Shown here: piece after piece, positions 1 to 64,000 of the stretch
Layout: every line of letters starts with the position of its first letter
Position numbering within the stretch: position 1 is the stretch's first letter
DNA from: Rhodoferax sp. OV413
GTDB lineage: Bacteria; Pseudomonadota; Gammaproteobacteria; Burkholderiales; Burkholderiaceae_C
Direction: 5' to 3'
DNA: 64,000 nt
Assembly: GCF_900104385.1 (NCBI RefSeq)
Contig: NZ_FNJA01000004.1
Coordinates: 186,001-250,000, forward strand
Position numbers and translations under genes: made by a program
The notes under the pieces: model-generated
The model's database searches: none
The model's input: the letters and a program-made list of their open reading frames with translations, nothing else
Told to the model about the DNA's origin: nothing

Positions 1-2
1 GC

Positions 3-1454
3 CGGGTCTACCTGCCGCAGTTTCTAAGCCTGCAAACGCCGCACGGCGTGCGCGCGCTGCGGGCCACCACCAGCCCGCTGAGCAGCCCCGAAGGCCAGCT
101 GGACGGTGCGGTGCTGGTGTTCTCGGATGTCACCGAGGCGGTGGCCGCAGCCCGCGAGCTGGACTACGCGGCCAGCCACGACGCGCTGACCGGCCTGCCC
201 AACCGCACCCAGCTGCACGAACGGCTGACGCTGACCCTGTCGCGGGTGCAACGCCGCGGCAGCCAGGCGGCGATTCTGTTTCTGGACCTGGACCGCTTCA
301 AGCACATCAACGACAGCCTGGGCCACCGCACCGGCGACGCGGTGCTGAAGGTGCTGGCCCTGCGCCTGCGCGAGCTGTGCCGCGACACCGACACCGTGGC
401 CCGCTGGGGTGGCGACGAATTTGTGCTGGTGCTGGAAGACGTGGACGGCCATGACGGCGCCGCCAGCGCCGCCGCCAAGGTGGTCGAAGCATTGTCGCTG
501 GACATCGTGCTCGGCCCGCAGTTCAACCACATGCGCCTGCCCAGCGCCGGCAGCGTGGGCGTGGTGCTGGTGCCGCAGGACGGCTGCGAGATGGAAGAGC
601 TGCTGTCCAAAGCCGACATGGCCATGTACCGCGCCAAGGCCCAGCCGCGGGCCAGCTTCCAGTTCTGGTCGGAAGACATCAACACCCGGCTGCACGACCG
701 GCTGGCGCTGGAGATCGAGCTGCGCCAGGCCCTGCGCGACGACCTGTTCGTGCTGCACTACCAGCCGCAGTTCGCCTTCCAGAACCCGCGCCTGGTCGGC
801 ATGGAGGCGCTGATGCGCTGGCAGCGCACGCCGGACCAGCTGGTCATGCCCAGCGGCTTCATCGAGATAGCCGAAGAGTCCGACCTGATCGTCGACATGG
901 GCGCCTGGGCCGTGCTGCAGGCGGCCCGCCAGGTCGCCCAGTGGCTGCAGGCCGGGCACCAGGCGGTGCCGATTGCGGTCAACGTCTCGGCCCGCCAATG
1001 CCTGAACCGCGACCTGGTGCAGGTGGTGCGGCTGGCCCTGCTGGAGACCAAGATACCGCCGCATCTGCTGCGGCTGGAGATCACCGAAACCACCGCCATG
1101 ACCGATGCCGACCAGGTGATCGGCCTGCTGCGCGAAATCCGTACCCTGGGCGTGGGCCTGTCGGTGGACGACTTCGGGACCGGCTATTCCTCGCTGGCCT
1201 ACCTCAAGCGCTTCCCTATCGACGAGCTGAAGATCGACCGCTCGTTTGTGATGGACATCGCCACCGACAAGGACGACGCCGCCATCGTCCGCGCCACCAT
1301 CGCCCTGGCCCACGGCCTGGGGCTGAAAGTGGTGGCCGAGGGCGTGGAGACCGAGGAGCAAAGCCGCATGCTGGCCGCCAAGCAATGCGACATTGCCCAG
1401 GGCTACTTGTTCGGCCGCCCGCAACCGCTGGACAGCATCACCGGCCTGCTTTAG
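3..1454 (+). CDS. PAS-GGDEF-EAL cyclic-di-GMP signalling protein (5' truncated by window edge)
   Basis: The reading frame is open to the left edge, so the N-terminus is missing. The first roughly 30 visible residues resemble the end of a PAS domain (GAVLVFSDVTE). A diguanylate cyclase domain follows (DALTGLPNR, then RWGGDEF near base 410) with an intact inhibitory I-site, RDTD, five residues before GGDEF. The EAL phosphodiesterase domain has GMEALMRW (near base 800), NVSARQ, LEITET, DDFGTGYSSL, LKIDRSF and AEGVE, so the metal-binding and catalytic positions known for the family look complete. Both domains therefore appear competent and the protein may be bifunctional, though in such hybrids one activity often dominates. 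A hairpin repeat follows four bases after the stop. Family assignment is secure; the sensed signal is unknown because the sensory part is outside the window. Confidence 0.95.
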   Translation, partial: RVYLPQFLSLQTPHGVRALRATTSPLSSPEGQLDGAVLVFSDVTEAVAAARELDYAASHDALTGLPNRTQLHERLTLTLSRVQRRGSQAAILFLDLDRFKHINDSLGHRTGDAVLKVLALRLRELCRDTDTVARWGGDEFVLVLEDVDGHDGAASAAAKVVEALSLDIVLGPQFNHMRLPSAGSVGVVLVPQDGCEMEELLSKADMAMYRAKAQPRASFQFWSEDINTRLHDRLALEIELRQALRDDLFVLHYQPQFAFQNPRLVGMEALMRWQRTPDQLVMPSGFIEIAEESDLIVDMGAWAVLQAARQVAQWLQAGHQAVPIAVNVSARQCLNRDLVQVVRLALLETKIPPHLLRLEITETTAMTDADQVIGLLREIRTLGVGLSVDDFGTGYSSLAYLKRFPIDELKIDRSFVMDIATDKDDAAIVRATIALAHGLGLKVVAEGVETEEQSRMLAAKQCDIAQGYLFGRPQPLDSITGLL

Positions 1455-1458
1455 CCAC

Positions 1459-1507
1459 GCTATATATTCAATAGCTGCTGCCGCTGGTGGAATATGCGCC
1501 AGAGGCC
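1459..1507 (-). repeat. Intergenic two-hairpin repeat, copy 1
   Basis: Reverse-oriented copy lying between the convergent ends of the GGDEF-EAL gene and the gntR gene. Read on the minus strand it has the shared core GGCGCATATTCCACCAGCG followed by AGCAGCTATTGAATATATAG. It fills almost the whole 56-base gap. Confidence 0.85.
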
Positions 1508-1510
1508 GAC

Positions 1511-2236
1511 TCAGTCTGCAACAAAGTATTCGGGATGGCGCTGGTGGATGGCGTCCACAAACTGCAGCGGCGAGCGGATGTGGCGCAGCATCTGGGCGCT
1601 GGCCGCGGCGCTGTCGCCATCGATGATGGCCTGCACCACGTCGCGGTGCTGGTCGATGGCGATGCGGTTCCCGCCCAGCTCGGGGATGGCGATATGGCGG
1701 ATCCGGTTCATGCCGGTGCGCGCCAGCATCAGCGGGTTCCAGGCATGCGGGTGGCCGGCCAGCACCAGGATCTGGTAGTGCAGGTCTTCATCGGCCAGCA
1801 GATGGCCTAGAAAGTTGTGTTGGTCGGACGCATCGATCTGCCGCGCCAGCAGCTCGGTCAGCTTCTGCCGCGCGGCCAGCGGCGCCTGCGCAGCCAGCTC
1901 GGCGGCGCGGCACTCGATCACCTCGCGCACAAAGATGGCGTCGGCAATCTTTGCCCGGCTCAGCCGCGTCACAAAGGTGCCGCGCTGCGGAATCGCCTCC
2001 AGCAGACCATCGCCCACCAAGCGGCGGAACGCGTCGCGCACCGGCGCCCGGCTCACGCCCAGTTCTTCCGACACCGCCAGCTCCGACAAGGCCATGCCCG
2101 GGGTGAACGAGCAGTTGAGGATGGCGGTGCGCAGGCTCTCGTAAGCCTCCAGACCGATCAGGCCACGCCCCGCCCCGCGTGCAGCAGGCGCCGGCGCGGC
2201 GGCAAGTTCAGGAAGGATCAAACGGGTACGGGCCAT
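1511..2236 (-). CDS. GntR family (FadR-type, FCD domain) transcriptional regulator
   Basis: 241 residues. The N-terminal winged helix-turn-helix of GntR proteins is visible around residues 30-95 (SLRTAIL, ELAVSEELGVSRAPVRDAFRRL, GLLEAIPQRGTFV). It is followed by an all-helical FCD ligand domain with metal-binding-type residues (REVIECRAAEL, then DEDLHYQIL, then RIRHIA and QHRDVVQAI). FCD regulators usually sense small organic acids. The gene is divergent from a Bug receptor plus 2-hydroxyacid dehydrogenase pair, which is the likely target. A perfect palindrome lies in the shared promoter region. The start chosen is the ATG at 2236; no strong ribosome-binding site is visible upstream. Confidence 0.92.
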   Translation of the reverse strand: MARTRLILPELAAAPAPAARGAGRGLIGLEAYESLRTAILNCSFTPGMALSELAVSEELGVSRAPVRDAFRRLVGDGLLEAIPQRGTFVTRLSRAKIADAIFVREVIECRAAELAAQAPLAARQKLTELLARQIDASDQHNFLGHLLADEDLHYQILVLAGHPHAWNPLMLARTGMNRIRHIAIPELGGNRIAIDQHRDVVQAIIDGDSAAASAQMLRHIRSPLQFVDAIHQRHPEYFVAD

Positions 2237-2284
2237 GGCGGGAGTTTATCGGTTGCCTTGCATCGCTTCATCTGGGATACTAGA

Positions 2285-2294
2285 ATACTAGTAT
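2285..2294. promoter_or_regulatory. Candidate GntR operator
   Basis: Perfect 10-bp palindrome ATACTAGTAT in the intergenic region shared by gntR and the Bug gene, inside a wider AT-rich run with a near-repeat ATACTAG just upstream (2278-2284). The position suits autoregulation and control of the divergent operon. Binding is inferred only. Confidence 0.45.
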
Positions 2295-2340
2295 AGTAAA
2301 AACGCAAAAATTCCCAACCACCACCCGGAGAGAGACATCC

Positions 2341-3306
2341 ATGCAACACCGACTTGTCACCGCCATCGCCGCCGCCGTTCTGGCCAGCACCGGCCTGGCC
2401 CACGCCCAGAGCTACCCGGCCAAGCCCATCACCATCATCGTGCCGGCCTCGCCCGGCGGCGCCATCGACCTACTGGCTCGGCTGATCGGCCAGAAGATGG
2501 GCGAGTCCTTCGGCCAACCGGTCACCGTCGACAACAAGGCCGGCGCCACCGGCATCATCGGCAGCGACTTCGTGGCCAAGGCCGCGCCCGACGGCTACAC
2601 CCTGGCCCTGGTGGCCAGCAGCCACGCCATCAACCCCAGCATGGTGAAGAAGCTGCCGTTCGACACGGTGAAAAGCTTCGAGCCGGTCGCGCTGACCCAC
2701 GTGGTGCCGCTGGTGCTGGTCACCACGCCAGCCCTGCCGGTGAAGTCGCTGAAGGAGCTGATGGCCTACGGCAAGGCGCATCCGGGCGAGCTGTCGTTTG
2801 CCTCCAGCGGCTCGGGCGGCGCGCCGCATTTCTCGGGCGAACTGTTCAAGAGCATGGCCGGCATCGACATGGCGCACATCCCCTACAAGGGCAGCACGCT
2901 GGCGCACCCGGACCTGATCAGCGGCCGCACCTCGTTGATGTTCGACACCGTGGCCGCGGTCAACGTGCAGATCAAGGCCAACCGCGTGCATGCCCTGGCG
3001 GTCACCACCGCCAAGCGCAGCTCCATCCTGCCCGATGTGCCGACCATGGCCGAGGCCGGCATGCCGGGTTTCGACACCAGCACCTGGGGCGGCCTGCTGG
3101 CCCCGGCCGGCACGCCCAAGGCCACGGTCGCCAAGCTGAACGCCGAGGTGAACCGCATCCTGGCGCTGCCCGATGTGCGCAAGACCCTGCAGGACGCGGG
3201 CATCGAACCCGGCGGCGGCACGCCCCAGCAGTTTGGCGACTTCATCCAGTCGGAAATGCTCAAATGGGCCAAGGTCGCCAAGGGCGCCAACATCCAGCCC
3301 GAGTAA
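2341..3306 (+). CDS. Bug-family tripartite tricarboxylate receptor, periplasmic binding protein
   Basis: 321 residues with a cleavable signal peptide (MQHRLVTAIAAAVLASTGLAHA, cleavage after AHA). The mature protein carries Bug signatures: YPAKPITIIVPASPGG near the start, VTVDNKAGATGIIG, the long VPLVLVTTPALPVKSL segment and PYKGSTLAHPDLISG. Bug proteins bind carboxylated small molecules. No TctA/TctB membrane subunits are nearby, so this is one of the orphan receptors typical of Burkholderiales. A GAGAGAGA-like Shine-Dalgarno region precedes the ATG. It is followed by a 2-hydroxyacid dehydrogenase gene, probably co-transcribed, and is divergent from a GntR regulator. Ligand unknown, perhaps a 2-hydroxy or 2-keto acid. 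Confidence 0.93.
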   Translation: MQHRLVTAIAAAVLASTGLAHAQSYPAKPITIIVPASPGGAIDLLARLIGQKMGESFGQPVTVDNKAGATGIIGSDFVAKAAPDGYTLALVASSHAINPSMVKKLPFDTVKSFEPVALTHVVPLVLVTTPALPVKSLKELMAYGKAHPGELSFASSGSGGAPHFSGELFKSMAGIDMAHIPYKGSTLAHPDLISGRTSLMFDTVAAVNVQIKANRVHALAVTTAKRSSILPDVPTMAEAGMPGFDTSTWGGLLAPAGTPKATVAKLNAEVNRILALPDVRKTLQDAGIEPGGGTPQQFGDFIQSEMLKWAKVAKGANIQPE

Positions 3307-3373
3307 GCGCAATACCCGCACCGTCTCCGGTACTGCACCACGCCTGAATCTACTTTTCTCCCACCTGCACCCC

Positions 3374-4309
3374 ATGAAACCCAAGATCCTGCAGCACCTG
3401 CACATGCCCCCCCTGCTCGCCACCGCGCTGCACCAACGCTACGACGTACACCCGCTGTGGGAAGAAGCCGATCCGCAGGCCTTCCTGGCCGCGCATGGGG
3501 CCGACTTCAGCGGCTATGTGACCACCGCCCGCTTCGGCATCAGCGAAGCCACTCTGGCCCTGCTGCCGGCGCTGAAGGTGATCTCCAGCTTCGGCGTGGG
3601 TGCCGAAACCTTGCCGCTGGACGCCGCACGTGCCCGCGGCATTGCCGTCGGCACCACGCCCGAGGTGTTGAACGACTGCGTGGCCGACACCGCCTTTGGC
3701 CTGGTGATCGATGTGGCCCGGCGCCTGAGCGCGGCCGACCGCTTCGTGCGCCGTGGCGACTGGCTGCAAGGCCAGTACCCGCTGGCCACCCAGGTCAGCG
3801 GCAAGCGCCTGGGCATACTCGGCCTGGGCCGCATCGGCCAGGTGGTGGCGCGCCGCGCCAGCGGTTTCGACATGGAGGTGCGCTACCACAACCGCCGGCC
3901 CAACCCGGCCGTGCCCTATGCCTACGAGGCCACGCTGGAGTCGCTGGCGAACTGGGCCGACTTCTTGGTGGTGGTCAGCGCCGGTGGGCCGGAAACCCGC
4001 AAGCTGGTGAATGCCGATGTGCTGCGCGCACTCGGCCCCAAGGGCTTCCTCATCAATGTGTCGCGCGGCTCGGTGGTCGACGAAGAAGCCTTGGTGCAGG
4101 CGCTGGAGGCCGGCGCCATCGCTGGTGCCGGCCTTGATGTGTTCGAAGACGAGCCGCGTGTGCCGGCCCGCCTGCTGGCGCTGGACAACGTGGTGCTGCT
4201 GCCGCACCTGGCCAGCGCCACGTTGGAGACCCGCCAGGCCATGGCCGAGATGGTGGTGCAGAACCTGGATGCTTTCTACGCCAGCGGCGCAGTGCAGGCC
4301 GGGCCTTGA
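3374..4309 (+). CDS. D-isomer-specific 2-hydroxyacid dehydrogenase (hydroxypyruvate/glyoxylate reductase-like)
   Basis: 311 residues from the ATG at 3374. The frame stays open further upstream into the Bug gene, but homology-like sequence begins at MKPKILQHLHMPP. It has the Rossmann motif GILGLGRIGQVVA (residues ~150) and the catalytic Arg, Glu and His of the family in NVSRGSVVDE, DVFEDEP and LPHLASAT. Such enzymes reduce 2-keto acids (hydroxypyruvate, glyoxylate, phenylpyruvate) with NAD(P)H in the cytoplasm. The gene is 67 bases behind the Bug receptor, suggesting that an imported 2-hydroxy or 2-keto acid is its substrate. The precise substrate cannot be read from the sequence. Confidence 0.93.
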   Translation: MKPKILQHLHMPPLLATALHQRYDVHPLWEEADPQAFLAAHGADFSGYVTTARFGISEATLALLPALKVISSFGVGAETLPLDAARARGIAVGTTPEVLNDCVADTAFGLVIDVARRLSAADRFVRRGDWLQGQYPLATQVSGKRLGILGLGRIGQVVARRASGFDMEVRYHNRRPNPAVPYAYEATLESLANWADFLVVVSAGGPETRKLVNADVLRALGPKGFLINVSRGSVVDEEALVQALEAGAIAGAGLDVFEDEPRVPARLLALDNVVLLPHLASATLETRQAMAEMVVQNLDAFYASGAVQAGP

Positions 4310-4318
4310 ACCAACATA

Positions 4319-4366
4319 CTATGCATTTGATAGCTGCTTGCGCTGGTGGAATATGCGCTAGCGGCC
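4319..4366 (-). repeat. Intergenic two-hairpin repeat, copy 2
   Basis: Reverse-oriented copy starting nine bases after the dehydrogenase stop. It holds the shared pieces GATAGCTGCTTGCGC, TGGTGGAATATGCGC and AGCGGCC. Confidence 0.85.
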
Positions 4367-4427
4367 TGTTTGATGCATAAATCCCGGAACGGGGAGGCCG
4401 CCGGACCGCTCCCCGACAATAGCCCCC

Positions 4428-5702
4428 ATGGACACTCTTTCCCAACTCCGCGCCGGCCAGCTGCACGGCATCCAGCGGCTCGACCTGGCCTGCGGCCTGA
4501 CCAGCTTTCCACGCGAAATCTTTGACCTGGCGGATTCGCTGCAAGTGCTGAACCTGTCGGGCAATGCGCTGAGCAGCCTGCCCGACGACCTGCACCGGCT
4601 GCACCGGCTGCAAGTAATTTTTTGCTCGAACAACCGGTTCACCGAGCTGCCCGCCGCACTGGGCCAGTGCGCGCAGCTGCAGATGGTCGGCTTCAAGTCG
4701 AACCAGATCCGCCACGTGCCGGCCGCCGCCCTGCCACCCCGGCTGCGCTGGCTGATATTGACCGACAACCAGATAGACACCCTGCCCGCCGAACTCGGCC
4801 AGTGCCACCAGCTGCAAAAGCTGATGCTGGCCGGCAACCGGCTGCAGCAGCTGCCGGCGGAGCTGGCCCAATGCCAGCAGCTGGAATTGCTGCGCATCTC
4901 GGCCAACCCGCTGGCGGCCCTGCCCGGCTGGCTGCTCGGCCTGCCACGCCTGGCCTGGCTGGCCTATGCCGACCAGCCGCTGGCTAGCGCGTCGGCCAAT
5001 GCCGTGCCGTGGCACGCGCTGGAGTTGCAGCAGCAGCTGGGCGAAGGCGCGTCGGGTGTCATCTACCAGGCCGCATGGCAAGACGAGCCCGTGGCGGTCA
5101 AGCTGTTCAAGGGCGCGGTCACCAGCGACGGCTGGCCGCAGAGCGAGCTGGCCGCCTGCCTGGCCGCGGGCGCACACCCGCACCTGGTGCGCACCCTCGG
5201 CCCGCTGGCCGGCCATCCGGATGGCACGGCGGGGCTGGTGATGCCCCTGGTACCGCCGCACTTCACGACCCTGGCCGGGCCGCCCAGCCTGGCCTCCTGC
5301 ACCCGCGACGTGTATCCGGCAGGCACTGGTTTTTCGGTCGACAAAGTGCTGCGCATTGCGCTAGGCGTGGCCTCGGCAGCCGCCCATCTGCACGCCCGCG
5401 GCCTGCTGCACGGCGACCTGTATGCGCACAACCTGCAGTGCGATGAAGATGGCCACTGCCTGCTGGGCGACATGGGCGCGGCGTCGTTCCTGCCCGCCCT
5501 GCCCGCCGATGTGCAGCTGTCGCTCGGCCTGCAACAGCTGGAAGCCCGCGCCTTTGGCTGCCTGCTGGAAGAGCTGCTGGCCCATTGCCCCACAGACTTG
5601 CCGGCGCTGGCCGCGCTGCGCGACGACTGCCTGCAGCCGCAGCCCGCGGCCCGGCCGCTGTTCGCCGATATACAGCAACGGCTGGCCGGCCTGGCGGCGT
5701 AG
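4428..5702 (+). CDS. Leucine-rich-repeat protein kinase
   Basis: 424 residues, no signal peptide. Residues ~15-180 form about seven leucine-rich repeats of the LxxLxLxxNxLxxLP type (for example LQVLNLSGNALSSLP and LQKLMLAGNRLQQLP). From ~200 a protein-kinase-like domain follows: glycine loop LGEGASGVIYQA, the Lys of VAVKLFKG, a catalytic loop HGDLYAHN (residue ~327, the HRD variant HGD) and DMG in place of DFG (~347). Asp, Asn and Lys needed for phosphotransfer are present, so activity is plausible. Such LRR-kinases occur sporadically in proteobacteria and their substrates are unknown to me. The ATG at 4428 follows a short region after repeat copy 2. The gene is convergent with the next Bug gene, with one base between the stop codons. 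Confidence 0.88.
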   Translation: MDTLSQLRAGQLHGIQRLDLACGLTSFPREIFDLADSLQVLNLSGNALSSLPDDLHRLHRLQVIFCSNNRFTELPAALGQCAQLQMVGFKSNQIRHVPAAALPPRLRWLILTDNQIDTLPAELGQCHQLQKLMLAGNRLQQLPAELAQCQQLELLRISANPLAALPGWLLGLPRLAWLAYADQPLASASANAVPWHALELQQQLGEGASGVIYQAAWQDEPVAVKLFKGAVTSDGWPQSELAACLAAGAHPHLVRTLGPLAGHPDGTAGLVMPLVPPHFTTLAGPPSLASCTRDVYPAGTGFSVDKVLRIALGVASAAAHLHARGLLHGDLYAHNLQCDEDGHCLLGDMGAASFLPALPADVQLSLGLQQLEARAFGCLLEELLAHCPTDLPALAALRDDCLQPQPAARPLFADIQQRLAGLAA

Positions 5703-5703
5703 C

Positions 5704-6675
5704 TCAGTCCACCTTGGCGCCCGCGGCCTTGGCGGCCCGGCCCCACTTGTCCACCTCCGACTGGATGAAGCGGGCCAGCGGCGCCGAGTCCAGCGGCATG
5801 GGTTCAACGCCGCGGGCCAGAAAATACTGCTGCATCTCCGGCATCTGGACTACCTGCAGCACCGCGTCGCGCAGCGTGGCAACCACCGGCGCGGGCGTAT
5901 GCGCCGGTGCCACAAAAGCCATCCACGACACGGCCGCAAAGCCCGGATAGGTTTCGGCCACCGTTGGCACATCGGGCAGCGCGGCCATCCGGTGGCTGCT
6001 GCTGACGGCCAGCGCCTTGAGGCGCCCCTCCTGGATATACGGCAGCACCGATACCGGGGTGTCGAACATCACGTCGACCCGCCCGGCCATCAGATCGATC
6101 AGCGCCGGCGGCGCGCCTTTGTAGGGCACGTGGGTCATCCGCACACCGCCCGCCACGGCCAGCATTTCCATCGCCAGGTGGTTGGTCACGCCGTTGCCGC
6201 TGGAGGCAAAGTTGATCTCGCCGGGCCGGGCGCGGGCCAAGGCCAGCAGCTGCTGAACGTTCCTGGCCGGCAGATCCGCATGGGCGACCAGTACCAGCGG
6301 CACGCTGACCACGCCGGCGATGGGCGTGTAGTCTTTCACCGGGTCGTAGGGCAGCTTGTCGTAGACCCCGGGGTTGACGGCCATGGGCCCGGCCGAGGTC
6401 AGCAGAATCGTGTAGCCATCGGGTGGCGCCGAGGCCACCGCCTGCTGGCCCAGGATGCCGCCCGCGCCGGCCTTGTTGTCCACCAGCACGGCCTGGCCTA
6501 GCAGCGCCTGCAGCTTGGGGGCCAGGGCCCGCGCCACCGTATCCATGCCCTGCCCGGCCGGAAAGCCCACCACCACCTTGATCGGCTTGTGCGGGAAGTC
6601 GCCCTCGGCCGCCCCGGCCGCCAGCGGCGCCCATACACACTGGGCCAACACCAATATCTTGAACAGGAAGCGCAT
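5704..6675 (-). CDS. Bug-family tripartite tricarboxylate receptor
   Basis: 323 residues when started at the ATG at 6675, which has a good AGGAG nine bases upstream and begins a signal peptide (MRFLFKILVLAQCVWAPLAAGAAE). A longer frame exists upstream but is not signal-like. Mature sequence has the Bug hallmarks FPHKPIKVVVGFPAGQG, AVLVDNKAGAGGILG and VPYKGAPPALIDLMAG. It is monocistronic and convergent with the LRR-kinase, with no transporter membrane subunits nearby. Ligand unknown. Confidence 0.92.
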   Translation of the reverse strand: MRFLFKILVLAQCVWAPLAAGAAEGDFPHKPIKVVVGFPAGQGMDTVARALAPKLQALLGQAVLVDNKAGAGGILGQQAVASAPPDGYTILLTSAGPMAVNPGVYDKLPYDPVKDYTPIAGVVSVPLVLVAHADLPARNVQQLLALARARPGEINFASSGNGVTNHLAMEMLAVAGGVRMTHVPYKGAPPALIDLMAGRVDVMFDTPVSVLPYIQEGRLKALAVSSSHRMAALPDVPTVAETYPGFAAVSWMAFVAPAHTPAPVVATLRDAVLQVVQMPEMQQYFLARGVEPMPLDSAPLARFIQSEVDKWGRAAKAAGAKVD

Positions 6676-6905
6676 GGCGGGTCTCCTGGGAGCCGCAAAT
6701 GGGGCTCTTGTCGGCTGTGATTGTGCGGTCAAAAGCCGTTCACGTGGGCCTTGCCGGGCGCCACAAGCTATATTTTTGCTAGCTGGCCGACCCCCGACCG
6801 GCGCGGTCTTTACATCAGCGGTTATGGTAGAGGCCTGTTCCCCCCAATTACACAGGAGTTCCATGCCCGCCCCCAGCCGACGCGCTACATCTTCAGGAGC
6901 CACCC

Positions 6906-8612
6906 ATGCTCCATAGCACGCCCCTTATCACCACTATCGCCACCGCCCTCGGCCTGGCCCTGGTGTTTGGTTTTCTCGCCGTGCGGTTCAAGCTGCCTGC
7001 ACTGGTCGGCTATCTGCTGGCGGGGGTCTTGATAGGCCCGTTCACACCCGGTTTTGTGGCCGACGGCCAGATCGCCGCCGAGCTCGCCGAGATCGGCGTG
7101 ATGCTGCTGATGTTCGGCGTCGGCATGCATTTTTCGATGGACGACCTGATGTCGGTGCGCAAGATTGCGCTGCCCGGCGCGGTGCTGCAAATCACCGTGG
7201 CCACGGCCATGGGCGCAGGCGTGGCGCATTTCTGGGGCTGGCCCATGGGCGAGGCCATCGTCTTCGGCCTGGCGCTGTCGGTGGCCAGCACGGTGGTACT
7301 GCTGCGCGCGCTGGAGTCGCGCAATGCGCTCGATTCGCTGAACGGCAAGATCGCGGTCGGCTGGCTGGTGGTCGAAGACCTGGCCATGGTGCTGGTACTG
7401 GTGCTGTTGCCGCCGCTGGCCGGCTGGCTGGGCGGCACCGCCCCGGGTGACGAGCATGGCGGCGGCGGTGGCAACCTGTGGTTGTCGCTGGGCCTGACGC
7501 TGCTGAAGGTATCGGCCTTCGTCGGCCTGATGCTGGTGGTGGGCCGCCGGGTGTTCCCCAAGCTGCTCTGGCTGGTGGCGCGCACCGGTTCGCGCGAACT
7601 GTTCACGCTGTGCGTGATCGCCGCGGCGGTCAGCATCGCCTACGGTGCGGCCTCGTTGTTCGGTGTGTCGTTTGCGCTGGGCGCGTTCTTCGCCGGCATG
7701 GTGATGCGCGAGTCGGAATTCAGCCACCGCGCGGCCGAAGACTCGCTGCCGCTGCGCGAGGCGTTTGCGGTGCTGTTCTTTGTGTCGGTGGGCATGCTGT
7801 TCGACCCGATGGTGATGGTGCGCCAGCCGTTGCAGGTACTGGCGGTGCTGGCCATCATCATCGTCGGCAAATCCATCGCCGCGGCGGCCCTGGTGCTGGT
7901 GTTCCGCTACCCGCTGAACACCGCGCTGAACGTGTCGGCCAGCCTGGCGCAGATCGGCGAGTTCTCGTTCATCCTGGCCGGGCTGGGTGCCAGCCTGGGC
8001 CTGCTACGGCCCGAAGGCCAAAGCCTGATCCTGGCGGGCGCGCTGCTGTCCATCGCCATCAACCCGCTGGTATTCAAGGGCATCGACGGGCTGGAGGTCT
8101 GGATACAGTCGCGCAGCAAGCTGGCCCATATGCTGGAAGGCCGCGCCGACCATCTGGCCGAGCTGCCCATGGACACGCATGAGAAATACCTTTCCCAGCA
8201 GGTGGTGCTGGTCGGCTACGGCCGGGTCGGCAAGCGCATCGCCAGCGCCCTGACGGAGCGCGGCATCCCCTTCGTGGTGGTTGACCAGAACCGCGAGCGG
8301 GTCGAGCAGCTGCGCGCCACCGGCGGCACCGCGGTATCGGGCGATGCCGCCGATGCCGGCGTGCTGATCCAGGCCCATATCGCCCGCGCCAGCATGCTGG
8401 TGGTGGCCACGCCCGATGCCTTCAATGTGCGCCAGATGGTGGAAAACGCCCGCATGCTGAACCCGCACATCGAGACCGTGGTGCGCACCCACAACGAAGC
8501 CGAAGCCGCGCTGCTGGCCGCGGAAAACATCAACCGCGTTTTCCTAGGCGAAGACGAGTTGGCCCACAGCATGGGCCGGCATGTGCTGGAGCGCTTCGGC
8601 AAGACGGCTTAG
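6906..8612 (+). CDS. Kef/CPA2-type monovalent cation:proton antiporter with RCK domain (YbaL-like)
   Basis: 568 residues. The first ~400 form about 12 hydrophobic segments of the Na+/H+ exchanger fold (LPALVGYLLAGVLIGPFTPG, EIGVMLLMFGVGMHFS, SVASTVVLLRALE, WLVVEDLAMVLVLVLLP). From residue ~430 a cytoplasmic TrkA-N/RCK domain begins, with a nucleotide-binding motif VVLVGYGRVGKRIA and VVVDQNRERVEQL. Order and length match E. coli YbaL. The likely role is K+ or Na+ efflux against H+, gated by nucleotide. The ATG at 6906 has CAGGAG about nine bases upstream. Transcribed alone and convergent with the third Bug gene. Confidence 0.92.
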   Translation: MLHSTPLITTIATALGLALVFGFLAVRFKLPALVGYLLAGVLIGPFTPGFVADGQIAAELAEIGVMLLMFGVGMHFSMDDLMSVRKIALPGAVLQITVATAMGAGVAHFWGWPMGEAIVFGLALSVASTVVLLRALESRNALDSLNGKIAVGWLVVEDLAMVLVLVLLPPLAGWLGGTAPGDEHGGGGGNLWLSLGLTLLKVSAFVGLMLVVGRRVFPKLLWLVARTGSRELFTLCVIAAAVSIAYGAASLFGVSFALGAFFAGMVMRESEFSHRAAEDSLPLREAFAVLFFVSVGMLFDPMVMVRQPLQVLAVLAIIIVGKSIAAAALVLVFRYPLNTALNVSASLAQIGEFSFILAGLGASLGLLRPEGQSLILAGALLSIAINPLVFKGIDGLEVWIQSRSKLAHMLEGRADHLAELPMDTHEKYLSQQVVLVGYGRVGKRIASALTERGIPFVVVDQNRERVEQLRATGGTAVSGDAADAGVLIQAHIARASMLVVATPDAFNVRQMVENARMLNPHIETVVRTHNEAEAALLAAENINRVFLGEDELAHSMGRHVLERFGKTA

Positions 8613-8636
8613 TTTTGGCTAAGCCGGGGCAGCGGC

Positions 8637-9605
8637 TTACTCGGGTTCCATCCCCGCCGACTTGATGATCTTGCCCCACTTCTGCGACTCGGATGCCTGC
8701 ACCTTGCGCAGCTCGTCCGGGGTGGTGGTGGTGATCTCAGTGCCGGTGCTCTGGTAGAAGTTGGCGGCGGTGCTGCTGTGCGCGGCCTTGACCAGCAATT
8801 CGTTCAGCCGCGTGACCACCGGCGCGGGCGTACCGGCCGGGGCGTAGGCGGCGAACCAGTAGGTCATCTCATAGCCCTTGACGCCGGCTTCGCTGATGGT
8901 CGGCACCTCGGGCGCCAGCGGGCTGCGTTGCAGCGTAGACACGCCCAGCGCCTTGAGCTTGCCGGCCTTGACCTGCGGCATGCCGGTGGCCATGTCGGTG
9001 ATCATCATTTCAATCTGGCCGCCGATCAGGTCGGTCACGGCCGGCGGGTTGCTGCGGTAGGGGATGGCCACGATGTAGGCGCCGGCCATCTGCTTGAACA
9101 GCTCGCCGGCGATGCGGCTGGACGAGCTGCCCGCGCCAAAGCTCAGCTTGCCGGGCTTGGACTTGGCCAGCTTCACGAAATCGGCCACGCTGTTCACGCC
9201 CAGCGCCGGGTTCACCACCATGATCTGGCCGCCCCGGCCCAGCAGGGTCAGGGGTTCGAAGTCCTTCACCGGGTCGTAGGGCAGCTTTTTGTACAAATGC
9301 TCGTTGGCCGCGTGGGTGGTGTTGGTGGCGATCAGCACGGTGTAGCCGTCGGGCTTGGCCTTGGCCGCCGCCTGCGCGCCGATGAAGGCGTTGGCGCCGG
9401 GCTTGTTGTCCACCACCACGCTGACCTTGGTGTCAACGGTGATAGCCTGGGCCAGCGCGCGGGCCAGCAAGTCGGTGGCGCTGCCGGCAGCAAACGGCAC
9501 GATGAAGGTAATCGGCTTGTCGGGGAAGGTCTGGGCTTGGCTGGCAGTGCCAAACAGCGCAGCGGCCGACAAGGCGGCGGTGAGGGTCAAGAGTTTGCGG
9601 CGCAT
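8637..9605 (-). CDS. Bug-family tripartite tricarboxylate receptor (AtuA operon)
   Basis: 322 residues with signal peptide MRRKLLTLTAALSAAALFG..SQA. Bug motifs FPDKPITFIVPFAAGSATD, VVDNKPGANAFIG and IPYRSNPPAVTDLIGG are present. The ATG at 9605 lies inside the end of the upstream AtuA-like small-subunit gene (19-base overlap) with GGAG about seven bases before it, so translation is probably coupled. The operon context suggests it delivers the organic-acid substrate handled by the AtuA-like proteins. Confidence 0.93.
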   Translation of the reverse strand: MRRKLLTLTAALSAAALFGTASQAQTFPDKPITFIVPFAAGSATDLLARALAQAITVDTKVSVVVDNKPGANAFIGAQAAAKAKPDGYTVLIATNTTHAANEHLYKKLPYDPVKDFEPLTLLGRGGQIMVVNPALGVNSVADFVKLAKSKPGKLSFGAGSSSSRIAGELFKQMAGAYIVAIPYRSNPPAVTDLIGGQIEMMITDMATGMPQVKAGKLKALGVSTLQRSPLAPEVPTISEAGVKGYEMTYWFAAYAPAGTPAPVVTRLNELLVKAAHSSTAANFYQSTGTEITTTTPDELRKVQASESQKWGKIIKSAGMEPE

Positions 9606-9964
9606 GGAGTCTCCAGTTGGTTTTCGGGTTGCAGCAGGGGTAAGAGTTCGGCAGGTATTGTCAGCGGCAAATCGAGCAGCCAGTAGGACAGGGCTTTGCC
9701 ATGGCTGTCGAGGTTCAGCGCGTCGTTCACGCCGCCGTCCAGCACCTCGTCCAATACAAAATTCATAGCACCCAGCGCAGGTAGAACATGCCTGGTCACC
9801 TGTTTTGGCTTGCGGTGTGCAAAATGCGCGGCCACCGCCTCGGCCGTGACCTGTGCCACCAGCAGATCGAACAGCTCGGGCCGGTAGGCGATCACGCTGA
9901 TGTTGGAGCGGTTGCCTTTGTCGCCGGTGCGGCTGTGGGCGGCGCGGTACAGGGGTACGTTCAT
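9587..9964 (-). CDS. AtuA-related small subunit
   Basis: 125 residues, started at the ATG at 9964, which overlaps the stop of the AtuA-like gene by four bases (ATGA). MNVPLYRAAHSRTGDKGNRSN is the characteristic beginning of the small domain that is either fused to or encoded next to AtuA-family (DUF1446) proteins. AtuA was named from acyclic terpene utilisation in Pseudomonas, but the biochemical reaction of the family is not settled. The tight overlap implies a stoichiometric complex with the large subunit. Confidence 0.88.
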   Translation of the reverse strand: MNVPLYRAAHSRTGDKGNRSNISVIAYRPELFDLLVAQVTAEAVAAHFAHRKPKQVTRHVLPALGAMNFVLDEVLDGGVNDALNLDSHGKALSYWLLDLPLTIPAELLPLLQPENQLETPCAANS

Positions 9965-11337
9965 AAATCCTCCAGCATCGTAAAACCGGTCTGCACCAGG
10001 CTGCGCGGCAGCAGGCAGGACAAGGTGTTGAGCCGTGCGGTCAGCGTGGTGCGCACGCCGCCGCCGCCGGCCGGGCCGCAGGTGTAGAGCGCGGTGACTT
10101 CGCGGCACAGGCGCTCGGCCTGGGCCTTGTCGGCATGGCTGGCAGCCACGCGCAGGCGCACGTCCCTGGCCTCGCCGGCCGGCTTACCCGCTTGCAGCCG
10201 GCCCGCATCGTCGGCCAGCACGCTGAGCACGCCGATCAGGTCGACGCGCAGCTCCAGCTGCGGCAGGCGCTGGCGCAGCACCTCGGCGGCCAGGCGGGCC
10301 CGGCCTTCAGCGCGCGGGCCAGCGTAGGAGATTTCGCCCTCGGCCAGCCAGCCGCCTTCATGGCAGACGTTGACCTTCAGCGTGTCCGGCCGCGCATGGC
10401 CGCGCACACCGTGCAGCGCCACCTGGTTCGCCGCAATCTGCTCAACACGGGCGGCGCCGATGTCGGCCACCACATCGGGCGTCAGGTAGGCGGCCGGGTC
10501 GTGCAGCTCGTACAGCAGCTGTTCTTTCACCGTGGCGGTGGTCACCATGCCACCCGTGCCGTCGGCCTTGGCGATGCTGCAGTGGCCATCGGCATACAGG
10601 GTGGCGATGGGGTAGCCCAGGCTGGCCAGATCGGGCACGTCCTTGAAGCCAGGGTCGGCAAAGTAGCCGCCGCAGACCTGGCCGCCACATTCCAGCAGAT
10701 GGCCGGCCATGGTGGCCGCGCCCAGGCGCGCCCAGTCGTCGCGGGCCCAGCCGAAGTGGGCCAGCGCCGGGCCAACGGCCAGCGAGGGGTCGGCCACCCG
10801 GCCGCAGACCACGATCTGCGCGCCCGCATTCAACGCATCGGCAATCGGCTCGGCGCCGATATAGGCATTGGCGCTGACCACCGCCAGATCGTCGAGCACC
10901 GCGCCCAGTTCGGCGCGCAAGGCAGGGCGCAACGCGGGGCCGGACACATCGTCGCCCCAGACCACGGCGATGCGCGGAGTGGCCAGGCCCAGCTCAGCCG
11001 CCATGCGCTGTATCAATCGCGCGGCAGCCGGCGGATTGGCCGCGCCGAAATTGCTGACGATGCGGATGCCATGCGCCAGGCAGCGCGCCAGCACCGGACG
11101 CAGCATGGCGTCGAGCAGCGGCTCGTAGCCGGCCTCGGGGTCGGCGCGACGGCGCAGCTGGGCCAGGGCCAGGGTGCGCTCGGCCAGGGTTTCGAAGATC
11201 AAAAAGGCCGGCCCGCCGCGCGCCACCAGGGTGTCGACCACCGCCGAAGCGGCGTCCACCCGGTCGCCCGAGAAGCCGGCGGCGCAACCGATCGAGAGCG
11301 GCGGTGGCGGCGGTGGCGGTGCAGATTGAAGGCTCAC
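9961..11337 (-). CDS. AtuA-family (DUF1446) protein
   Basis: 458 residues. After a run of seven prolines near the N-terminus come the family features: CAAGFSGDRVDAA, a conserved NFGAANP segment, VVWGDDVSG, NAYIGAEPIADAL, ADPSLAVGPALAHFGW and HLLECGGQVCGGYFADPG. Members are cytoplasmic and associated with catabolism of acyclic terpenes and other branched or carboxylated compounds. Here it is the first gene of an operon with its small subunit and a Bug receptor, divergent from a LysR regulator. The substrate cannot be deduced. Confidence 0.9.
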   Translation of the reverse strand: MSLQSAPPPPPPPLSIGCAAGFSGDRVDAASAVVDTLVARGGPAFLIFETLAERTLALAQLRRRADPEAGYEPLLDAMLRPVLARCLAHGIRIVSNFGAANPPAAARLIQRMAAELGLATPRIAVVWGDDVSGPALRPALRAELGAVLDDLAVVSANAYIGAEPIADALNAGAQIVVCGRVADPSLAVGPALAHFGWARDDWARLGAATMAGHLLECGGQVCGGYFADPGFKDVPDLASLGYPIATLYADGHCSIAKADGTGGMVTTATVKEQLLYELHDPAAYLTPDVVADIGAARVEQIAANQVALHGVRGHARPDTLKVNVCHEGGWLAEGEISYAGPRAEGRARLAAEVLRQRLPQLELRVDLIGVLSVLADDAGRLQAGKPAGEARDVRLRVAASHADKAQAERLCREVTALYTCGPAGGGGVRTTLTARLNTLSCLLPRSLVQTGFTMLEDL

Positions 11338-11384
11338 GGTGTCTCCAGGGCAGGGAATGGTCGGATTGTGCGGCTTGCTTTGTC

Positions 11385-11401
11385 ATTCGTAAAATGGGAA
11401 T
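11385..11401. promoter_or_regulatory. Candidate LysR box in the atuA-like/lysR divergent region
   Basis: ATTC-N9-GAAT dyad that fits the T-N11-A rule (T at 11387, A at 11399), located in the 81-base gap between the divergent genes, 18 bases before the lysR start. This is the expected geometry for a LysR regulator controlling itself and the divergent operon. Confidence 0.5.
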
Positions 11402-11418
11402 AACTGCATGATTCATCG

Positions 11419-12312
11419 ATGAAATCAATTAATATCTCGGCCCGCGACCTGGAGGCCTTCATGGCGCTGGAGGCCACGCGGCACTTCACCCGCGCGGCCG
11501 AGCGCTGCAATCTGTCGCAGAGCGCGTTCAGCCAGCGAATCCGGCGCATCGAAGAAACGGCCGGCGTCAAGCTGTTCGAGCGCTCGACCCGGCATGTGGT
11601 GCTGACGCCCGAGGGCAGCGTGTTTGCCGACGAGGTACGGCGCATCGAGCAAGACCTGCGCAGTGCGCTGGCCAATCTGCAGGACCTGGCCGCGCGCCGT
11701 ATCGGCCGGGTGGCGGTGGCCGCCCTGCCCTCGATCGCTGCGGTGTGGATGCCGGCGGCCATCGCCCAGTACCGCGCCCAGCATCCGCAGATCGACATCC
11801 AGCTGACCGACTGCCTGGCCAGCGCCAGCCTGGCCCTGCTGCGCGAGGGCAAGGTCGACTTTGCGCTGACCGCCGGCGGCGACCTGCGCGAATTCAGCAC
11901 CCGGCTGCTGCGCAAAGAAGGCTACTGGCTGGTCTGCCGCAAGGACCACGTGCTGGCCCGGCACACCAGCGTGCGGCTCAAGCAACTGGCCGGCCACGCC
12001 ATGGTCCACATGGCGCGCAACAGCAGCGTGCGCCAGCACCTGGAACAGGCCACGGGCGTGGAACAGCTGACCGGTTCCAGCATGGAGGTCGAGCACCTGG
12101 CCACCCTGGCGGCGCTGGTGGCGCAAGGCCTGGGCATCGCCATCGTGCCCGAGCTAACGCTGTTCCACTTCCAGAGCCCGGCTCTGCACACCTGCCCGGT
12201 GCGCGAGGCATCGCTGCACCGCCCGCTGGTGCTGGCCCAGCGCAGGGGCGAGGCGCTGTCGGTGGCGGCGCAGGCCATGGTGGCGCTGCTGCTGGCGCAG
12301 ATCAAGGCCTGA
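11419..12312 (+). CDS. LysR family transcriptional regulator of the AtuA-like operon
   Basis: 297 residues. N-terminal helix-turn-helix: DLEAFMALEATRHFTRAAERCNLSQSAFSQRIRRIEETAGVKLFERSTRHVVLTPEG is the standard LysR arrangement (residues 8-65). The C-terminal two-lobed effector domain begins at about residue 90 (GRVAVAALPSIAAVWMP). It is divergent from the AtuA-like operon with a T-N11-A dyad between them, so it is probably its activator. The ATG at 11419 is the first in the frame giving a normal LysR N-terminus. Confidence 0.93.
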   Translation: MKSINISARDLEAFMALEATRHFTRAAERCNLSQSAFSQRIRRIEETAGVKLFERSTRHVVLTPEGSVFADEVRRIEQDLRSALANLQDLAARRIGRVAVAALPSIAAVWMPAAIAQYRAQHPQIDIQLTDCLASASLALLREGKVDFALTAGGDLREFSTRLLRKEGYWLVCRKDHVLARHTSVRLKQLAGHAMVHMARNSSVRQHLEQATGVEQLTGSSMEVEHLATLAALVAQGLGIAIVPELTLFHFQSPALHTCPVREASLHRPLVLAQRRGEALSVAAQAMVALLLAQIKA

Positions 12313-12326
12313 GGCGTCCCTCTTTT

Positions 12327-12374
12327 CTATGAAAAACATAGCTGCATGCGCAGTCTAGATAAGCGCTAGCGGCC
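12327..12374 (-). repeat. Intergenic two-hairpin repeat, copy 3 (diverged)
   Basis: Reverse-oriented, diverged copy 14 bases after the lysR stop: CATAGCTGCATGCGCAG followed by AAGCGCTAGCGGCC. The CTATG/CATAG arms still pair although the loop sequence has changed. Confidence 0.65.
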
Positions 12375-12425
12375 ATTACCGCTAAGTCGCACTGCTACAC
12401 TTCCCGGCAGTTGAAAAGGGAGAGC

Positions 12426-13703
12426 ATGGACTACCAGGACACCCGCGACGGCAATGCGCTGCCGCCTCCAGCGCCCTCGCGCTACGCCCCGCCCGCCGGC
12501 CAGATCGACGCGCATCCGCTGGAATTCAGCGGCAGTGGTGGCGGCTACTTCCGGGTCTGGGCCGTCAACGTGCTGCTGTCCATCATCACCCTGGGTTTCT
12601 ACACGCCCTGGGCACGCCGGCGCACCGCGCAGTACTTCTACAGCCACAGCCTGGTGGCCGACAGCCCGCTGGAATTCACCGCGCAGCAACGCAAGATGGT
12701 GGTCGGCTTTGTGCTGCTGGTGCTGCTGACCCTGGCCTACAAGATCGCGGTGGAAAGCGGGCAGCACACGGCCGTTGCCTTGTTCCTGCTGGGCGGCGCC
12801 GCGCTCGCGCCCTACATCTGGGGCAGCGCCATGCGCTTCCGCCTGGGCGCAACGCGCTGGCGCGGCCTGCGCCTGCAATTCACCGCCCGTTGGCGCGAGG
12901 TCTACATTGCCAGCTGGCCGGTATTTGCGCTGGCACTGGTGTGGATAGGTGTGGTGTTCGGACTGCAGGTGCTGGCGCCCGAAGCCAGCGAAGCCGTGCA
13001 GCAGGCCGGCGCCAAGGCGCGCAAATCCTTGCCCAGCGTGACCTGGGCCATGGGCGGTGTAGTGCTGTTAGGCATCGTGCTGTCGCTGCTGTGCGCCATC
13101 CGCCTCGAATACAACTACAAAAGCCTGCTGGTGCTGCGCACCCGCCTGGGCGCGGCGGCTGGCCGCTGGAAGCCGGTGTACCTGGATTTCGTCAAGATCT
13201 GGCTGGCCACGGTGGCGGTGTTCGTGCTGTCCATCGCGCTGATCGGTGCGCTGCTGGCAGCGGCCATCGGCGGCTCGGCGGTGCTGTTGATGGGCCAGGC
13301 GCAGCGGCCGGGGCCGTGGATGTTTGTGCTGGTGCTGGCCGGCGTGGTCGGCGGCGTGGTGCTGCTGGTGCTGGCCTCGGCGCCGGCCCGCGCCTACCGC
13401 GAAGCGCGGATGTTCCAACTGGTGTGGAACAACGTGGGCCTGGGCCAGGTGGGGCGCTTCAAATGCGGGCTGCGCACCCGCAGCTATGTGCTGCTGCGCA
13501 TCCAGAATATTTTGCTGACCCTGTTCACTTTGGGCCTGTACCGCCCGTTCGCCCGGGTCAGCGAATACCGGATGAAGTTTGAATCGGTGACCTTGTTCGT
13601 CAAAGGCGGTGTGGACCAGGTGACGGGCGCCATGGTGCGCCAGCAGCAAGGCGCGCTCGGCGATGCGCTGGCCGATGCCGCGGGGCTGGACCTGATTGGC
13701 TAG
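12426..13703 (+). CDS. DUF898 (YjgN-like) polytopic membrane protein
   Basis: 425 residues from the ATG at 12426, which has AGGGAGAG just upstream; a TTG 15 bases earlier is less likely. The repeated DUF898 motif appears near both ends: YFRVWAVNVLLSIITLGFYTPWARRRTAQYF (residues ~40-70) and LLRIQNILLTLFTLGLYRPFARVSEYRM (near ~365), with about six to eight hydrophobic segments between. Family function is unknown; E. coli YjgN belongs to it. The 3' end overlaps the next gene, an M48 peptidase, by eight bases, which suggests the two proteins act together in the inner membrane. Confidence 0.88.
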   Translation: MDYQDTRDGNALPPPAPSRYAPPAGQIDAHPLEFSGSGGGYFRVWAVNVLLSIITLGFYTPWARRRTAQYFYSHSLVADSPLEFTAQQRKMVVGFVLLVLLTLAYKIAVESGQHTAVALFLLGGAALAPYIWGSAMRFRLGATRWRGLRLQFTARWREVYIASWPVFALALVWIGVVFGLQVLAPEASEAVQQAGAKARKSLPSVTWAMGGVVLLGIVLSLLCAIRLEYNYKSLLVLRTRLGAAAGRWKPVYLDFVKIWLATVAVFVLSIALIGALLAAAIGGSAVLLMGQAQRPGPWMFVLVLAGVVGGVVLLVLASAPARAYREARMFQLVWNNVGLGQVGRFKCGLRTRSYVLLRIQNILLTLFTLGLYRPFARVSEYRMKFESVTLFVKGGVDQVTGAMVRQQQGALGDALADAAGLDLIG

Positions 13704-14817
13704 CGCCCTGCCCGCGCTGGTGCCGGCGCGTTGGTTCGACGGCCTGAGCAGCCATGCCCAGCCGGTACTGGTCAGCCTGGTGCCGGCGGCCGGCGGACCC
13801 AACTTGCTGCTGCATCCGCTGGCCCAGGCCGGCATGCCGCCCACAACATTTCGCCACGCCGATGTCGGCTGGCCCGAAGCCTGGAGCGCCCGCAAACCGC
13901 AGCTGCGGCTAGTGGTGGATTTGCGCGAACACGGTAGCCTGGAGATTGACGCGGTGGCCGACTGGCAGGCCGCATTACAGGCCGCCGGCGCCCGCCCCGG
14001 CCTGGCCCAGCGCCTGCAAACCCGCTGGCCGGCGCTGCTGGGCGCGGTGGCTGTGGCCGCCATCGGGCTGGCGCTGTTCTACCGCTACGGCACGCCGTGG
14101 CTGGCCACCCAGCTCACCGGCCAGGTGCCGCTAGCCTGGGAAACCACGCTGGCCGAGCAGGCGCTACAGCAGTTGGACGATGGCACACTGAAACCCAGCC
14201 AGTTGCCCGCCGAGCGCCAGGCCGCGTTACGCAGCCGCTTCGACGCATTGGTGCAGCAGGTTCCGGCCACGCTGCAGCGCTATGGCGGCTACCAGCCGCG
14301 TTTCACATTGGCGTTCCGCTCGGGCATGGGGGCGAATGCATTTGCGCTGCCCGGCGGCACCGTAGTGCTGACCGATGGGCTGGTCAAAGCCGCTGCAGAC
14401 AAGGGATTGGACGACAACGCCCTGGTCGGCGTGCTGGCGCATGAGATGGGCCACGTGGTGCACCGCCACACCACCCGCATGCTGGTCGAGCAAGGGGTGC
14501 TGAATGTGGGCCTGGGGCTGGCGCTGGGCGATGTGTCGGGGGTGTTGTCTACCGGCGGCGCCCTGCTGACGGGCCTGGCCTACCGGCGCGGCCACGAACG
14601 CGAGGCCGACTGCTATGCCATCGCGCTGCTAGGCCATGCGGCCCTGCCTACCGCCCCCATGGGCCAGCTGCTGCTGGCGATTGCACAGGGGGACGACAAA
14701 GCGGCCAACAAGGAAGGGGCAGCCTCGCCATGGACGCTGCTGAGCAGCCACCCGGACACCGTGGAGCGCGCCACTGCGCTGCAACAAGGGCACACGCAGC
14801 AGTGCCCCAAAGACTAG
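13696..14817 (+). CDS. M48 family zinc metallopeptidase with N-terminal membrane anchor
   Basis: 373 residues. One transmembrane segment near residues 115-132 (WPALLGAVAVAAIGLALFYRY) separates a ~110-residue N-terminal region from the peptidase domain. Zinc site: HEMGH (residues ~250, HExxH) and the downstream glutamate in HEREADCYAI, both standard for M48. The substrate is unknown; family relatives BepA/LoiP work in envelope quality control. The start is uncertain: the TTG at 13696 overlaps the DUF898 stop, and GTG at 13720 is an alternative. The pairing with DUF898 is the main contextual clue. Confidence 0.87.
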   Translation: MASALPALVPARWFDGLSSHAQPVLVSLVPAAGGPNLLLHPLAQAGMPPTTFRHADVGWPEAWSARKPQLRLVVDLREHGSLEIDAVADWQAALQAAGARPGLAQRLQTRWPALLGAVAVAAIGLALFYRYGTPWLATQLTGQVPLAWETTLAEQALQQLDDGTLKPSQLPAERQAALRSRFDALVQQVPATLQRYGGYQPRFTLAFRSGMGANAFALPGGTVVLTDGLVKAAADKGLDDNALVGVLAHEMGHVVHRHTTRMLVEQGVLNVGLGLALGDVSGVLSTGGALLTGLAYRRGHEREADCYAIALLGHAALPTAPMGQLLLAIAQGDDKAANKEGAASPWTLLSSHPDTVERATALQQGHTQQCPKD

Positions 14818-14824
14818 AAAAAAT

Positions 14825-14845
14825 AACGCCAAACGGGGCGTTTTC
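14825..14845 (+). terminator. Probable intrinsic terminator of the DUF898-M48 operon
   Basis: Eight bases after the M48 stop, AACGCC-AAACGG-GGCGTT forms a six-base-pair stem followed by TTTC. Repeat copy 4 follows directly. The U-tract is short, so efficiency is uncertain. Confidence 0.55.
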
Positions 14846-14884
14846 GCATATTAGATATGCGCGAGAAGCTATCTAAACGATAGC
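14845..14884 (+). repeat. Intergenic two-hairpin repeat, copy 4
   Basis: Forward copy containing CGCATATTAGATATGCGCG (itself able to fold) and GAAGCTATCTAAACGATAGC. It lies between the M48 gene and the convergent small-protein operon. Confidence 0.75.
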
Positions 14885-14892
14885 GCTCGGAT

Positions 14893-15099
14893 TTAGATGA
14901 TGGCGGTCAGTTCCGACGACTTCACAAAGCTGGAACCGGCGCGTGGCCATTCGACCAGCACGCCACCGTCGGTTTGTGCGACCACATAGCCATCGGTGCG
15001 CAAGATGCTGCCACGGCGGACCAGGTTCACACGCTCGCCCGGTGCAAAAGTCGCGCTGGCAACGGTGAACAAAGATTTGAGGAAATAAATAACTTGCAT
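14893..15099 (-). CDS. Small hypothetical protein (68 aa)
   Basis: 68 residues starting at an ATG with GGAG eight to eleven bases upstream. The sequence (short hydrophobic start, then GERVNLVRRG, GYVVAQTDGGVLVEWPRAG, SSFVKSSELTAII) looks like a small beta-barrel of SH3-like character, but I do not recognise a named family. It follows the DUF3563-like gene by 55 bases on the same strand and is probably co-transcribed with it. Confidence 0.65.
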   Translation of the reverse strand: MQVIYFLKSLFTVASATFAPGERVNLVRRGSILRTDGYVVAQTDGGVLVEWPRAGSSFVKSSELTAII

Positions 15100-15154
15100 G
15101 GTGGTACTCCAAAATATTCAGGCACACGCCTGTGGCCACAACGGCCGGATGAAA

Positions 15155-15319
15155 TTAGTGCGACTGCAGCCAGTAGCGTTCGCGGGATTCCAGGTCGGCA
15201 AAAGACTGGGCCTTGCCGAGATAGCTTTCCACATCCCGCTGATCCTGTTGGTCCATGCTGCGGCCCATTGCCTGGACAGCGCGGCGGGCAGCCAGCCAAA
15301 GTAAAAAGAAGATGTTCAT
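15155..15319 (-). CDS. Small DUF3563-like protein (54 aa)
   Basis: A 54-residue frame read directly from the sequence: MNIFFLLWLAARRAVQAMG, then a polar middle, then SYLGKAQSFADLESRERYW and a stop after LQSH. The pattern YLxxxxxxxDLExRxRxW near the C-terminus resembles the DUF3563 small proteins common in Burkholderiales. The ATG at 15319 has AGGA ten bases upstream. Function unknown; the amphipathic N-terminus may touch the membrane. It is the first gene of a two-gene small-protein unit. Confidence 0.72.
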   Translation of the reverse strand: MNIFFLLWLAARRAVQAMGRSMDQQDQRDVESYLGKAQSFADLESRERYWLQSH

Positions 15320-15356
15320 GGCAAAAGATTCCTGGAGATGAAACGCACCCCGTTTC

Positions 15357-15368
15357 AGGGTTAACCCT
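15357..15368. promoter_or_regulatory. 12-bp palindrome in the small-protein operon leader
   Basis: AGGGTTAACCCT is a perfect palindrome 38 bases upstream of the DUF3563-like start codon. Further upstream an 11-bp inverted repeat (CACAAAGCCGG at 15376-15386 and CCGGCTTTGTG at 15417-15427) brackets 30 bases. Both could be operators; neither is assigned to a protein. Confidence 0.35.
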
Positions 15369-15586
15369 AGTATCGCACAAAGCCGGTGCAGCTGCGCACA
15401 AAAACATGCGTATTAGCCGGCTTTGTGAGATATAAGACACGCTTTAGCCTCACTTTGGTGCATAACCAGCTGTATTCCGGCGCTGTCAGGCTACCTAGAC
15501 GGCGCATCGGGCATCTCTGTACTGCTGTCTGATTTATGATCGCCCGCTGGCTTTTCAGCAGGGGCAATCAGCGCCTCCCAGACGAT

Positions 15587-15988
15587 ATGAGCGTCCCTTT
15601 TCCGATTCGCAAGGAGTGCCCGCCCGGCGCGTGCATTTGCGATCGCAATGCTTTGCTGAACGACCCGCAGGCCGATCTGCGCATCCTGAAGCTGACCAGG
15701 GAAGAAGAGCAAAAGCTGCTAACCCGGCTGGAGGCGCTGTCCAGCCTGGCTGATCTGAAGAACATGGAAAGCCGTCTGCACGCTCAGTTGGGTATACGCC
15801 TGAGCATCACCCCCAGCATCCATGAAGTACGTACCCTGCGTGGCATCAGCATACAGGTGGCTGACCAGCCGGGCCTGTGCCGCAAGACGCGACAGAACAT
15901 CCCTACCGCGATCCGCCGCAGTTTGGAGAAAAATCCCGACATCGCCTACGCGATCCTAGACGCCCAGGGTTTGTGGGACGGCCGCTAG
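15587..15988 (+). CDS. Hypothetical protein with CPPGACIC cysteine cluster
   Basis: 133 residues when started at the ATG at 15587 (MSVPFPIRKECPPGACICDR); the frame opens 51 bases earlier but that part is not protein-like. The visible pattern is a conserved-looking RKECPPGACICDRNALL, a helical LTREEEQKLLTRLEAL segment, RTLRGISIQVADQPGLCRKTRQNIPTAIRRSLEKNP, and a C-terminal YAILDAQGLWDG. Four Cys in CxxxxCxC...C spacing could bind zinc or an Fe-S cluster. I do not recognise a characterised family. It is separated from the antiporter gene by 227 bases. Confidence 0.7.
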   Translation: MSVPFPIRKECPPGACICDRNALLNDPQADLRILKLTREEEQKLLTRLEALSSLADLKNMESRLHAQLGIRLSITPSIHEVRTLRGISIQVADQPGLCRKTRQNIPTAIRRSLEKNPDIAYAILDAQGLWDGR

Positions 15989-16215
15989 GAGCCTTTCGGA
16001 GCTCTCGCCGCCAGGTTCAAATCCCTATCGAATACCCCGGGCCGACAGCTTTTTGGACCGTACCGGAGCGCCGCGGGTTGGCGGAAGGCATTACGGCTGC
16101 CTCAATCAGGGCCTTCGCCCAACGTAAAATGCCAGCGGGTGCCCAGAGAATGCTCTCTATGTGGCAGGTTTAGCGAAGGTCGGGCCGCCTCGCAGCTTTA
16201 CTACGACTAGACCCC

Positions 16216-17481
16216 ATGCCTTCCCACACCATCGAACTGATTGCGGCCGCGCTTTTTGCGGTTGCTCTCGCCCACACCTTCGCGGCCAAGCAGCTAGAAC
16301 GCTTATCCCACCGGTTCCCTCGCCATGCGGGCTTATTCCACCTGCTGGGCGAAGTCGAGGTCGTCTTTGGGTTTTGGGCCATTGTTCTGGTCTTCTCTAT
16401 GGCGGCGGTGGGCGGCAGCAACCAGGCGCTGGCTTATGCCGAGTCGCGGCAATACACCGAACCCCTGTTTGTCTTTGTGGTAATGGTGATTGCGGCCTCC
16501 CGCCCCATACTGCATGCGGTGATGGCTTCCGTCGACATGATTGCGCGGCGCCTGCCCCTGCGTACGTCGCTGGCGAGCGCATGGCTGGGCCTGGCCGGCG
16601 TGCCGATTCTGGGCTCACTCATCACCGAGCCAGCTGCCATGACGATTGCCGCGCTCATGCTGGCACCGCAGGTTTTCCGATCCGAGGTGCCGGAACGGAT
16701 CAAGTATTTGGCGCTGGGTGTTTTGTTCGTGAACGTGTCGATTGGCGGAACATTGACATCCTTTGCCGCCCCGCCGGTGCTGATGGTGGCCTCAGCCTGG
16801 CAATGGGACTCGATGTTTATGCTGACCCACTTTGGTTGGAAAGCCGCCCTGGCCGTCGTCTTTAACGCGAGCTTGGCGACATTCCTGCTGCGCACCCATT
16901 TGCAGGATGCTCCGGTTAAACCAAACCACAAGCCGGACCCGGCCGCACAGATGCCACCGCTGGTCATCGCCGTGCACTTGGCGTTCCTTGCTGCGGTCGT
17001 TGTGCTGGCCCACCACCCCGTGGCCTTTCTCGGGCTGTTTCTGATGTTCCTGGGTTTTGTCCAGGCCTACGAACGCCACCAAAACCCGCTCATTGTCAAA
17101 GAAGCGCTGCTGGTCGCGTTCTTTCTGGCGGGCCTGGTAGTTCTGGGCGGATTGCAACAATGGTGGTTGCAACCCATCGTGTCATCGATGCCGCCCCGCG
17201 TGCTGTTCTTTGGCGCGACCGCTTTGACGGCGGTGACAGACAACGCCGCGTTGACCTATCTGGGCTCGTTGATCGCCGGAATTTCCGACGAGGCCAAGTA
17301 CAGCCTGGTCGCAGGTGCGGTCGCAGGCGGTGGCCTGACGGTGATTGCAAACGCCCCCAACCCCGCGGGCGTGGCGCTTTTGAAGCGCGGATTCGCCGAT
17401 GAATCGGTAGGTGCTGGAGGACTCTTGCTCGGAGCAATAGTCCCTACGGTTGTGGCCATGGCCGCATTGATGCTGCTCTAG
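16216..17481 (+). CDS. Putative Na+/H+ antiporter (Na_H_antiport_2 family)
   Basis: 421 residues, about 11-12 hydrophobic segments. Recognisable pieces are HLLGEVEVVFGFWAIVL, FVVMVIAASRPIL, PILGSLITEPAAMTIAALML, VNVSIGGTLTSFAAPPVLMVA and, near the end, ATALTAVTDNAALTYLGSLIAG, which resemble the small family of putative sodium/proton antiporters of PF07399 type. Charged residues inside membrane segments (the E of LITEPAA and D of TAVTDN) are plausible ion-binding sites. No ribosome-binding site is obvious. It is convergent with a ClC exchanger gene, hinting at a shared pH or salt-homeostasis theme. Confidence 0.85.
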   Translation: MPSHTIELIAAALFAVALAHTFAAKQLERLSHRFPRHAGLFHLLGEVEVVFGFWAIVLVFSMAAVGGSNQALAYAESRQYTEPLFVFVVMVIAASRPILHAVMASVDMIARRLPLRTSLASAWLGLAGVPILGSLITEPAAMTIAALMLAPQVFRSEVPERIKYLALGVLFVNVSIGGTLTSFAAPPVLMVASAWQWDSMFMLTHFGWKAALAVVFNASLATFLLRTHLQDAPVKPNHKPDPAAQMPPLVIAVHLAFLAAVVVLAHHPVAFLGLFLMFLGFVQAYERHQNPLIVKEALLVAFFLAGLVVLGGLQQWWLQPIVSSMPPRVLFFGATALTAVTDNAALTYLGSLIAGISDEAKYSLVAGAVAGGGLTVIANAPNPAGVALLKRGFADESVGAGGLLLGAIVPTVVAMAALMLL

Positions 17482-17503
17482 ACATGAACTGCTAGCCCGC
17501 TCG

Positions 17504-18865
17504 TCAGTGGGCGGCCGGCGGCCGGTGGCTGGCCGGCATAAACGGCCGGGTCAGAAAGTCCGACAGCGTGCCATACAAGGGCCGGCTCAACATGCGCGAC
17601 ACCAGGCTGGCCAGCATCGCCGCCGACATCAGGCTCAGCACCATGGCATGGCCATCAACCATCTCCATCACGATGATGAACGCCGTAAGCGGTGCCTGCG
17701 TCACCGCTGCCAGGAAAGCCGCCATGCCCATGGCAATCAACGCTGCCGACATGTCACCCCCCATCAGCATGGCCACGTTGTGCCCCACGCCCGCGCCAAT
17801 CGATAGCGACGGGGCGAATATTCCACCCGGCACACCGCACCAGGCGGTGAGCCAGGTGGCGGCGAATTTCAAAGTCACATAAAAGGCCGGCACACTGGCT
17901 TCCCCGGCCAACATATCCTTGACCGCATGCGAGCCCGCACCAAAGGTGGCGCCGCCCGTCACGGTACCGATGAGGGCAATCACCAGACCTCCGGCCGCGG
18001 CAAAACGTACCGGATAGCGGCCACGCCACTGGCTAATGCGGTCCGGAGAACCAGTCAGCGAAGCCGCCAGCAGCCTGGCGAAAAGACCACCGAGTACGCC
18101 ACTGGCCAGCGTAACCACCAAGCCGGGCAGCAAGCCATCCCAACCAAAATGCGGCACCTTGATGACGCCGAAATAGGTGAGGTTGCCAAAGGTGGAAACC
18201 GCTACCAGGCCGGCCAGCACAATCGCGGTAATGATCAGCCCGCTGCTGCGCGATTCGAGCTTGCGTGACAGCTCTTCAATAGCGAACACCACGCCCGCCA
18301 AAGGCGCGTTGAACGCGGCGGCAATGCCCGCGGCACCGCCTGCCACCAAGAGGGCATGCGTACTGAGCCCCGAGCCCGGGCGCAACCAGCGCTGCGCATG
18401 TTGCATCACCCCCGCAGCCACCTGCACCGACGGTCCTTCGCGGCCAATCGACAAACCGGCCAGCAGCCCAGCGGACGACAAGCCGATTTTGGCCAGTGTG
18501 AGCCGCATGGACACAAACCGGCTACGCGCCTCGGCCGGCAAACCCGGGTCCAGCGCCGCCATGACCTGTGGAATACCCGAGCCACTGGCGCCCGGGAAGT
18601 AGCGCCGGGTGGTCCAGACTATGCCCGCAGTCAATGCCGGGGTCCAAATGAAAACACTCCAGGGATACCGTTGGTACAAGAGATCAAACCAGCCAAAAGT
18701 ACGATCGCTCAGCAGCGTGAACCCCACGACGAAAAGGCCGGCCGCCGCCGCATAGGCCAGCACCACGGCCCGCTCTATCCACAAACGTCCGTCGGACAGT
18801 TCCCCACGGAGGTTGGCAAGAAAATCGGGTTCGTGGTGCATATGGAGCAGCATTTTGGCATGCAC
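17504..18865 (-). CDS. ClC family Cl-/H+ exchanger
   Basis: 453 residues with the ClC signatures in order: GASGSGIPQV (selectivity, residues ~95), GREGPSVQVAAG (gating glutamate, ~145), FAIEELSRK (~200, the internal proton-pathway glutamate) and GVPGGIFAPSLSIGAG (~340). Presence of both glutamates points to a proton-coupled exchanger rather than a channel. No C-terminal CBS domains. The start may be the ATG at 18865 or one of the next in-frame methionines (residues 5 and 9). Confidence 0.93.
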   Translation of the reverse strand: MHAKMLLHMHHEPDFLANLRGELSDGRLWIERAVVLAYAAAAGLFVVGFTLLSDRTFGWFDLLYQRYPWSVFIWTPALTAGIVWTTRRYFPGASGSGIPQVMAALDPGLPAEARSRFVSMRLTLAKIGLSSAGLLAGLSIGREGPSVQVAAGVMQHAQRWLRPGSGLSTHALLVAGGAAGIAAAFNAPLAGVVFAIEELSRKLESRSSGLIITAIVLAGLVAVSTFGNLTYFGVIKVPHFGWDGLLPGLVVTLASGVLGGLFARLLAASLTGSPDRISQWRGRYPVRFAAAGGLVIALIGTVTGGATFGAGSHAVKDMLAGEASVPAFYVTLKFAATWLTAWCGVPGGIFAPSLSIGAGVGHNVAMLMGGDMSAALIAMGMAAFLAAVTQAPLTAFIIVMEMVDGHAMVLSLMSAAMLASLVSRMLSRPLYGTLSDFLTRPFMPASHRPPAAH

Positions 18866-18953
18866 TCCGCGGCCTCATGCTTGAAATGGCTTCCAGCGCA
18901 GACTGTGGCTGCGCAGTCCGCTACCTATTGCATAGCATAGGACGCTACAGCGC

Positions 18954-19673
18954 CTAGATATGCGACGCCGCGCGTATCTGCGACAACGAGCGCTGTTGCT
19001 GCCCTTGGGCGTCGAAGTTCTCCGGTGCCAGCCATTGCATAAAGCTGGCGCGCAGCGCCGGCCATTCCCCGTCGATGATGGAAAACCAGGCCGTGTCGCG
19101 GTTGCGGCTTTTGTAGACCGTAGCCTGCAAAAAGATGCCTTCAAAGCGGAAACCCAGGCGCTCGGCCGCCAGCAGCGAGGGTGCGTTCAGGTTGTCGCAC
19201 TTCCACTCGAAGCGCCGGTAGCCCAGGTCGTCGAACACATACTGCATCAGCAGGTACTGGGCTTCGGTGGAGATCGGCGTGCGCTGCAGCAGCGGCGAGA
19301 ACACCACGAAGCCGACTTCGATCACACCGTTGGCCGGGTCCATGCGCATCAGCGCCAGCGTGCCCACCGCGCGTTCGGTCTTCAGGTCGATCACCGCATA
19401 GTGCAGGAAATCGCTGTTGGCCGCCGCCCGCTCGGCATGCGCGCGGTAGTCGACGGCGCTGGTGAACGGGCCTACGGGCAGGTAGGTCCAGTCGCGCCCA
19501 TCGGGTGCCTGGCTATAGGCCGCGTACAGATCGTCGGCGTGGCGCTGCGGGTCCAGCGGCTCCAGCCGGCAGTAGCGCCCCAGGATGGGCGCGCGCGCCG
19601 GCAGTGCGCGCGGGCTCCAGTCGGGCAAGGGCTCGCCTATGGCTTGCTGGTAGGCATTCAAAGTGTGGGGCAT
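18954..19673 (-). CDS. GNAT family N-acetyltransferase (RimJ/RimL-like)
   Basis: 239 residues from the ATG at 19673; the frame continues open far upstream, antisense to the mocR gene, but only this part is protein-like. The N-terminal region GRYCRLEPLDPQRHADDLYAA, the central AVGTLALMRMDPANGVIEVGFVVFSP and the C-terminal ARRLGFRFEG-type segment (LLAAERLGFRFEGIFLQATVYKSRNRDTAWFSI) match acetyltransferases of the RimJ/RimL kind. Substrate unknown. It is divergent from a MocR-type regulator gene with a pair of direct repeats between them and so is a likely target. Confidence 0.88.
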   Translation of the reverse strand: MPHTLNAYQQAIGEPLPDWSPRALPARAPILGRYCRLEPLDPQRHADDLYAAYSQAPDGRDWTYLPVGPFTSAVDYRAHAERAAANSDFLHYAVIDLKTERAVGTLALMRMDPANGVIEVGFVVFSPLLQRTPISTEAQYLLMQYVFDDLGYRRFEWKCDNLNAPSLLAAERLGFRFEGIFLQATVYKSRNRDTAWFSIIDGEWPALRASFMQWLAPENFDAQGQQQRSLSQIRAASHI

Positions 19674-19737
19674 ACGGGCTTTCGGGTGGCAGTGTCGGGG
19701 CAATGGCAGAGCCTGAAGATAAGCCATCCGTGGAGGG

Positions 19738-19775
19738 TTTGAAAGTGCCACACTTGCAACATTTGATAGTGCCAC
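19738..19775. promoter_or_regulatory. Tandem direct-repeat operator for the MocR regulator
   Basis: TTTGAAAGTGCCAC at 19738-19751 and TTTGATAGTGCCAC at 19762-19775 match in 13 of 14 positions, with starts 24 bp apart. The second copy ends three bases before the mocR ATG. Direct repeats in the divergent promoter are the known operator type of PdxR/GabR-like regulators. Binding itself is inferred. Confidence 0.65.
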
Positions 19776-19778
19776 GCC

Positions 19779-21284
19779 ATGACCCCCTCTCTGCCCGCAG
19801 CCCAGGTCTTGTTTGAAACGCCATTGGCCACCCAGCCGGCCGCCGAACCCTTGCAGCGCCAGCTGCACCAGCGCCTGAAGCAGGCCATCCTGGACGGCCG
19901 ACTCGCGCCTGGCAACCGGCTGCCGGGCTCCCGTGCGCTGGCCGAAGGGCTGGCCATTTCGCGCAACACCGTGACCGCGGCCTACGAGCATCTGGCGGCC
20001 GAGGGCTATGTGCAGCAAGACCGCCAGGGCACGCGGGTGGCCACGCTGTCGCGCCCGGCCCGGCCACGGCCGGTGCGGGATACCGCCGCAGCCCCGCAGA
20101 CGGCCCGGCGCCTGGCGCAGATCCAGCCCACCACCCAGCACACCGATGCCAGCAGCGCGCTGCGTCCGGGCGTGCCTGCGCTGTCGCACTTTCCGCTGGC
20201 GGCCTGGCGGCGCGCCTACGACCAGGCGATCCGCCGCGCCGGCACAGCGGCGCTGGGCTATGGCCACCCGGCCGGCGAGCCGGCCCTGCGCACCGCCATC
20301 GCCCGGCACCTGGCGATTGCCCGCGGCGTGCGCTGCGAGCCCGCACAGATCGTGATCACCGAGGGCACGCAGGAGGCGCTGGCACTGTGCGTGCGCCTGC
20401 TGACCAACCCCGGCGACACCGCTTGGGTCGAAGACCCGGGCTACCGCGGCGCCAAGGTTGCCATGCAGGGCGGCGACCTGCGCGTGGTGCCGATGCGGGT
20501 AGATGCCGAAGGCCTGGTACTGGCCGATGGCGACTGGAAAGCCCAGCCGCCGCGCCTGGTCTACACCACGCCCTCGCACCAATACCCGGCCGGCGCCGTG
20601 CTGACGGTGGCGCGCCGGCTGGACCTGATCGCCCAGGCGCGGCGTGCCGGCGCCTGGATCATCGAGGACGACTACGACAGCGAATTCCGCCACGCGGGCG
20701 AACCCATAGGCGCAATGCAAGGCCTGGTGCCGCAGGCGCCGGTGCTCTACGTGGGCAGCTTCAGCAAGACCATGTTTCCGTCGCTGCGCCTGGGCTTTCT
20801 GGTGCTGCCGGAGGCGCTGGTGGCCGGGCTGCAGACACCGCTGCAGGAGATGCTGCGCGGCGGCCACCGCTACGAACAGCTGGCCATGGCCGAGTTTGTG
20901 GAAAGCGGCCAGTTCAGCCGCCACCTGGGCCGTATGCGCCGTCTGTACCGCGACCGCCAGCAGGCGCTGCGCGAGGCCCTGACCCGGCACTTGCAGCTGC
21001 CGCACACCCTGGAAGGCGGCCACTGCGGCCTGCACCTCACCGTGCGGCTGCCAGCCCGCTACCCCGACAAAGCCATCGCTGCAGCCGCCCTGCATTACGG
21101 CATCGCGCCCTCCCCGCTATCCGCCTTCGCACTGCGGCCGCTGCCGCAGGACAACGGCCTGGTGTTGGGCTACGGCAATACCTCGGCCGAGCTGTTCGAA
21201 CCCCTGGTGCAACGCCTGTCGCAGCTGGCGCTGGCGACGGGACGCAACTTTTCGCACCAGCGCGCGTCGAAGGCCGACGCCTAG
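19779..21284 (+). CDS. MocR/PdxR-type regulator (GntR helix-turn-helix fused to PLP aminotransferase fold)
   Basis: 501 residues. A GntR winged helix occupies residues ~20-95 (LHQRLKQAILDGRLAPGNRLPGSRALAEGLAISRNTVTAAYEHLAAEGYV). A linker leads to a type I aminotransferase-like domain with GTQEALALCVRLL, EDPGYRG, SHQYPAGAVL, EDDYDSEFR and the PLP lysine in GSFSKTMFPSLRLGF (~residue 328). Such proteins usually bind pyridoxal phosphate and control vitamin B6 or amino-acid genes. The only obvious local target is the divergent acetyltransferase; no pdxST genes are nearby. Confidence 0.92.
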   Translation: MTPSLPAAQVLFETPLATQPAAEPLQRQLHQRLKQAILDGRLAPGNRLPGSRALAEGLAISRNTVTAAYEHLAAEGYVQQDRQGTRVATLSRPARPRPVRDTAAAPQTARRLAQIQPTTQHTDASSALRPGVPALSHFPLAAWRRAYDQAIRRAGTAALGYGHPAGEPALRTAIARHLAIARGVRCEPAQIVITEGTQEALALCVRLLTNPGDTAWVEDPGYRGAKVAMQGGDLRVVPMRVDAEGLVLADGDWKAQPPRLVYTTPSHQYPAGAVLTVARRLDLIAQARRAGAWIIEDDYDSEFRHAGEPIGAMQGLVPQAPVLYVGSFSKTMFPSLRLGFLVLPEALVAGLQTPLQEMLRGGHRYEQLAMAEFVESGQFSRHLGRMRRLYRDRQQALREALTRHLQLPHTLEGGHCGLHLTVRLPARYPDKAIAAAALHYGIAPSPLSAFALRPLPQDNGLVLGYGNTSAELFEPLVQRLSQLALATGRNFSHQRASKADA

Positions 21285-21307
21285 AGCCAGCTTTAAACGG
21301 GACGACC

Positions 21308-22201
21308 ATGAATTTCCGAAACCCTCTCTTTCTCCGGGCCCTGTGGGGCATGGTGACGCTGCTGTTGACAGCATGCGTGGCAACCTCTGCGCTGGCCGAC
21401 ATCAGCGTGCGGGAGATCAAGATTCCGATGACGGTCAAGGGCATGCTCAGCGATTCCCACATCCAGCTGTCCGCCACCGAATACAAGCCCGAGGGCGACG
21501 GGCCGTTTCCGCTCTTGCTCATCAACCATGGCACGCCGCGGTCCCAGGCTGAATTTGCGACGGTGAAGAACAACTACGCCTGGCAGGCCCAGCTCTTCGC
21601 CCAGCGCGGCTTCGTGGTGATCCATACCTTGCGTCGCGGCTATGGCGGCTCGGACGGGCCATGGGCCGAGAACTATTTCAGCTGCGCCAACCCCGACTAC
21701 ATCGGTGCCGGACTCGAAACCGCCAAGGACATCCATGCCGCGCTGGAATACGGCCGCGCACAGCCCTATGTCGATGCACAACACGTGGTGTTGCTCGGGA
21801 AATCCGCCGGAGGCTTTGGTGTGCTCGCCCTGTCCAGCCAGAACCCCGCGGGTGTGGTTGCCACTATCAACTTTGCGGGCGGGCGCGGCTCACGCGGGCC
21901 AGACAATGTCTGCAACGAGGGCAAGCTGGTGGACGCCTTCAGCCACTATGCCAGCACGACCCATGTACCGATGCTGTGGTTCTATTCGGAGAATGACCAC
22001 TTCTTCGGCCCGGCGCTGGCGAAACGCTTGGGCGAGGCCTATCAATCCAAAGGCGTAGACCTTGACCTGGAAATCGTGCCGGCCTATGGCAACGATGGGC
22101 ACAGCTTCTTCGAGGGTCGCCCGAATGCGTCCGTTTGGGTGCCAACGGTGGATGCGTTCTTCAAGAAAATCGGATTGCAGGACTTTAAACAGTCCAATTG
22201 A
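21308..22201 (+). CDS. Exported alpha/beta hydrolase (dienelactone-hydrolase-like)
   Basis: 297 residues. N-terminal signal MNFRNPLFLRALWGMVTLLL; it contains LLTAC, a possible lipobox, as well as an ALA site, so it may be a lipoprotein or a soluble periplasmic enzyme. The hydrolase fold shows the oxyanion strand LLLINHGTPR, nucleophile motif GKSAGGFG, an acidic residue in YSENDHFF and the catalytic His in GNDGHSFFEG. The substrate is unknown; esters or carboxylic lactones are typical. The ATG at 21308 lies 23 bases after mocR, possibly in the same transcript. Confidence 0.85.
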   Translation: MNFRNPLFLRALWGMVTLLLTACVATSALADISVREIKIPMTVKGMLSDSHIQLSATEYKPEGDGPFPLLLINHGTPRSQAEFATVKNNYAWQAQLFAQRGFVVIHTLRRGYGGSDGPWAENYFSCANPDYIGAGLETAKDIHAALEYGRAQPYVDAQHVVLLGKSAGGFGVLALSSQNPAGVVATINFAGGRGSRGPDNVCNEGKLVDAFSHYASTTHVPMLWFYSENDHFFGPALAKRLGEAYQSKGVDLDLEIVPAYGNDGHSFFEGRPNASVWVPTVDAFFKKIGLQDFKQSN

Positions 22202-22271
22202 ATGACGGCCTGGCATGGCTCCAAAGGTCCAGCAAGTGGCGTAGCCTGGTTCTAGAAATTCAGCCAAACAA

Positions 22272-22320
22272 GGCTCTAGCGCATATTCCTCCAGCGCGAG
22301 AAGCTATTTATTTAATAGCA
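22272..22320 (+). repeat. Intergenic two-hairpin repeat, copy 5
   Basis: Forward copy with the core TAGCGCATATTCCTCCAGCG, then GAGAAGCTATTTATTTAATA. It lies between the convergent hydrolase and XRE-cupin genes. Confidence 0.85.
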
Positions 22321-22369
22321 CCACATGTCCCCTGCCAACGAGAGACCGTCGGCAGTAGGCGCAAGGCAA

Positions 22370-22981
22370 TCAGTAAGTGGGTGGTGAAATCACCCAGACG
22401 GCGATCGTTTCCGTTGTGCCTGGATTGGCCCAGCGAAAAGGCTCTCGCACAATCCGAAAGCTGTCTCCGGCCTGCAGGTGAAAAAGCTTTTTGCCGATCC
22501 ACAGGTCCAGGCTGCCCTTGACGATATAGCCTTCCTCTTCGGTGTCCCGCTGGGTGAACTCCGTGAGCTTGGCACCCGGCTTGAAGGTGCTTAAAAACGT
22601 TTCAAACGCACCGCCGATGTCGGGGGACAACAGCTCCTCCATCAGGCCATCGGTACGGCTGCCGAACAGCTGCCGTTTGTCGGCACGAACAATGCGGCCA
22701 CGTTCGTCCTTGGGCGCGGTTTCGGTGACAAAAAACCATGCCACAGGAAGGCCTAACAGCTGGGCAATGCCACGCAGGTCCGCGATGGAGGGATGCGTGC
22801 GTCCGCGCTCTATCTGGCTGATGAAGCTGACGGACCGGCCAATGGCTTGCGCGATGTCGATGAGCGACTTGCCCCGTGCTTTGCGCAGCTTGCGGATCTT
22901 GCCGCCCAGAATGGCGGCATCGCAGTCGTTCGGCAAGGCGCTATCGGCGGGTGGGGATATCGGCGTTTTCGATTTAGGCAT
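22370..22981 (-). CDS. XRE family regulator with C-terminal cupin domain (PuuR-like)
   Basis: 203 residues. The helix-turn-helix is at ~28-85 (KIRKLRKARGKSLIDIAQAIGRSVSFISQIERGRTHPSIADLRGIAQLLG), followed by a cupin sensor (ELLSPDIGG, EEEGYIVKGSLDLWIGKKLFHLQAGDSFRI). XRE-cupin proteins commonly regulate amine and amino-acid catabolism. The gene lies downstream of etfB-etfA-folD on the same strand, so it is the natural candidate regulator for the demethylation and one-carbon genes. Confidence 0.9.
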   Translation of the reverse strand: MPKSKTPISPPADSALPNDCDAAILGGKIRKLRKARGKSLIDIAQAIGRSVSFISQIERGRTHPSIADLRGIAQLLGLPVAWFFVTETAPKDERGRIVRADKRQLFGSRTDGLMEELLSPDIGGAFETFLSTFKPGAKLTEFTQRDTEEEGYIVKGSLDLWIGKKLFHLQAGDSFRIVREPFRWANPGTTETIAVWVISPPTY

Positions 22982-23125
22982 GGGAACAGGCGAGGCGGAG
23001 GGCTAGGCGGACCAAGGCGGGACGCGCTCGGTGGGATCGCGAAAGCCGTAACTCTACTGCAGCATTTCGCCTGCCTGTATCTGAACGGGGATGCAAACCG
23101 TATCGTGTGACGGATGGACCAGGCT

Positions 23126-24010
23126 TCAAGCGTTGACCAAGGCGCTGTCGGCCTGGGCAACCCCGTGTGTACGTTCTGCCGACTCCAAGGTGTTGACGAT
23201 CAACATCGTCACCGTCATGGGGCCGACCCCACCGGGCACAGGCGTGATGTGCGAGGCCTTTTGCCTGACGCCGTCAAAGTCCACATCACCAACGATGCTG
23301 CCATCAGCCAATCGGTTGATGCCCACGTCGATCACCACCGCGCCCGCCTTCACCATCTGGGGCACGATCAGCCCCGGCTTTCCTGCGGCCACCACCAGGA
23401 TGTCCGCAAGGATGGTGAACTGCGCCAGATCGCGGGTTTGCGCATGGCAGATGGCAACCGTCGCCTCTTGCTGCATCAGCATCAAGGCCATGGGCTTGCC
23501 CACGATGTTGCTGGCGCCTACGACGACCACGTTCTTCCCCCGCACCGCTATGCCTTCGGACTGCAGCAGCTTTTGCACGCCGTAAGGTGTGCAAGGCGGG
23601 AAGATGGAGTTGCCGACGACCAGGCTGCCCACGTTGTACAGATGGAATCCATCCACGTCCTTGTGGTGCGAAATCGTCTCCAGCACCTTGCGCACCGAAA
23701 TGTGCGCTGGCAGGGGAAGCTGCACCAGGATGCCGTGCACAGCGTCGTCTTGGTTGAGGGCCCGGATTCTGACCAGGATTTCGTCCTCTGACACCGCGGC
23801 AGGAAATTTGAACAGCGTGGACTTGACCCCCACCTCGTGACAGGCGCGGACCTTGTTGTTCACATAGACCTGGGATGCAGCGTCGTCGCCCACCACGATC
23901 ACCGCCAAGCCTGGGGGACAGCCACTCCGTACGAGCCGTTCGGCCCGCTCTTTGCATTCCTGGCGCACGACCCGCGCCAGGGCTTTTCCATCAATGATTT
24001 TGGCAACCAT
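23126..24010 (-). CDS. folD: Bifunctional methylene-THF dehydrogenase / methenyl-THF cyclohydrolase
   Basis: 294 residues, close to the usual 280-300. Family motifs: VIVVGDDAASQVYVNNKVRACHEVG (substrate-binding region with the catalytic Lys in NNK), VHGILVQLPLP, DVDGFH, PCTPYGVQKLL, the dinucleotide site VVVVGASNIVGKPMALML and TPVPGGVGPMTV. FolD interconverts 5,10-methylene-, methenyl- and 10-formyl-tetrahydrofolate in the cytoplasm. It starts nine bases after etfA ends, which places it in the etfB-etfA-folD operon. With the demethylating dehydrogenase and PurU on the opposite strand it processes one-carbon units released from methylated glycines. It may be a second, pathway-specific copy. 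Confidence 0.97.
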   Translation of the reverse strand: MVAKIIDGKALARVVRQECKERAERLVRSGCPPGLAVIVVGDDAASQVYVNNKVRACHEVGVKSTLFKFPAAVSEDEILVRIRALNQDDAVHGILVQLPLPAHISVRKVLETISHHKDVDGFHLYNVGSLVVGNSIFPPCTPYGVQKLLQSEGIAVRGKNVVVVGASNIVGKPMALMLMQQEATVAICHAQTRDLAQFTILADILVVAAGKPGLIVPQMVKAGAVVIDVGINRLADGSIVGDVDFDGVRQKASHITPVPGGVGPMTVTMLIVNTLESAERTHGVAQADSALVNA

Positions 24011-24019
24011 GGGGTCGTC

Positions 24020-24952
24020 TTACAGCGCTGCGACCAGCTCAGGCACGGCCACAAACAAGTCCGCCTCCAGCCCGTAATCGGCCACGCTGAAGATCGGTGC
24101 CTCGCCATCCTTGTTGATGGCCACGATGACCTTGCTGTCCTTCATGCCGGCCAGATGCTGGATCGCACCCGAGATGCCGGCTGCGATGTACAGCTGGGGC
24201 GCGACGATCTTGCCGGTCTGGCCGACTTGCCAATCGTTCGGGGCGTAGCCCGCATCGACTGCAGCGCGGCTGGCGCCCAGAGCTGCACCCAGCTTGTCGG
24301 CCAGCGGAATCATCACTTCGTTGAACTTCTCGGCGCTGCCCAGAGCCCGGCCACCGGAGACGATGATCTTGGCGGCGGTCAATTCGGGGCGGTCGTTCTT
24401 GGCGATTTCGCTGCCCACGAAGGTGGACTTGCCGGCATCGGCAGACGCGCTGAGCACTTCCACCGTGGCCGAGCCACCGGTGGCGGCAGCCGGGTCGAAA
24501 CCGGTGGTGCGCACGGTCAGGACCTTGGTGGCGTCCAGGCTTTGCACGGTGGCGATGGCGTTGCCAGCGTAGATCGGGCGCTCGAAGGTGTCGGCGCTGA
24601 GGACCTTGGTGACGTCGGAGATCTGGGCCACATCCAGCTTGGCGGCCACGCGGGGGGCGATGTTCTTGCCGGAGGCGGTCGCAGGGAACACCAGGTGGCT
24701 GTAGCCCGAAGCTACGGCCAGCACCTGGGCGGCAACGTTCTCGGCCAGGCCGTGTTCGAAGCCGGGGGCGTCGGCGTGCAGCACTTTGCTGACGCCAGCG
24801 ATCTGGGCGGCAGCGGCGGCGGCAGCACCGGCATTGGCACCGGCGATGAGGATGTGGACGTCACCACCGCAGGCAAGTGCGGCGGTGACGGTGTTCAGGG
24901 TTGCGCCCTTGACGCTGGCGTTGTCGTGTTCGGCAATTACAAGAATCGTCAT
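24020..24952 (-). CDS. etfA: Electron transfer flavoprotein alpha subunit
   Basis: 310 residues, the normal length. An N-terminal nucleotide-fold domain ([22 protein letters not shown]) precedes the FAD-binding C-terminal domain with [28 protein letters not shown] and [21 protein letters not shown]. EtfA carries the redox FAD that takes electrons from flavin dehydrogenases and passes them to ETF:ubiquinone oxidoreductase. It starts one base after etfB ends. The divergent dimethylglycine-dehydrogenase-like gene is a likely donor. Confidence 0.96.
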
Positions 24953-24953
24953 G

Positions 24954-25703
24954 TCAGATCACCTTGGCTTCGGTTTTTAGTTTGGCCACCAAGGTGGCGA
25001 CGTCTGGGACTTTGATACCGGCGCTGCGTTTGGGCGGCTCGGAGACTTTGAGGGTCTTGATGCGCGAGGTGACATCAACACCCAGGTCTTCGGGCTTGAA
25101 GACATCCAGCTGTTTCTTCTTGGCCTTCATGATGTTGGGCAGGGTGACGTAGCGGGGTTCGTTCAGGCGTAGGTCGGTGGTGACCACGGCGGGCAGGCTC
25201 ACAGAAATGGTTTCCAGGCCGCCGTCGACTTCGCGGGTGACGTGGGCTTTGCCGTCCACTACTTCGATCTTGCTGGCAAAGGTGGCTTGCGGCAGGTCGG
25301 CCAGGGCCGCCAGCATCTGGCCGGTCTGGTTGCAGTCGTCGTCGATGGCTTGCTTGCCCAGGATGACCAGGCCGGGTTGTTCTTTGTCGACCAAGGCTTT
25401 GAGCAGCTTGGCGACAGCCAGGGGTTGCAGTTCTTCGCTGGTTTCGACCAGGATGGCGCGGTCGGCGCCGATGGCCATGGCGGTGCGCAGGGTTTCCTGG
25501 CATTGGGTGACGCCGCAGGAGACGGCGATGATTTCTGTGACCACGCCTTTTTCTTTGAGGCGTACCGCTTCTTCCACAGCGATTTCGTCAAAGGGGTTCA
25601 TGCTCATTTTGACGTTGGCGATGTCTACTCCGGTTCCGTCGGTTTTGACGCGGACCTTGACGTTGGAATCGGTGACCCGCTTCACTCCGACCAGTACCTT
25701 CAT
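24954..25703 (-). CDS. etfB: Electron transfer flavoprotein beta subunit
   Basis: 249 residues from the ATG at 25703 ([19 protein letters not shown]), which has GGAAGG upstream; a start five codons earlier is less likely. Motifs [48 protein letters not shown] and [18 protein letters not shown] are typical, and the last contains the recognition loop that contacts partner dehydrogenases. It is the first gene of the etfB-etfA-folD operon and divergent from the demethylating dehydrogenase, with a 123-base AT-rich promoter region between them. Confidence 0.96.
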
Positions 25704-25771
25704 GTTGCTGCCTTCCAAAAAATGTTGAGGAACGAGCGCTGTTTTTCGCTCCGATGAAAAAATATATCACG

Positions 25772-25781
25772 AATAATTATT
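25772..25781. promoter_or_regulatory. Palindrome in the etfB/dehydrogenase divergent promoter
   Basis: AATAATTATT is a perfect 10-bp palindrome in the AT-rich gap between etfB and the dimethylglycine-dehydrogenase-like gene. It is a candidate operator or overlapping -10 region; the XRE-cupin regulator is the obvious candidate ligand but nothing proves it. Confidence 0.35.
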
Positions 25782-25826
25782 TTTGAGGATAATATTTACA
25801 TGTAATTTCTTCAAAGGATGCATCGT

Positions 25827-28280
25827 ATGGCCACAGCAGTTCCGTCCCACGCAGACGTCGTCATCATTGGAGGCGGCGTCGTCGGCTGCTCCATCGCCTA
25901 CCACCTGACGAAGCTCGGCATCCGCGATGTGGTGCTGCTGGAGCGCAAGCAACTGACCTGCGGCACGACCTGGCATGCCGCAGGGCTCGTGGGGCAGCTG
26001 CGTGCCACGCGCAACCTGACCGAGCTGGCCAAGTACACCTCGGAACTGATCCATGAACTGGAGCGCGAGACGGGCCAGGCGACGGGCTTCAAGCAGAATG
26101 GCTCGTTCAGCGTGGCCTTGAACGCCGAGCGCATGGAAGAGCTGAAACGCCAGGCGTCCATGGCACGCAACTTCGGCCTGGATGTGGATGTAGTGTCGCC
26201 CAAGGAAATCTTGGAGCGCTACCCCTACCTCAGCCTGGACGGCGTGGTGGGCGGCGTGTTTCTGGCAAAGGACGGGCAATGTAACCCGGTCGATGTGACC
26301 CAGGCCTACGCCAAAGGCGCGCGCATGGGCGGTGCCAAGATCATCGAAGGGGTGAAGGTCGAGCGCATCATCAAGGAAAGTGGCCGCGCCGTCGGCGTCG
26401 TCACGGACCAGGGCGACGTGCGTTGTTCGACGGTGGTGATCGCGGCCGGCATGTGGTCGCACGAGCTGGGCCGCCAGACCGGTGTGAACCTGCCTTTGCA
26501 TGCGGCAGAGCATTTCTACGTGGTGACGGACCACATCCAGGACCTGCCCGGCAATCTGCCGGTGCTGCGCATCCCGGACGAATGGGCTTACTACAAGGAA
26601 GATGCCGGGAAGATTCTGCTGGGGTGCTTCGAACCGGTGGCCAAGCCCTGGGGCATGGGCGGCATCCGCGAAGACTTTTGCTTCGATTCCTTGCCCGAAG
26701 ATATGGACCACTTTCTTCCGGTGCTGGAGAAGGCTGCCGCACGCATGCCGATACTGGAGAACACGGGCATACAGACCTGGTTCAACGGGCCGGAGAGCTT
26801 TACGCCGGACGACCGCTATCTGCTGGGTGAAACGGCCGAGGTCAAGGACTTGTTTGTCGCCTGCGGCTTCAACTCGATTGGTATCCAGAGTTCCGGTGGC
26901 GCTGGCAAGGTGCTAGCCGAATGGATACGCGACCGCCGCCCGCCCATGGACCTGGTGGACATCGATGTGCAGCGCATGAACCCGTTCCAGGGCACCCGCC
27001 AGTACCTCAAAGACCGCACGGTAGAAACCTTGGGGCTGCTGTACAAAACGCACTACCCGTTCTACCAGTACACCACGGCCCGCGGCGCGCGCCGAACCCA
27101 CTTCCATGACAAGCTGAAGGACGCGGGCGCCGTGTACGGCGAGCTAGCCGGATGGGAGCGGCCCAACTGGTTCGCGCCCAAGGGTGTCGAAGCCAAGTAC
27201 GAATACAGCTACGGCAAACAGAACTGGTTCCCGCACACCGGCAACGAATGCCGCGCAACGGCCGATACGGTGGGCATGTACGACCAAAGCACGATGACCA
27301 AATTCATCGTCGAAGGCCGCGACGCGCTGCGGATGCTGGAGACGATTTCGGCCAACAAGATCGACGTTGCCGTGAACCGGCTGGTCTACACCCAATGGCT
27401 CAACCCGCGGGGCGGGATTGAGGCCGACCTGACGGTGACGCGCCTGGGCGAAGACCAGTTCATGGTCGTCTCCGCGGCCGCCACGCAGTTCCGCGATCTT
27501 TCCTACCTACGCCGCCATGCACAGGCTGTAGACCATTGCTTCATCAGCGACCAGACCGCGGCACTGCCCATGCTGGGCGTGATGGGGCCGCAAGCGCGGG
27601 CCTTGCTGCAACAGGTGTCGCCGCGGACCGATTTTTCCAACGAAGGGTTTGCGTTCGGCAGCTCGCAGATCATCGAGATCGGCTACGCCCAGGTGCGCGC
27701 CAGCCGCATCACCTACGTCGGCGAGCTGGGCTGGGAGCTGTACATACCCGGCGAATTTGCGCTGCACGTGTACGAGCAGCTGATGGCGGCAGGCGCAGCC
27801 CATGGCCTCCAATTTGCGGGCATGCATGCCATGAACGCCTGCCGCATGGAGAAAGGCTATCGGCATTGGGGCGACGACATCAGCGTGGAAGACACTCCTA
27901 TCGAAGCCGGCCTGGGCTTTGCAGTCGCCTGGGAGAAGCGCTATGACTTCATCGGCAAAGAAGCGCTGCTGAAACAGCGGGCTTTGGGCGTCCCCAAGAA
28001 GCGCCTGGTCCAGTTTCGCCTGACCGGCACCGACCGCCTGCTGTACCGCGAAGAACCGATCTTCGTCAACGGGCAGCGCTCGGGCGCGATCACCTCCGGC
28101 ATGTACGGCCACCGCGTCAACGCTTCGCTCGGCATGGGCTATGTGCGCGCCGACGAGCCGATCACCGCGGCCTGGGTGGCCGCGCAAAAGTTTGAGATCG
28201 AGATCGGATGGCAGCGCTACGAAGCACAGGCGCAACTAGAGCCCTTCTACGACCCCAAAAACCTGCGCATCAAGGCCTGA
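25827..28280 (+). CDS. Dimethylglycine/sarcosine dehydrogenase-like FAD enzyme with GcvT domain
   Basis: 817 residues from the ATG at 25827; an ATG nine bases earlier overlaps the Shine-Dalgarno AAAGGA. The N-terminal FAD oxidoreductase domain begins with [19 protein letters not shown]. The motif [12 protein letters not shown] contains the His that carries covalent FAD in mammalian dimethylglycine dehydrogenase. The C-terminal half (from ~430) is a GcvT-like tetrahydrofolate-binding domain ([58 protein letters not shown]). The predicted reaction is N-demethylation of dimethylglycine or sarcosine, producing 5,10-methylene-THF and reducing ETF. The neighbours etfAB, folD and purU fit this exactly. 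Which methylated amine is preferred cannot be told. Confidence 0.9.
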
Positions 28281-28332
28281 GCACAGCGACGCGCCACCTA
28301 TTTCCCCGGCCTTCCTCCAGAGCATCTTCCAA

Positions 28333-29208
28333 ATGACCTATTCAACCCAAAAGCCCAACACCCACACGCTCTGCGTCAGCTGCCCATCCGCCACCGGCAT
28401 CATTGCGGCCATCACCAGCCATCTGGCGGGGCGTGGTTACTTCATTTGCGAGCTGTCACAGTACGACGACGAAGACACCAAGCGCTTCTTCATGCGCTGC
28501 ACTTTCGAGGTGAACAGCGACTCCACCGACGAGGCGTCGATCCTGGGGCCGTACTTTGGTGCCATTGCCGATAGATTTGGCATGGCCTGGAACGTGCACC
28601 GCACGGATCGCGCCAAGCGCGTGCTGCTGATGGTGTCCAAGTTTGACCACTGCCTGCGCGACCTGCTGTACCGCTGGGAAGCCAAGGAGCTGAACATGCA
28701 CATCGTCGGCATCGTGTCCAACCACACCATGCTGGAGCCCATGGCGACACGCTACGGCGTTCCCTTCCACCATCTGCCGGTGACCAAGGAAACCAAAGAC
28801 GCGGCGGAGCAGTCTCTCCGTGAACTGGTCAACACGCAGAACGTCGAGTTGGTCGTGCTCGCCCGTTACATGCAAATTCTGAGTGACTCCATCTCGCGGG
28901 ACCTGGATGGCCGCTGCATCAACATCCACCACTCCTTCCTGCCCAGCTTCAAAGGCGGGTCACCCTATGCGCAAGCCCATGGCCGGGGTGTCAAGCTGAT
29001 GGGCGCCACGGCCCACTACGTCACCGGCGACCTGGACGAGGGGCCGATCATCGAACAAGACGTGCGCCGCATCGACCACCGCTATTCCGTCACTGAGATG
29101 CAGGCCATGGGCCGCGAGGTGGAAAGCGGGGTCTTGTCCCGCGCGGTGCGCATGCACCTCGAAGACCGCATCTTCCGAGACGGAAACAAGACCATTGTTT
29201 TCGCCTAG
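28333..29208 (+). CDS. purU: Formyltetrahydrofolate deformylase
   Basis: 291 residues. An N-terminal ACT domain (LCVSCPSATGIIAAITSHLAGRGYFICELSQYDD) is followed by a formyl-transferase-like hydrolase domain with LNMHIVGIVSNH, HHLPVTKETK, LVVLARYMQILS, the catalytic INIHHSFLPSFKG and the Asp in TGDLDEGPIIEQD. PurU hydrolyses 10-formyl-THF to formate and THF, which recycles THF when one-carbon units are in excess. It is 52 bases behind the dehydrogenase gene and probably co-transcribed. Confidence 0.96.
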   Translation: MTYSTQKPNTHTLCVSCPSATGIIAAITSHLAGRGYFICELSQYDDEDTKRFFMRCTFEVNSDSTDEASILGPYFGAIADRFGMAWNVHRTDRAKRVLLMVSKFDHCLRDLLYRWEAKELNMHIVGIVSNHTMLEPMATRYGVPFHHLPVTKETKDAAEQSLRELVNTQNVELVVLARYMQILSDSISRDLDGRCINIHHSFLPSFKGGSPYAQAHGRGVKLMGATAHYVTGDLDEGPIIEQDVRRIDHRYSVTEMQAMGREVESGVLSRAVRMHLEDRIFRDGNKTIVFA

Positions 29209-29253
29209 CCAACCAGTGAAGCTGTGACGAGGCGATAAAAATCAAGAGGAACA

Positions 29254-29307
29254 GGGCTATAGCGCATATTCCACTAGCGCAAGCAGCTATTTATTCAATA
29301 GCAACTA
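29254..29307 (+). repeat. Intergenic two-hairpin repeat, copy 6
   Basis: Forward copy with AGCGCATATTCCACTAGCGC and AGCAGCTATTTATTCAATAG. Its last three bases, CTA, are the reverse complement of the TAG stop codon of the following minus-strand gene, so the repeat supplies that gene's end. Confidence 0.88.
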
Positions 29308-30042
29308 CGGCTGTGCGGCCGGAGCCACCGACGCGCCCTGGATGCCATGGCGCAGCAAGGCGTCGGCCACGAAGCCGCTGGCCTTCATGTCTTCCACATA
29401 CTTGTGCAGCAACTGGGCGGCGGCCGCGCCCCGGCCCTTGGGCAGGCCCATGGCCTGCTGGATCACCATGAAGCGGCCGGGCAGCAGGCGCAGGCCGGGC
29501 AGGCGGCGCGCATCGGCCTGCAGCTGCTGCTTGACGCCGGCCGCCACCTCGGCGCCCTGGGCGATGAAGGTGTCAACCACGGCGGGCGATGTGGGTGCGC
29601 GCAGGATCTCGGCGTGCTGGATTTCGCGGCTAAGGTGCAGGTCGTAGGCGCTGCCTTTGCCGACCACCACGCGATGGCCCGCGCGGTCCACCTCGGCGTT
29701 GTCGGTGATGGGCGAATCCTGGCGCACCAGGTAGGCGCCTTCGATCAGCACATAGGGCGCGGTAAAGGCGATGCCCGCGCCGCGCACCGGGTCTACTGCG
29801 AAGAAGCCGAAATCGGCCTTTTCCTGGGTCACCGCCTCGACCGACTTGCCGGCCGTGTCGAACACCACCAACTCCACGTCCACGCCCAGCAGCTGGGCGA
29901 AGCCACGCGCCAGGTCAATGGACACGCCAAAGGGCTGGCCGTTGGTATCCAGGTTGGCGAGTATGGGATTGCCCAGGTTGATCGAGGCACGCAAGGTGCC
30001 GGTAGGCGCGAAGCTGGCGATGAGGTCGGAGGAAATGGTCAT
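29305..30042 (-). CDS. Amino-acid-type ABC transporter binding protein (SBP_bac_3), without signal peptide
   Basis: 245 residues with the family-3 solute-binding pattern: GTLRASINLGNPILA, PFGVSIDLARGFAQLLGVDVELVVFD, GKSVEAVTQEKADFGFFAVDPVRG, IAFTAPYVLIEGAYLV and GHRVVVGKGSAYDLHL. The N-terminus (MTISSDLIASFAPTG) has no signal peptide and there are no permease or ATPase genes nearby, so either the true export signal was lost or the protein works in the cytoplasm as a sensor. It follows the araC gene by 21 bases on the same strand. Confidence 0.8.
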   Translation of the reverse strand: MTISSDLIASFAPTGTLRASINLGNPILANLDTNGQPFGVSIDLARGFAQLLGVDVELVVFDTAGKSVEAVTQEKADFGFFAVDPVRGAGIAFTAPYVLIEGAYLVRQDSPITDNAEVDRAGHRVVVGKGSAYDLHLSREIQHAEILRAPTSPAVVDTFIAQGAEVAAGVKQQLQADARRLPGLRLLPGRFMVIQQAMGLPKGRGAAAAQLLHKYVEDMKASGFVADALLRHGIQGASVAPAAQP

Positions 30043-30063
30043 GGCTTTATGGCTTTCGGTAGG

Positions 30064-30897
30064 TCAGCGGGTGGTAGATAAATCGGGAGCAATAGCAGTC
30101 ATCGCAGACTCGGTCTGCGCCGGGCGGAAGCTGCCCGGCGTGCAATCCAGCACTGCGCGAAAAGCCGCCACATAGGCGGCTGGGCTGGCAAATCCGAGCG
30201 TATGGGCAATCGACTTGGTGGAACGGTTGGCGGCCAGCAAATCGAGCGAGGTAATGATGCGTGCGCGCTGCCGCCAGTCACGAAAGCTCAGGCCCACTTC
30301 TGCGCCAAAGCGCCGGCTGAAGGTACGCGCGGACATGGCCGCATGGGCAGCCACCGTTTCCATCGGCATGCTCCACTGCTGGCCGGCCATGAGTTCGACC
30401 AGGGCGGCGTGCAGCCGCACATCCTCCGGCATCGGCAAATGCGTGGGCAGGCAAGGGGTTTCGCGCAGCGCATGCAAGAGCAGCCGCGCCATCAGGCCGC
30501 GCATCACCGGGCTGCGTTGCGCGTCAAACAAACCCAGCACCAGCTCCTGGACCAGCCGCGACGCCACCACCACGTGCACCTCGTGGGCCCGCGCAAAGCC
30601 CTCGCATTGCGCGATCCATACGGGGTCGAAGTACACCGTGCGCATCTCGGTAGCCGACAGCATCTGGATCGCATGCGGCTGCTGCGCGGGCACCCAGAGT
30701 GCGCGCTGCGGCGGCACGATCCAGCGGCTGGGCCCGGTGTCGACCTGCATCACGCCACTGATGGCAAACACCAGCTGCCCTGTCGCATGCTGGTGCTGCG
30801 GTAGCCGGGCGTCCCGCGCATGGTGTTTGGCGAGCACGCTCCAGCCGTCCGCATATTGGCGCTTGGTCGATATGTTTTGGCCTTCTACTTTTGGCAT
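30064..30897 (-). CDS. AraC family transcriptional regulator with cupin-type sensor
   Basis: 277 residues from the ATG at 30897 (MPKVEGQNIST); a GTG 12 codons upstream is possible. The N-terminal cupin-like part (LPQHQHATGQLVFAISGVMQVDTG, RALWVPAQQPHAIQM) is followed by two helix-turn-helix motifs in the last 100 residues (METVAAHAAMSARTFSRRFGAEVG and STKSIAHTLGFASPAAYVAAFRAVLDCTPGSFR). It probably controls the co-directional binding protein and/or the divergent cyclotransferase-like gene, 45 bases away. Effector unknown. Confidence 0.9.
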   Translation of the reverse strand: MPKVEGQNISTKRQYADGWSVLAKHHARDARLPQHQHATGQLVFAISGVMQVDTGPSRWIVPPQRALWVPAQQPHAIQMLSATEMRTVYFDPVWIAQCEGFARAHEVHVVVASRLVQELVLGLFDAQRSPVMRGLMARLLLHALRETPCLPTHLPMPEDVRLHAALVELMAGQQWSMPMETVAAHAAMSARTFSRRFGAEVGLSFRDWRQRARIITSLDLLAANRSTKSIAHTLGFASPAAYVAAFRAVLDCTPGSFRPAQTESAMTAIAPDLSTTR

Positions 30898-30942
30898 GCC
30901 ACCATAGTATCGAAGCCTGACCACTTTGACCAAGGCTTACCC

Positions 30943-31413
30943 ATGCACACTGCTACACATCCGACCACCACGACGCTCGCCGCGTCACCCCAGCCTGCTC
31001 AGCAAGTGGCGGTGTTTTTCTACGGCAGCTTCATGCGCCGCGAGGTGATGGCCAAGGGTGGCTTTGCGCCCGAAACCATCGAGGTGGCGAGGCTGGGCGG
31101 GTTCGACATCCATATCGACCCGCATGCCAACATCAGCCGGTCCGGGCAGCACGCGGTGTATGGAGTGCTGGTGCTGGCCACGCACGCGGACTTGCAGCGC
31201 CTGTACTCGATGGATGGCATCGGCGTGTTCTTGCCCCAGGCCGTGCTGGTGGAAACCGAGGGCGGAAAGCTGCAGCCCGCGCTGTGCTACATCCCGCCCG
31301 CGCGTGGCAACCAGCCGGCGGACCGCGGCTACCTTGCGCACCTGGTCAGCGCGGCACGCGGCTATGGTTTTCCGGGCTGGTATGTGGAGCGGCTGGAGAG
31401 CTTCGCCCACTGA
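30943..31413 (+). CDS. Gamma-glutamylcyclotransferase-like (AIG2-like) protein
   Basis: 156 residues from the ATG at 30943. VAVFFYGSFMRREVM matches the YGS substrate-binding loop of the cyclotransferase fold, with further GQHAVYGVLVLATHADLQRLYSMDGIG and a C-terminal YLAHLVSAARGYGFPGWYVERLESF. Members cleave gamma-glutamyl amines or peptides to 5-oxoproline. The catalytic glutamate is not certain by eye. Divergent from the AraC regulator. Confidence 0.75.
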   Translation: MHTATHPTTTTLAASPQPAQQVAVFFYGSFMRREVMAKGGFAPETIEVARLGGFDIHIDPHANISRSGQHAVYGVLVLATHADLQRLYSMDGIGVFLPQAVLVETEGGKLQPALCYIPPARGNQPADRGYLAHLVSAARGYGFPGWYVERLESFAH

Positions 31414-31438
31414 CAGGCATGGATATTTAGACAAAATC

Positions 31439-31489
31439 GGGCTCTGGCGCATATTCCATCTGCGCCAGCAGCTATTTATTCAATAGCAA

Positions 31490-31492
<3 letters not shown>
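31439..31492 (+). repeat. Intergenic two-hairpin repeat, copy 7
   Basis: Forward copy showing both hairpins clearly: CTGGCGC pairs with GCGCCAG, then GCTAT pairs with ATAGC around TTATTCA. As in copy 6, its terminal CTA is the complement of the stop codon of the next minus-strand gene (thiQ). Confidence 0.9.
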
Positions 31493-32126
<634 letters not shown>

Positions 32127-32134
<8 letters not shown>

Positions 32135-33719
32135 GGGGAGGTTCCGCCCGGCGTGGGCCTTCAATCAATGCAAACGCGGCCAGGGCCAAGGCCATCAGCA
32201 CACAGGCCAGTACCAGCGCTGCATCGGCGTTGGCCGCACCGGGCCGGCCCAAGCGCTGGTAGATCAGGGTGGTGAGAGTCGCCCATTCGGGGCGCGATAA
32301 AAACAGGGTGACGGCAAACTCGCCCAGCGCCGTGGCTGCGGCAAACGCCATGCCGCGGCGCAGCGCCAGCGCGACCATCGGCAGGGTCACGCGCCAGAAC
32401 ACCCGCCAGGGCGTAGCACCCAGGCTGCGCGCGGCCTGCGGCAGGTGCTCGGGCAGGCTGTCGAGCGCGGCGGCCAGCGACTTGGCGACAAACGGATAGG
32501 CGAGCACCGCATAGGCGCTGAGCAGCAGCGGCAGGCTGGCAGTCCACTGCGGGTACAGCAGCAGCAGGCCAAAAGCCACGGTGATCGGCGACACCACGAA
32601 GGGCAGAAAGGCAGCGGCGCGCAGCGCCACCGAGGCCTGGGCCGCCAATGCGTGCAGCACGCCCAGCACCGTGGCCAGCAGCAGCGCGATGGCCGAGAAG
32701 CGCAAGGTGTTCCACAGCGCTGCCAGGGTCTCGGCATCCCACAGCAGCGCCCAGCTGTCCCAGCCCGCGTGCACGGCGCGCCACAGGATCGCCAGCAACG
32801 GCGCGGCGCAGAAGAAGGCCAGCACGGCCAGGGCCGCTAGCACACCCAGCCAGTGCGCGGGGCGGCTCGGGCGACGGCGGGCGATGGGCTGCACGCGGGT
32901 CGGCGTGGCCAGGCGCTTTTCGATCAGCGCATAGCCCCAGGCCACTGCGCCGGTCAGCAGCAGCATCCACAGCGCCAGCAGGCTGGCCGGAGCCAGCCGC
33001 AGCTCGTGGGCGACCAGGGTGTAGATCTCCACCTCCACCGTGGCGTAACGCTGGCCGCCCAACACCAGCGCCAGGCCGAAGCCGGCGAAGCAGTACAAGA
33101 ACACCAGGCACAGGCTGGACGCCAGCCAGGGCGCAATCGCCGGCCATTCAACCCGCCAGAAGGCGCGCCAGGGTGTGGCACCGAGAGTGCGGGCCGCCGC
33201 CACGCGCTGCGCGCTCACGTGGCCGAGCGCGTCGACGCCGGCACGCACCACCACGCAGAGGTTGAAGAACAGGTTGCCGTACAGCAGCAGCCAGGGCGTG
33301 TCCTGCAGGTCCAGCCCCAGTACATTGCTGAGCACGCCGCGCGGCCCCCACAGCGCCAGTACGCCCAGGGCGGCTACCAGCGTGGGCACCACAAACGGCA
33401 GCATCAAGAGGCGCAGCACCAGGGTGCGGCCCGCAAATTCCCAACGCGCCAGCACCCAGGCCACGGGCAGGCCCAGCAGCAGCGCGGCGATGCAGGTAGC
33501 CGCCGCCTGCAGCACCGACCACAGCACGCGCCAGCGCAAATACGGGTCGGACCACAAGGCCCAGGGCGAAGTCGGGGTTTGGCTGGCCAGGTCGCCCCAC
33601 CAGCCCTCGAATGCCAGCCGCAGCACCGGGGCCAGCAGCAGCACGGCCAGGGTCAGCAGCGGCAACAGGCCCAGCAGCCAGCGGCGATCAAAGACCATTT
33701 TTTGCATGCGTGTCGCCAT
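32127..33719 (-). CDS. thiP: Thiamine ABC transporter permease (fused two-domain)
   Basis: 530 residues, about 12 membrane segments, with two permease halves each carrying the EAA-type loop (AARTLGATPWRAFWRVEWPAIAP near residue 185 and AARSLGATPWRVFWRVTLPMVA near 440), as in ThiP/FbpB permeases. The start is ambiguous: GTG 33722 or ATG 33719, 33707 or 33698. All of these overlap the end of the upstream lysR gene, by up to 35 bases. This separates thiPQ from thiB and its riboswitch and suggests transcription from the lysR promoter. Confidence 0.88.
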
Positions 33720-34644
33720 CACCGCCCGTGCTGGGCACTACCGCCAGCAGTTGTTCACGCATCCACACATGGGCGGCCGTGCGGTTGTGTTTGATGTGTC
33801 CGTAGGCCTTCAAGGTGTAGCGCGGCAGAGGAAACGGTGCCGGGTAGATCGCGATGTCGGCCGATTCCTGCAATATCTTGGCCGCGTAGCGGGGCACGGT
33901 CATGATCAGCGCCGACTGGGCCACGATGAAGGGCGCAGCCAGCACCGAAGGCAGCTGCACGGCCACCTGGCGCTGCAAACCCTGGCGGTCCAGCACTTTG
34001 TCCACGAAGCCTGTGGCCTCGTTCCAGGGTGTGACCACCACATGCCGTGCCGCCAGATACTGGTCGAGGTCCAGCCCGCCACGGATCAGAGGGTGGCGCC
34101 GGCTGGCGATGACCACATAGTCGTCTTCCAACCAGGTAAAGCTTTCGATGCCGGGGGTGGGCTCCATGGCCTCGTCCACATAGCCCAGGGCAAAGTCGAT
34201 GCGGCCGCTGGCCAGTTCCTCTGCCGATTCGCGGCCACTGGAGTAAACAGTCTTGAAACCCAGGCCGGGCGCCACGTCCTGCATACGGGCCATCAGGCGC
34301 GGCAGCACAGCAAAGGCGGTGTAGTCGGTGGCGGCCAGCACGAAGACCCGGTCGCTGCTGGCGGGGTCGAAGCTGCCCGACATGGCCAGGCCACGCGAAA
34401 AAATTTCCAGCCCGGCAGCCACCGGTTCGGCCAGCCGTTCGGCATAGCCTGTGGGTTGCATGGCATTGCCCACGCGGACAAATAAATCGTCCGCCAGCAC
34501 CTCGCGCAGCCGGGCCAGGGCATGGCTCAAAGCCGAGGGGCTCATGGCCAGCTCGTCGGCGGCGGCCGTCACCGAGCGGTGGCGGAACAGGGCATCCAAT
34601 GCCAGCAGCAAATTCAGGTCCAGGCGGCGCAGGTTGGAATGCAT
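33688..34644 (-). CDS. LysR family regulator inserted between thiB and thiP
   Basis: 318 residues from the ATG at 34644 (MHSNLRRLDLNLLLAL), the usual LysR start; the frame continues upstream without protein-like sequence. The helix-turn-helix ALFRHRSVTAAADELAMSPSALSHALARLREVLADDLFVR is followed by the effector domain (VFVLAATDYTAFAVLPRLMARM), which resembles the NodD/SyrM-like subgroup with MQPTGYAERLA. Its 3' end overlaps thiP. It is divergent from a GNAT gene with a dyad operator between, so its primary target is probably that gene rather than thiamine transport. Confidence 0.9.
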   Translation of the reverse strand: MHSNLRRLDLNLLLALDALFRHRSVTAAADELAMSPSALSHALARLREVLADDLFVRVGNAMQPTGYAERLAEPVAAGLEIFSRGLAMSGSFDPASSDRVFVLAATDYTAFAVLPRLMARMQDVAPGLGFKTVYSSGRESAEELASGRIDFALGYVDEAMEPTPGIESFTWLEDDYVVIASRRHPLIRGGLDLDQYLAARHVVVTPWNEATGFVDKVLDRQGLQRQVAVQLPSVLAAPFIVAQSALIMTVPRYAAKILQESADIAIYPAPFPLPRYTLKAYGHIKHNRTAAHVWMREQLLAVVPSTGGDGDTHAKNGL

Positions 34645-34666
34645 AAACCCCATCATATTCTGAAAA

Positions 34667-34685
34667 AAATGCACTTCCTGCATTT
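34667..34685. promoter_or_regulatory. Candidate LysR operator between lysR and the GNAT gene
   Basis: AAATGCACTTCCTGCATTT is a perfect 7-bp inverted repeat around five bases and satisfies T-N11-A (T 34670, A 34682). It lies 23 bases upstream of the lysR start and 66 bases upstream of the GNAT start. Confidence 0.6.
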
Positions 34686-34750
34686 GGCAGTGCGTCGTAG
34701 CATCGCTAAACCCTGTCACCACTTCCCTTCCCCTCCTCACCCGAATCTCC

Positions 34751-35254
34751 ATGAACCTATCCATCCGCCCGGCCCTGGTGCACGACTCTGCGCTGATCCT
34801 CCGCTTCATCCAGGAGCTGGCGGTGTACGAAAAAGCCGGTGACCAGGTCGCTGCCACCGTGGACACCCTCGCCACCAGCCTCTTCGCGGCGGACAGCCCG
34901 GCCCGCGCCTTGATTTGCGAGGTCGATGGCGAAGCCGTTGGCTATGCCATCTACTTCTTCAACTACTCCACCTGGCAGGCCAAAAAGGGCTTGTATCTGG
35001 AAGACCTGTACATCACGCCGGCCCAGCGTGGCACAGGTGCGGGCAAGCAGCTGCTGCGGCATCTCGCAGCCATCGCAACCGACCAGGGTTGCGGCCGATT
35101 CGAGTGGAGCGTGCTGGACTGGAACCAACCGGCCATTGACTTCTACCAGTCGATTGGCGCCCAGCCGCAAGGCGAATGGGTGCGCTACCGGATGCAGGGC
35201 GCGGCGCTGCAAGACTTTGCCACCCAGCAGGCCAAGCCAGGTGCGCAAGGCTGA
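34751..35254 (+). CDS. GNAT family N-acetyltransferase (diamine acetyltransferase-like)
   Basis: 167 residues. LSIRPALVHDSALILRFIQELAVYEK at the start, then AVGYAIYFFNYSTWQAKKGLYLEDLYITPAQRGTGAGKQLLRHLA (acetyl-CoA-binding RGTGAGK) and FEWSVLDWNQPAIDFYQSIGA closely follow the SSAT-like diamine/thialysine acetyltransferase layout. The substrate is probably a polyamine or amino-acid side chain. The gene is divergent from the LysR regulator and convergent with thiB. Confidence 0.9.
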   Translation: MNLSIRPALVHDSALILRFIQELAVYEKAGDQVAATVDTLATSLFAADSPARALICEVDGEAVGYAIYFFNYSTWQAKKGLYLEDLYITPAQRGTGAGKQLLRHLAAIATDQGCGRFEWSVLDWNQPAIDFYQSIGAQPQGEWVRYRMQGAALQDFATQQAKPGAQG

Positions 35255-35269
35255 GCTGCGCTTAACCGG

Positions 35270-36292
35270 CTACTTCAATACGACCTGCGTCCAGCGCGCC
35301 ACCCAGGCCGTGCCTTTGTCGGCAATCGTCTCGGCGGGCAGGCTCTCGTAGGCTGTGGGTTCGGTAGCATGTTTCATCACCTCGGCCAACGGGGTATGGG
35401 CCTCTACCGGGTACATCCACATGCTGGTCTGCAAGGCCTCTTGCGCGGCGCCGGAGCGCATGAAGCGGATGAACAGGTGGGCGGCATCGCGCTGGCCGCC
35501 ACCGGCCACCAGGGCCACGCCTTCGATCTGGCGGAACACGCCGCCCTTGAGGAACAGGTTGGCGGTGGGCGACTCGCTGATCTTTTCCTTGCTGTAGAAC
35601 ACCTCTGCCGCCGGGCTGGTGGCGTAGCTGACGACCAAGGGACGCGTGCCGCCGTTGCGGCTGAATTCGGTGTAGTAGGCCTCGCTCCAACCCTTGACCA
35701 CCTTCACGCCGTTGGCGCGCATGCGGGCCCACCAGTCGAAGGCTTTTTCCTCGCCCATGCCGGCGATGGTGGCCAGCAGAAACTGGTAGCCGGGGCTGGA
35801 GGTGGCCGGGTTCGGCACCACCAGCAGATTGCGGTAAGCGGGCTGGGCCAGCTCGTCCATGCTCTTGGGCAGGGCCAGGCCGCTCTTGGCGAAGCTGGCC
35901 TTATCAAAATTCAGGGTCACAAAGCCGTAGTCCACCGGCACCACGCTGCCGCCCACCTGGGCGATGGGCGAGCCCTCGGCAAACTTGATCGGCTCCAGCA
36001 CCTTGGCGGCCTGGGCCTTGGCGACCAGGGCGTTGTCCAGGCCGAACACCACGTCGGCAATCGGCTGGGCGCGGGTCAGGATCAGCTTGTTCAGCATCTC
36101 GCCCGCATCGCCGGCCTTGATCAGGCTGAGCTTGATGCCGGCCTCGGCTTCGAACTTGGCCAGCAGCGGCTTGGGCAGCGAGAACGAGCTGTGCACCAGC
36201 ACGCGCAATTCGCCATCGGCAGCCAGGGTGGAAAAGGAAGACAGCGCGGCCAGCGCGGCGGCGGCGAAGGAAAAGGTGCGGCGTTGCAGCAT
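35270..36292 (-). CDS. thiB: Thiamine ABC transporter periplasmic binding protein
   Basis: 340 residues with signal peptide (MLQRRTFSFAAAALAALSSFSTLAA). The mature part has LRVLVHSSFSLPKPLLAKFEAEAGIKLSLIKAGDAGEMLNKL, DVVFGLDNALVAKA, VPVDYGFVTLNFDKA and VPNPATSSPGYQFLLATIAGMGE, as in ThiB. A TPP riboswitch in the leader supports thiamine or a phosphate ester as ligand. Its partner permease and ATPase genes are 1.5 kb further downstream, beyond a convergent acetyltransferase gene and a lysR gene. Confidence 0.93.
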   Translation of the reverse strand: MLQRRTFSFAAAALAALSSFSTLAADGELRVLVHSSFSLPKPLLAKFEAEAGIKLSLIKAGDAGEMLNKLILTRAQPIADVVFGLDNALVAKAQAAKVLEPIKFAEGSPIAQVGGSVVPVDYGFVTLNFDKASFAKSGLALPKSMDELAQPAYRNLLVVPNPATSSPGYQFLLATIAGMGEEKAFDWWARMRANGVKVVKGWSEAYYTEFSRNGGTRPLVVSYATSPAAEVFYSKEKISESPTANLFLKGGVFRQIEGVALVAGGGQRDAAHLFIRFMRSGAAQEALQTSMWMYPVEAHTPLAEVMKHATEPTAYESLPAETIADKGTAWVARWTQVVLK

Positions 36293-36343
36293 AGGTGGCT
36301 TTCAATGCGCCAGCGGCGGGCGCATGCAAGGCCGGGGCCCATC

Positions 36344-36424
36344 ACGCTCCCTACGCCGGCATGACCCGGATCAGGTGTGTGGGGTATTTCTCAGTCTGCT
36401 GATTTGCAGCAGACACCCCCGGTG
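36344..36424 (-). promoter_or_regulatory. TPP riboswitch (THI element) upstream of thiB
   Basis: On the minus strand the leader contains the THI-box landmarks in order: GGGGGTGTCTGCTG (P1/P2 side), CTGAGAAATACCCC, ACCTGATCCGGGTCATGCCG and GCGTAGGGAGCG. These are the pyrimidine- and pyrophosphate-sensing arms of the TPP aptamer. Between aptamer and the thiB ATG lies a hairpin GCGCC-AGCGGCG-GGCGC (36307-36323 region) near the start codon, which fits translational control. TPP binding would reduce thiB expression. Confidence 0.93.
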
Positions 36425-36433
36425 AAGGGACGG

Positions 36434-36439
36434 ATTGTA
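36434..36439 (-). promoter_or_regulatory. Candidate -10 element for thiB
   Basis: TACAAT on the minus strand ends ten bases before the riboswitch aptamer begins, placing a transcription start at its 5' edge. A weak -35 (GAACTT) lies 18 bases upstream. Confidence 0.45.
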
Positions 36440-36558
36440 AATCCTGAGGGCGCGTCGAAGTTCTCCCTGACAACACTGGACAAACTTGTGGATAACCCCC
36501 TCAAGCTGCTGTATATGCAGCCTAAACCCTTGATTCACAAGGACAAAGCTTGCGCTGC

Positions 36559-37227
36559 TTAATTTTTAGGCGATGCCAGCACCACCGGCTTGCGGGCCCA
36601 GCGCTGCTTCAGCGCGCCGGCCACGATGACCAGGCCGGGGATCAGAATCATGGCCCAGATGATCTTGTCCAAGTTGTGCTTGACCCAAGGGAAGTTGCCA
36701 AAGAAGTAGCCGATGGTGATGATGCCCACCACCCACAACACGCCACCCAGCACGTCGTAGAAGGTGAACTTGGCCCGACTCATCAGCGCCACGCCAGCCA
36801 CGAACGGCGCGAAGGTGCGCAAAAAGGGCATGAAGCGCGCGGCCACCAGGGTCACGCCGCCATATTTTTCGTAGAACGCATGGGCCTGGTTGAAGGCCTG
36901 CTTGTTGAAGAGACGCGAGTCTTCCCACTGGAACACCTTGGGGCCGAAGAAGCGGCCAATCGCGTAATTGCACTGGTTGCCCAGAATGGCCGCAGCCAAC
37001 AGCAGGCCGACGGCCAGCGGATACGACATCAGGCCCACGCCGCACATGGCGCCGACCACGAACAACAGCGAGTCGCCGGGCAGAAACGGCATCACCACCA
37101 CGCCGGTCTCCACGAAGATGATGGCGAACAGCAGCGCATAGACCCAGGGGCCGTAGCTGACGACGAAGGCCTGCAGGTGTTTGTCCACATGCAGGATGAA
37201 ATCGAAAAGTTGGGTAATGAGGTCCAT
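36559..37227 (-). CDS. DedA family inner-membrane protein
   Basis: 222 residues. DedA hallmarks: ETGVVVMPFLPGDSLLFVVGAM (residues ~40-60, including the membrane acidic residue), AILGNQCNYAIGRFFG, HAFYEKYGGVTLVAARFMPFLRTFAPFVAGVALM with the conserved R in ARFMPFLRTF, and KFTFYDVLGGVLWV. DedA proteins are thought to translocate lipids (undecaprenyl phosphate and others) and depend on the proton motive force. Divergent from the cysteine hydrolase gene. Confidence 0.94.
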   Translation of the reverse strand: MDLITQLFDFILHVDKHLQAFVVSYGPWVYALLFAIIFVETGVVVMPFLPGDSLLFVVGAMCGVGLMSYPLAVGLLLAAAILGNQCNYAIGRFFGPKVFQWEDSRLFNKQAFNQAHAFYEKYGGVTLVAARFMPFLRTFAPFVAGVALMSRAKFTFYDVLGGVLWVVGIITIGYFFGNFPWVKHNLDKIIWAMILIPGLVIVAGALKQRWARKPVVLASPKN

Positions 37228-37298
37228 GGGCGCAGATTATCTATGCTGGCTGCTAGCATCTTGTGACACTGCCGAAACACACGCCACAGGGACCTGCC

Positions 37299-38117
37299 AT
37301 GACACGCCACACCCATCTGCTGATCATCGACCCGCAAAACGACTTTTGCGATCTGCCAGCGGGCAGTGGCGGCAGCCCTGCCCTGCCGGTGGCCGGCGCC
37401 CATGCAGACATGCAGCGGCTGGCCGGCTTCATCCGCACCCACGCCGCCGCGCTGACCGACATCAGCATCACGCTGGACTCGCACCACCGCTGGGACATTG
37501 CCCACCCCACGTTCTGGCAGCAGGCCGACGGCAGCGCGGTAGCGCCCTTCACCAGCATCACCGCCGCCGCGGTGTACGCGGGCCAGTACCTGCCGCGCCA
37601 AACCGGGGCGCTGGGCCGCACACTCGCCTACCTGGATGCGCTAGAAGCCCGGGGCCGTTACACGCTGATGGTCTGGCCGGTGCACTGCGAGATCGGCACC
37701 TGGGGCCACAACGTGCATGCCGATGTGCATGCCGCCTACAACGCCTGGGAAGACCAGCACGGCGCCATCGTCACCAAGCTGAGCAAGGGCAGCAACCCCT
37801 GGACCGAACACTACAGCGCCGTCATGGCCGAGGTGCCCGACGCGCACGACGAAGCCACCCAGCTGAACCACGCACTGATGGCCGCCATGGACCAGGCCGA
37901 CGTGCTGCTGATTGCCGGCGAAGCCAGCAGCCACTGCGTGCGCGCCACCACCGAGCACATCGTGGCGAACCTGGCCCGGCACAAGCCGCAGCGCATCGTG
38001 CTGCTGACCGACTGCATGAGCCCGGTGGGCGGATTCGAGGCCCAGCACACCGCGTTTTTGCAGGAGATGCAAGCCCAGGGGCTGGAGCTGGCGACCAGCC
38101 TGAACCTCCAGCTATAG
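37299..38117 (+). CDS. Isochorismatase-like cysteine hydrolase (nicotinamidase-related)
   Basis: 272 residues from the ATG at 37299. Catalytic Asp in HLLIIDPQNDFCDLP, metal-binding-type DSHHRWDIAHP, Lys in VTKLSKG and the nucleophile Cys in GEASSHCVRATTEHI are all present in the order known for nicotinamidases (PncA), though the protein is larger than PncA (~210 aa). Probably hydrolyses an amide such as nicotinamide or a related N-carbamoyl compound. No NAD genes are adjacent. Confidence 0.87.
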   Translation: MTRHTHLLIIDPQNDFCDLPAGSGGSPALPVAGAHADMQRLAGFIRTHAAALTDISITLDSHHRWDIAHPTFWQQADGSAVAPFTSITAAAVYAGQYLPRQTGALGRTLAYLDALEARGRYTLMVWPVHCEIGTWGHNVHADVHAAYNAWEDQHGAIVTKLSKGSNPWTEHYSAVMAEVPDAHDEATQLNHALMAAMDQADVLLIAGEASSHCVRATTEHIVANLARHKPQRIVLLTDCMSPVGGFEAQHTAFLQEMQAQGLELATSLNLQL

Positions 38118-38125
38118 ATTTTTTA

Positions 38126-38144
38126 AATGCGAACGGTTATCATT
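38126..38144. promoter_or_regulatory. Candidate Fur box
   Basis: AATGCGAACGGTTATCATT: the right half GTTATCATT and left AATG match the inverted-repeat Fur consensus (AATGATAAT-N-GTTATCATT form), giving 13 matches of the 18 defined bases. It lies about 80-100 bases upstream of the hypothetical-sodA-ZIP genes, where repression by iron-loaded Fur would be expected. Confidence 0.6.
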
Positions 38145-38227
38145 TGATGACCTGATTACGCAAAACTCCATTCGACGCAAAGGGTACGGCACCGCAGACC
38201 GCGGTGCCCGCACCATGGATGTTTTGC

Positions 38228-38731
38228 ATGTACCCCTTTCTCGACGCGTCTATCGACTCCTTAGCCGGGCCTAGCCCCGCTCCATGCCAGCCGCCCAGCC
38301 TGGCCCAGTGGGAACGCCTGACGCAGCGCGGCTGCAGCGCGCTGCAGGCCGGGCGCACGGAGCTGGCGCTGTTCAGCTTCCACCAAGCCCTGTCCATCGC
38401 CCAAGACCTGCTGCTCGACGGCCCCGCGCCCCTGCATGCCGACGACTGCCTGGCCGCGCTGGTGGTATCGCACCACCAGCTAGCCGATCTGTGCGCCAAC
38501 GCCCAGCTGCTGGAGCAGGCCGCCAACCACCTGTGCCGCGCCCATGGCGCGGTGATGGGCTTGTTGCAAACCCCCACCACCTGCCTGGCCCTGCAACAAG
38601 CCGCCTGGCGGCACAGCCGCGAAACCCATGCCGAACTGCTGCAGTACCAGCGCCGCTGGGGCCCGCACGCCGGCATCGCCCGGCTGCTGCGCGCCAGCGC
38701 CGAGCCCGCCGCCGGCAGCACCGTGCATTGA
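38228..38731 (+). CDS. Hypothetical protein upstream of sodA (OrfX-like)
   Basis: 167 residues if started at the ATG at 38228 (MYPFLDASID); ATG 38219 and GTG 38204 are in the same frame, and no ribosome-binding site decides. The protein is helical (LAQWERLTQRGCSALQAGRTELALFSFHQALSIAQDLLL; DDCLAALVVSHHQLADLCANAQLLEQAANHLCRAH), with a TPR-like spacing and several Cys/His residues. In Pseudomonas aeruginosa an unannotated protein (orfX) sits just before sodM in a Fur-regulated operon; position and size here are analogous. Function unknown. Confidence 0.72.
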   Translation: MYPFLDASIDSLAGPSPAPCQPPSLAQWERLTQRGCSALQAGRTELALFSFHQALSIAQDLLLDGPAPLHADDCLAALVVSHHQLADLCANAQLLEQAANHLCRAHGAVMGLLQTPTTCLALQQAAWRHSRETHAELLQYQRRWGPHAGIARLLRASAEPAAGSTVH

Positions 38732-38755
38732 TCCACTTTTAAACCCGGAGACCCC

Positions 38756-39367
38756 ATGGCCCACACCCTGCCCGCCCTGCCCTATGCCTACGACGCGCTG
38801 GAGCCGCATATCGACACCCAGACCATGCAGATCCACCACAGCAAGCACCACCAGGCCTATATCAACAACCTGAACACCGCGCTGCAGAACACCCCCTATG
38901 CCGATCTCGGCGTCGAGGCGCTGGTCAGCGCCATCGACACCTTGCCCGAAGCCTTGCAAAACGCGGTACGCAACCACGGCGGCGGCCACGCCAACCACAG
39001 CCTGTTCTGGACCGTGATGTCGCCCCGCGGCGGCGGCCAGCCCACCGGCGCCTTGGCCCAGGCCATAGACGCCGACCTGGGCGGCTTCGATGCCTTCAAA
39101 GCCGCCTTCACCCAGGCCGCGCTGACCCGCTTCGGCAGCGGCTGGGCCTGGCTCAGCGTCACGCCGCAGGGCCAGCTGGTGGTCGAAAGCAGCGGCAACC
39201 AGGATAGCCCGCTGATGGCCGGCAACACCCCCATCCTCGGACTGGACGTGTGGGAGCACGCCTACTACCTGCTGTACCAGAACCGCCGGCCCGAATACAT
39301 CGCGGCCTTCTACAACGTGGTGGACTGGGCCGAAGTGGCCCGCCGCTTCCAGGCCGCGCGCGGCTGA
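38756..39367 (+). CDS. sodA: Superoxide dismutase, manganese type
   Basis: 203 residues. Metal ligands: His in [17 protein letters not shown] (~27), His in [11 protein letters not shown] (~82), then Asp and His in [13 protein letters not shown] (~167-171). The outer-sphere residues mark it as Mn-type: Gly in GGGHANH and Gln in [10 protein letters not shown] (FeSODs place the Gln at the first site). Cytoplasmic, converts superoxide to peroxide and oxygen. CGGAGA precedes the ATG. It is the middle gene of an iron-starvation-like unit with a ZIP transporter downstream. Confidence 0.95.
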
Positions 39368-39388
39368 TCTTACGCATGGAGACCCGCC

Positions 39389-40297
39389 ATGGACCGACCC
39401 GAAACCATGTGGCGCAACAGCGCTAGCGACCCGGTGCGCCGGCTGCGCAAACTGCTGGGCTGGGGCATCGCGCTGCTGGGCGCGGGCCTGCTGGCCGGCG
39501 ATTTCTGGCACTACTGCCTGGTCCACCCGGTGGTGCTGAATGCGCTGATCGGCGGCTCGGTAGCCGCGCTGGCCACGGCCCTGGGCACGCTGCCGGTGGT
39601 GTTCTCGCACAGCCTGTCGGACCGCACGCAGGACACGCTGTTTGGCTTCGGCGCCGGCGTGATGCTGGCGGCCTGCGCGTTCTCGCTGATCATCCCCGGC
39701 CTGGCCGCGGCCCGGGCCACCGGTGCCGGCAGCTGGGGCGCGGGCGGCACCATGGGCTTGTCCATCCTGCTGGGCGGGGCGGCGCTGCTGGCCATGGAGC
39801 GCCTGCTGCCGCACGAACATTTCATCAAAGGCCTGGAAGGCCCGCCCTCGCGCGTGCTGCGCCGCACCTGGCTGTTTGTGTTTGCCATCACCTTGCACAA
39901 CCTGCCCGAGGGCCTGGCGATTGGCGTGGGCTATGCCGCCACCGACCCGCTGCGTGCCAGCGCCCTGGCCACCGGCATCGCCATCCAGGACGTGCCCGAA
40001 GGCCTGGTGGTCGCCGTGGCCCTGCTGGCCGCCGGCTACAAGCGCAGCTTTGCGGTGATGTTGGGCATGGCCTCGGGCCTGGTCGAGCCGCTGGGCGCGG
40101 TACTGGGCGCGGCCGCCATCAGCCAGTCGGCCAGCCTGCTGCCCTGGGGCCTGGGCTTTGCCGCCGGCGCCATGCTGTTCGTCATCAGCCACGAAATCAT
40201 CCCCGAATCGCACCGCAAAGGCCACGAAGCCTGGGCCACCGGCGGGCTGATGCTGGGCTTTGTGCTGATGATGGTGCTGGACACGGCGCTCGCCTGA
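39389..40297 (+). CDS. ZIP family metal transporter
   Basis: 302 residues with about eight membrane segments. The ZIP motifs are HNLPEGLAIGVGYAA (TM4-type), QDVPEGLVVAVALLAAGY (TM5-type) and the C-terminal VISHEIIPESHRKGHE. These carry the His/Glu binuclear metal site for Zn2+, Mn2+ or Fe2+. A cytoplasmic loop holds HEHF. GGAGA precedes the ATG and the gap to sodA is 21 bases. Mn2+ import for SodA under iron limitation is the simplest role. Confidence 0.92.
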   Translation: MDRPETMWRNSASDPVRRLRKLLGWGIALLGAGLLAGDFWHYCLVHPVVLNALIGGSVAALATALGTLPVVFSHSLSDRTQDTLFGFGAGVMLAACAFSLIIPGLAAARATGAGSWGAGGTMGLSILLGGAALLAMERLLPHEHFIKGLEGPPSRVLRRTWLFVFAITLHNLPEGLAIGVGYAATDPLRASALATGIAIQDVPEGLVVAVALLAAGYKRSFAVMLGMASGLVEPLGAVLGAAAISQSASLLPWGLGFAAGAMLFVISHEIIPESHRKGHEAWATGGLMLGFVLMMVLDTALA

Positions 40298-40320
40298 ATC
40301 GGCAGAATTTAAACAAAAAA

Positions 40321-40370
40321 GGCCTCTGGCGCTTGTTCCACCAGCGCCAGCAGCTATTATTTCAATAGCA
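40321..40370 (+). repeat. Intergenic two-hairpin repeat, copy 8
   Basis: Forward copy 23 bases after the ZIP stop. Hairpin 1 CTGGCGC/GCGCCAG around TTGTTCCACCA, hairpin 2 GCTAT/ATAGC around TATTTCA. Confidence 0.9.
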
Positions 40371-40435
40371 TTCAACGTATAAACAGAGCCGTCTTGGGCA
40401 ACTTGCGCCAGCGGAGCCCAGGTCCACAGATAGAT

Positions 40436-40517
40436 GCGCCATATCGAATCTACGATTTGTTCGTTTGGGAAAACAGGGTTTCGCCAAATAATCAAATTCA
40501 GTTATTAAATATGGCGC
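40436..40517. repeat. Inverted repeat bracketing the cysB-like lysR promoter
   Basis: GCGCCATAT at 40436-40444 and ATATGGCGC at 40509-40517 are perfect inverted 9-mers enclosing 64 mostly AT-rich bases, ending seven bases before the regulator ATG. Could be two operator half-regions for looping or a single extended RNA stem. Confidence 0.4.
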
Positions 40518-40523
40518 TCTTAT

Positions 40524-41468
40524 ATGAATTTCCAGCAACTGCGTTCCGTGCGGGAGACCGTGCGCTGCGGCTTTAACCTGACCGAAGTCGCCAACGTCCT
40601 GCATACCTCCCAGCCCGGCGTCAGCCGGCAGATCCGCGAACTCGAAGAAGAGCTCGGCATCGAACTGTTTGTGCGCGCCGGCAAGCGGCTCACCGGCCTG
40701 ACCGACCCCGGCGGCCACGTGCTGCCCATCATCGAGCGCATGCTGCTCGACAGCAGCAATCTGCGCAAAGCCGGCGAGGAATTCGTGTCCCGGCAAAGCG
40801 GCCTGTTGTCGATTGCCGCCACCCATTCGCAGGCCCGCTACGCGCTGCCCACCGCGGTGCAAGAGTTCCGCAACCACTTCCCCAACGTGACCTTGCACCT
40901 GCACCAGGGCTCGCCCGCCCAGGTGGCCGAAATGCTGCTGTCGGGCGAGGCCGACGTCGGCATTGCCACCGAGGCCCTGACCCAGTATGACGAGCTGCTG
41001 GCCCTGCCCTGCTACCCCTGGACCCACTCGGTCATCGTGCCACCCGGCCATCCGCTGCTGGACGCGCCGCTAACCCTGGAGACGCTGACCCAGTACCCGC
41101 TGATCACCTACGACAACGGCTTCACCGGCCGCACCCGCATCAACGAGGCTTTTGCGCAGCGCCAGCTGGTGCCGCACATCGCCATCAGCGCCATGGACGC
41201 GGACGTGATCAAGACCTATGTGGAGCTGGGCATGGGCGTGGGCATCGTGGCGTCCATCGCCTTTGAGGCCGAGCGCGACCTGGCGCTGCGTGCCATCGAC
41301 GCCGGCCAGCTGTTCGGCATCAACCTGACCAAGCTGGGGGTGCGCCGCGGCAGCTATCTGCGCGGCTATGTGTATGCGTTCATCGAGTCGTTCGCACCCA
41401 CGCTGAACCGCAGCGTGGTGGAGCAGGCGCTGACCGGCACCACCGAAGCCCTGCACTACGAAATCTGA
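40524..41468 (+). CDS. CysB/Cbl-type LysR regulator of sulfur assimilation
   Basis: 314 residues. N-terminus MNFQQLRSVRETVRCGFNLTEVANVLHTSQPGVSRQIRELEEELGIELFVRAGKRLTGLTDPG is the distinctive CysB/Cbl/SsuR start. The effector domain has IATHSQARYALP-type sequence (SIAATHSQARYALPTAVQEF) and the sulfate/acetylserine site region (CYPWTHSVIVPPGHPLL, YDNGFTGRTRI). Such regulators activate sulfonate and sulfate assimilation under sulfur limitation. It precedes the flavin monooxygenase gene and could also serve the sulfonate-type transport genes 6-16 kb downstream. Confidence 0.93.
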   Translation: MNFQQLRSVRETVRCGFNLTEVANVLHTSQPGVSRQIRELEEELGIELFVRAGKRLTGLTDPGGHVLPIIERMLLDSSNLRKAGEEFVSRQSGLLSIAATHSQARYALPTAVQEFRNHFPNVTLHLHQGSPAQVAEMLLSGEADVGIATEALTQYDELLALPCYPWTHSVIVPPGHPLLDAPLTLETLTQYPLITYDNGFTGRTRINEAFAQRQLVPHIAISAMDADVIKTYVELGMGVGIVASIAFEAERDLALRAIDAGQLFGINLTKLGVRRGSYLRGYVYAFIESFAPTLNRSVVEQALTGTTEALHYEI

Positions 41469-41484
41469 TGCAATTTGAGCGGCA

Positions 41485-41510
41485 TCTGAATCTGAATATC
41501 CTTATCTGAA
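41485..41510. promoter_or_regulatory. TCTGAA direct repeats upstream of the monooxygenase gene
   Basis: TCTGAA occurs at 41485-41490, 41491-41496 and 41505-41510 in the 113-base gap between the CysB-type gene and the monooxygenase gene. Candidate activator site; low confidence because CysB-type sites are poorly conserved. Confidence 0.3.
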
Positions 41511-41581
41511 AGCCTTCGTTCCCCCGCGCGGGGCGGGCCGCTAAGGTGGTGCAATTCATCCACTCCACTGAATGCGTTCCC

Positions 41582-42934
41582 ATGGCCAGACAACTCAAAT
41601 TCGGATTCGTACTGCACGGCGTGGGCGCCGGCTGGGGCGACTGGCGCCACCCGGCGGCCGTCACCGATGCCAGCGTCAACTTCGGCTTCTACAAAGAGCA
41701 GGCGCAGCTGGCCGAGCAAGGCCGTTTTGACTTCTTGTTTGTGGCCGATAGCGTGCACATCACACCGCGCTCCAGCCCGCATTACCTGAACCGTTTTGAG
41801 CCGCTGACCATCCTGTCGGCGCTGGCCGGCGCCACCTCGTATATCGGCCTGGTGGCCACGGTCACGGCCAGCTACAGCGAGCCCTTCACCGTGGCCCGGC
41901 AGTTCGCCTCGCTGGACCACATCAGCAATGGCCGCGCCGGCTGGAACGTGGTCACCTCCTGGCTGGACGGCAGCGCGCGCAACTACAGCAAGCCCAGCCA
42001 CTACGACCACGATGTGCGCTACGCGCTGGCCAAGGAACACCTGGGCGTGGTGCAAGGCCTGTGGGATTCGTGGGAAGACGATGCCCTGGTGCGCGACAAG
42101 GAAACCGGCGTGTTCTTCGACCCGAAAAAGCTGCACCGACTCGACCACAAAGGCGATTTCTTTTCGGTCGAAGGGCCGCTGAACATCAGCCGCTCCCGCC
42201 AGGGCCAGCCGGTGATATTCCAGGCCGGCGCCTCGGAGGACGGCAAGAATTTCGCCGCCACCCAGGCCGACGCCATCTTCTTCCACGCCGACACGCTGGA
42301 GGAAGCCCAGGCCTACTACCGCGATGTCAAAGCCCGCGTCGCCGCCGCCGGCCGCAACCCCGATGAAGTACACCTGCTGCCCGGCATCCGCCCCATCGTC
42401 GGCCGCAGTGCCGAAGAGGCCGAGCGCAAGTACGAAGAATCGGCCAGCCTGGTGCCGATAGAAAACGCCATCGCCGCGCTGGCCCGCCCGTTCAACGACC
42501 ACGACTTCTCGGCCTACCCGCTGGACGCCCCCTTCCCCCACCTGGGCGACCTGGGCCGCAACAGCCAGCAAAGCGCCAGCGACCGCATCAAGCAGGTCGC
42601 CAAAGAAAAAGGCTGGACGCTGCGCGAAGTGGCGCTGTGGCACGCACGCCCCAAGCGCACTTTCGTCGGCACCGCCGAGCAGGTGGCCGACGAGATCCAG
42701 CGCTGGTTCGAGCTGGGTGGTGCCGATGGCTTCAACTTCTTCGAAGCCCTGCCCAACACCTCGCTGAAAGACTTCGTCGCGCTGGTCGTGCCGCTGCTGC
42801 AGGCCCGCGGCATCTACCGCACCCAGTACGGCCAGGGCACGCTGCGCGACAACCTGGACCTGCCGGTGCCGGTGAACCGGTATGTGGAGGTGGAGGATGT
42901 GGCCGAGGAAGAGGTTAGCGCCTGCAGTTTTTAA
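41582..42934 (+). CDS. LLM-class FMN-dependent monooxygenase (NtaA/SnaA/DszA type)
   Basis: 450 residues from the ATG at 41582 ([15 protein letters not shown]). The luciferase-like fold is seen in [63 protein letters not shown] and [18 protein letters not shown]. This subgroup oxidises organosulfur or aminopolycarboxylate substrates with reduced FMN from a separate reductase. With a CysB-type regulator in front, desulfurisation of a sulfone, sulfonate or sulfide is likely. Terminates at repeat copy 9, a strong hairpin. Confidence 0.92.
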
Positions 42935-42940
42935 GTCAAA

Positions 42941-42992
42941 AGAGCTGCTGGCGCAGGCAATACCTGCGCTAGCAGCTCTTTATTTAATAGCA
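42941..42992 (+). repeat. Intergenic two-hairpin repeat, copy 9 (terminator-like)
   Basis: Starts six bases after the monooxygenase stop. AGAGCTGCTGGCGCAGG pairs with CCTGCGCTAGCAGCTCT with a single mismatch around CAATA, followed by TTATTTAATA. This is the longest hairpin of the set and has the geometry of an intrinsic terminator. Confidence 0.88.
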
Positions 42993-43059
42993 CGCATGCG
43001 GTAGGGCCACAGGCGTGGAGAAGCAGGAGAATGCAGGCTGCACACCACCCGCCCCTGCC

Positions 43060-43551
43060 ATGCCGATCCGCCCAGAAACTCCCGCCGACACCCAAGCCAT
43101 CTTCGCGTTGACCGAACGCGCGTTCGCCGGGCACCCCCACTCCAGCGGTACCGAGCCGCACATCGTTTCCGCGCTGCGCGCCGCCGACGCATTGACGCTG
43201 TCTCTGGTGGCGGAACTCGATGGCGCCATCGTGGGACACGTGGCCATCTCGCCCGTAACCATCAGCGACGGCACGGCGGACTGGTACGGACTGGGGCCGA
43301 TCTCGGTGGACCCAGCTTGCCAGGGCCGCGGCCTGGGGTCCGATCTGATGCGCACAAGCCTTGAGCGCCTGGCAGCGCTGGGTGTGGCGGGCTGCGTGGT
43401 GCTCGGCGATCCGGGCTACTACACGGGCTTCGGCTTCCAGGTTAAACCCGGGCTGGTGTATCCAGGGCCTCCGGCGGAATACTTCATGGCGCTGGGGTTT
43501 GGGGCCTCCCACCCGGAAGGACGGGTCACGTACCACGCGGCGTTTGCTTGA
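43060..43551 (+). CDS. GNAT family N-acetyltransferase (YhbS-like)
   Basis: 163 residues from the ATG at 43060 (MPIRPETPADTQAIFALTERAF); a GTG at 43015 is in frame. Features: LVAELDGAIVGHVAISPVTISDG, ISVDPACQGRGLGSDLMRTSLERL (acetyl-CoA-binding QGRGLG) and VVLGDPGYYTGFGFQV, as in YhbS. Substrate unknown. First gene of a four-gene plus-strand run. Confidence 0.88.
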   Translation: MPIRPETPADTQAIFALTERAFAGHPHSSGTEPHIVSALRAADALTLSLVAELDGAIVGHVAISPVTISDGTADWYGLGPISVDPACQGRGLGSDLMRTSLERLAALGVAGCVVLGDPGYYTGFGFQVKPGLVYPGPPAEYFMALGFGASHPEGRVTYHAAFA

Positions 43552-43562
43552 GCTTAGATGTC

Positions 43563-43973
43563 ATGACCGATCTCCGACTCCTCATTTCTGCGCGAAACTC
43601 CGGTGAAGTTCGCTGTGCGGTTACCTCAGATTATTCCGATAACCTGTCGCAAGTTTTGGCCAAGTTCGGCCTGGTGCCGGACGCTTCGCTTCTGATCGAG
43701 CACGATCGCGCAAGCGCCTTAGAAATTCTTACTCAGTTGCTGTGGAAGGACATGGCATACGAGAGTGAATGCATGCCACGGCCTAAGGCTGAAGAGTTTG
43801 CAAAGGCTCTACTCGCCGAGCATGCAACGGCCGATAGCAAGTTCTTCTCCAATGGAAACTGGACAAGAAGAGAGAGCTGGAATCCGCTGACCGCCTCAAC
43901 GTTCGATGCTGGTCTTATAGTCACTGGCGGGGATCATCTGTACTTCTGCATATGGTTTCAGGACGAAGACTGA
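43563..43973 (+). CDS. Hypothetical protein (136 aa)
   Basis: 136 residues from the ATG at 43563, 11 bases after the acetyltransferase stop. No family recognised. Acidic, soluble-looking; the C-terminal half has NGNWTRRESWNPLTASTFDAGLIVTGGDHLYFCIWFQDED, which resembles small immunity or stress proteins only vaguely. Base composition is clearly lower in GC than neighbouring genes (about half in places), suggesting recent transfer. Confidence 0.7.
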   Translation: MTDLRLLISARNSGEVRCAVTSDYSDNLSQVLAKFGLVPDASLLIEHDRASALEILTQLLWKDMAYESECMPRPKAEEFAKALLAEHATADSKFFSNGNWTRRESWNPLTASTFDAGLIVTGGDHLYFCIWFQDED

Positions 43974-44053
43974 CGCCTAAACCCTCTCGAGTATGTCCAA
44001 AGGCTGGCCGCCTCTTATCTCAAACCTTACGCCTCTCAGGCGCCATCCCGCTC

Positions 44054-44755
44054 ATGCAATCTCCCGTCATCGTTGCCCTGGATTTCCCTAGCAAAGCGCA
44101 GGCGCTTGCACTCGTCCATGCGCTGGGGCCGTCCGCTACTTCGTACAAGGTTGGCCTGCAACTTCTGACCGAGGAGGGGCCCAGCATCGTGCGCGAGCTC
44201 GTCGCCATGGGCAAAGAAGTCTTCTTGGATCTCAAGCTACACGAGATTCCAAACTCTGTCGCGGGCGCAGTGCAGGCGGCCGGGAAGCTCGGCGCCACCA
44301 TGGTCACCGTGCATGCGTCGGGTGGTTCGGCAGTGCTGCGCGCGGCAGTGGCGGCTGCAGCGCCATTCCCTGGCCTCAAGATCATGGCGCTCACTGTCAT
44401 CACGAGTCTGGGCGACGAAGACCTCTTAGAAATTGGCCTTGCACCGTCTGTGCGCGCACAAGTCGAACGCTTGGCCAAGCTTGCCGCAGCCTGCGGTTGC
44501 CACGGCGTAGTGGCATCCGCAAACGAAGCCGGGTATTTGGTGGCGCAGTTGCCTGCTGGAACACTCATCGTCACGCCAGGCATCCAGCTCAGCGCTAGCG
44601 GGGCCACGGACCAGGTGCGGTTTGCAACCCCACAGGTGGCACGTCGCAATGGAGCAACCCACGTCGTCATAGGTCGCTCCATCACGCAAGCTGCAAATCC
44701 ATTGCTCGCGTTCCAAGAGGCTGTTGCAGGCATGGCTCCAGCGAGTAGGGACTAA
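44054..44755 (+). CDS. Orotidine-5'-phosphate decarboxylase-like protein with altered catalytic motif
   Basis: 233 residues from the ATG at 44054 (MQSPVIVALDFPSKAQALAL), normal for type 1 PyrF. KVGLQLLTEEG carries the first catalytic Lys. The key motif reads FLDLKLHEIPNSV where the family has D-x-K-x-x-D: the second aspartate, which in known enzymes reaches into the neighbouring subunit's active site, is glutamate. TPGIQL and GRSITQA (usually GRPITQ) follow. It could be a slow or repurposed decarboxylase. It lies in a lower-GC block with a hypothetical protein and a membrane hydrolase, not with other pyrimidine genes, so it may not be the housekeeping pyrF. Confidence 0.85.
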   Translation: MQSPVIVALDFPSKAQALALVHALGPSATSYKVGLQLLTEEGPSIVRELVAMGKEVFLDLKLHEIPNSVAGAVQAAGKLGATMVTVHASGGSAVLRAAVAAAAPFPGLKIMALTVITSLGDEDLLEIGLAPSVRAQVERLAKLAAACGCHGVVASANEAGYLVAQLPAGTLIVTPGIQLSASGATDQVRFATPQVARRNGATHVVIGRSITQAANPLLAFQEAVAGMAPASRD

Positions 44756-44768
44756 ACCCTCATTTCAA

Positions 44769-45269
44769 ATGCCATTTACACCCTTCCACTTCGGCCCGGG
44801 CGGTGCGATTCATGCCATTGCGCCACGCCACGTAAGCTTCATTGCTTTTGTTGCGGCAAATGTCCTTATCGATACTGAGCCCTTGTATTACATCCTCACC
44901 CAACAAGAACCTCTTCACCGATTTTTTCATACCTACGTTGGAGCCACGCTGGTTGCTGCGGCAACCGTTTTGCTTTTTCTTCTTGCGCGAAGAATTGCTC
45001 CGTTGACCAAGCTCCCCAATGTTTTCCGTTGGCAGGAACTCAAGCTAAGCCAAGTGGCCGTTGGTGCTGCCACAGGCAGCTACTCCCACATCATTCTTGA
45101 CAGTGTGATGCACGCAGATATCCGGCCGCTGGCGCCGTTCAGCCAAGCCAACCCCTTGTACCTCTTGATTTCAATCGACGAGCTTCATGACTATTGCCTT
45201 TGGGCCGGTGCGGCATCGCTTGTACTTCTTGTGGGCCGAAGGCTATTTCTGGCCTATCGCGCCCGCTAA
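44769..45269 (+). CDS. Membrane protein resembling YdjM/DUF457-type metal-dependent hydrolases
   Basis: 166 residues from the ATG at 44769, 13 bases after the PyrF-like gene. MPFTPFHFGPGGAIHAIAPRHV and the DTEPLYYILTQQEPLHRFFHTYVGA segment, then YSHIILDSVMHADIRPLAPFS, match the His/Asp pattern of membrane-bound metal-dependent hydrolases; three or four hydrophobic segments are present. No activity is established for most of these. Lower GC than its surroundings. Confidence 0.75.
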   Translation: MPFTPFHFGPGGAIHAIAPRHVSFIAFVAANVLIDTEPLYYILTQQEPLHRFFHTYVGATLVAAATVLLFLLARRIAPLTKLPNVFRWQELKLSQVAVGAATGSYSHIILDSVMHADIRPLAPFSQANPLYLLISIDELHDYCLWAGAASLVLLVGRRLFLAYRAR

Positions 45270-45292
45270 ACATTTGACTTTTTTACTCAATA

Positions 45293-45347
45293 AAAGTGCC
45301 ACCAGCGCAGATACAACCTGCGCAAGCAGCTACTTATTCAATAGCAA
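45293..45347 (+). repeat. Intergenic two-hairpin repeat, copy 10
   Basis: Forward copy between the convergent membrane-hydrolase and rhodanese genes. Hairpin 1 here is GCGCAG/CTGCGC around ATACAAC, a compensatory version of the CTGGCGC/GCGCCAG stem; hairpin 2 keeps GCTAC..ATAGC. Confidence 0.85.
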
Positions 45348-45363
45348 TCACCAAGGGGACCGA

Positions 45364-46962
45364 TCAAATCACCTTGAACCCGTGCGTCCCATCACGCCCC
45401 AGTTGCTCCACCAACCCAAACTCCCAATCCAGATAGCCTTGCATAGCCTCACGCGGGCTGTCCGTGCCTTCGTACGGGCGGCGGTAGCGGTCGGTGCGGG
45501 GCGAGGCCAAGCGGGTTTCGCCGTGTTCCAGCGGTAGCCCGGCGGCAATCCAGGCGATGGTGCCGCCCTTGAGCACAAACACTTCGGCGCCCGTCAAGCG
45601 CTCCAGTTCCACCACCGCATAGCGTGCCAGCAGGCTGCTGCCGCAGGTCAGCACGTAGCGCTTGGCCTTGGGTATCTGGGCCAAGGCCTGGGCCAGGCCG
45701 GCACGCGACAGGTACCAAGCACCGGGAATGTGGCGCTTCACGTAGTTGACGCTGGTGGTCATGTCCAGCACCGCGATGTGGTCGGCGGGCTCGGCCTGCA
45801 GCCAGGCTGCCAGCTGGGCGGGGCTGATCCATTCGGCATGGCCTTCGGGCTCGGGCACCGGTGCAGGCGGGTGGCCGGTTTCACTCCAGTCGGTGGGCTG
45901 GCTGCCGTCCAGTATCCACACGTCCCAGCCCATCTGGGCCAGCCAGGATGCGGTCATGTTGGCACGGACTCCATCGGTGTCGGCCAGCACGATGCGGGCG
46001 CCGCGCACCGGGGCGGACACATCGGTTTCCTGCACCAACTGGCCGCCAGGCGCATTCGAGAAGCCGGGCAGGTGGCCCGCGGCGAATTCTTCGGCGGTGC
46101 GCACATCAAAACGGTAGGTGGTGCGGGTGGCTTCGGCCTGGAAGGCGGCCAGATCCGACGGCTGCGCACGCTGTACGCCGGCGCGGTCGGCCACGGAGCG
46201 CGCTTGCTGTGCGGCATCGGCGCTGGTTTGTTCGGTGATCGCCCGGCCCTGGCGCTCTGCGCCGTGGTCCAGCACCTGGCCGGCCAGCTTCCAGCCTATG
46301 GTGCCGTTGCGCAGGGCGGACACCGGGTTGGGGATACCGGCATTCACCAGCGACTGGGTGCCGATGATGCTGCGGGTGCGGCCCGCGCAGTTGACGATGA
46401 TGCGGGTCTGCGGGTTCGGCGCCAGCGCCTGGGCGCGCAGCACCAGCTCGGCGCCGGGCACACTGATGCCGGTGGGGATGCTCATGGTCTGGTATTCGTC
46501 GAAACGGCGGGCGTCCAGCACCACCACATCGGCCTTTTGATCGATCAGCGCCTTGACTTCTTCGGCCGACAACGAGGGTGTGTGGCGCTGCGACTCGACC
46601 AGTTCGCCAAAAGCCTTGCTGGGCACGTTCACATCTTTGAAGATTTCGCCGCCCGCATCGCGCCAGCCCTGCAGGCCGCCGTCGAGCAGGGCCACATCGG
46701 TGTAGCCCAGCTTGTGCAGCGTGCGGGCCGCCGGCTCGGCCAGGCCTTCGCCATCGTCTAGCACCACGATGGCGGTGTCGCGGCGCGGGATGCGGCTCCA
46801 GGCATCCAGCTCGATGCGCCCGGCGGCAAAGTTGGCAGCAAACAGCGGGTGGGCCTGGGCGAACGGGTCTTCTTCGCGCACGTCGATCAGCGCGATCTCC
46901 TGGCCGGCCAGCAAAGCCTGGCGCACGTCGTGGAAGGATTTGAGGGGCAGTGGAGTGGTCAT
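45364..46962 (-). CDS. Four-domain rhodanese (sulfurtransferase) protein
   Basis: 532 residues made of four tandem rhodanese domains (~1-110, 130-245, 270-370, 385-500). Active-site loops alternate: domain 2 IVNCAGRTRS and domain 4 VLTCGSSLLA have the catalytic Cys, while domain 1 (IVVLDDGEG) and domain 3 (IVLADTDGV) have Asp there and are presumably structural. CH2-type motifs such as IDVREEDPF, LDARRFDEYQ and FDVRTAEEF mark each domain. No signal peptide. It follows a thiol dioxygenase gene by 21 bases on the same strand, so it probably handles sulfur released from cysteine or mercaptopropionate. Confidence 0.92.
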   Translation of the reverse strand: MTTPLPLKSFHDVRQALLAGQEIALIDVREEDPFAQAHPLFAANFAAGRIELDAWSRIPRRDTAIVVLDDGEGLAEPAARTLHKLGYTDVALLDGGLQGWRDAGGEIFKDVNVPSKAFGELVESQRHTPSLSAEEVKALIDQKADVVVLDARRFDEYQTMSIPTGISVPGAELVLRAQALAPNPQTRIIVNCAGRTRSIIGTQSLVNAGIPNPVSALRNGTIGWKLAGQVLDHGAERQGRAITEQTSADAAQQARSVADRAGVQRAQPSDLAAFQAEATRTTYRFDVRTAEEFAAGHLPGFSNAPGGQLVQETDVSAPVRGARIVLADTDGVRANMTASWLAQMGWDVWILDGSQPTDWSETGHPPAPVPEPEGHAEWISPAQLAAWLQAEPADHIAVLDMTTSVNYVKRHIPGAWYLSRAGLAQALAQIPKAKRYVLTCGSSLLARYAVVELERLTGAEVFVLKGGTIAWIAAGLPLEHGETRLASPRTDRYRRPYEGTDSPREAMQGYLDWEFGLVEQLGRDGTHGFKVI

Positions 46963-46983
46963 GGGTAGCTTGGGATAAATCGG

Positions 46984-47574
46984 TTAAATCGTTTCTGTTG
47001 ACAAGAACGCGGCGGCATTGCTGTAGCCGGAGACAAAGGGTTTGCGGGTGCCGTCCTCCAGGTACACCGAGCGCTGGACCTTGCCGATGTCGGCGCCGTA
47101 CACATGGATGCTGATGGACACCTGGTCGGCCAGGGTATTGCGCACGCGGTGCACATCGCCGATGCGTGGCGACACCGCATCCACCTCGCCAGGTGCCAGC
47201 CTGCGCGGCTGGCCCTGGGCCACCCAGCGCTCGCTGGCGTCGCGTGCAAAGGCTTGCGACTCCTCGGCCCCGCGCAGCATGCCGATCAGGCCCCAGACCG
47301 TGTGGTCATGGATGGGCGTGGCCTGGCCCGGCCCCCAGACAAAGCTGACCACCGAGAACCGGCCCAGCGGGTCGGCGTGCAGCAGGTATTGCTGGTAGTA
47401 ATGCGGATGCGGCTGGGCATAGGCCATGGGCAGCCAGTCGTCGCGCTCCACCAATTGGCCCAGCAGGCTGCCACCCTGGGCCAGTATCTCCAGCTCGGTG
47501 GGATGGCGGTCCAGCAGGCGGCCGAGTTGCTGCACAAAGCTGTGCAGCTTTGCGGTGTCGTAAGGGGTGGTCAT
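46984..47574 (-). CDS. Cysteine dioxygenase / thiol dioxygenase family protein
   Basis: 196 residues from the ATG at 47574 (MTTPYDTAKLHSFVQQLGRLL). The cupin iron site is seen as TPIHDHTVWGLIGMLRGAEE (two His) and GDVHRVRN (third His). These bacterial proteins oxidise cysteine or 3-mercaptopropionate to the sulfinate; an Arg (cysteine type) versus Gln (mercaptopropionate type) position decides, and I cannot place it with certainty. It forms an operon with the four-domain rhodanese. Confidence 0.87.
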   Translation of the reverse strand: MTTPYDTAKLHSFVQQLGRLLDRHPTELEILAQGGSLLGQLVERDDWLPMAYAQPHPHYYQQYLLHADPLGRFSVVSFVWGPGQATPIHDHTVWGLIGMLRGAEESQAFARDASERWVAQGQPRRLAPGEVDAVSPRIGDVHRVRNTLADQVSISIHVYGADIGKVQRSVYLEDGTRKPFVSGYSNAAAFLSTETI

Positions 47575-47676
47575 ACGCAGTAACGGGTAGATCGTAGATG
47601 GCCATGCGCAAACGCACAGCCTATTTTGAAGATGGCTTATTGCAACCGATTTGCCGGCCGGGTGCGGATGATTCTT

Positions 47677-47686
47677 TGCATATGCA
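47677..47686. promoter_or_regulatory. Palindrome in the dioxygenase/ABC divergent region
   Basis: TGCATATGCA is a perfect 10-bp palindrome in the 190-base gap between the thiol dioxygenase and the first binding-protein gene. Candidate operator for a CysB-type or other regulator. Confidence 0.35.
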
Positions 47687-47764
47687 TCCCTGTTTTTCTT
47701 ATTTCCCTTTGGGGCGGGAATCCATTGCAATCTGCCTCCTGCACAGATTTAACAGAGGTATTGC

Positions 47765-48790
47765 ATGTTTACGTTCGACGAGCGCACCCGTTTCAACCCC
47801 CGCTGGTCACGCCGCCAATGGCTACGCGCTGCGGGCCTGGCCGGTGTGGTGGGAGCCGCTGGCGTGGCCGGCAGCAATGTGCGGGCCGCCGGCAAGCTGC
47901 GCGACATCAAGCTGGCTTGGAATGCGGGCGCAGTCTGCCTGTCGGCTGTGCCGGTGGCGCTGGAGCGCGGCATCTTTGAAAAGAACGGCCTGAACGTCGA
48001 GCTGGTGAACTTTGCCGGGTCTACCGACCAGTTGCTGGAAAGCATTGCCACCTCCAAGGCCGACGCCGGCGTGGGCATGGTGCACCGTTGGATCAAGCCC
48101 CTGGAGTCGGGCTTTGACGTCAAGCTGGTCAGCAGCTCGCATGGCGGCTGCACCCGCCTGGTGGGCTACGCTCCGGCTGGCGTGACCAGCCTGGCCAAGC
48201 TCAAAGGTAAAACGATTGCGGTATCCGACCTGAACAGCCCGGGCAAGAACTTCTTCTCGGTGCTGCTGGTCAAGGCCGGCCTGGACCCGGAGAAGGATGT
48301 GAGCTGGCGCCAGTTCCCCGCCGACATGCTGGGCCTGGCGGTAGAGAAAGGAGAAGCCCATGCGATTGCCGATGGTGACCCGAACCTGTTCCTGGTCGAA
48401 CGCCGCACCAAGGGCCTGGTCGAGCTGGCCACCAACCTGTCGGGCGAATACGCCAACAAGACCTGCTGCGTGCTGGGCGTCAGCGGCAAGCTGGTACGCA
48501 ACGACAAACCGACTGCCGCCGCACTGGCGCGCTCCATCACCGAGGCCTCGGACTTCATCGCCAACTACCCGAACGAAACTGCCAAGATCTACAGCCCCTA
48601 TTCCAAGGTGCCGGTGGAAGACCTGCGCGCCGTGCTGGGCACGCTGACGCACCGCAACCACCCCAGCGGCAACGACTTGAAGAAAGAGATCGAGTTCTAC
48701 GCCCGCGACTTCAAGCTGGTCGGCGTGCTCAAGCCCAGCACCGATCCCGCTCGCTTTGCCGAGTACGTGTACGCCGACGTATTGGCCTGA
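47765..48790 (+). CDS. Sulfonate/nitrate/taurine-type ABC binding protein 1 (Tat-exported)
   Basis: 341 residues. A twin-arginine-type leader (WSRRQWLRAAGLAGVVG) precedes the mature binding protein: IKLAWNAGAVCLSAVPVALERGIFEKNGLNVELVNFAGSTDQLLESIATSKADAGVGMVHRW and LKGKTIAVSDLNSPGKNFFSVLL. It starts an apparent operon with a permease (16 bases downstream), ATPase and membrane cytochrome. The family imports sulfonates, nitrate or related anions; ligand undetermined. Confidence 0.9.
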   Translation: MFTFDERTRFNPRWSRRQWLRAAGLAGVVGAAGVAGSNVRAAGKLRDIKLAWNAGAVCLSAVPVALERGIFEKNGLNVELVNFAGSTDQLLESIATSKADAGVGMVHRWIKPLESGFDVKLVSSSHGGCTRLVGYAPAGVTSLAKLKGKTIAVSDLNSPGKNFFSVLLVKAGLDPEKDVSWRQFPADMLGLAVEKGEAHAIADGDPNLFLVERRTKGLVELATNLSGEYANKTCCVLGVSGKLVRNDKPTAAALARSITEASDFIANYPNETAKIYSPYSKVPVEDLRAVLGTLTHRNHPSGNDLKKEIEFYARDFKLVGVLKPSTDPARFAEYVYADVLA

Positions 48791-48805
48791 CGGAGCCCCC
48801 ACGCG

Positions 48806-49849
48806 ATGACTACGGCTGAAAACATACTCTCGGCACCAACCCTGGCTCCGCGAGAACGCAACCCATCGGTAGCGGCTACCGCAGCTGGCAACTACGCACC
48901 CTGGTGGACCGGCCTGGCCGCCGGTCTGGCCTGGGGCGTGCTCGCGGTGCTGACAGGAGCCTGGCCGAACAAGCCGCTGGGTTTTAGCGAATGGGCTTAC
49001 ACCACCGAATTCGCCTGGTTTGCTGGACTGGTTTCTGTGGCTTTGCTGGCCTTGGGCCTGGCGCCGGAGCGAATCGCAGCAGTCCCAGCCAAGCTGCGCG
49101 CAGCTGGCCCCTGGCTGATCGCCCTGGCCCTGGGCCTGGCGGTGTGGGAAGTGTTTACTGCCAAGCTGGGCACTCTGCCGCCCCCCTTCTTTGCGCCACC
49201 CCAGAGCCTGGCCGAGGTCTACATCAGCGACTGGCGCCGCCTGCTGGAGAGCGCTGCCCATTCGCTGCAGCTGCTGGGCCTGGGCATAGGCATCGGTGCC
49301 TCGGTCGGCTTTCTGATTGGCGTGCTGATGGGTTGGTCGCGGCGCGCCAGCTACTGGGTGCACCCTGTGCTGCGCGTGCTCGGGCCGCTGCCCACCACGG
49401 CGCTGCTGCCGATCTCGTTCTACTTCTTCCCGTCCAGCTGGTCCACCGCGATTTTTCTGATTGCAGTTGGCACCGCGTTTCCGGTCGCCATCCTCACCGC
49501 ATCGGGTGTGGCCAGCGTCAACAAAAACTACTACGACGTGGCCCGCACCATGGGCGCATCGCCCTGGTTTCTGGTGCTGCGGGTGGCGATTCCTGCCGCC
49601 CTACCCCAGGTGTTCGTCGGCCTATTCATGGGCCTGGGCCATGCGTTTGCCACGCTGGTGGTCGCAGAGATGCTGGGCGTTAAAGCCGGCCTGGGCTGGT
49701 ACCTGACCTGGGCCCAGGGCTGGGCCGCCTACCCGAATATGTATGCCGCGCTGCTGGTGATGGCGCTGCTGTTCTCGGGCTTGATCAGTCTGTTGTTTCT
49801 TGTACGCGACCGGGTACTGTCCTGGCAAAAAGGAATCGTGAAATGGTGA
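48806..49849 (+). CDS. ABC transporter permease 1 (SsuC/TauC type) with extended N-terminus
   Basis: 347 residues, longer than the usual ~260 because two or three extra hydrophobic segments occupy residues ~30-115 (WWTGLAAGLAWGVLAVL and FAGLVSVALLALGL). The permease core has the EAA loop DVARTMGASPWFLVLRVAIPAALPQVFVGLFMGLGHAFATLVVAEMLG. It overlaps the following ATPase gene by seven bases. Confidence 0.9.
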   Translation: MTTAENILSAPTLAPRERNPSVAATAAGNYAPWWTGLAAGLAWGVLAVLTGAWPNKPLGFSEWAYTTEFAWFAGLVSVALLALGLAPERIAAVPAKLRAAGPWLIALALGLAVWEVFTAKLGTLPPPFFAPPQSLAEVYISDWRRLLESAAHSLQLLGLGIGIGASVGFLIGVLMGWSRRASYWVHPVLRVLGPLPTTALLPISFYFFPSSWSTAIFLIAVGTAFPVAILTASGVASVNKNYYDVARTMGASPWFLVLRVAIPAALPQVFVGLFMGLGHAFATLVVAEMLGVKAGLGWYLTWAQGWAAYPNMYAALLVMALLFSGLISLLFLVRDRVLSWQKGIVKW

Positions 49850-50628
49850 GCCCCGTACAGACCCAGACGAGCGCCGGCGCACACATTGCGGTGCGCAACG
49901 TCAGCCACTGGTTTGAGCAAGCCCAGGGCCCACTGCAAGTCATTGCCGACCTGGATCTGGACATCCAACCGGGAGAGTTCGTGGCCCTGCTCGGCCCCAG
50001 CGGCTGCGGCAAGTCCACGCTGCTGCGCCTGGTGGCCGGGCTGGAGCCGGCCACCACCGGCAGCCTGCAGCACGACAGCCAGCCCATCACCCAACCCGAC
50101 CCGTCGCGCATTGTGGTGTTCCAGGACCCGACGCTGTTTCCCTGGCGCACGGTGTGGAACAACGTGGCCCTAGGCCTGCAGGCGCGTGGCCTGCTGAAGA
50201 CCCAGCGGCACCGGGTCGATGAAGCGCTGGCGCTGGTTGGCCTGCAAAACTTTGCCCAGGCGCTGCCGCACCAGCTGTCGGGTGGTATGGCACAGCGCGT
50301 GGCTCTGGCGCGCGCGCTGGTCAACGACCCCAGCCTGCTGGTACTGGACGAACCGCTGGGCAAGCTGGACTCGCTGACCCGGCTGGCCATGCAGACCGAG
50401 CTGGTCGACCTGTGGCAGCGCAAGGGTTTCTCGGTGTTGCTGGTCACGCACGATGTGGAAGAAGCCTTGTTCATGGCGCAGCGCGTGGTGGTGCTGTCCG
50501 ACCGGCCCGCGCGCATCAAGCAGGTGCTGGTCAACGACCTGCCCTACCCGCGCCACCGAGGTCACCCACGGCTGGCCGAGCTGCGGCACCAGGCGCTGTC
50601 GCTGCTAGGCCTGGCGGCCAGCTGGTAG
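49843..50628 (+). CDS. ABC transporter ATPase 1 (SsuB/TauB type)
   Basis: 261 residues. Walker A GPSGCGKSTLLRL, Q-loop VFQDPTLFPWRTVWNNVALG, signature LSGGMAQRVALARAL, Walker B LLVLDEPLGKLD and THDVEEALFMA are intact. The start ATG 49843 lies inside the end of the permease gene. Energises the transporter of binding protein 1. Confidence 0.93.
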   Translation: MVSPVQTQTSAGAHIAVRNVSHWFEQAQGPLQVIADLDLDIQPGEFVALLGPSGCGKSTLLRLVAGLEPATTGSLQHDSQPITQPDPSRIVVFQDPTLFPWRTVWNNVALGLQARGLLKTQRHRVDEALALVGLQNFAQALPHQLSGGMAQRVALARALVNDPSLLVLDEPLGKLDSLTRLAMQTELVDLWQRKGFSVLLVTHDVEEALFMAQRVVVLSDRPARIKQVLVNDLPYPRHRGHPRLAELRHQALSLLGLAASW

Positions 50629-50641
50629 TTTTGCAGCACGC

Positions 50642-51799
50642 ATGGCCTGGAGTTTGCCTGCCGAAGGCCTGAACCTGCTGTTGACGGCGCTGCTGCAAGC
50701 CCAGCTGGGCCTGCGCGCAGTGCTGCATGCTCTGGGCCTGGCGCCCGACATCCACGGCCAGCCCGCCTGGCCGTTTGCCTACCGCATTGCCGGTGAAATG
50801 CTGGCCCTGGAGCCTGGCCACGCCCGCCGTGTCGTCATCTGCATCGCCTGCCTGCTGCTGGCCGGGCTGAGCCTGCTGGTCTCCCTGGCCTGGCGCCGGG
50901 CCCGGCCAGGTTTGTGGGTGTTGGCGGCAGCGGTATTGCTGCTCGCCCCCTGGCCAGAGCCGCATCTACTGCTGGCCCCAGCCGTACCCACCAGCCTGCA
51001 TGCATCGCCCACCGGCTTCACGGCGCAAGCCATTGTGCGCGGGCAGAGGGTGTACCAACAGCAGTGCGTGCGCTGCCACGGTGCCGATGGCCGGGGCGAA
51101 GGCGTGGAAGCAGCCCAGCTGCCCATGTGGCCGCCAACGCTGAACGGTTCCCTGCTGTGGAAGCGATTAGACGGAGAACTGTTCTGGCGGGTACGCCATG
51201 GCATGCGCGCGCGGGATGGCAGCAGCACCATGCCCGGTTTTGGTCCACCACTCAGCCATCTCAGCGACACCCAGGTATGGGAGGTGCTCGACTATCTGCA
51301 AGCCCATGCGGCCGGCCAGATGCTGCAAGAGTCCGGCGCCTGGACCTACCCGGTGCGCATGCCGGACGCCGCCGTGCAATGCCGCCACCAGCCACCACGC
51401 ACGCTGCACAGCCTGGATGGGCAGCGGCTGAGGGTGGTCGCCGATGCCGCAAGCGTCCAGGACGATCCCCGGCTGGTCACCGTCAACCTGGCAACCAACG
51501 CATCCGACCCCGAATGCCAGGCCAACACACCCGAGCTGCGCAGCTCTCTCGCACTGGTGCTGGGCGTGCAACCCGCGCAATTGGCCGGCCACCAATTGCT
51601 GGTGGACCGCGACGGCTGGCTGCGCGCCCGGGGCCAACCCGGTCAAGCCGACTGGTCGGCCAGCGATCTGGTGTGCCGTTCTGGTGCCGCACCGGTCGCA
51701 CTTGCCTCCACGGCAGCAGCAGGCGATGGACTGGACGGCCTGATCCGCCGGATGGACTTTGAACCCGTGCGCTTGCTGCGCGGCGGCTTTCCACATTAA
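50642..51799 (+). CDS. Membrane-anchored c-type cytochrome-like protein
   Basis: 385 residues. Two membrane segments (VVICIACLLLAGLSLLVSLAW and GLWVLAAAVLLLAPW) are followed by a cytochrome c domain with the haem motif CVRCHGADGRGEG (~residue 138) and a candidate axial Met (SSTMPGFGPPLS), typical class I. The C-terminal ~190 residues (CRHQPPRTLHSLDGQRLRVV onward) show no family I recognise. It is 13 bases behind the ABC ATPase, an unusual place for a cytochrome; it might accept electrons during oxidation of the imported compound or serve a sensor role. Confidence 0.82.
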   Translation: MAWSLPAEGLNLLLTALLQAQLGLRAVLHALGLAPDIHGQPAWPFAYRIAGEMLALEPGHARRVVICIACLLLAGLSLLVSLAWRRARPGLWVLAAAVLLLAPWPEPHLLLAPAVPTSLHASPTGFTAQAIVRGQRVYQQQCVRCHGADGRGEGVEAAQLPMWPPTLNGSLLWKRLDGELFWRVRHGMRARDGSSTMPGFGPPLSHLSDTQVWEVLDYLQAHAAGQMLQESGAWTYPVRMPDAAVQCRHQPPRTLHSLDGQRLRVVADAASVQDDPRLVTVNLATNASDPECQANTPELRSSLALVLGVQPAQLAGHQLLVDRDGWLRARGQPGQADWSASDLVCRSGAAPVALASTAAAGDGLDGLIRRMDFEPVRLLRGGFPH

Positions 51800-51940
51800 G
51801 AACCCGTTCTGGCGGCCCGTCATTCAGAAACCGCATGTAGACAGAGCTTTTTCTTCGTTGTCGCGCCCCGCCATCGCTTCTATCGTCGGCGCCATGCACC
51901 CATTCTTTTCCGCAATAGCAGACATACCCGAGGCCCAACC

Positions 51941-53095
51941 ATGAATGCCTCGCTGACCCCTGGCCAGATCGCCCGCACCTTGGCCGCAGAGTTCGCCACC
52001 CGCGCCACCGAGCATGACCGCGAAGCCAGCTTCCCTTTTGAGAACTTCAACCAGCTGCAACAGGCGGGCCTGCTGGCGCTGGCCGCGCCGCGCAAACTGG
52101 GCGGCCAAGGCGCCACGCTGGCGCAGCTCGGCGAAGTCATAGGCGCGGTCGCGCATGGCGATCCGGCGACCGCCCTGGTGCTGGTCATGCAGTACATGCA
52201 GCTCCGCAGCATGGGCTATGCCGACGGCAAGAGCCGCAGCTGGCCCCAGCACCTGGCCGAGCGCTTGGTGCGCGAATCAGTGCATTCCGTATCGCTGGTA
52301 AATGCACTGCGGGTCGAACCCGACCTGGGCTCACCCGCGCGCGGCGGCCTGCCCAGCACCATAGCCCGGCTGACGCCCGAGGGCTGGCGCTTATCGGGGC
52401 ACAAGGTGTATTCCACCGGTGCGCCCATCCTGCGCTGGTACGCGGTATGGACGCGTACCGACGAAACCCCGCCCCGGGTCGGCACGATCCTGGTACCGGC
52501 CGGTTTGCCGGGCATCCGCACCATCGAAACCTGGGACCACCTGGGACTGCGCGCCAGTGGCAGCCACGACATCGTGTTCGACGACGTGCTGGTGCCGCTG
52601 GACAACGCAATCGACCTGCGCCTGCCGCAAGACTGGGGCCCTGGCGACCCGAGCCTGCAAGCCGACATGGCCGTACTGCTGGGCGCGCTGTACAGCGGCA
52701 TCGCCCGCGCCGCGCGCGACTGGGTGGTCGAATTTCTGCGCCAGCGCAAACCGGCGAACCTGGGCGCAGCCCTGGCCACCCTGCCGCGCGCCCAAGAGAT
52801 CGTCGGCACTATCCAGGGCCTGCTGCTCACCAATGAGCGCCTGCTGGCCAGCCTGGCCCGCGATGTGGACAGCGGCACGCCAGTGACAGCCACCGACAGC
52901 GGCCTGATCAAGTCGCTGGTCACCAATAACGCTGTGCAAGCCGTAGAGGCCGCGCTGTCGCTCAGCAGCAACCACGGCCTGTCACGCAAGAACCCGCTGG
53001 AACGCCATCTGCGCGACGTGCTGTGCGGGCGCATCCATACGCCGCAGGACGACAGTGCCCGCATAGCTGCCGGCAAGCAGATCCTGATTTCTTAA
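51941..53095 (+). CDS. Acyl-CoA-dehydrogenase-like flavoprotein (SfnB/DszC monooxygenase type)
   Basis: 384 residues. ACAD fold: FENFNQLQQAGLLALAAPRKLGGQGATLAQLGEVIGAVAHGDPATALVLVMQY, then WRLSGHKVYSTGAPILRWYAVW, LGLRASGSHDIVFDDVLVP and SSNHGLSRKNPLERHLRDVLCGRIHTPQDD. The usual catalytic Glu of true acyl-CoA dehydrogenases is not evident, and the H-x-x-R-D-x-L pattern resembles FMN monooxygenases of SfnB/DszC/DmoA context used in organosulfur oxidation. A 141-base gap upstream may hold its own promoter. Confidence 0.85.
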   Translation: MNASLTPGQIARTLAAEFATRATEHDREASFPFENFNQLQQAGLLALAAPRKLGGQGATLAQLGEVIGAVAHGDPATALVLVMQYMQLRSMGYADGKSRSWPQHLAERLVRESVHSVSLVNALRVEPDLGSPARGGLPSTIARLTPEGWRLSGHKVYSTGAPILRWYAVWTRTDETPPRVGTILVPAGLPGIRTIETWDHLGLRASGSHDIVFDDVLVPLDNAIDLRLPQDWGPGDPSLQADMAVLLGALYSGIARAARDWVVEFLRQRKPANLGAALATLPRAQEIVGTIQGLLLTNERLLASLARDVDSGTPVTATDSGLIKSLVTNNAVQAVEAALSLSSNHGLSRKNPLERHLRDVLCGRIHTPQDDSARIAAGKQILIS

Positions 53096-53111
53096 CGACC
53101 CATTCCACACC

Positions 53112-54050
53112 ATGCAAAGACGTACCTTCCAACAATTCCTGTCCGCTGCGGCCTTTCTGTCGCCCGTGCTCGGCCATACCCAAACCCGCGCCGTGGTGCG
53201 CGCAGGCGACCAAAAGGGCGGCCTGCGTGCCCTGCTGGAAGCCGCGGGCGAACTCAAGAGCCTGCCCTACGACATCCAGTGGACCGAGTTCCCCGCCGCC
53301 GCCCCGCTGGCCGAAGCCTTGAATGCCGACGCGGTGGACTTCGGGCCAATAGGCGATGCCCCCTTGCTGTTTTCGCTGGCTGCGGGCAGCCGGGTCAAGG
53401 CCTTTGCAGTCAACCGCTCCGACCCCTATGGCACGGCCATCCTGGTGGCGCCCAATTCGCCACTCAAAGATGCCAGCAGCCTGAAGGGCAAAAGCGTGGC
53501 CACCAACCGCGGCTCCATCGGCCACTTCGTGACCCTGAAGGCGCTGGCCTCGGTGGGCCTGAAAGCCGAAGACATCAATCTGCGCTTTCTGGCCCCGCCA
53601 GATGCCAAGCTGGCACTGACCCAGGGCTCGGTCGATGCCTGGGCCACCTGGGAGCCGTATACCGCGCTGGCCGAAACCGGTGGCCATGCGCGCGTGCTGG
53701 TGAACGGGCGCGGCCTCTGGAGCGGCCTGAGCTTCCTGGCCGCCACAGACAACGCCTTGCGCGACAAGCGCAACCACCTGCAAGACCTGCAGCAGCGCAT
53801 CGTGCGCGCCCAGGCCTGGGCAAGCCAACACCCTGCAGAGTTCAGCGCCACCCTGGCCCGCATCATCGGCATCCCCGCCGAGGCGGCACGCCTGCAGTTC
53901 GAGCGCCGCCAGACCCGCTGGCAATCGATAGACGCCCAGGTCGTGGCCGACCAGCAGCGCACCGCCGACTTCTATCTGGACGCCGGACTGATCAAGCAAA
54001 AGCTGGATGTGCGCGCCACCTTCGATACCGGCCTGCCGCTCGCCGCCTGA
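53112..54050 (+). CDS. Sulfonate-type ABC binding protein 2 (SsuA-like)
   Basis: 312 residues with an N-terminal signal (MQRRTFQQFLSAAAFLSPVLGHTQ). Mature features VVRAGDQKGGLRALLEAAGEL, WTEFPAAAPLAEALNADAVDFGPIGDAPLLFSLAAGS and LKGKSVATNRGSIGHFVTLKAL correspond to SsuA/aliphatic sulfonate binding proteins. It begins the second transporter set and is followed 21 bases later by its permease. Confidence 0.92.
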   Translation: MQRRTFQQFLSAAAFLSPVLGHTQTRAVVRAGDQKGGLRALLEAAGELKSLPYDIQWTEFPAAAPLAEALNADAVDFGPIGDAPLLFSLAAGSRVKAFAVNRSDPYGTAILVAPNSPLKDASSLKGKSVATNRGSIGHFVTLKALASVGLKAEDINLRFLAPPDAKLALTQGSVDAWATWEPYTALAETGGHARVLVNGRGLWSGLSFLAATDNALRDKRNHLQDLQQRIVRAQAWASQHPAEFSATLARIIGIPAEAARLQFERRQTRWQSIDAQVVADQQRTADFYLDAGLIKQKLDVRATFDTGLPLAA

Positions 54051-54071
54051 TCCCTACCGAAAGCAAGCACC

Positions 54072-54932
54072 ATGTCTGACGCTTCTGCCAGCCTGCCGCT
54101 CGCGGCCCGCATCGCCGGTATCGCCCCGCCACCGACCCAGCGCCCGCGCACAGCGCGCCTGGACGGTACCCGCTTTGCCCTGCTGTCTTGGCTGGTGCCG
54201 CTGACCATCGTGCTGGTATGGGAGGCCGCCGCTCGTGCCGGCCTGCTGTCGCTGCAGGTACTGCCGGCGCCGAGCCGGGTGTTGCGCACCGCGCTCGATT
54301 TGATCGCCGAAGGCCGGCTGGTCAGCGATATGGGCGTCAGCCTGCTGCGCGCCGCAGTCGGCTTTGTGATCGGTGGCTCCATCGGTTTTGTGCTGGGCAC
54401 CCTGGTCGGTTTTTCGCGCCTGGCCGAGGCCCTGCTGGACCGCAGCATCCAGATGGTGCGGGCGATCCCTTTTCTGGCTTTGCTGCCGCTGGTCATCGTC
54501 TGGTTTGGCGTGGACGAAGGCGGCAAAATCTTTCTGGTGGCGCTGGGCGTGGCGTTTCCGATCTACATCAACACCGTGCTGGGCATACGCCAGGTCGACC
54601 CCAAGCTGATCGAACTGGGCAGGGTGATCGGCCTCGACAACTGGGCCCTGGTACGGCGTATCGTGCTACCCGGCGCGCTGCCCTCCATCCTGACCGGCGT
54701 GCGCTATGCCCTGGCCACAGCCTGGCTGGCGCTGGTGGTGGCCGAGACCATTGCCACCACATCGGGCATAGGCTTTCTGGCCATGGATGCGCGCGAGTTT
54801 CTGCGCACCGATGTGATCGTGCTAGCCATCGTGGTCTATGCGCTGATCGGCATGTCGGCCGACGCCATCACCCGCACGCTGGAGCGGCGCCTGCTGGCCT
54901 GGCATCCCAATTTTTCCAAGAGCACCGCATGA
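54072..54932 (+). CDS. Sulfonate-type ABC permease 2 (SsuC-like)
   Basis: 286 residues, about six membrane segments; EAA loop ELGRVIGLDNWALVRRIVLPGALPSILTGVRYALATAWLALVVAETIATTSGIGFLAMDAREF. It ends in a four-base ATGA overlap with the ATPase gene. Confidence 0.93.
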   Translation: MSDASASLPLAARIAGIAPPPTQRPRTARLDGTRFALLSWLVPLTIVLVWEAAARAGLLSLQVLPAPSRVLRTALDLIAEGRLVSDMGVSLLRAAVGFVIGGSIGFVLGTLVGFSRLAEALLDRSIQMVRAIPFLALLPLVIVWFGVDEGGKIFLVALGVAFPIYINTVLGIRQVDPKLIELGRVIGLDNWALVRRIVLPGALPSILTGVRYALATAWLALVVAETIATTSGIGFLAMDAREFLRTDVIVLAIVVYALIGMSADAITRTLERRLLAWHPNFSKSTA

Positions 54933-55651
54933 GCCACGCCAACGAACAAGCGGTCGCCGTGCGCGGTCTGAAGCGGGCCTACGGACAACGCACCGTCATC
55001 AACAGTCTCGACCTGACCATCCAGCGCGGCGAATTCGTCGCCCTGCTCGGCGAAAGCGGCTGCGGCAAGACCACGTTGCTGCGCGCGCTGGCCGGGCTGG
55101 ATGCGGTGGACGCTGGGCACATCGATGGCCCGGCCCGGCCCGCCGTGGTGTTCCAGGAACACCGCTTGCTGCCCTGGGACCCGCTGTGGCGCAATGTGGC
55201 GCTGGGCATCAGCGGCAGCGACGTGCGCGCCCGCGCTGAGGCCGCGCTGGCCGAAGTCGGCCTGGCCGACCGGGCCGACGACTGGCCGCGCAACCTGTCG
55301 GGCGGGCAGGCCCAGCGCGTGGCACTGGCCCGGGCTCTGGTACAGGAGCCGCGCCTGCTGCTGCTGGACGAGCCCTTTGCCGCACTCGATGCGCTTACCC
55401 GCATCCGCATGCAAGGCCTGGTGAAGCAACTGGTAGCGCACCACCGCCCCGGTGTGCTGCTGGTGACCCACGATGTGGACGAAGCCATCACCCTGGCCGA
55501 CCGCGCGCTGGTGATGCGCAACGGCGCGATTGCCGCGCAGTACAGCGTGTCCGCAGCCGCGCGCCAGCACCGCTCGCACCCAGATGCGATAGCGCTGCGC
55601 GACACCTTGCTGGCCGAGCTGGGCGTGGCCAACGAAGCCCTGGCAGCCTGA
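54929..55651 (+). CDS. Sulfonate-type ABC ATPase 2 (SsuB-like)
   Basis: 240 residues from the ATG at 54929. Walker A GESGCGKTTLLRA, VFQEHRLLPWDPLWRNVALG, LSGGQAQRVALARAL, LLLLDEPFAALDALTRIRMQ and THDVDEAITLADRAL closely match SsuB. Translationally coupled to the permease. Confidence 0.94.
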   Translation: MSHANEQAVAVRGLKRAYGQRTVINSLDLTIQRGEFVALLGESGCGKTTLLRALAGLDAVDAGHIDGPARPAVVFQEHRLLPWDPLWRNVALGISGSDVRARAEAALAEVGLADRADDWPRNLSGGQAQRVALARALVQEPRLLLLDEPFAALDALTRIRMQGLVKQLVAHHRPGVLLVTHDVDEAITLADRALVMRNGAIAAQYSVSAAARQHRSHPDAIALRDTLLAELGVANEALAA

Positions 55652-55687
55652 TTTCAACCCCACTCTTTTCAACTCCCTGGATACCCC

Positions 55688-56689
55688 ATGCCTTTACTGA
55701 GCGACAGCCTTTCCGCCGTGTCCCGCCGCGATTTCCTGCAACACGGTGCCGCCGCGCTGGGCGCCGCCAGCACCCTGCCCGCCTGGGCCGCACGCAGCGG
55801 CCGCAATACCGACACCGTACGCCTGGGCTGGGGCCGGGGCGGCCTGCCGCTGCTGGCCAAGCAGCGCGGCGAGTTCGAGAAGCTGCTGGCCAAGGACAAC
55901 ATCAAGGTGCAGTGGATTGGCCCCTTCCCCAACCATGCGCCCTCGCTGCAAGCCGTCACCGGCGGCAGCGCCGACTTCGGCTTCGGCGGCAGCACCACGC
56001 CCGCGCTGGCGGCCATCATTGCCGGCTCGCCCCTGGTGTTCACCAACTTCCTCGTGGTCAACCCACGCAGCACGGCCATCATCGCCAAGGATTCGTCGGG
56101 CATCAAAGGCATCAAGGACCTGGTGGGCAAATCGGTGGCGGTGAACCGCTCGGGCCTGGGCGAATTCCTGCTGGTAGCCGCGCTGGAAAAGCACGGTGTC
56201 GACCGCAAGCAGGTCAAGTTCGTGTACCTGAACCCACCGGATGCCGGCCCGGCTTTCGCCCAGGGCAAGATCGACGCCTGGTCGATGTGGAGCCCGGGCG
56301 TAGACATCGCGCGCAGCGAATACAAGGCACACAACATCTTCTTCGAAGGCTCGGACCTGGACTTCGGCATCGACTTCAGCTCGTGGCTGACGACCCGCAA
56401 GTTTGCCGACGAAAACCCGGACATCGTGCGCGCGGTGAATGCGGCTTTTGTCGCCGAAGGCCTGTGGGCCAGCACCCACCCGCTGGAGGCAGAGCTGATC
56501 AACCAAAAAGAAGGCGGCTATTCCGATACGGTGCGCGACACGCTGGCTGGCTTTAAGCGCAGCTACGACTTCTATGGCATCGAAGACGCCAAGTTTGTGA
56601 AAGGCCTGCAGTTCGCCGCCGACTGGCTGAGCGAGCGCCAGATCCTGCCGCAAAAGGTCAAGATCAGCGACCACCTGGCCCGGCTGTGA
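55688..56689 (+). CDS. Sulfonate-type ABC binding protein 3 (Tat-exported)
   Basis: 333 residues with a twin-arginine leader (SRRDFLQHGAAALGAAS). Mature part: TVRLGWGRGGLPLLAKQRGEFEKLLAKDNIKVQWIGPFPNHAPSLQAVTGGSADFGFGGSTTPALAAIIAGSP and IKDLVGKSVAVNRSGLGEFLLVAALEKHGVD. A second binding protein for the permease/ATPase just upstream is the simplest reading, giving it a wider substrate range. Followed 18 bases later by the molybdoenzyme gene. Confidence 0.9.
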   Translation: MPLLSDSLSAVSRRDFLQHGAAALGAASTLPAWAARSGRNTDTVRLGWGRGGLPLLAKQRGEFEKLLAKDNIKVQWIGPFPNHAPSLQAVTGGSADFGFGGSTTPALAAIIAGSPLVFTNFLVVNPRSTAIIAKDSSGIKGIKDLVGKSVAVNRSGLGEFLLVAALEKHGVDRKQVKFVYLNPPDAGPAFAQGKIDAWSMWSPGVDIARSEYKAHNIFFEGSDLDFGIDFSSWLTTRKFADENPDIVRAVNAAFVAEGLWASTHPLEAELINQKEGGYSDTVRDTLAGFKRSYDFYGIEDAKFVKGLQFAADWLSERQILPQKVKISDHLARL

Positions 56690-56707
56690 TGCGGCAGCAA
56701 TAACGCT

Positions 56708-58993
56708 GTGGGTTTCACCTCTACCCACTGGGGCGTATACCGGCCGGTGGTCGAGTCTGGCCGCTTGCAGGCACTGGAGGCCGCACCCTGGGACCGCGAT
56801 CCGTCGCCCATAGGTGCGTCCTTGCCTGAGGCCATCACCGCCGCAGCCCGGATTCGCCGGCCCGCGGTGCGCGAGGGCTTTCTGCGCGCCGCCGAGCGCG
56901 GCAATACCGCTGCCAGCCCACGCCGCCGCGGCCAGGAGGCGCTGGTCGAAGTGCCCTGGGACGAGGCACTGGACCTGGTAGCCGCCGAGCTGCAGCGCGT
57001 GCGCGCTGCGCACGGCAACGAGGCCATTTTTGGCGGCAGCTACGGCTGGGCCAGCGCCGGGCGCTTCCACCATGCGCAAGGCCAGCTGCACCGCTTTCTG
57101 AACGGCTTCGGCGGCTATGCCTATGGGGTCGACACCTACAGCCTGGGCGCGGGCCGCGTGCTGCTGCCACACATCGTCGGCAGCATGGACACGCTGCTGC
57201 AGCAACATACTTCCTGGGACGTGCTGGAGCAGCATTGCGAATTGTTTGTCGCCTTCGGCGGCCTGCCGCTGAAGAACGCCCAGGTCAGCCCCGGCGGCGC
57301 CAGCGACCACCAGCTGCGCGGCGCACTGCAGCGGCTGGCCCAGGGCGGCACCCGCTTCGTCAACATCAGCCCGGTACGCGGCGACCTGGACGGCGTGCCC
57401 GAGGCCGAATGGCTACCGGTCCGCCCCGGCAGCGACACCGCGCTGATGCTGGCCCTGGCCCAGGTCTGGCTGTCCGAAGGCTGGCACGACCAGGCGTTTC
57501 TGGACCGCTACACCGTAGGTTTCGAACGCTTTGCCGACTATCTGCGCGGCCGCGTGGACGGCGTGGCCAAAACCCCGGCCTGGGCGACCGAGCGCACCGG
57601 CATCAGCGCCACCAGCATCACCGCGCTGGCGCAACGCATGGCGCACAGCCGCACCCTCATCAACACCGCCTACGCCTTGCAGCGCGCACGCCATGGCGAG
57701 CAGCCGTTCTGGATGACGGTGGTGCTGGCCGCCATGCTGGGCCAGATCGGCCTGCCCGGCGGCGGCTTCGGCCTGGGCTATGGCTGCATGAACAATACCG
57801 GCAGCGGCCGCGCGCCGTTTTCCGGGCCACGCCTGCCGCAGGGCAGCAATCCGGTAACGGCCTACATCCCGGTCGCCCGGCTGGTCGACATGCTGCTGCA
57901 GCCCGGCGCGGCCTTTGAATACAACGGCCGGCATCTGCGCTACCCCGACATCCGCCTGGTCTACTGGGCCGGTGGTAACCCCTTCCACCACCACCAGGAC
58001 CTGAACCGCACAGTGGCAGCATGGCAGCGGCCGGAAACCATCGTCGTGCATGAGCCGTTCTGGACTGCCAGCGCCCGCCATGCCGACATCGTGCTGCCGG
58101 CCACCACACCGCTGGAGCGGGACGACATCGGCAGCGCGGCCAGCGACCGCTTCATGGTCGCAATGCAGGCCGCCATTGCGCCGGTGGGCGAGGCCCGCGA
58201 CGACTACGCGATCTTTGCCGCCCTGGCCGAGCGCCTGGGCTTTGGCGCGCACTTCACCGAAGGCCGCAGCGTACCCCAGTGGCTGGAGCATCTCTACGAA
58301 GGCTCGCGCGAGCGCGCCGCCGCCCATGGCATCACCCTGCCCGGCTTTGCGGCCTTCTGGCAGCAAGGACTGTTCGAGGTGCCGCAGCCGGCCCAGCCCA
58401 CGGTGCTGCTGCAAGAGTTTCGCGCCGACCCGCTGGCCCACCCCTTGCCCACGCCTTCAGGGCGCATCGAGATCCACTCGGACACCATCGCAGGCTTTGA
58501 CTACAGCGACTGCCCGGGCCACCCCGTGTGGTTCGAACCCGAGGCCTCGGCCTGGCCACTGCATCTGCTGTCCAACCAGCCAGCCACCCGGCTACACAGC
58601 CAGTACGACCACGGCGCGCTCAGCCGGGACTCCAAGATTGCCGGGCGCGAGCCGATGCAGATGCACCCGGCCGATGCGGCCGCGCGCGGCATTGCCGACG
58701 GCAGCGTGGTACGGGTCTACAACCAGCGCGGTGCCTTTCTGGCCGGGGTGCGGCTGAGTACCGGCATCGCGCCCGGCGTGCTGCAGATCGCCACTGGCGC
58801 CTGGTACGACCCGCTGGACCCGGCACAACCAGGCTCGCTGGACAAGCACGGCAACCCGAACCTGACCACGCCCGACACCGGCAGCTCCCGGCTGTCGCAG
58901 GGTTGCTCGGCACAAAGCACGACCGTGGAGGTGGCACCATGGACCGAGCCACTGCCCGACATCAGCGCGTTTGCACCGCCGCCTCTGCGCTAA
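56708..58993 (+). CDS. Molybdopterin oxidoreductase of the DMSO/biotin sulfoxide reductase family (BisC-like)
   Basis: 761 residues from a GTG; no twin-arginine leader, so it is likely cytoplasmic like BisC. The start THWGVYRPVVESGRL and the region GGSYGWASAGRFHHAQGQLHRFL match the family; the Ser in GGSYGW is the Mo ligand in DMSO/TMAO/biotin-sulfoxide reductases. No N-terminal 4Fe-4S cysteines, as expected for this subfamily. Cofactor-binding segments include NISPVRGDLDG, MLGQIGLPGGGFGLGYG and VYWAGGNPFHHHQDLNR. Probably reduces a sulfoxide (methionine, biotin or an imported one). Convergent with the ferredoxin gene, one base apart. Confidence 0.9.
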   Translation: MGFTSTHWGVYRPVVESGRLQALEAAPWDRDPSPIGASLPEAITAAARIRRPAVREGFLRAAERGNTAASPRRRGQEALVEVPWDEALDLVAAELQRVRAAHGNEAIFGGSYGWASAGRFHHAQGQLHRFLNGFGGYAYGVDTYSLGAGRVLLPHIVGSMDTLLQQHTSWDVLEQHCELFVAFGGLPLKNAQVSPGGASDHQLRGALQRLAQGGTRFVNISPVRGDLDGVPEAEWLPVRPGSDTALMLALAQVWLSEGWHDQAFLDRYTVGFERFADYLRGRVDGVAKTPAWATERTGISATSITALAQRMAHSRTLINTAYALQRARHGEQPFWMTVVLAAMLGQIGLPGGGFGLGYGCMNNTGSGRAPFSGPRLPQGSNPVTAYIPVARLVDMLLQPGAAFEYNGRHLRYPDIRLVYWAGGNPFHHHQDLNRTVAAWQRPETIVVHEPFWTASARHADIVLPATTPLERDDIGSAASDRFMVAMQAAIAPVGEARDDYAIFAALAERLGFGAHFTEGRSVPQWLEHLYEGSRERAAAHGITLPGFAAFWQQGLFEVPQPAQPTVLLQEFRADPLAHPLPTPSGRIEIHSDTIAGFDYSDCPGHPVWFEPEASAWPLHLLSNQPATRLHSQYDHGALSRDSKIAGREPMQMHPADAAARGIADGSVVRVYNQRGAFLAGVRLSTGIAPGVLQIATGAWYDPLDPAQPGSLDKHGNPNLTTPDTGSSRLSQGCSAQSTTVEVAPWTEPLPDISAFAPPPLR

Positions 58994-58994
58994 C

Positions 58995-59387
58995 CTAAAA
59001 AGACTCCGAACGGGTACTCAAGGCTTGCTCCGCGCGCTGCTGCGCCAGCACTGCGCCCCGGGCAAACACCTCCTCCATGCGCCAATGCTGGTTGGCGTAG
59101 CGTGGGTCGGCCTGCCATTCGTCCCAGCCGGAATCGCGCCGGTACACCCCCAGCAGGCCGCTGGCGCGCACGGCGGCGGCGTCCACCGGCACCAGGCGGT
59201 ATACCGTGGGGTCGACAAACAAGGCATCCGCCTGGCAATACAGTTCGCAGGCAAAGCAGGTCTGGCAGTCCTGGGGGCGGGCGATGGTGGGCGGCGCGTT
59301 GTGCCCCGCATCCAGCACCTGGGCCGGGCAAATCTGCACACAGCGCTGGCAGCTGGTACAGCGGTCGGTCAGCAACAAGGCAATCAT
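58995..59387 (-). CDS. 4Fe-4S ferredoxin-type subunit (AprB-like)
   Basis: 130 residues. Two cluster motifs: CTSCQRCVQICPAQ (CxxCxxCxxxCP, residues ~10-20) and CQTCFACELYCQADA (~41-52). The C-terminal ~70 residues (YRRDSGWDEWQADPRYANQHWRMEEVF) are an extension. The ATG overlaps the stop of the flavoprotein gene (ATGA), so the two proteins form a complex. It resembles the AprB/FeS partner of AprA-like flavoproteins by arrangement. Confidence 0.88.
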   Translation of the reverse strand: MIALLLTDRCTSCQRCVQICPAQVLDAGHNAPPTIARPQDCQTCFACELYCQADALFVDPTVYRLVPVDAAAVRASGLLGVYRRDSGWDEWQADPRYANQHWRMEEVFARGAVLAQQRAEQALSTRSESF

Positions 59388-60988
59388 GCGGATATAGCTT
59401 CGGGCTGGAGGCTGCGTTCAGGGCGGTGCCAGACCTGGGCCAACCCGCCTACCGTGGTGCGGTGGGCCTGGCCTGGGTCGGCACGGGGCATGTCGGTGCG
59501 GCGGTGCATGCCCCGGCTTTCGGTGCGGGCCAGGGCCGCCGCGGCGCACCAGCGGGCCGTTGCCAGCAGCGCCGCCGTCTCGCGGGTGCGCAGCACACTG
59601 CGGCCACTGCCTTGCGCGTGGGCACTGAAGCTGTGCCACGCACTGTCGAGCTGCGCCTTGGAACGCGCCAGCGCCGGTCCGCTGCGGAAGATATTCAGGT
59701 CGTAGTCCAGCATGGGCCTCTGCAGCGTGGCCAGCACCGCCGCATTGTCCACGGCAGCCACATGCTGGTGCGGCCGCAAGCCGGCCTGGCCGGCGGCATG
59801 CACGGCCCCAGTGGCGCGGCGGCCAGCGCGGCGGGCGCGCTCTGCCGCACCCTGCCCCGCCCACAGACCCGATGACAGAGCCCATGCCGAATTGATGTTG
59901 CCGCCGCCCGATATGGCACCCGCTACCAGCTCACGTGTGGCGGTATCACCCGCGGCAAACAGGTTGGGTACGGTGGTTTCGCAGGCGTCGTTGACGATGC
60001 GCAGGCCACCGATGCCACGCACCGTGCCTTCGCCGCGCAGGGTGACTTCAAAGCGGTCCTTGAACGGGTCAATGCCGCGCCGGGTGAACGGCAGCATCAC
60101 ATTCGGCGAGATGGTGGGCAATGCCGCACGCAGATCGTCGGGTGTCAGGTCCAGCGTGCAATACACCGGGCCTTGCAGCAGCGCAGACGCCAAGGCCGTG
60201 GTCTGGCTGGGGCCGGGCGCAATGTGCAGGTCGCGCCCCGATGTATCGAAGTAGCGAGCAAACACATAGGACATGGACCGCGTCATCGATGAAAACGCCG
60301 GTGCCACGGTGTAGTAGTTGCTGAACTCCATACCCGACAGCTCGGCCCCGGCCTCGGCGGCCATCAGGTAACCGTCGCCGGTGTTGTTGTCGGCCCCCAG
60401 CAGCCTGGACAGGAACGCACAGCCGCCGGTGGCCAGCACCACGGCGCCCGCGCGCACCTCCCAGGCAGCCTGGCTTTGGCGCTGCAGGCCGCGGGCTCCG
60501 GCTACGCTGCCATCGGCATGTTGCAGCAGCTCCAGCACCGGGCTGTGGTCCAGCACTCGCACGCCTGCAGCCTCCACCAGGCCGCGTAAGACCCGCATGT
60601 ACTCGGGCCCACGCAACGAGCGGAACACCGGCTTGCCCTGCGCATCGTAAGGAAAGGGGTAATGGGGCGCGAGGCTGGGCAAGTGCTGCCAGGTGGTGTC
60701 GAGGATGCGGTGCATCCAGTGGGCATCGGCCAGGCCCTCACCGGCGGCCAGGCGCTTGGCCACGGCAGCGTCGCGCAAAGGCGGGGCGATCCACCAGTGG
60801 CCGGGACCGGCTGTGGCGGTGACCCCGCTGGTGCCGCAGTAGCCTTTGTCGACCAGCACCACCTGGGCGCCGGCCCGTGCTGCACCAAGTGCGGCCCAGG
60901 CCCCTGCCAGCCCCCCACCGACAACCAAGACATCCGTTTGCAGCTTGCAAGTGTTCGGCGAGGACCAGGCGTGGAAGGAATCAGTCAT
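59384..60988 (-). CDS. FAD-dependent oxidoreductase of the fumarate reductase/AprA-like family
   Basis: 534 residues from the ATG at 60988. FAD site: TDVLVVGGGLAGAWAALGAARAGAQVVLVDKGYCGTSG near the N-terminus; capping domain residues GPGHWWIAPPLRD; C-terminal FAD segment VPNLFAAGDTATRELVAGAISGGGNINSAWALSSG. The pattern fits the succinate dehydrogenase/fumarate reductase flavoprotein family, and with a two-cluster ferredoxin subunit it recalls APS-reductase-like AprAB pairs. Whether it uses a sulfur substrate is inference from context. It follows metQ by 54 bases on the same strand. Confidence 0.87.
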   Translation of the reverse strand: MTDSFHAWSSPNTCKLQTDVLVVGGGLAGAWAALGAARAGAQVVLVDKGYCGTSGVTATAGPGHWWIAPPLRDAAVAKRLAAGEGLADAHWMHRILDTTWQHLPSLAPHYPFPYDAQGKPVFRSLRGPEYMRVLRGLVEAAGVRVLDHSPVLELLQHADGSVAGARGLQRQSQAAWEVRAGAVVLATGGCAFLSRLLGADNNTGDGYLMAAEAGAELSGMEFSNYYTVAPAFSSMTRSMSYVFARYFDTSGRDLHIAPGPSQTTALASALLQGPVYCTLDLTPDDLRAALPTISPNVMLPFTRRGIDPFKDRFEVTLRGEGTVRGIGGLRIVNDACETTVPNLFAAGDTATRELVAGAISGGGNINSAWALSSGLWAGQGAAERARRAGRRATGAVHAAGQAGLRPHQHVAAVDNAAVLATLQRPMLDYDLNIFRSGPALARSKAQLDSAWHSFSAHAQGSGRSVLRTRETAALLATARWCAAAALARTESRGMHRRTDMPRADPGQAHRTTVGGLAQVWHRPERSLQPEAISA

Positions 60989-61042
60989 GCCCCAAATGCT
61001 ATCGGCCACAGCCGCTGGGGCAACGATGCATTCCGTATATGG

Positions 61043-61837
61043 TTAGAAGCCCGCCAGCACCGCGCCCTTGAACTCGGTCTGGATGTACTTGCGTATTTCG
61101 TCCGAGTGGTAGGCCGTCACCAGCTTGGCGACCCAGGGCTTGTCTTTGTCCTGGTCGCGCACAGCCAGCAGGTTCACGTAGGGGCTCTTGGCGTTTTCCT
61201 GGGCAATGGCGTCCTTGGGGTTCAGGCCGGCCGACAGCGCGTAGTTGGTGTTGACGGCCGAGGCGTCCAAATCATCCAGCGTGCGTGGCAGCTGGGCTGC
61301 ATCGACTTCGACAAACTTGATCTTCTTCGGGTTGTCGATCACGTCCAACGGCGTGGCTTTCAGACCCGCATCGGGCTTGAGCTTGATCAGTCCCTTGTCC
61401 TGGAACACCAGCAGCACACGGCCGCCATTGGTGGGGTCGTTGGGGATGCCGACACGCGCGCCCTCCTTCAGCTCGTTCAGGCTTTTGACCTTCTTCGAAT
61501 AGATGCCGATGGGGAAGTTGACGGTATAACCCACGGACACGATCTTGTAGCTGCGATCCTTGACCTGCTGGTCCAGATAGGGCTTGTGCTGGTAGCTGTT
61601 GGCGTCCAGGTCGCCGGCGGCCAGCGCGGCGTTCGGCTGGATGTAGTCGCTGAACTCGACGATCTGGATCTTCAGGCCGTCCTTCTCGGCGATCTTCTTC
61701 ACCTGCTCGAAGATCTGCGCGTGCGGGCCGGCGGTGACGCCGATCTTCAGCGGTTTGTCCTGCGCCAGCAGGCTGCCCGACAGCGAGGCCAGCAGTGCCA
61801 GTGACAGAGCGGATTGGATCAAGTTACGTTTGTTCAT
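61043..61837 (-). CDS. metQ: Methionine-type ABC binding protein (NlpA/MetQ family)
   Basis: 264 residues from the ATG at 61837; MNKRNLIQSALSLALLASLSGSLLAQ is a signal peptide. Mature part KIGVTAGPHAQIFEQVKKIAEKDGLKIQIVEFSDYIQPNAALAAGDLDANSYQHKPYLDQQVKDR, NDPTNGGRVLLVFQDKGLI and VNTNYALSAGLNP match MetQ. The lipobox of E. coli MetQ is not obvious here. Receives D/L-methionine or a derivative for MetNI. Confidence 0.93.
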   Translation of the reverse strand: MNKRNLIQSALSLALLASLSGSLLAQDKPLKIGVTAGPHAQIFEQVKKIAEKDGLKIQIVEFSDYIQPNAALAAGDLDANSYQHKPYLDQQVKDRSYKIVSVGYTVNFPIGIYSKKVKSLNELKEGARVGIPNDPTNGGRVLLVFQDKGLIKLKPDAGLKATPLDVIDNPKKIKFVEVDAAQLPRTLDDLDASAVNTNYALSAGLNPKDAIAQENAKSPYVNLLAVRDQDKDKPWVAKLVTAYHSDEIRKYIQTEFKGAVLAGF

Positions 61838-61876
61838 GGCAAGGTCTTTCAAGTAAAAAAGGGGAATACGCGGCCC

Positions 61877-61895
61877 CACGTTCAGACTGAACGTG
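61877..61895 (-). repeat. Inverted repeat in the metI-metQ gap
   Basis: CACGTTCAGACTGAACGTG is a perfect 9-bp inverted repeat around one base, in the 160-base gap between metI and metQ, 40 bases before the metQ start. Could act as an operator or, in RNA, as a stabilising or attenuating hairpin. Confidence 0.5.
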
Positions 61896-61901
61896 CGCCA
61901 C

Positions 61902-61988
61902 CAGGGATACCGTGGAACCGGCTTTGCCGGGCCACTGGTATCGCCCCCTGCAAGGGGGTTGGCGAAGACACGAAGTGCGTAGCCTGGG
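61902..61988. repeat. REP-like structured intergenic element in the metI-metQ gap
   Basis: Contains nested inverted pieces: GGATACC pairs with GGTATC, CCGGC with GCCGG, and CCCCCTGCAAGGGGG is a separate hairpin. It resembles REP-type elements known in related betaproteobacteria; only one copy is seen in this window. Confidence 0.5.
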
Positions 61989-61997
61989 GGTGAGTCA

Positions 61998-62663
61998 CTA
62001 CTTATGGCTGAGGCGGCGGACGAACCAGTCGCCGAGGCTCTGTAACGCCTGCACGAAGACGATCAGCACCAGCACCACGGCCAGCATGACCTCGGGCAAA
62101 AAGCGCTGGTAGCCGTAGCGGATGCCCAGGTCGCCCAGGCCGCCGCCACCGATGGCACCGGCCATGGCCGAGTAACCGGTCAGGCTGACCAGGGTGATGG
62201 TCAGGCCGGCGACGATGCCGGGCAAGGCCTCGGGCAACAGCACTTTGAAGACGATCTGCCGGGTGCTGGCGCCCATGGCCTGCGCGGCTTCGACCAGGCC
62301 GTGGTCGACTTCGCGCAGCGCGGTTTCCACCAGCCGGGCGATGAAGGGCGCGGCGGCAATCGTCAGCGGCACTACCGCCGCCATCGTGCCGATGGACGAA
62401 CCTGTCAATAAGCGCGTCAGCGGAATGATGGCCACCAGCAAGATGATGAAAGGCGTGGAGCGCACCGCGTTGACGACGCCACCGACAGTGCGGTTCAGCG
62501 CCGGGTTGTGCAGCACGCCACCGTGGTCGGTCAAGCGCAGGAACACGCCCAGCGGCACGCCGATCAGCGCGCCCACCGCACCGGAGATGCCGACCATCAC
62601 CAGCGTCTCCCAGAACGAAGACGCAAACAGCTCCAGCAATTGCGGGGTAAAGGTATCAAACAT
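61998..62663 (-). CDS. metI: Methionine ABC transporter permease
   Basis: 221 residues with five to six membrane segments. [33 protein letters not shown] at the start and the EAA loop [64 protein letters not shown] are typical MetI. It overlaps metN by eight bases. Confidence 0.95.
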
Positions 62664-63696
62664 GCGCCACCTCCTGTACTAGAACACCGGCACCGCGCAG
62701 GTGCGCGACGGCGGCTGTCAGTTGCTCGCGGGCACCGCGCACATGCACGGCCAGCGCGCCAAACGGTCGGCCCTGGATCTCGTCGACCTGGCCGTGCAGG
62801 ATGTTCAGGTCCAGCCCGAAGCGACGGATCACGTCCGACAGCAGCGGCCGGTCCGAGTCGTCGCCCGCAAATGCCAGCCGCAGCAGCTGGCCTTGCTGGG
62901 CCGGCTCGGTGGCCATCAGCTTGCGGATGCGTGCCAGCACGCTCTCGGGCAGGTCCTGCGGCACGATCTCGGCGATCAGGCTGCGGGTGGTGGCGTGTTG
63001 CGGGCGGGTGAACACGTCGATCACCGCGCCCTGCTCCACGATGCGGCCGGCGTCTATTACCGCCACCCGGTCGGCCACCTGCTTGATCACCTGCATCTGG
63101 TGGGTGATCAGCACAATGGTCAAACCGAAGTCGCGGTTGATCTGGCGTAGCAGGCCCAAAATGGAACGGGTAGTTTCCGGGTCCAGCGCCGAAGTGGCTT
63201 CGTCGGACAGCAAGACCTTGGGGTTGCTGGCCAGCGCGCGGGCAATGCCTACGCGTTGCTTTTGCCCGCCGCTGATCTGCGCCGGGTAGCGGTCCCGCAG
63301 CGCCGACAGGCCGACCAGGTCCAGCAGGTCATCGACCCGCGCCTTGATCAGCGCCGGCCGGGTGCCGGCCAGCTCCAGCGGCAGCGCCACATTGTCAAAA
63401 ATTGTCCGTGAGGACAGCAGGTTGAAGTGCTGGAACACCATGCCGATCTGGTGCCGGGCAGCACGCAGATCGGGGGCGCTCAGCGCCGTCAGGTCGCGTC
63501 CATCGACGCGGACCTGGCCTTCTGAGGGCCGGTTCAACAGGTTGATCACACGCACCAGCGAGCTTTTGCCCGCGCCGCTGCGCCCGATCACCCCGAAAAT
63601 TTCACCCGCCTGTATCTGCAGGTCGATGCCCTGCAGTGCTTGCACCGGGCCTTGTGGGCCGGGGTAAGTCTGGTGGATGTTGTGTAACTCAATCAT
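62656..63696 (-). CDS. metN: Methionine ABC transporter ATPase
   Basis: 346 residues. [53 protein letters not shown] includes Walker [34 protein letters not shown] includes signature and Walker B; the C-terminal ~90 residues are the MetN regulatory (NIL) domain that binds methionine and inhibits transport ([74 protein letters not shown]). Confidence 0.95.
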
Positions 63697-63715
63697 GTCG
63701 TGGCGATGCCGGTCC

Positions 63716-63931
63716 TCACAGCTTGGCGATGGAGACTTCGGTGGACTTGACCAGCGCGACCACTTCGCTGCCGACCTTCAGCTCCAGGTCGACCACAGAG
63801 CGGGTGGTGATGACCGAGGTGACGATGCCCCAGGGGGTTTCGACATCGATTTCCGACACGACATCGCCGCGGATGATTTCTTTGATCTTGCCGCGGAACT
63901 GGTTGCGCACATTGATAGCTTGGATGGACAT
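63716..63931 (-). CDS. Mop/TOBE-domain molybdate-binding protein (molbindin)
   Basis: 71 residues from the ATG at 63931, which has AAGGAG about ten bases upstream. [34 protein letters not shown] and [33 protein letters not shown] are the standard Mop domain. Molbindins store or buffer molybdate. It is the first gene of the metNIQ operon, converging with the BisC-like molybdoenzyme gene set, which gives it an obvious purpose. Confidence 0.92.
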
Positions 63932-64000
63932 GGGGAGACTCCTTGGGGTTAAAAAATCAGACGATTTGGGCGACTTCGTCAAACGCTAAACGGGGTCCGC

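Follow-up and report, generated by a model that had tools for sequence, protein, structure and literature searches.

A stretch of 64,000 nt from Rhodoferax sp. OV413 (hereafter the window) encodes, at positions 47765-63931 and to their left, transporters and redox enzymes on two strands that meet tail to tail, raising the question of whether these genes constitute one pathway for organosulfur compounds or several that have come to lie together. A preliminary description had favored a single, previously undescribed system with methionine sulfoxide as the common substrate. Every gene named in it was recovered on both strands, and the gene content is indeed that of a sulfur-scavenging island. Judged from the encoded proteins, however, this is a modular sulfur island with known parts in a new combination, and we regard it as probable that a sulfur-starvation island composed of separately conserved modules best explains the locus as a whole. 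AsfAB and SsuEADCBF, two of its components, have already been described; what stands of the claim to novelty is the exact set of metNIQ, asfAB and the molybdoenzyme, which was encountered in none of the other loci compared (90 AsfAB loci and that of genome G194).

The convergence centers on two gene sets. On the plus strand, an SsuA-family substrate-binding protein (SBP2, 53112..54050; TIGR01728, 215.5 bits against a cut-off of 163.5) precedes an SsuC-like permease (PERM2, 54072..54932), an SsuB-like ATPase (ATP2, 54929..55651), a second SsuA-like protein bearing a twin-arginine signal (SBP3, 55688..56689; 153.9 bits against the same TIGR01728 cut-off of 163.5, and 20.2 bits against 16.7 for TIGR01409) and a molybdoenzyme of the BisC/DMSO-reductase family (MO, 56708..58993). 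The TAA stop of MO (58991-58993) and the TAG stop of the minus-strand asfB (58997-58995) are separated by the single base 58994, precisely as first described. On the minus strand, asfB (58995..59387) codes for a ferredoxin matching Pfam Fer4 families, with two CxxCxxCxxxC motifs in its translation, and overlaps by four bases asfA (59384..61009, with an ATG also at 60985), which codes for an FAD flavoprotein of the SdhA/FrdA/AprA superfamily. These are preceded by metQ (61043..61879), metI (61998..62663), a metN-like ATPase gene (62656..63696) and mop/ssuF, coding for a single-domain molbindin (63716..63931; TIGR00638, 59.2 bits against 55).

The asfAB pair had been labeled an AprA-like flavoprotein and a ferredoxin. 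The genes are as stated, but the specific likeness to AprA had to be given up, as FrdA/SdhA and PAPS reductase rank at least as high in the fold search, and E-values of both sequence and fold matches place them first. The names that fit best are AsfA/AsfB, those of a pair already known from arylsulfonate use, on the strength of recognizable homology: AsfA has a sole match at E <= 1e-60 on the megaplasmid of Cupriavidus metallidurans CH34 (49.8% identity over 89% of the query), a ferredoxin gene adjoins that match, and in our locus the two-cluster ferredoxin gene likewise lies directly downstream of asfA. An excerpt of the CH34 literature places asfRAB on this megaplasmid, with AsfA/AsfB as Rmet_4334/5 (PMC2864759); we equated the match with Rmet_4334 through its replicon and uniqueness, the record being without gene names. 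AsfB directly adjoins AsfA in 86/90 AsfAB loci. The locus shares with asfRABC of Pseudomonas putida S-313 and asfRAB of CH34 the AsfA-AsfB order, the gene overlap and nearby sulfonate-type ABC genes; unlike in these, no LysR regulator gene asfR was recognized alongside asfAB, no asfC-type binding-protein gene directly follows asfB, metQ stands directly before asfA, and the BisC-like cassette is convergent. The nearest recognized CysB-type regulator gene starts at 40524, 18 kb off, with pyrF and others between.

Could AsfAB itself perform sulfur chemistry in the manner of adenylylsulfate or PAPS reductases, rather than serving an oxygenase? AprAB does combine an FAD protein with a two-cluster ferredoxin, and the predicted AsfA model (pLDDT 89.1) resembles the alpha subunit of PAPS reductase (TM by query 0.74-0.77) and AprA (0.67-0.75). 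Nevertheless, fumarate reductase and succinate dehydrogenase score much the same (0.62-0.78 among the matches listed) and supply the best E-value of that list. The fold thus fails to discriminate between these relatives, and we hold such a reductase role to be most unlikely.

The molbindin proved to be more readily understood from what lies beyond the window than from the molybdoenzyme within it. Running from there (L029) into the window, ssuE-A-D-C-B, metY, a nitroreductase gene, mop and then metNIQ-asfAB follow one another on a single strand. Mop lies within 7 kb of ssuD in 39/200 family genomes, 38 of these pairs being on the same strand; both genes are present in 61 genomes, and in 39/61 they are no more than 7 kb apart. 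A single-domain molbindin in an ssu operon is what defines SsuF, already described in such operons in an excerpt of PMC8079746, and by this gene context the molbindin, which closes the ssu operon, is SsuF. In common with ssuEADCBF, the genes ssuE, ssuA, ssuD, ssuC, ssuB and the molbindin gene ssuF occupy a single strand, at or beyond the end of the window; the present version differs in a VOC gene between ssuD and ssuC, the metY and nitroreductase genes between ssuB and mop, and metNIQ-asfAB thereafter. A simpler arrangement, ssuE-A-D-C-B-mop-metN-I-Q in one direction, is seen in genome G012 (L145).

These observations bear directly on the initial proposal that MetNIQ imports methionine sulfoxide, that the BisC relative reduces it and that the molbindin buffers its molybdate. 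The proposal draws on the proximity of MetNIQ to a DMSO-reductase-family enzyme, on the 42% identity of MO to Escherichia coli BisC, on MetQ/NlpA-type proteins within 20 kb of MO on one Variovorax and one Azospirillum plasmid, and on a molybdenum methionine sulfoxide reductase, TorZ/MtsZ, on record in PMC5122715 as a possible parallel to MO. However, MO is absent from 71/76 genomes with Mop, which, together with the linkage of Mop to ssuD, led us to reject a molbindin dedicated to the reductase. MetNIQ as the importer for MO was likewise rejected on linkage: MO has an adjacent SsuA-type transporter of its own in the window, G194, L030 and the Variovorax plasmid, the congener G039 and genome G012 both have metNIQ-mop but no such MO, and no other examined locus unites MetNIQ, AsfAB and MO. 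Hence, we consider this pathway decidedly unlikely. The MetNIQ assignments vary in strength by family score: MetI exceeds its cut-off (NF008049, 242 against 212 bits), MetQ exceeds that of TIGR00363 (266 against 228.9) but not that of NF008285 (281 against 374), and MetN falls below TIGR02314 (401 against 499.7).

That the two strands are conserved together, as the preliminary description implied, held in part in the neighborhood search. At most 10 kb separate MO from AsfAB in 4/90 loci, in G194 (9.3 kb) and, from coordinates of which two sets were inspected, in four Azospirillum plasmid records. MetI is near AsfAB in 5/90 loci; in 49 genomes, 5 cases were observed against 0.18 expected. Three of the five are from Bradyrhizobium, giving P = 8.7e-4 if the cases are counted as three lineages. 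Expected counts assume random gene placement, rounded genome sizes and 21.5 kb per locus (some loci being shorter); the 49 genomes represent 50 chosen from 79 AsfAB loci, one of the 50 being dropped, and that set of 79 in turn came from the best 80 of at least 248 relatives. Within the stretch covered for each locus, 86/90 AsfAB loci are without MO and 85/90 without MetI, and a Variovorax cassette has MO without AsfAB. Thus, linkage is partial but above chance, and none of the pairings among MO, MetI and AsfAB is obligate. Consistent with this modularity, the congener G039 has just 76 bases in place of block 54057-61046, the 7 kb that reach from PERM2 to asfA.

MO can be aligned from end to end with DMSO and TMAO reductases of known structure; it differs from the BisC family in scoring below the TIGR00509 cut-off (933 against 1017.6 bits), in lacking a leader peptide, by which we infer it to be cytoplasmic, and in its adjacent SsuA-type transporter. 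As in the window, PERM2-ATP2-SBP3-MO forms an unbroken run in G194, in L030 and on a Variovorax plasmid. Among MOs sharing 65% identity or more, the first five compared (G000, G068, G194, L030 and L096) all have AsfAB nearby; an invariable association was broken by the Variovorax paradoxus VAI-C plasmid, where the cassette (MO 69% identical) stands without AsfAB in the 26 kb examined. Is AsfAB then the electron donor of MO, such that the convergent pair would make up a single S-oxide reductase, cytoplasmic and driven by ferredoxin, in place of two separate systems? The tail-to-tail arrangement recurs in Novosphingobium (L062), and MO occurs in the AsfAB locus three times against 0.065 expected in 49 genomes. 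In G068, a single strand carries a rhodanese gene, PERM2-ATP2-SBP3, a second ABC set, AsfAB, an SsuD-like LLM protein and MO, so that just one LLM gene separates the co-directional AsfAB and MO; moreover, the four AsfAB-linked MOs from beta-proteobacteria group together with support in the tree. Against this, the cassette exists alone in Variovorax, MO (E <= 1e-200) is found in 19 AsfA genomes and near AsfAB in only three, most AsfAB loci have no MO, and the six AsfAB-linked MOs in the tree are not a single clade. We therefore regard a dedicated AsfAB-MO reductase as unlikely.

A different partner for AsfAB is suggested by the left flank (40.5-42.9 kb), outside the span of the preliminary description, where a plus-strand gene for a CysB-family LysR regulator (40524..41468; NF009327, 467 bits against 402) is followed by one for an NtaA/DmoA-family FMN-dependent monooxygenase (41546..42934, plus strand), a member of TIGR03860 at 548 bits against a cut-off of 279.7. 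Its best matches are solved YtnJ/MoxC enzymes, in a family that also includes DszA and dimethyl-sulfide monooxygenase; unlike for these known enzymes, its relatives recur beside AsfAB. A relative of 84% identity adjoins AsfAB in L017 and one of 68% in L163, NtaA/DmoA-like genes are present in 33/90 AsfAB loci (36/92 by tblastn), and ten cases within the AsfAB locus, counted by matching gene positions to locus ranges and tblastn matches, compare with 0.15 expected in the 49 AsfA genomes. The presence of such relatives near AsfAB in other genomes points to the NtaA/DmoA enzyme as a candidate partner of AsfAB, making it the best candidate for the AsfAB oxygenase and the sharpest lead from this island. 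FMN monooxygenases of this kind are normally supplied with FMNH2 by a reductase, SsuE for example, and not by a ferredoxin, which speaks against an oxygenase partnership. In the majority of AsfAB loci no NtaA/DmoA gene was seen, again a point against it.

According to a review (PMC4267179), which takes asfA as the marker gene for arylsulfonate use, sulfonates dominate among the organic sources of sulfur in soil. The partner monooxygenase could be the missing enzyme of the arylsulfonate pathway, and the recurrent NtaA/DmoA neighbor offers a testable gene. In the listed titles and abstract openings of open-licence PMC literature, AsfAB was not tied to an NtaA/DmoA or a BisC-like enzyme. One may go further and view AsfAB as a shared redox module for different sulfur-releasing enzymes, namely the NtaA/DmoA monooxygenase in many loci, as the long-unnamed arylsulfonate oxygenase, and a BisC-like molybdoenzyme in some proteobacteria. 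This we think rather doubtful; if true, it would place an oxygen-independent route beside an oxygen-dependent one in a single island.

Returning to the modular island, we posit that under sulfur starvation, which would induce these genes, each transporter imports one class of organosulfur compound, from which enzymes of the cytoplasm, dependent on flavin, non-heme iron or molybdenum, would free either sulfite or a reduced compound of sulfur to supply MetY and cysteine biosynthesis. The core common to relatives would be Ssu, for alkanesulfonates, with the SsuF molbindin, followed by metY and metNIQ. To this would be added asfAB and the PERM2-ATP2-SBP3-MO cassette, the 7 kb block missing from the congener; here AsfAB most likely hands electrons to an oxygenase for arylsulfonate desulfonation, for which the NtaA/DmoA-type enzyme is the best local candidate, and MO most likely reduces an S-oxide brought in by its own SsuA-type transporter. 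Such a make-up shows how bacteria may gain and lose sulfur-scavenging sets. Riboswitch control of the island genes was dropped, as the sole Rfam matches at gathering scores in the window and L029 were to a TPP element, an nhaA-I element and a tRNA, all away from these genes.

A third module would join a thiol dioxygenase and a rhodanese to the first ABC system and the two genes after it. At 45364-47577, minus-strand genes for a four-domain rhodanese protein (45364..46962; PF00581 in four stretches) and a cysteine-dioxygenase-like thiol dioxygenase (46984..47577; PF05995, E = 1.6e-9) diverge from a plus-strand set coding for an NMT1/SsuA-like binding protein (SBP1, 47765..48790; PF09084, with 77.9 bits against the SsuA-family cut-off of 163.5), ABC permease 1 (PERM1, 48806..49849), ABC ATPase 1 (ATP1, 49843..50628), a cytochrome c protein extended by an additional region toward its C terminus (50642..51799; PF13442 at residues 131-219 of 385) and an SfnB-related, acyl-CoA-dehydrogenase-like flavoprotein (ACD, 51941..53095). 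ACD is far under the cut-offs of both SfnB (TIGR04022, 115 against 430.9 bits) and 3-sulfinopropanoyl-CoA desulfinase; with both it shares acyl-CoA dehydrogenase domains in a sulfur context.

All the genes named in the preliminary description were recovered at the positions assigned to them, and a single base indeed separates the two strands: the stops of the BisC/DMSO-reductase-family molybdoenzyme (MO; 56708-58993, plus strand) and of the ferredoxin flank only 58994. The minus strand reads mop (63716-63931), metN, metI, metQ, asfA (59384-61009) and asfB (58995-59387). Between metQ and asfA lie 33 to 57 bases, according to which start is taken, and asfA overlaps asfB by 4 bases. The island exceeds the window, as minus-strand genes continue outside it in the direction away from asfAB: beyond mop lie a nitroreductase recognized by the malonic semialdehyde reductase model, MetY, SsuB, SsuC, a VOC protein assigned by eye and, farthest out, SsuD, SsuA, SsuE and a sulfate-binding protein. 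The left side holds a regulator of the CysB family and an FMN-dependent NtaA/DmoA monooxygenase (41546-42934, plus strand); the latter is followed by a GNAT-like gene (by eye), pyrF and further genes, so that sulfur genes do not run through this part without a break.

The flavoprotein and ferredoxin belong to the AsfA/AsfB family. AsfA occurs in 11 of 200 same-family genomes, that of OV413 included (E <= 1e-60), and relatives are encoded in at least 248 candidate stretches of the genome collection, of which 79 loci, from phyla including Proteobacteria, Actinobacteria, Cyanobacteria and Bacillota, were retained. Together with 12 loci from the family genomes, less one duplicate, these form a set of 90 AsfAB loci; a ferredoxin adjoins AsfA in 86, and two of the other four stop inside or just past AsfA. 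The C. metallidurans CH34 megaplasmid has one AsfA match (49.8% identity), with an adjoining ferredoxin. In a review (PMC4267179), P. putida S-313 asfA transposon mutants are described as losing growth on aromatic sulfonates and keeping it on aliphatic ones. The predicted AsfA structure (pLDDT 89.1) has the fold of a superfamily member about equally near fumarate reductase and PAPS/APS reductase. In a profile alignment, glycine replaces the fumarate reductase histidine that attaches FAD covalently; hence, the AsfA flavin is probably not covalently bound. One locus (L039, at 8.0-12 kb) has two asfAB pairs, as do L053, L076, L088, L093, L095, L098 and L108. In alpha-proteobacteria and one Pseudomonas (L032, L034, L035, L037, L074, L105), TonB-dependent receptors of one family, some 860 residues long, recur near asfAB on the same strand and may provide an outer-membrane port.

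Linkage was tested in 49 genomes with AsfA. MetI (54 matches in 36 genomes) falls inside AsfAB loci five times against 0.18 expected (P 1.4e-6; 8.7e-4 when counted as three lineages). With kinship ignored, MO-type proteins (20 matches in 19 genomes) lie near AsfAB three times against 0.065 expected (P 4.4e-5) and NtaA/DmoA (39 matches in 19 genomes) ten times against 0.15 (P about 2e-15); in the remaining 16 and 9 genomes, respectively, they lie elsewhere. None of the titles and abstract openings listed by literature searches mentions the AsfAB-NtaA/DmoA tie. Across the 200-genome sample, three MOs reach 67% identity or more, and all of them come from genomes among the 11 with AsfA (P 1.3e-4; 2.3e-3 when the genome under study is left out). 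In a tree, four beta-proteobacterial AsfAB-linked MOs form a clade (support 99/97) that excludes the ones from Azospirillum and Novosphingobium; the linkage label takes three changes on this tree, reached by 6 of 500 shuffles.

The genes PERM2-ATP2-SBP3-MO are contiguous in the window and likewise in a Rhodoferax MAG (L030) and a same-family genome (G194; L126); a Variovorax paradoxus plasmid also carries them side by side, with no AsfAB found in the 26 kb examined. Another family genome, G068, encodes on one strand the acyl-CoA-dehydrogenase-like flavoprotein (ACD; 51941-53095 in the window), rhodanese, PERM2-ATP2-SBP3, SBP2-PERM-ATP, AsfA, AsfB, an SsuD-like LLM protein and MO; four Azospirillum plasmid records place MO 5 to 6 kb from AsfA. 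Two loci from genomes without AsfA (L146, L149) carry a module consisting of thiol dioxygenase, rhodanese, SBP1-PERM1-ATP1-cytochrome, an SsuD-like LLM gene and ACD. The thiol dioxygenase/rhodanese module stands beside AsfAB, without the LLM gene, in G051 (L017), and the window has no LLM gene between cytochrome and ACD. In the congener G039, ACD and SBP2 adjoin metQ, and 76 bases stand where the window has 54057-61046. An in-frame stop interrupts its SBP2, and an internal part of its ACD is missing (L139:11160-13104), a sign of module decay; because of this damage, both gain in the window genome and loss in G039 are possible. G162, the only further congener in the sample, has no AsfA, MO or SsuD at the limits used.

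The island's parts are already known; metNIQ, asfAB and the MO cassette were found together in the window only, and in none of the 90 AsfAB loci or the G194 stretches examined. Parallel scavenging routes sharing a locus are the best-supported reading, whose steps past gene identity and linkage we infer from the families. SsuED would desulfonate alkanesulfonates, AsfAB would support arylsulfonate desulfonation, plausibly via the NtaA/DmoA enzyme, and MO would reduce an S-oxide imported by its own transporter; sulfite would be reduced to sulfide, and MetY would then take up the released sulfur.

The preliminary description had the molbindin buffering molybdate for the reductase. This role is unlikely, because Mop keeps company with SsuD and mostly occurs without MO, and SsuF is known from the ssu locus. 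Mop is present in 76 and SsuD in 68 of the 200 family genomes; both occur in 61, lying at most 7 kb apart in 39, on the same strand in 38 of these, and 71 of the 76 Mop genomes are without MO (E <= 1e-150). A study of Pseudomonas (PMC8079746) describes SsuF as a molybdopterin-binding protein of the ssu locus. At two loci (L140, L154) mop has a sulfate-binding gene as its neighbor, with or without ssuE, and ssuADCB was not found in the stretches around it. In relatives, the 20-kb stretch that includes mop also encodes a serine-acetyltransferase-like protein and an encapsulin shell of family 2A together with its cysteine desulfurase cargo (L139:7016-11169; also L141, L145, L146, L149, L150 and L154), which suggests sulfur storage linked to the mop locus; in the genome under study the shell gene is on a different contig (C5:785312).

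Elsewhere in the window, a TPP riboswitch (36330-36430, minus strand) lies upstream of a putative thiamine-type ABC system recognized by eye (binding protein 35270-36292, permease 32127-33722, ATPase 31490-32164), and an nhaA-I RNA (16137-16192, plus strand) precedes the ORF at 16216-17481.
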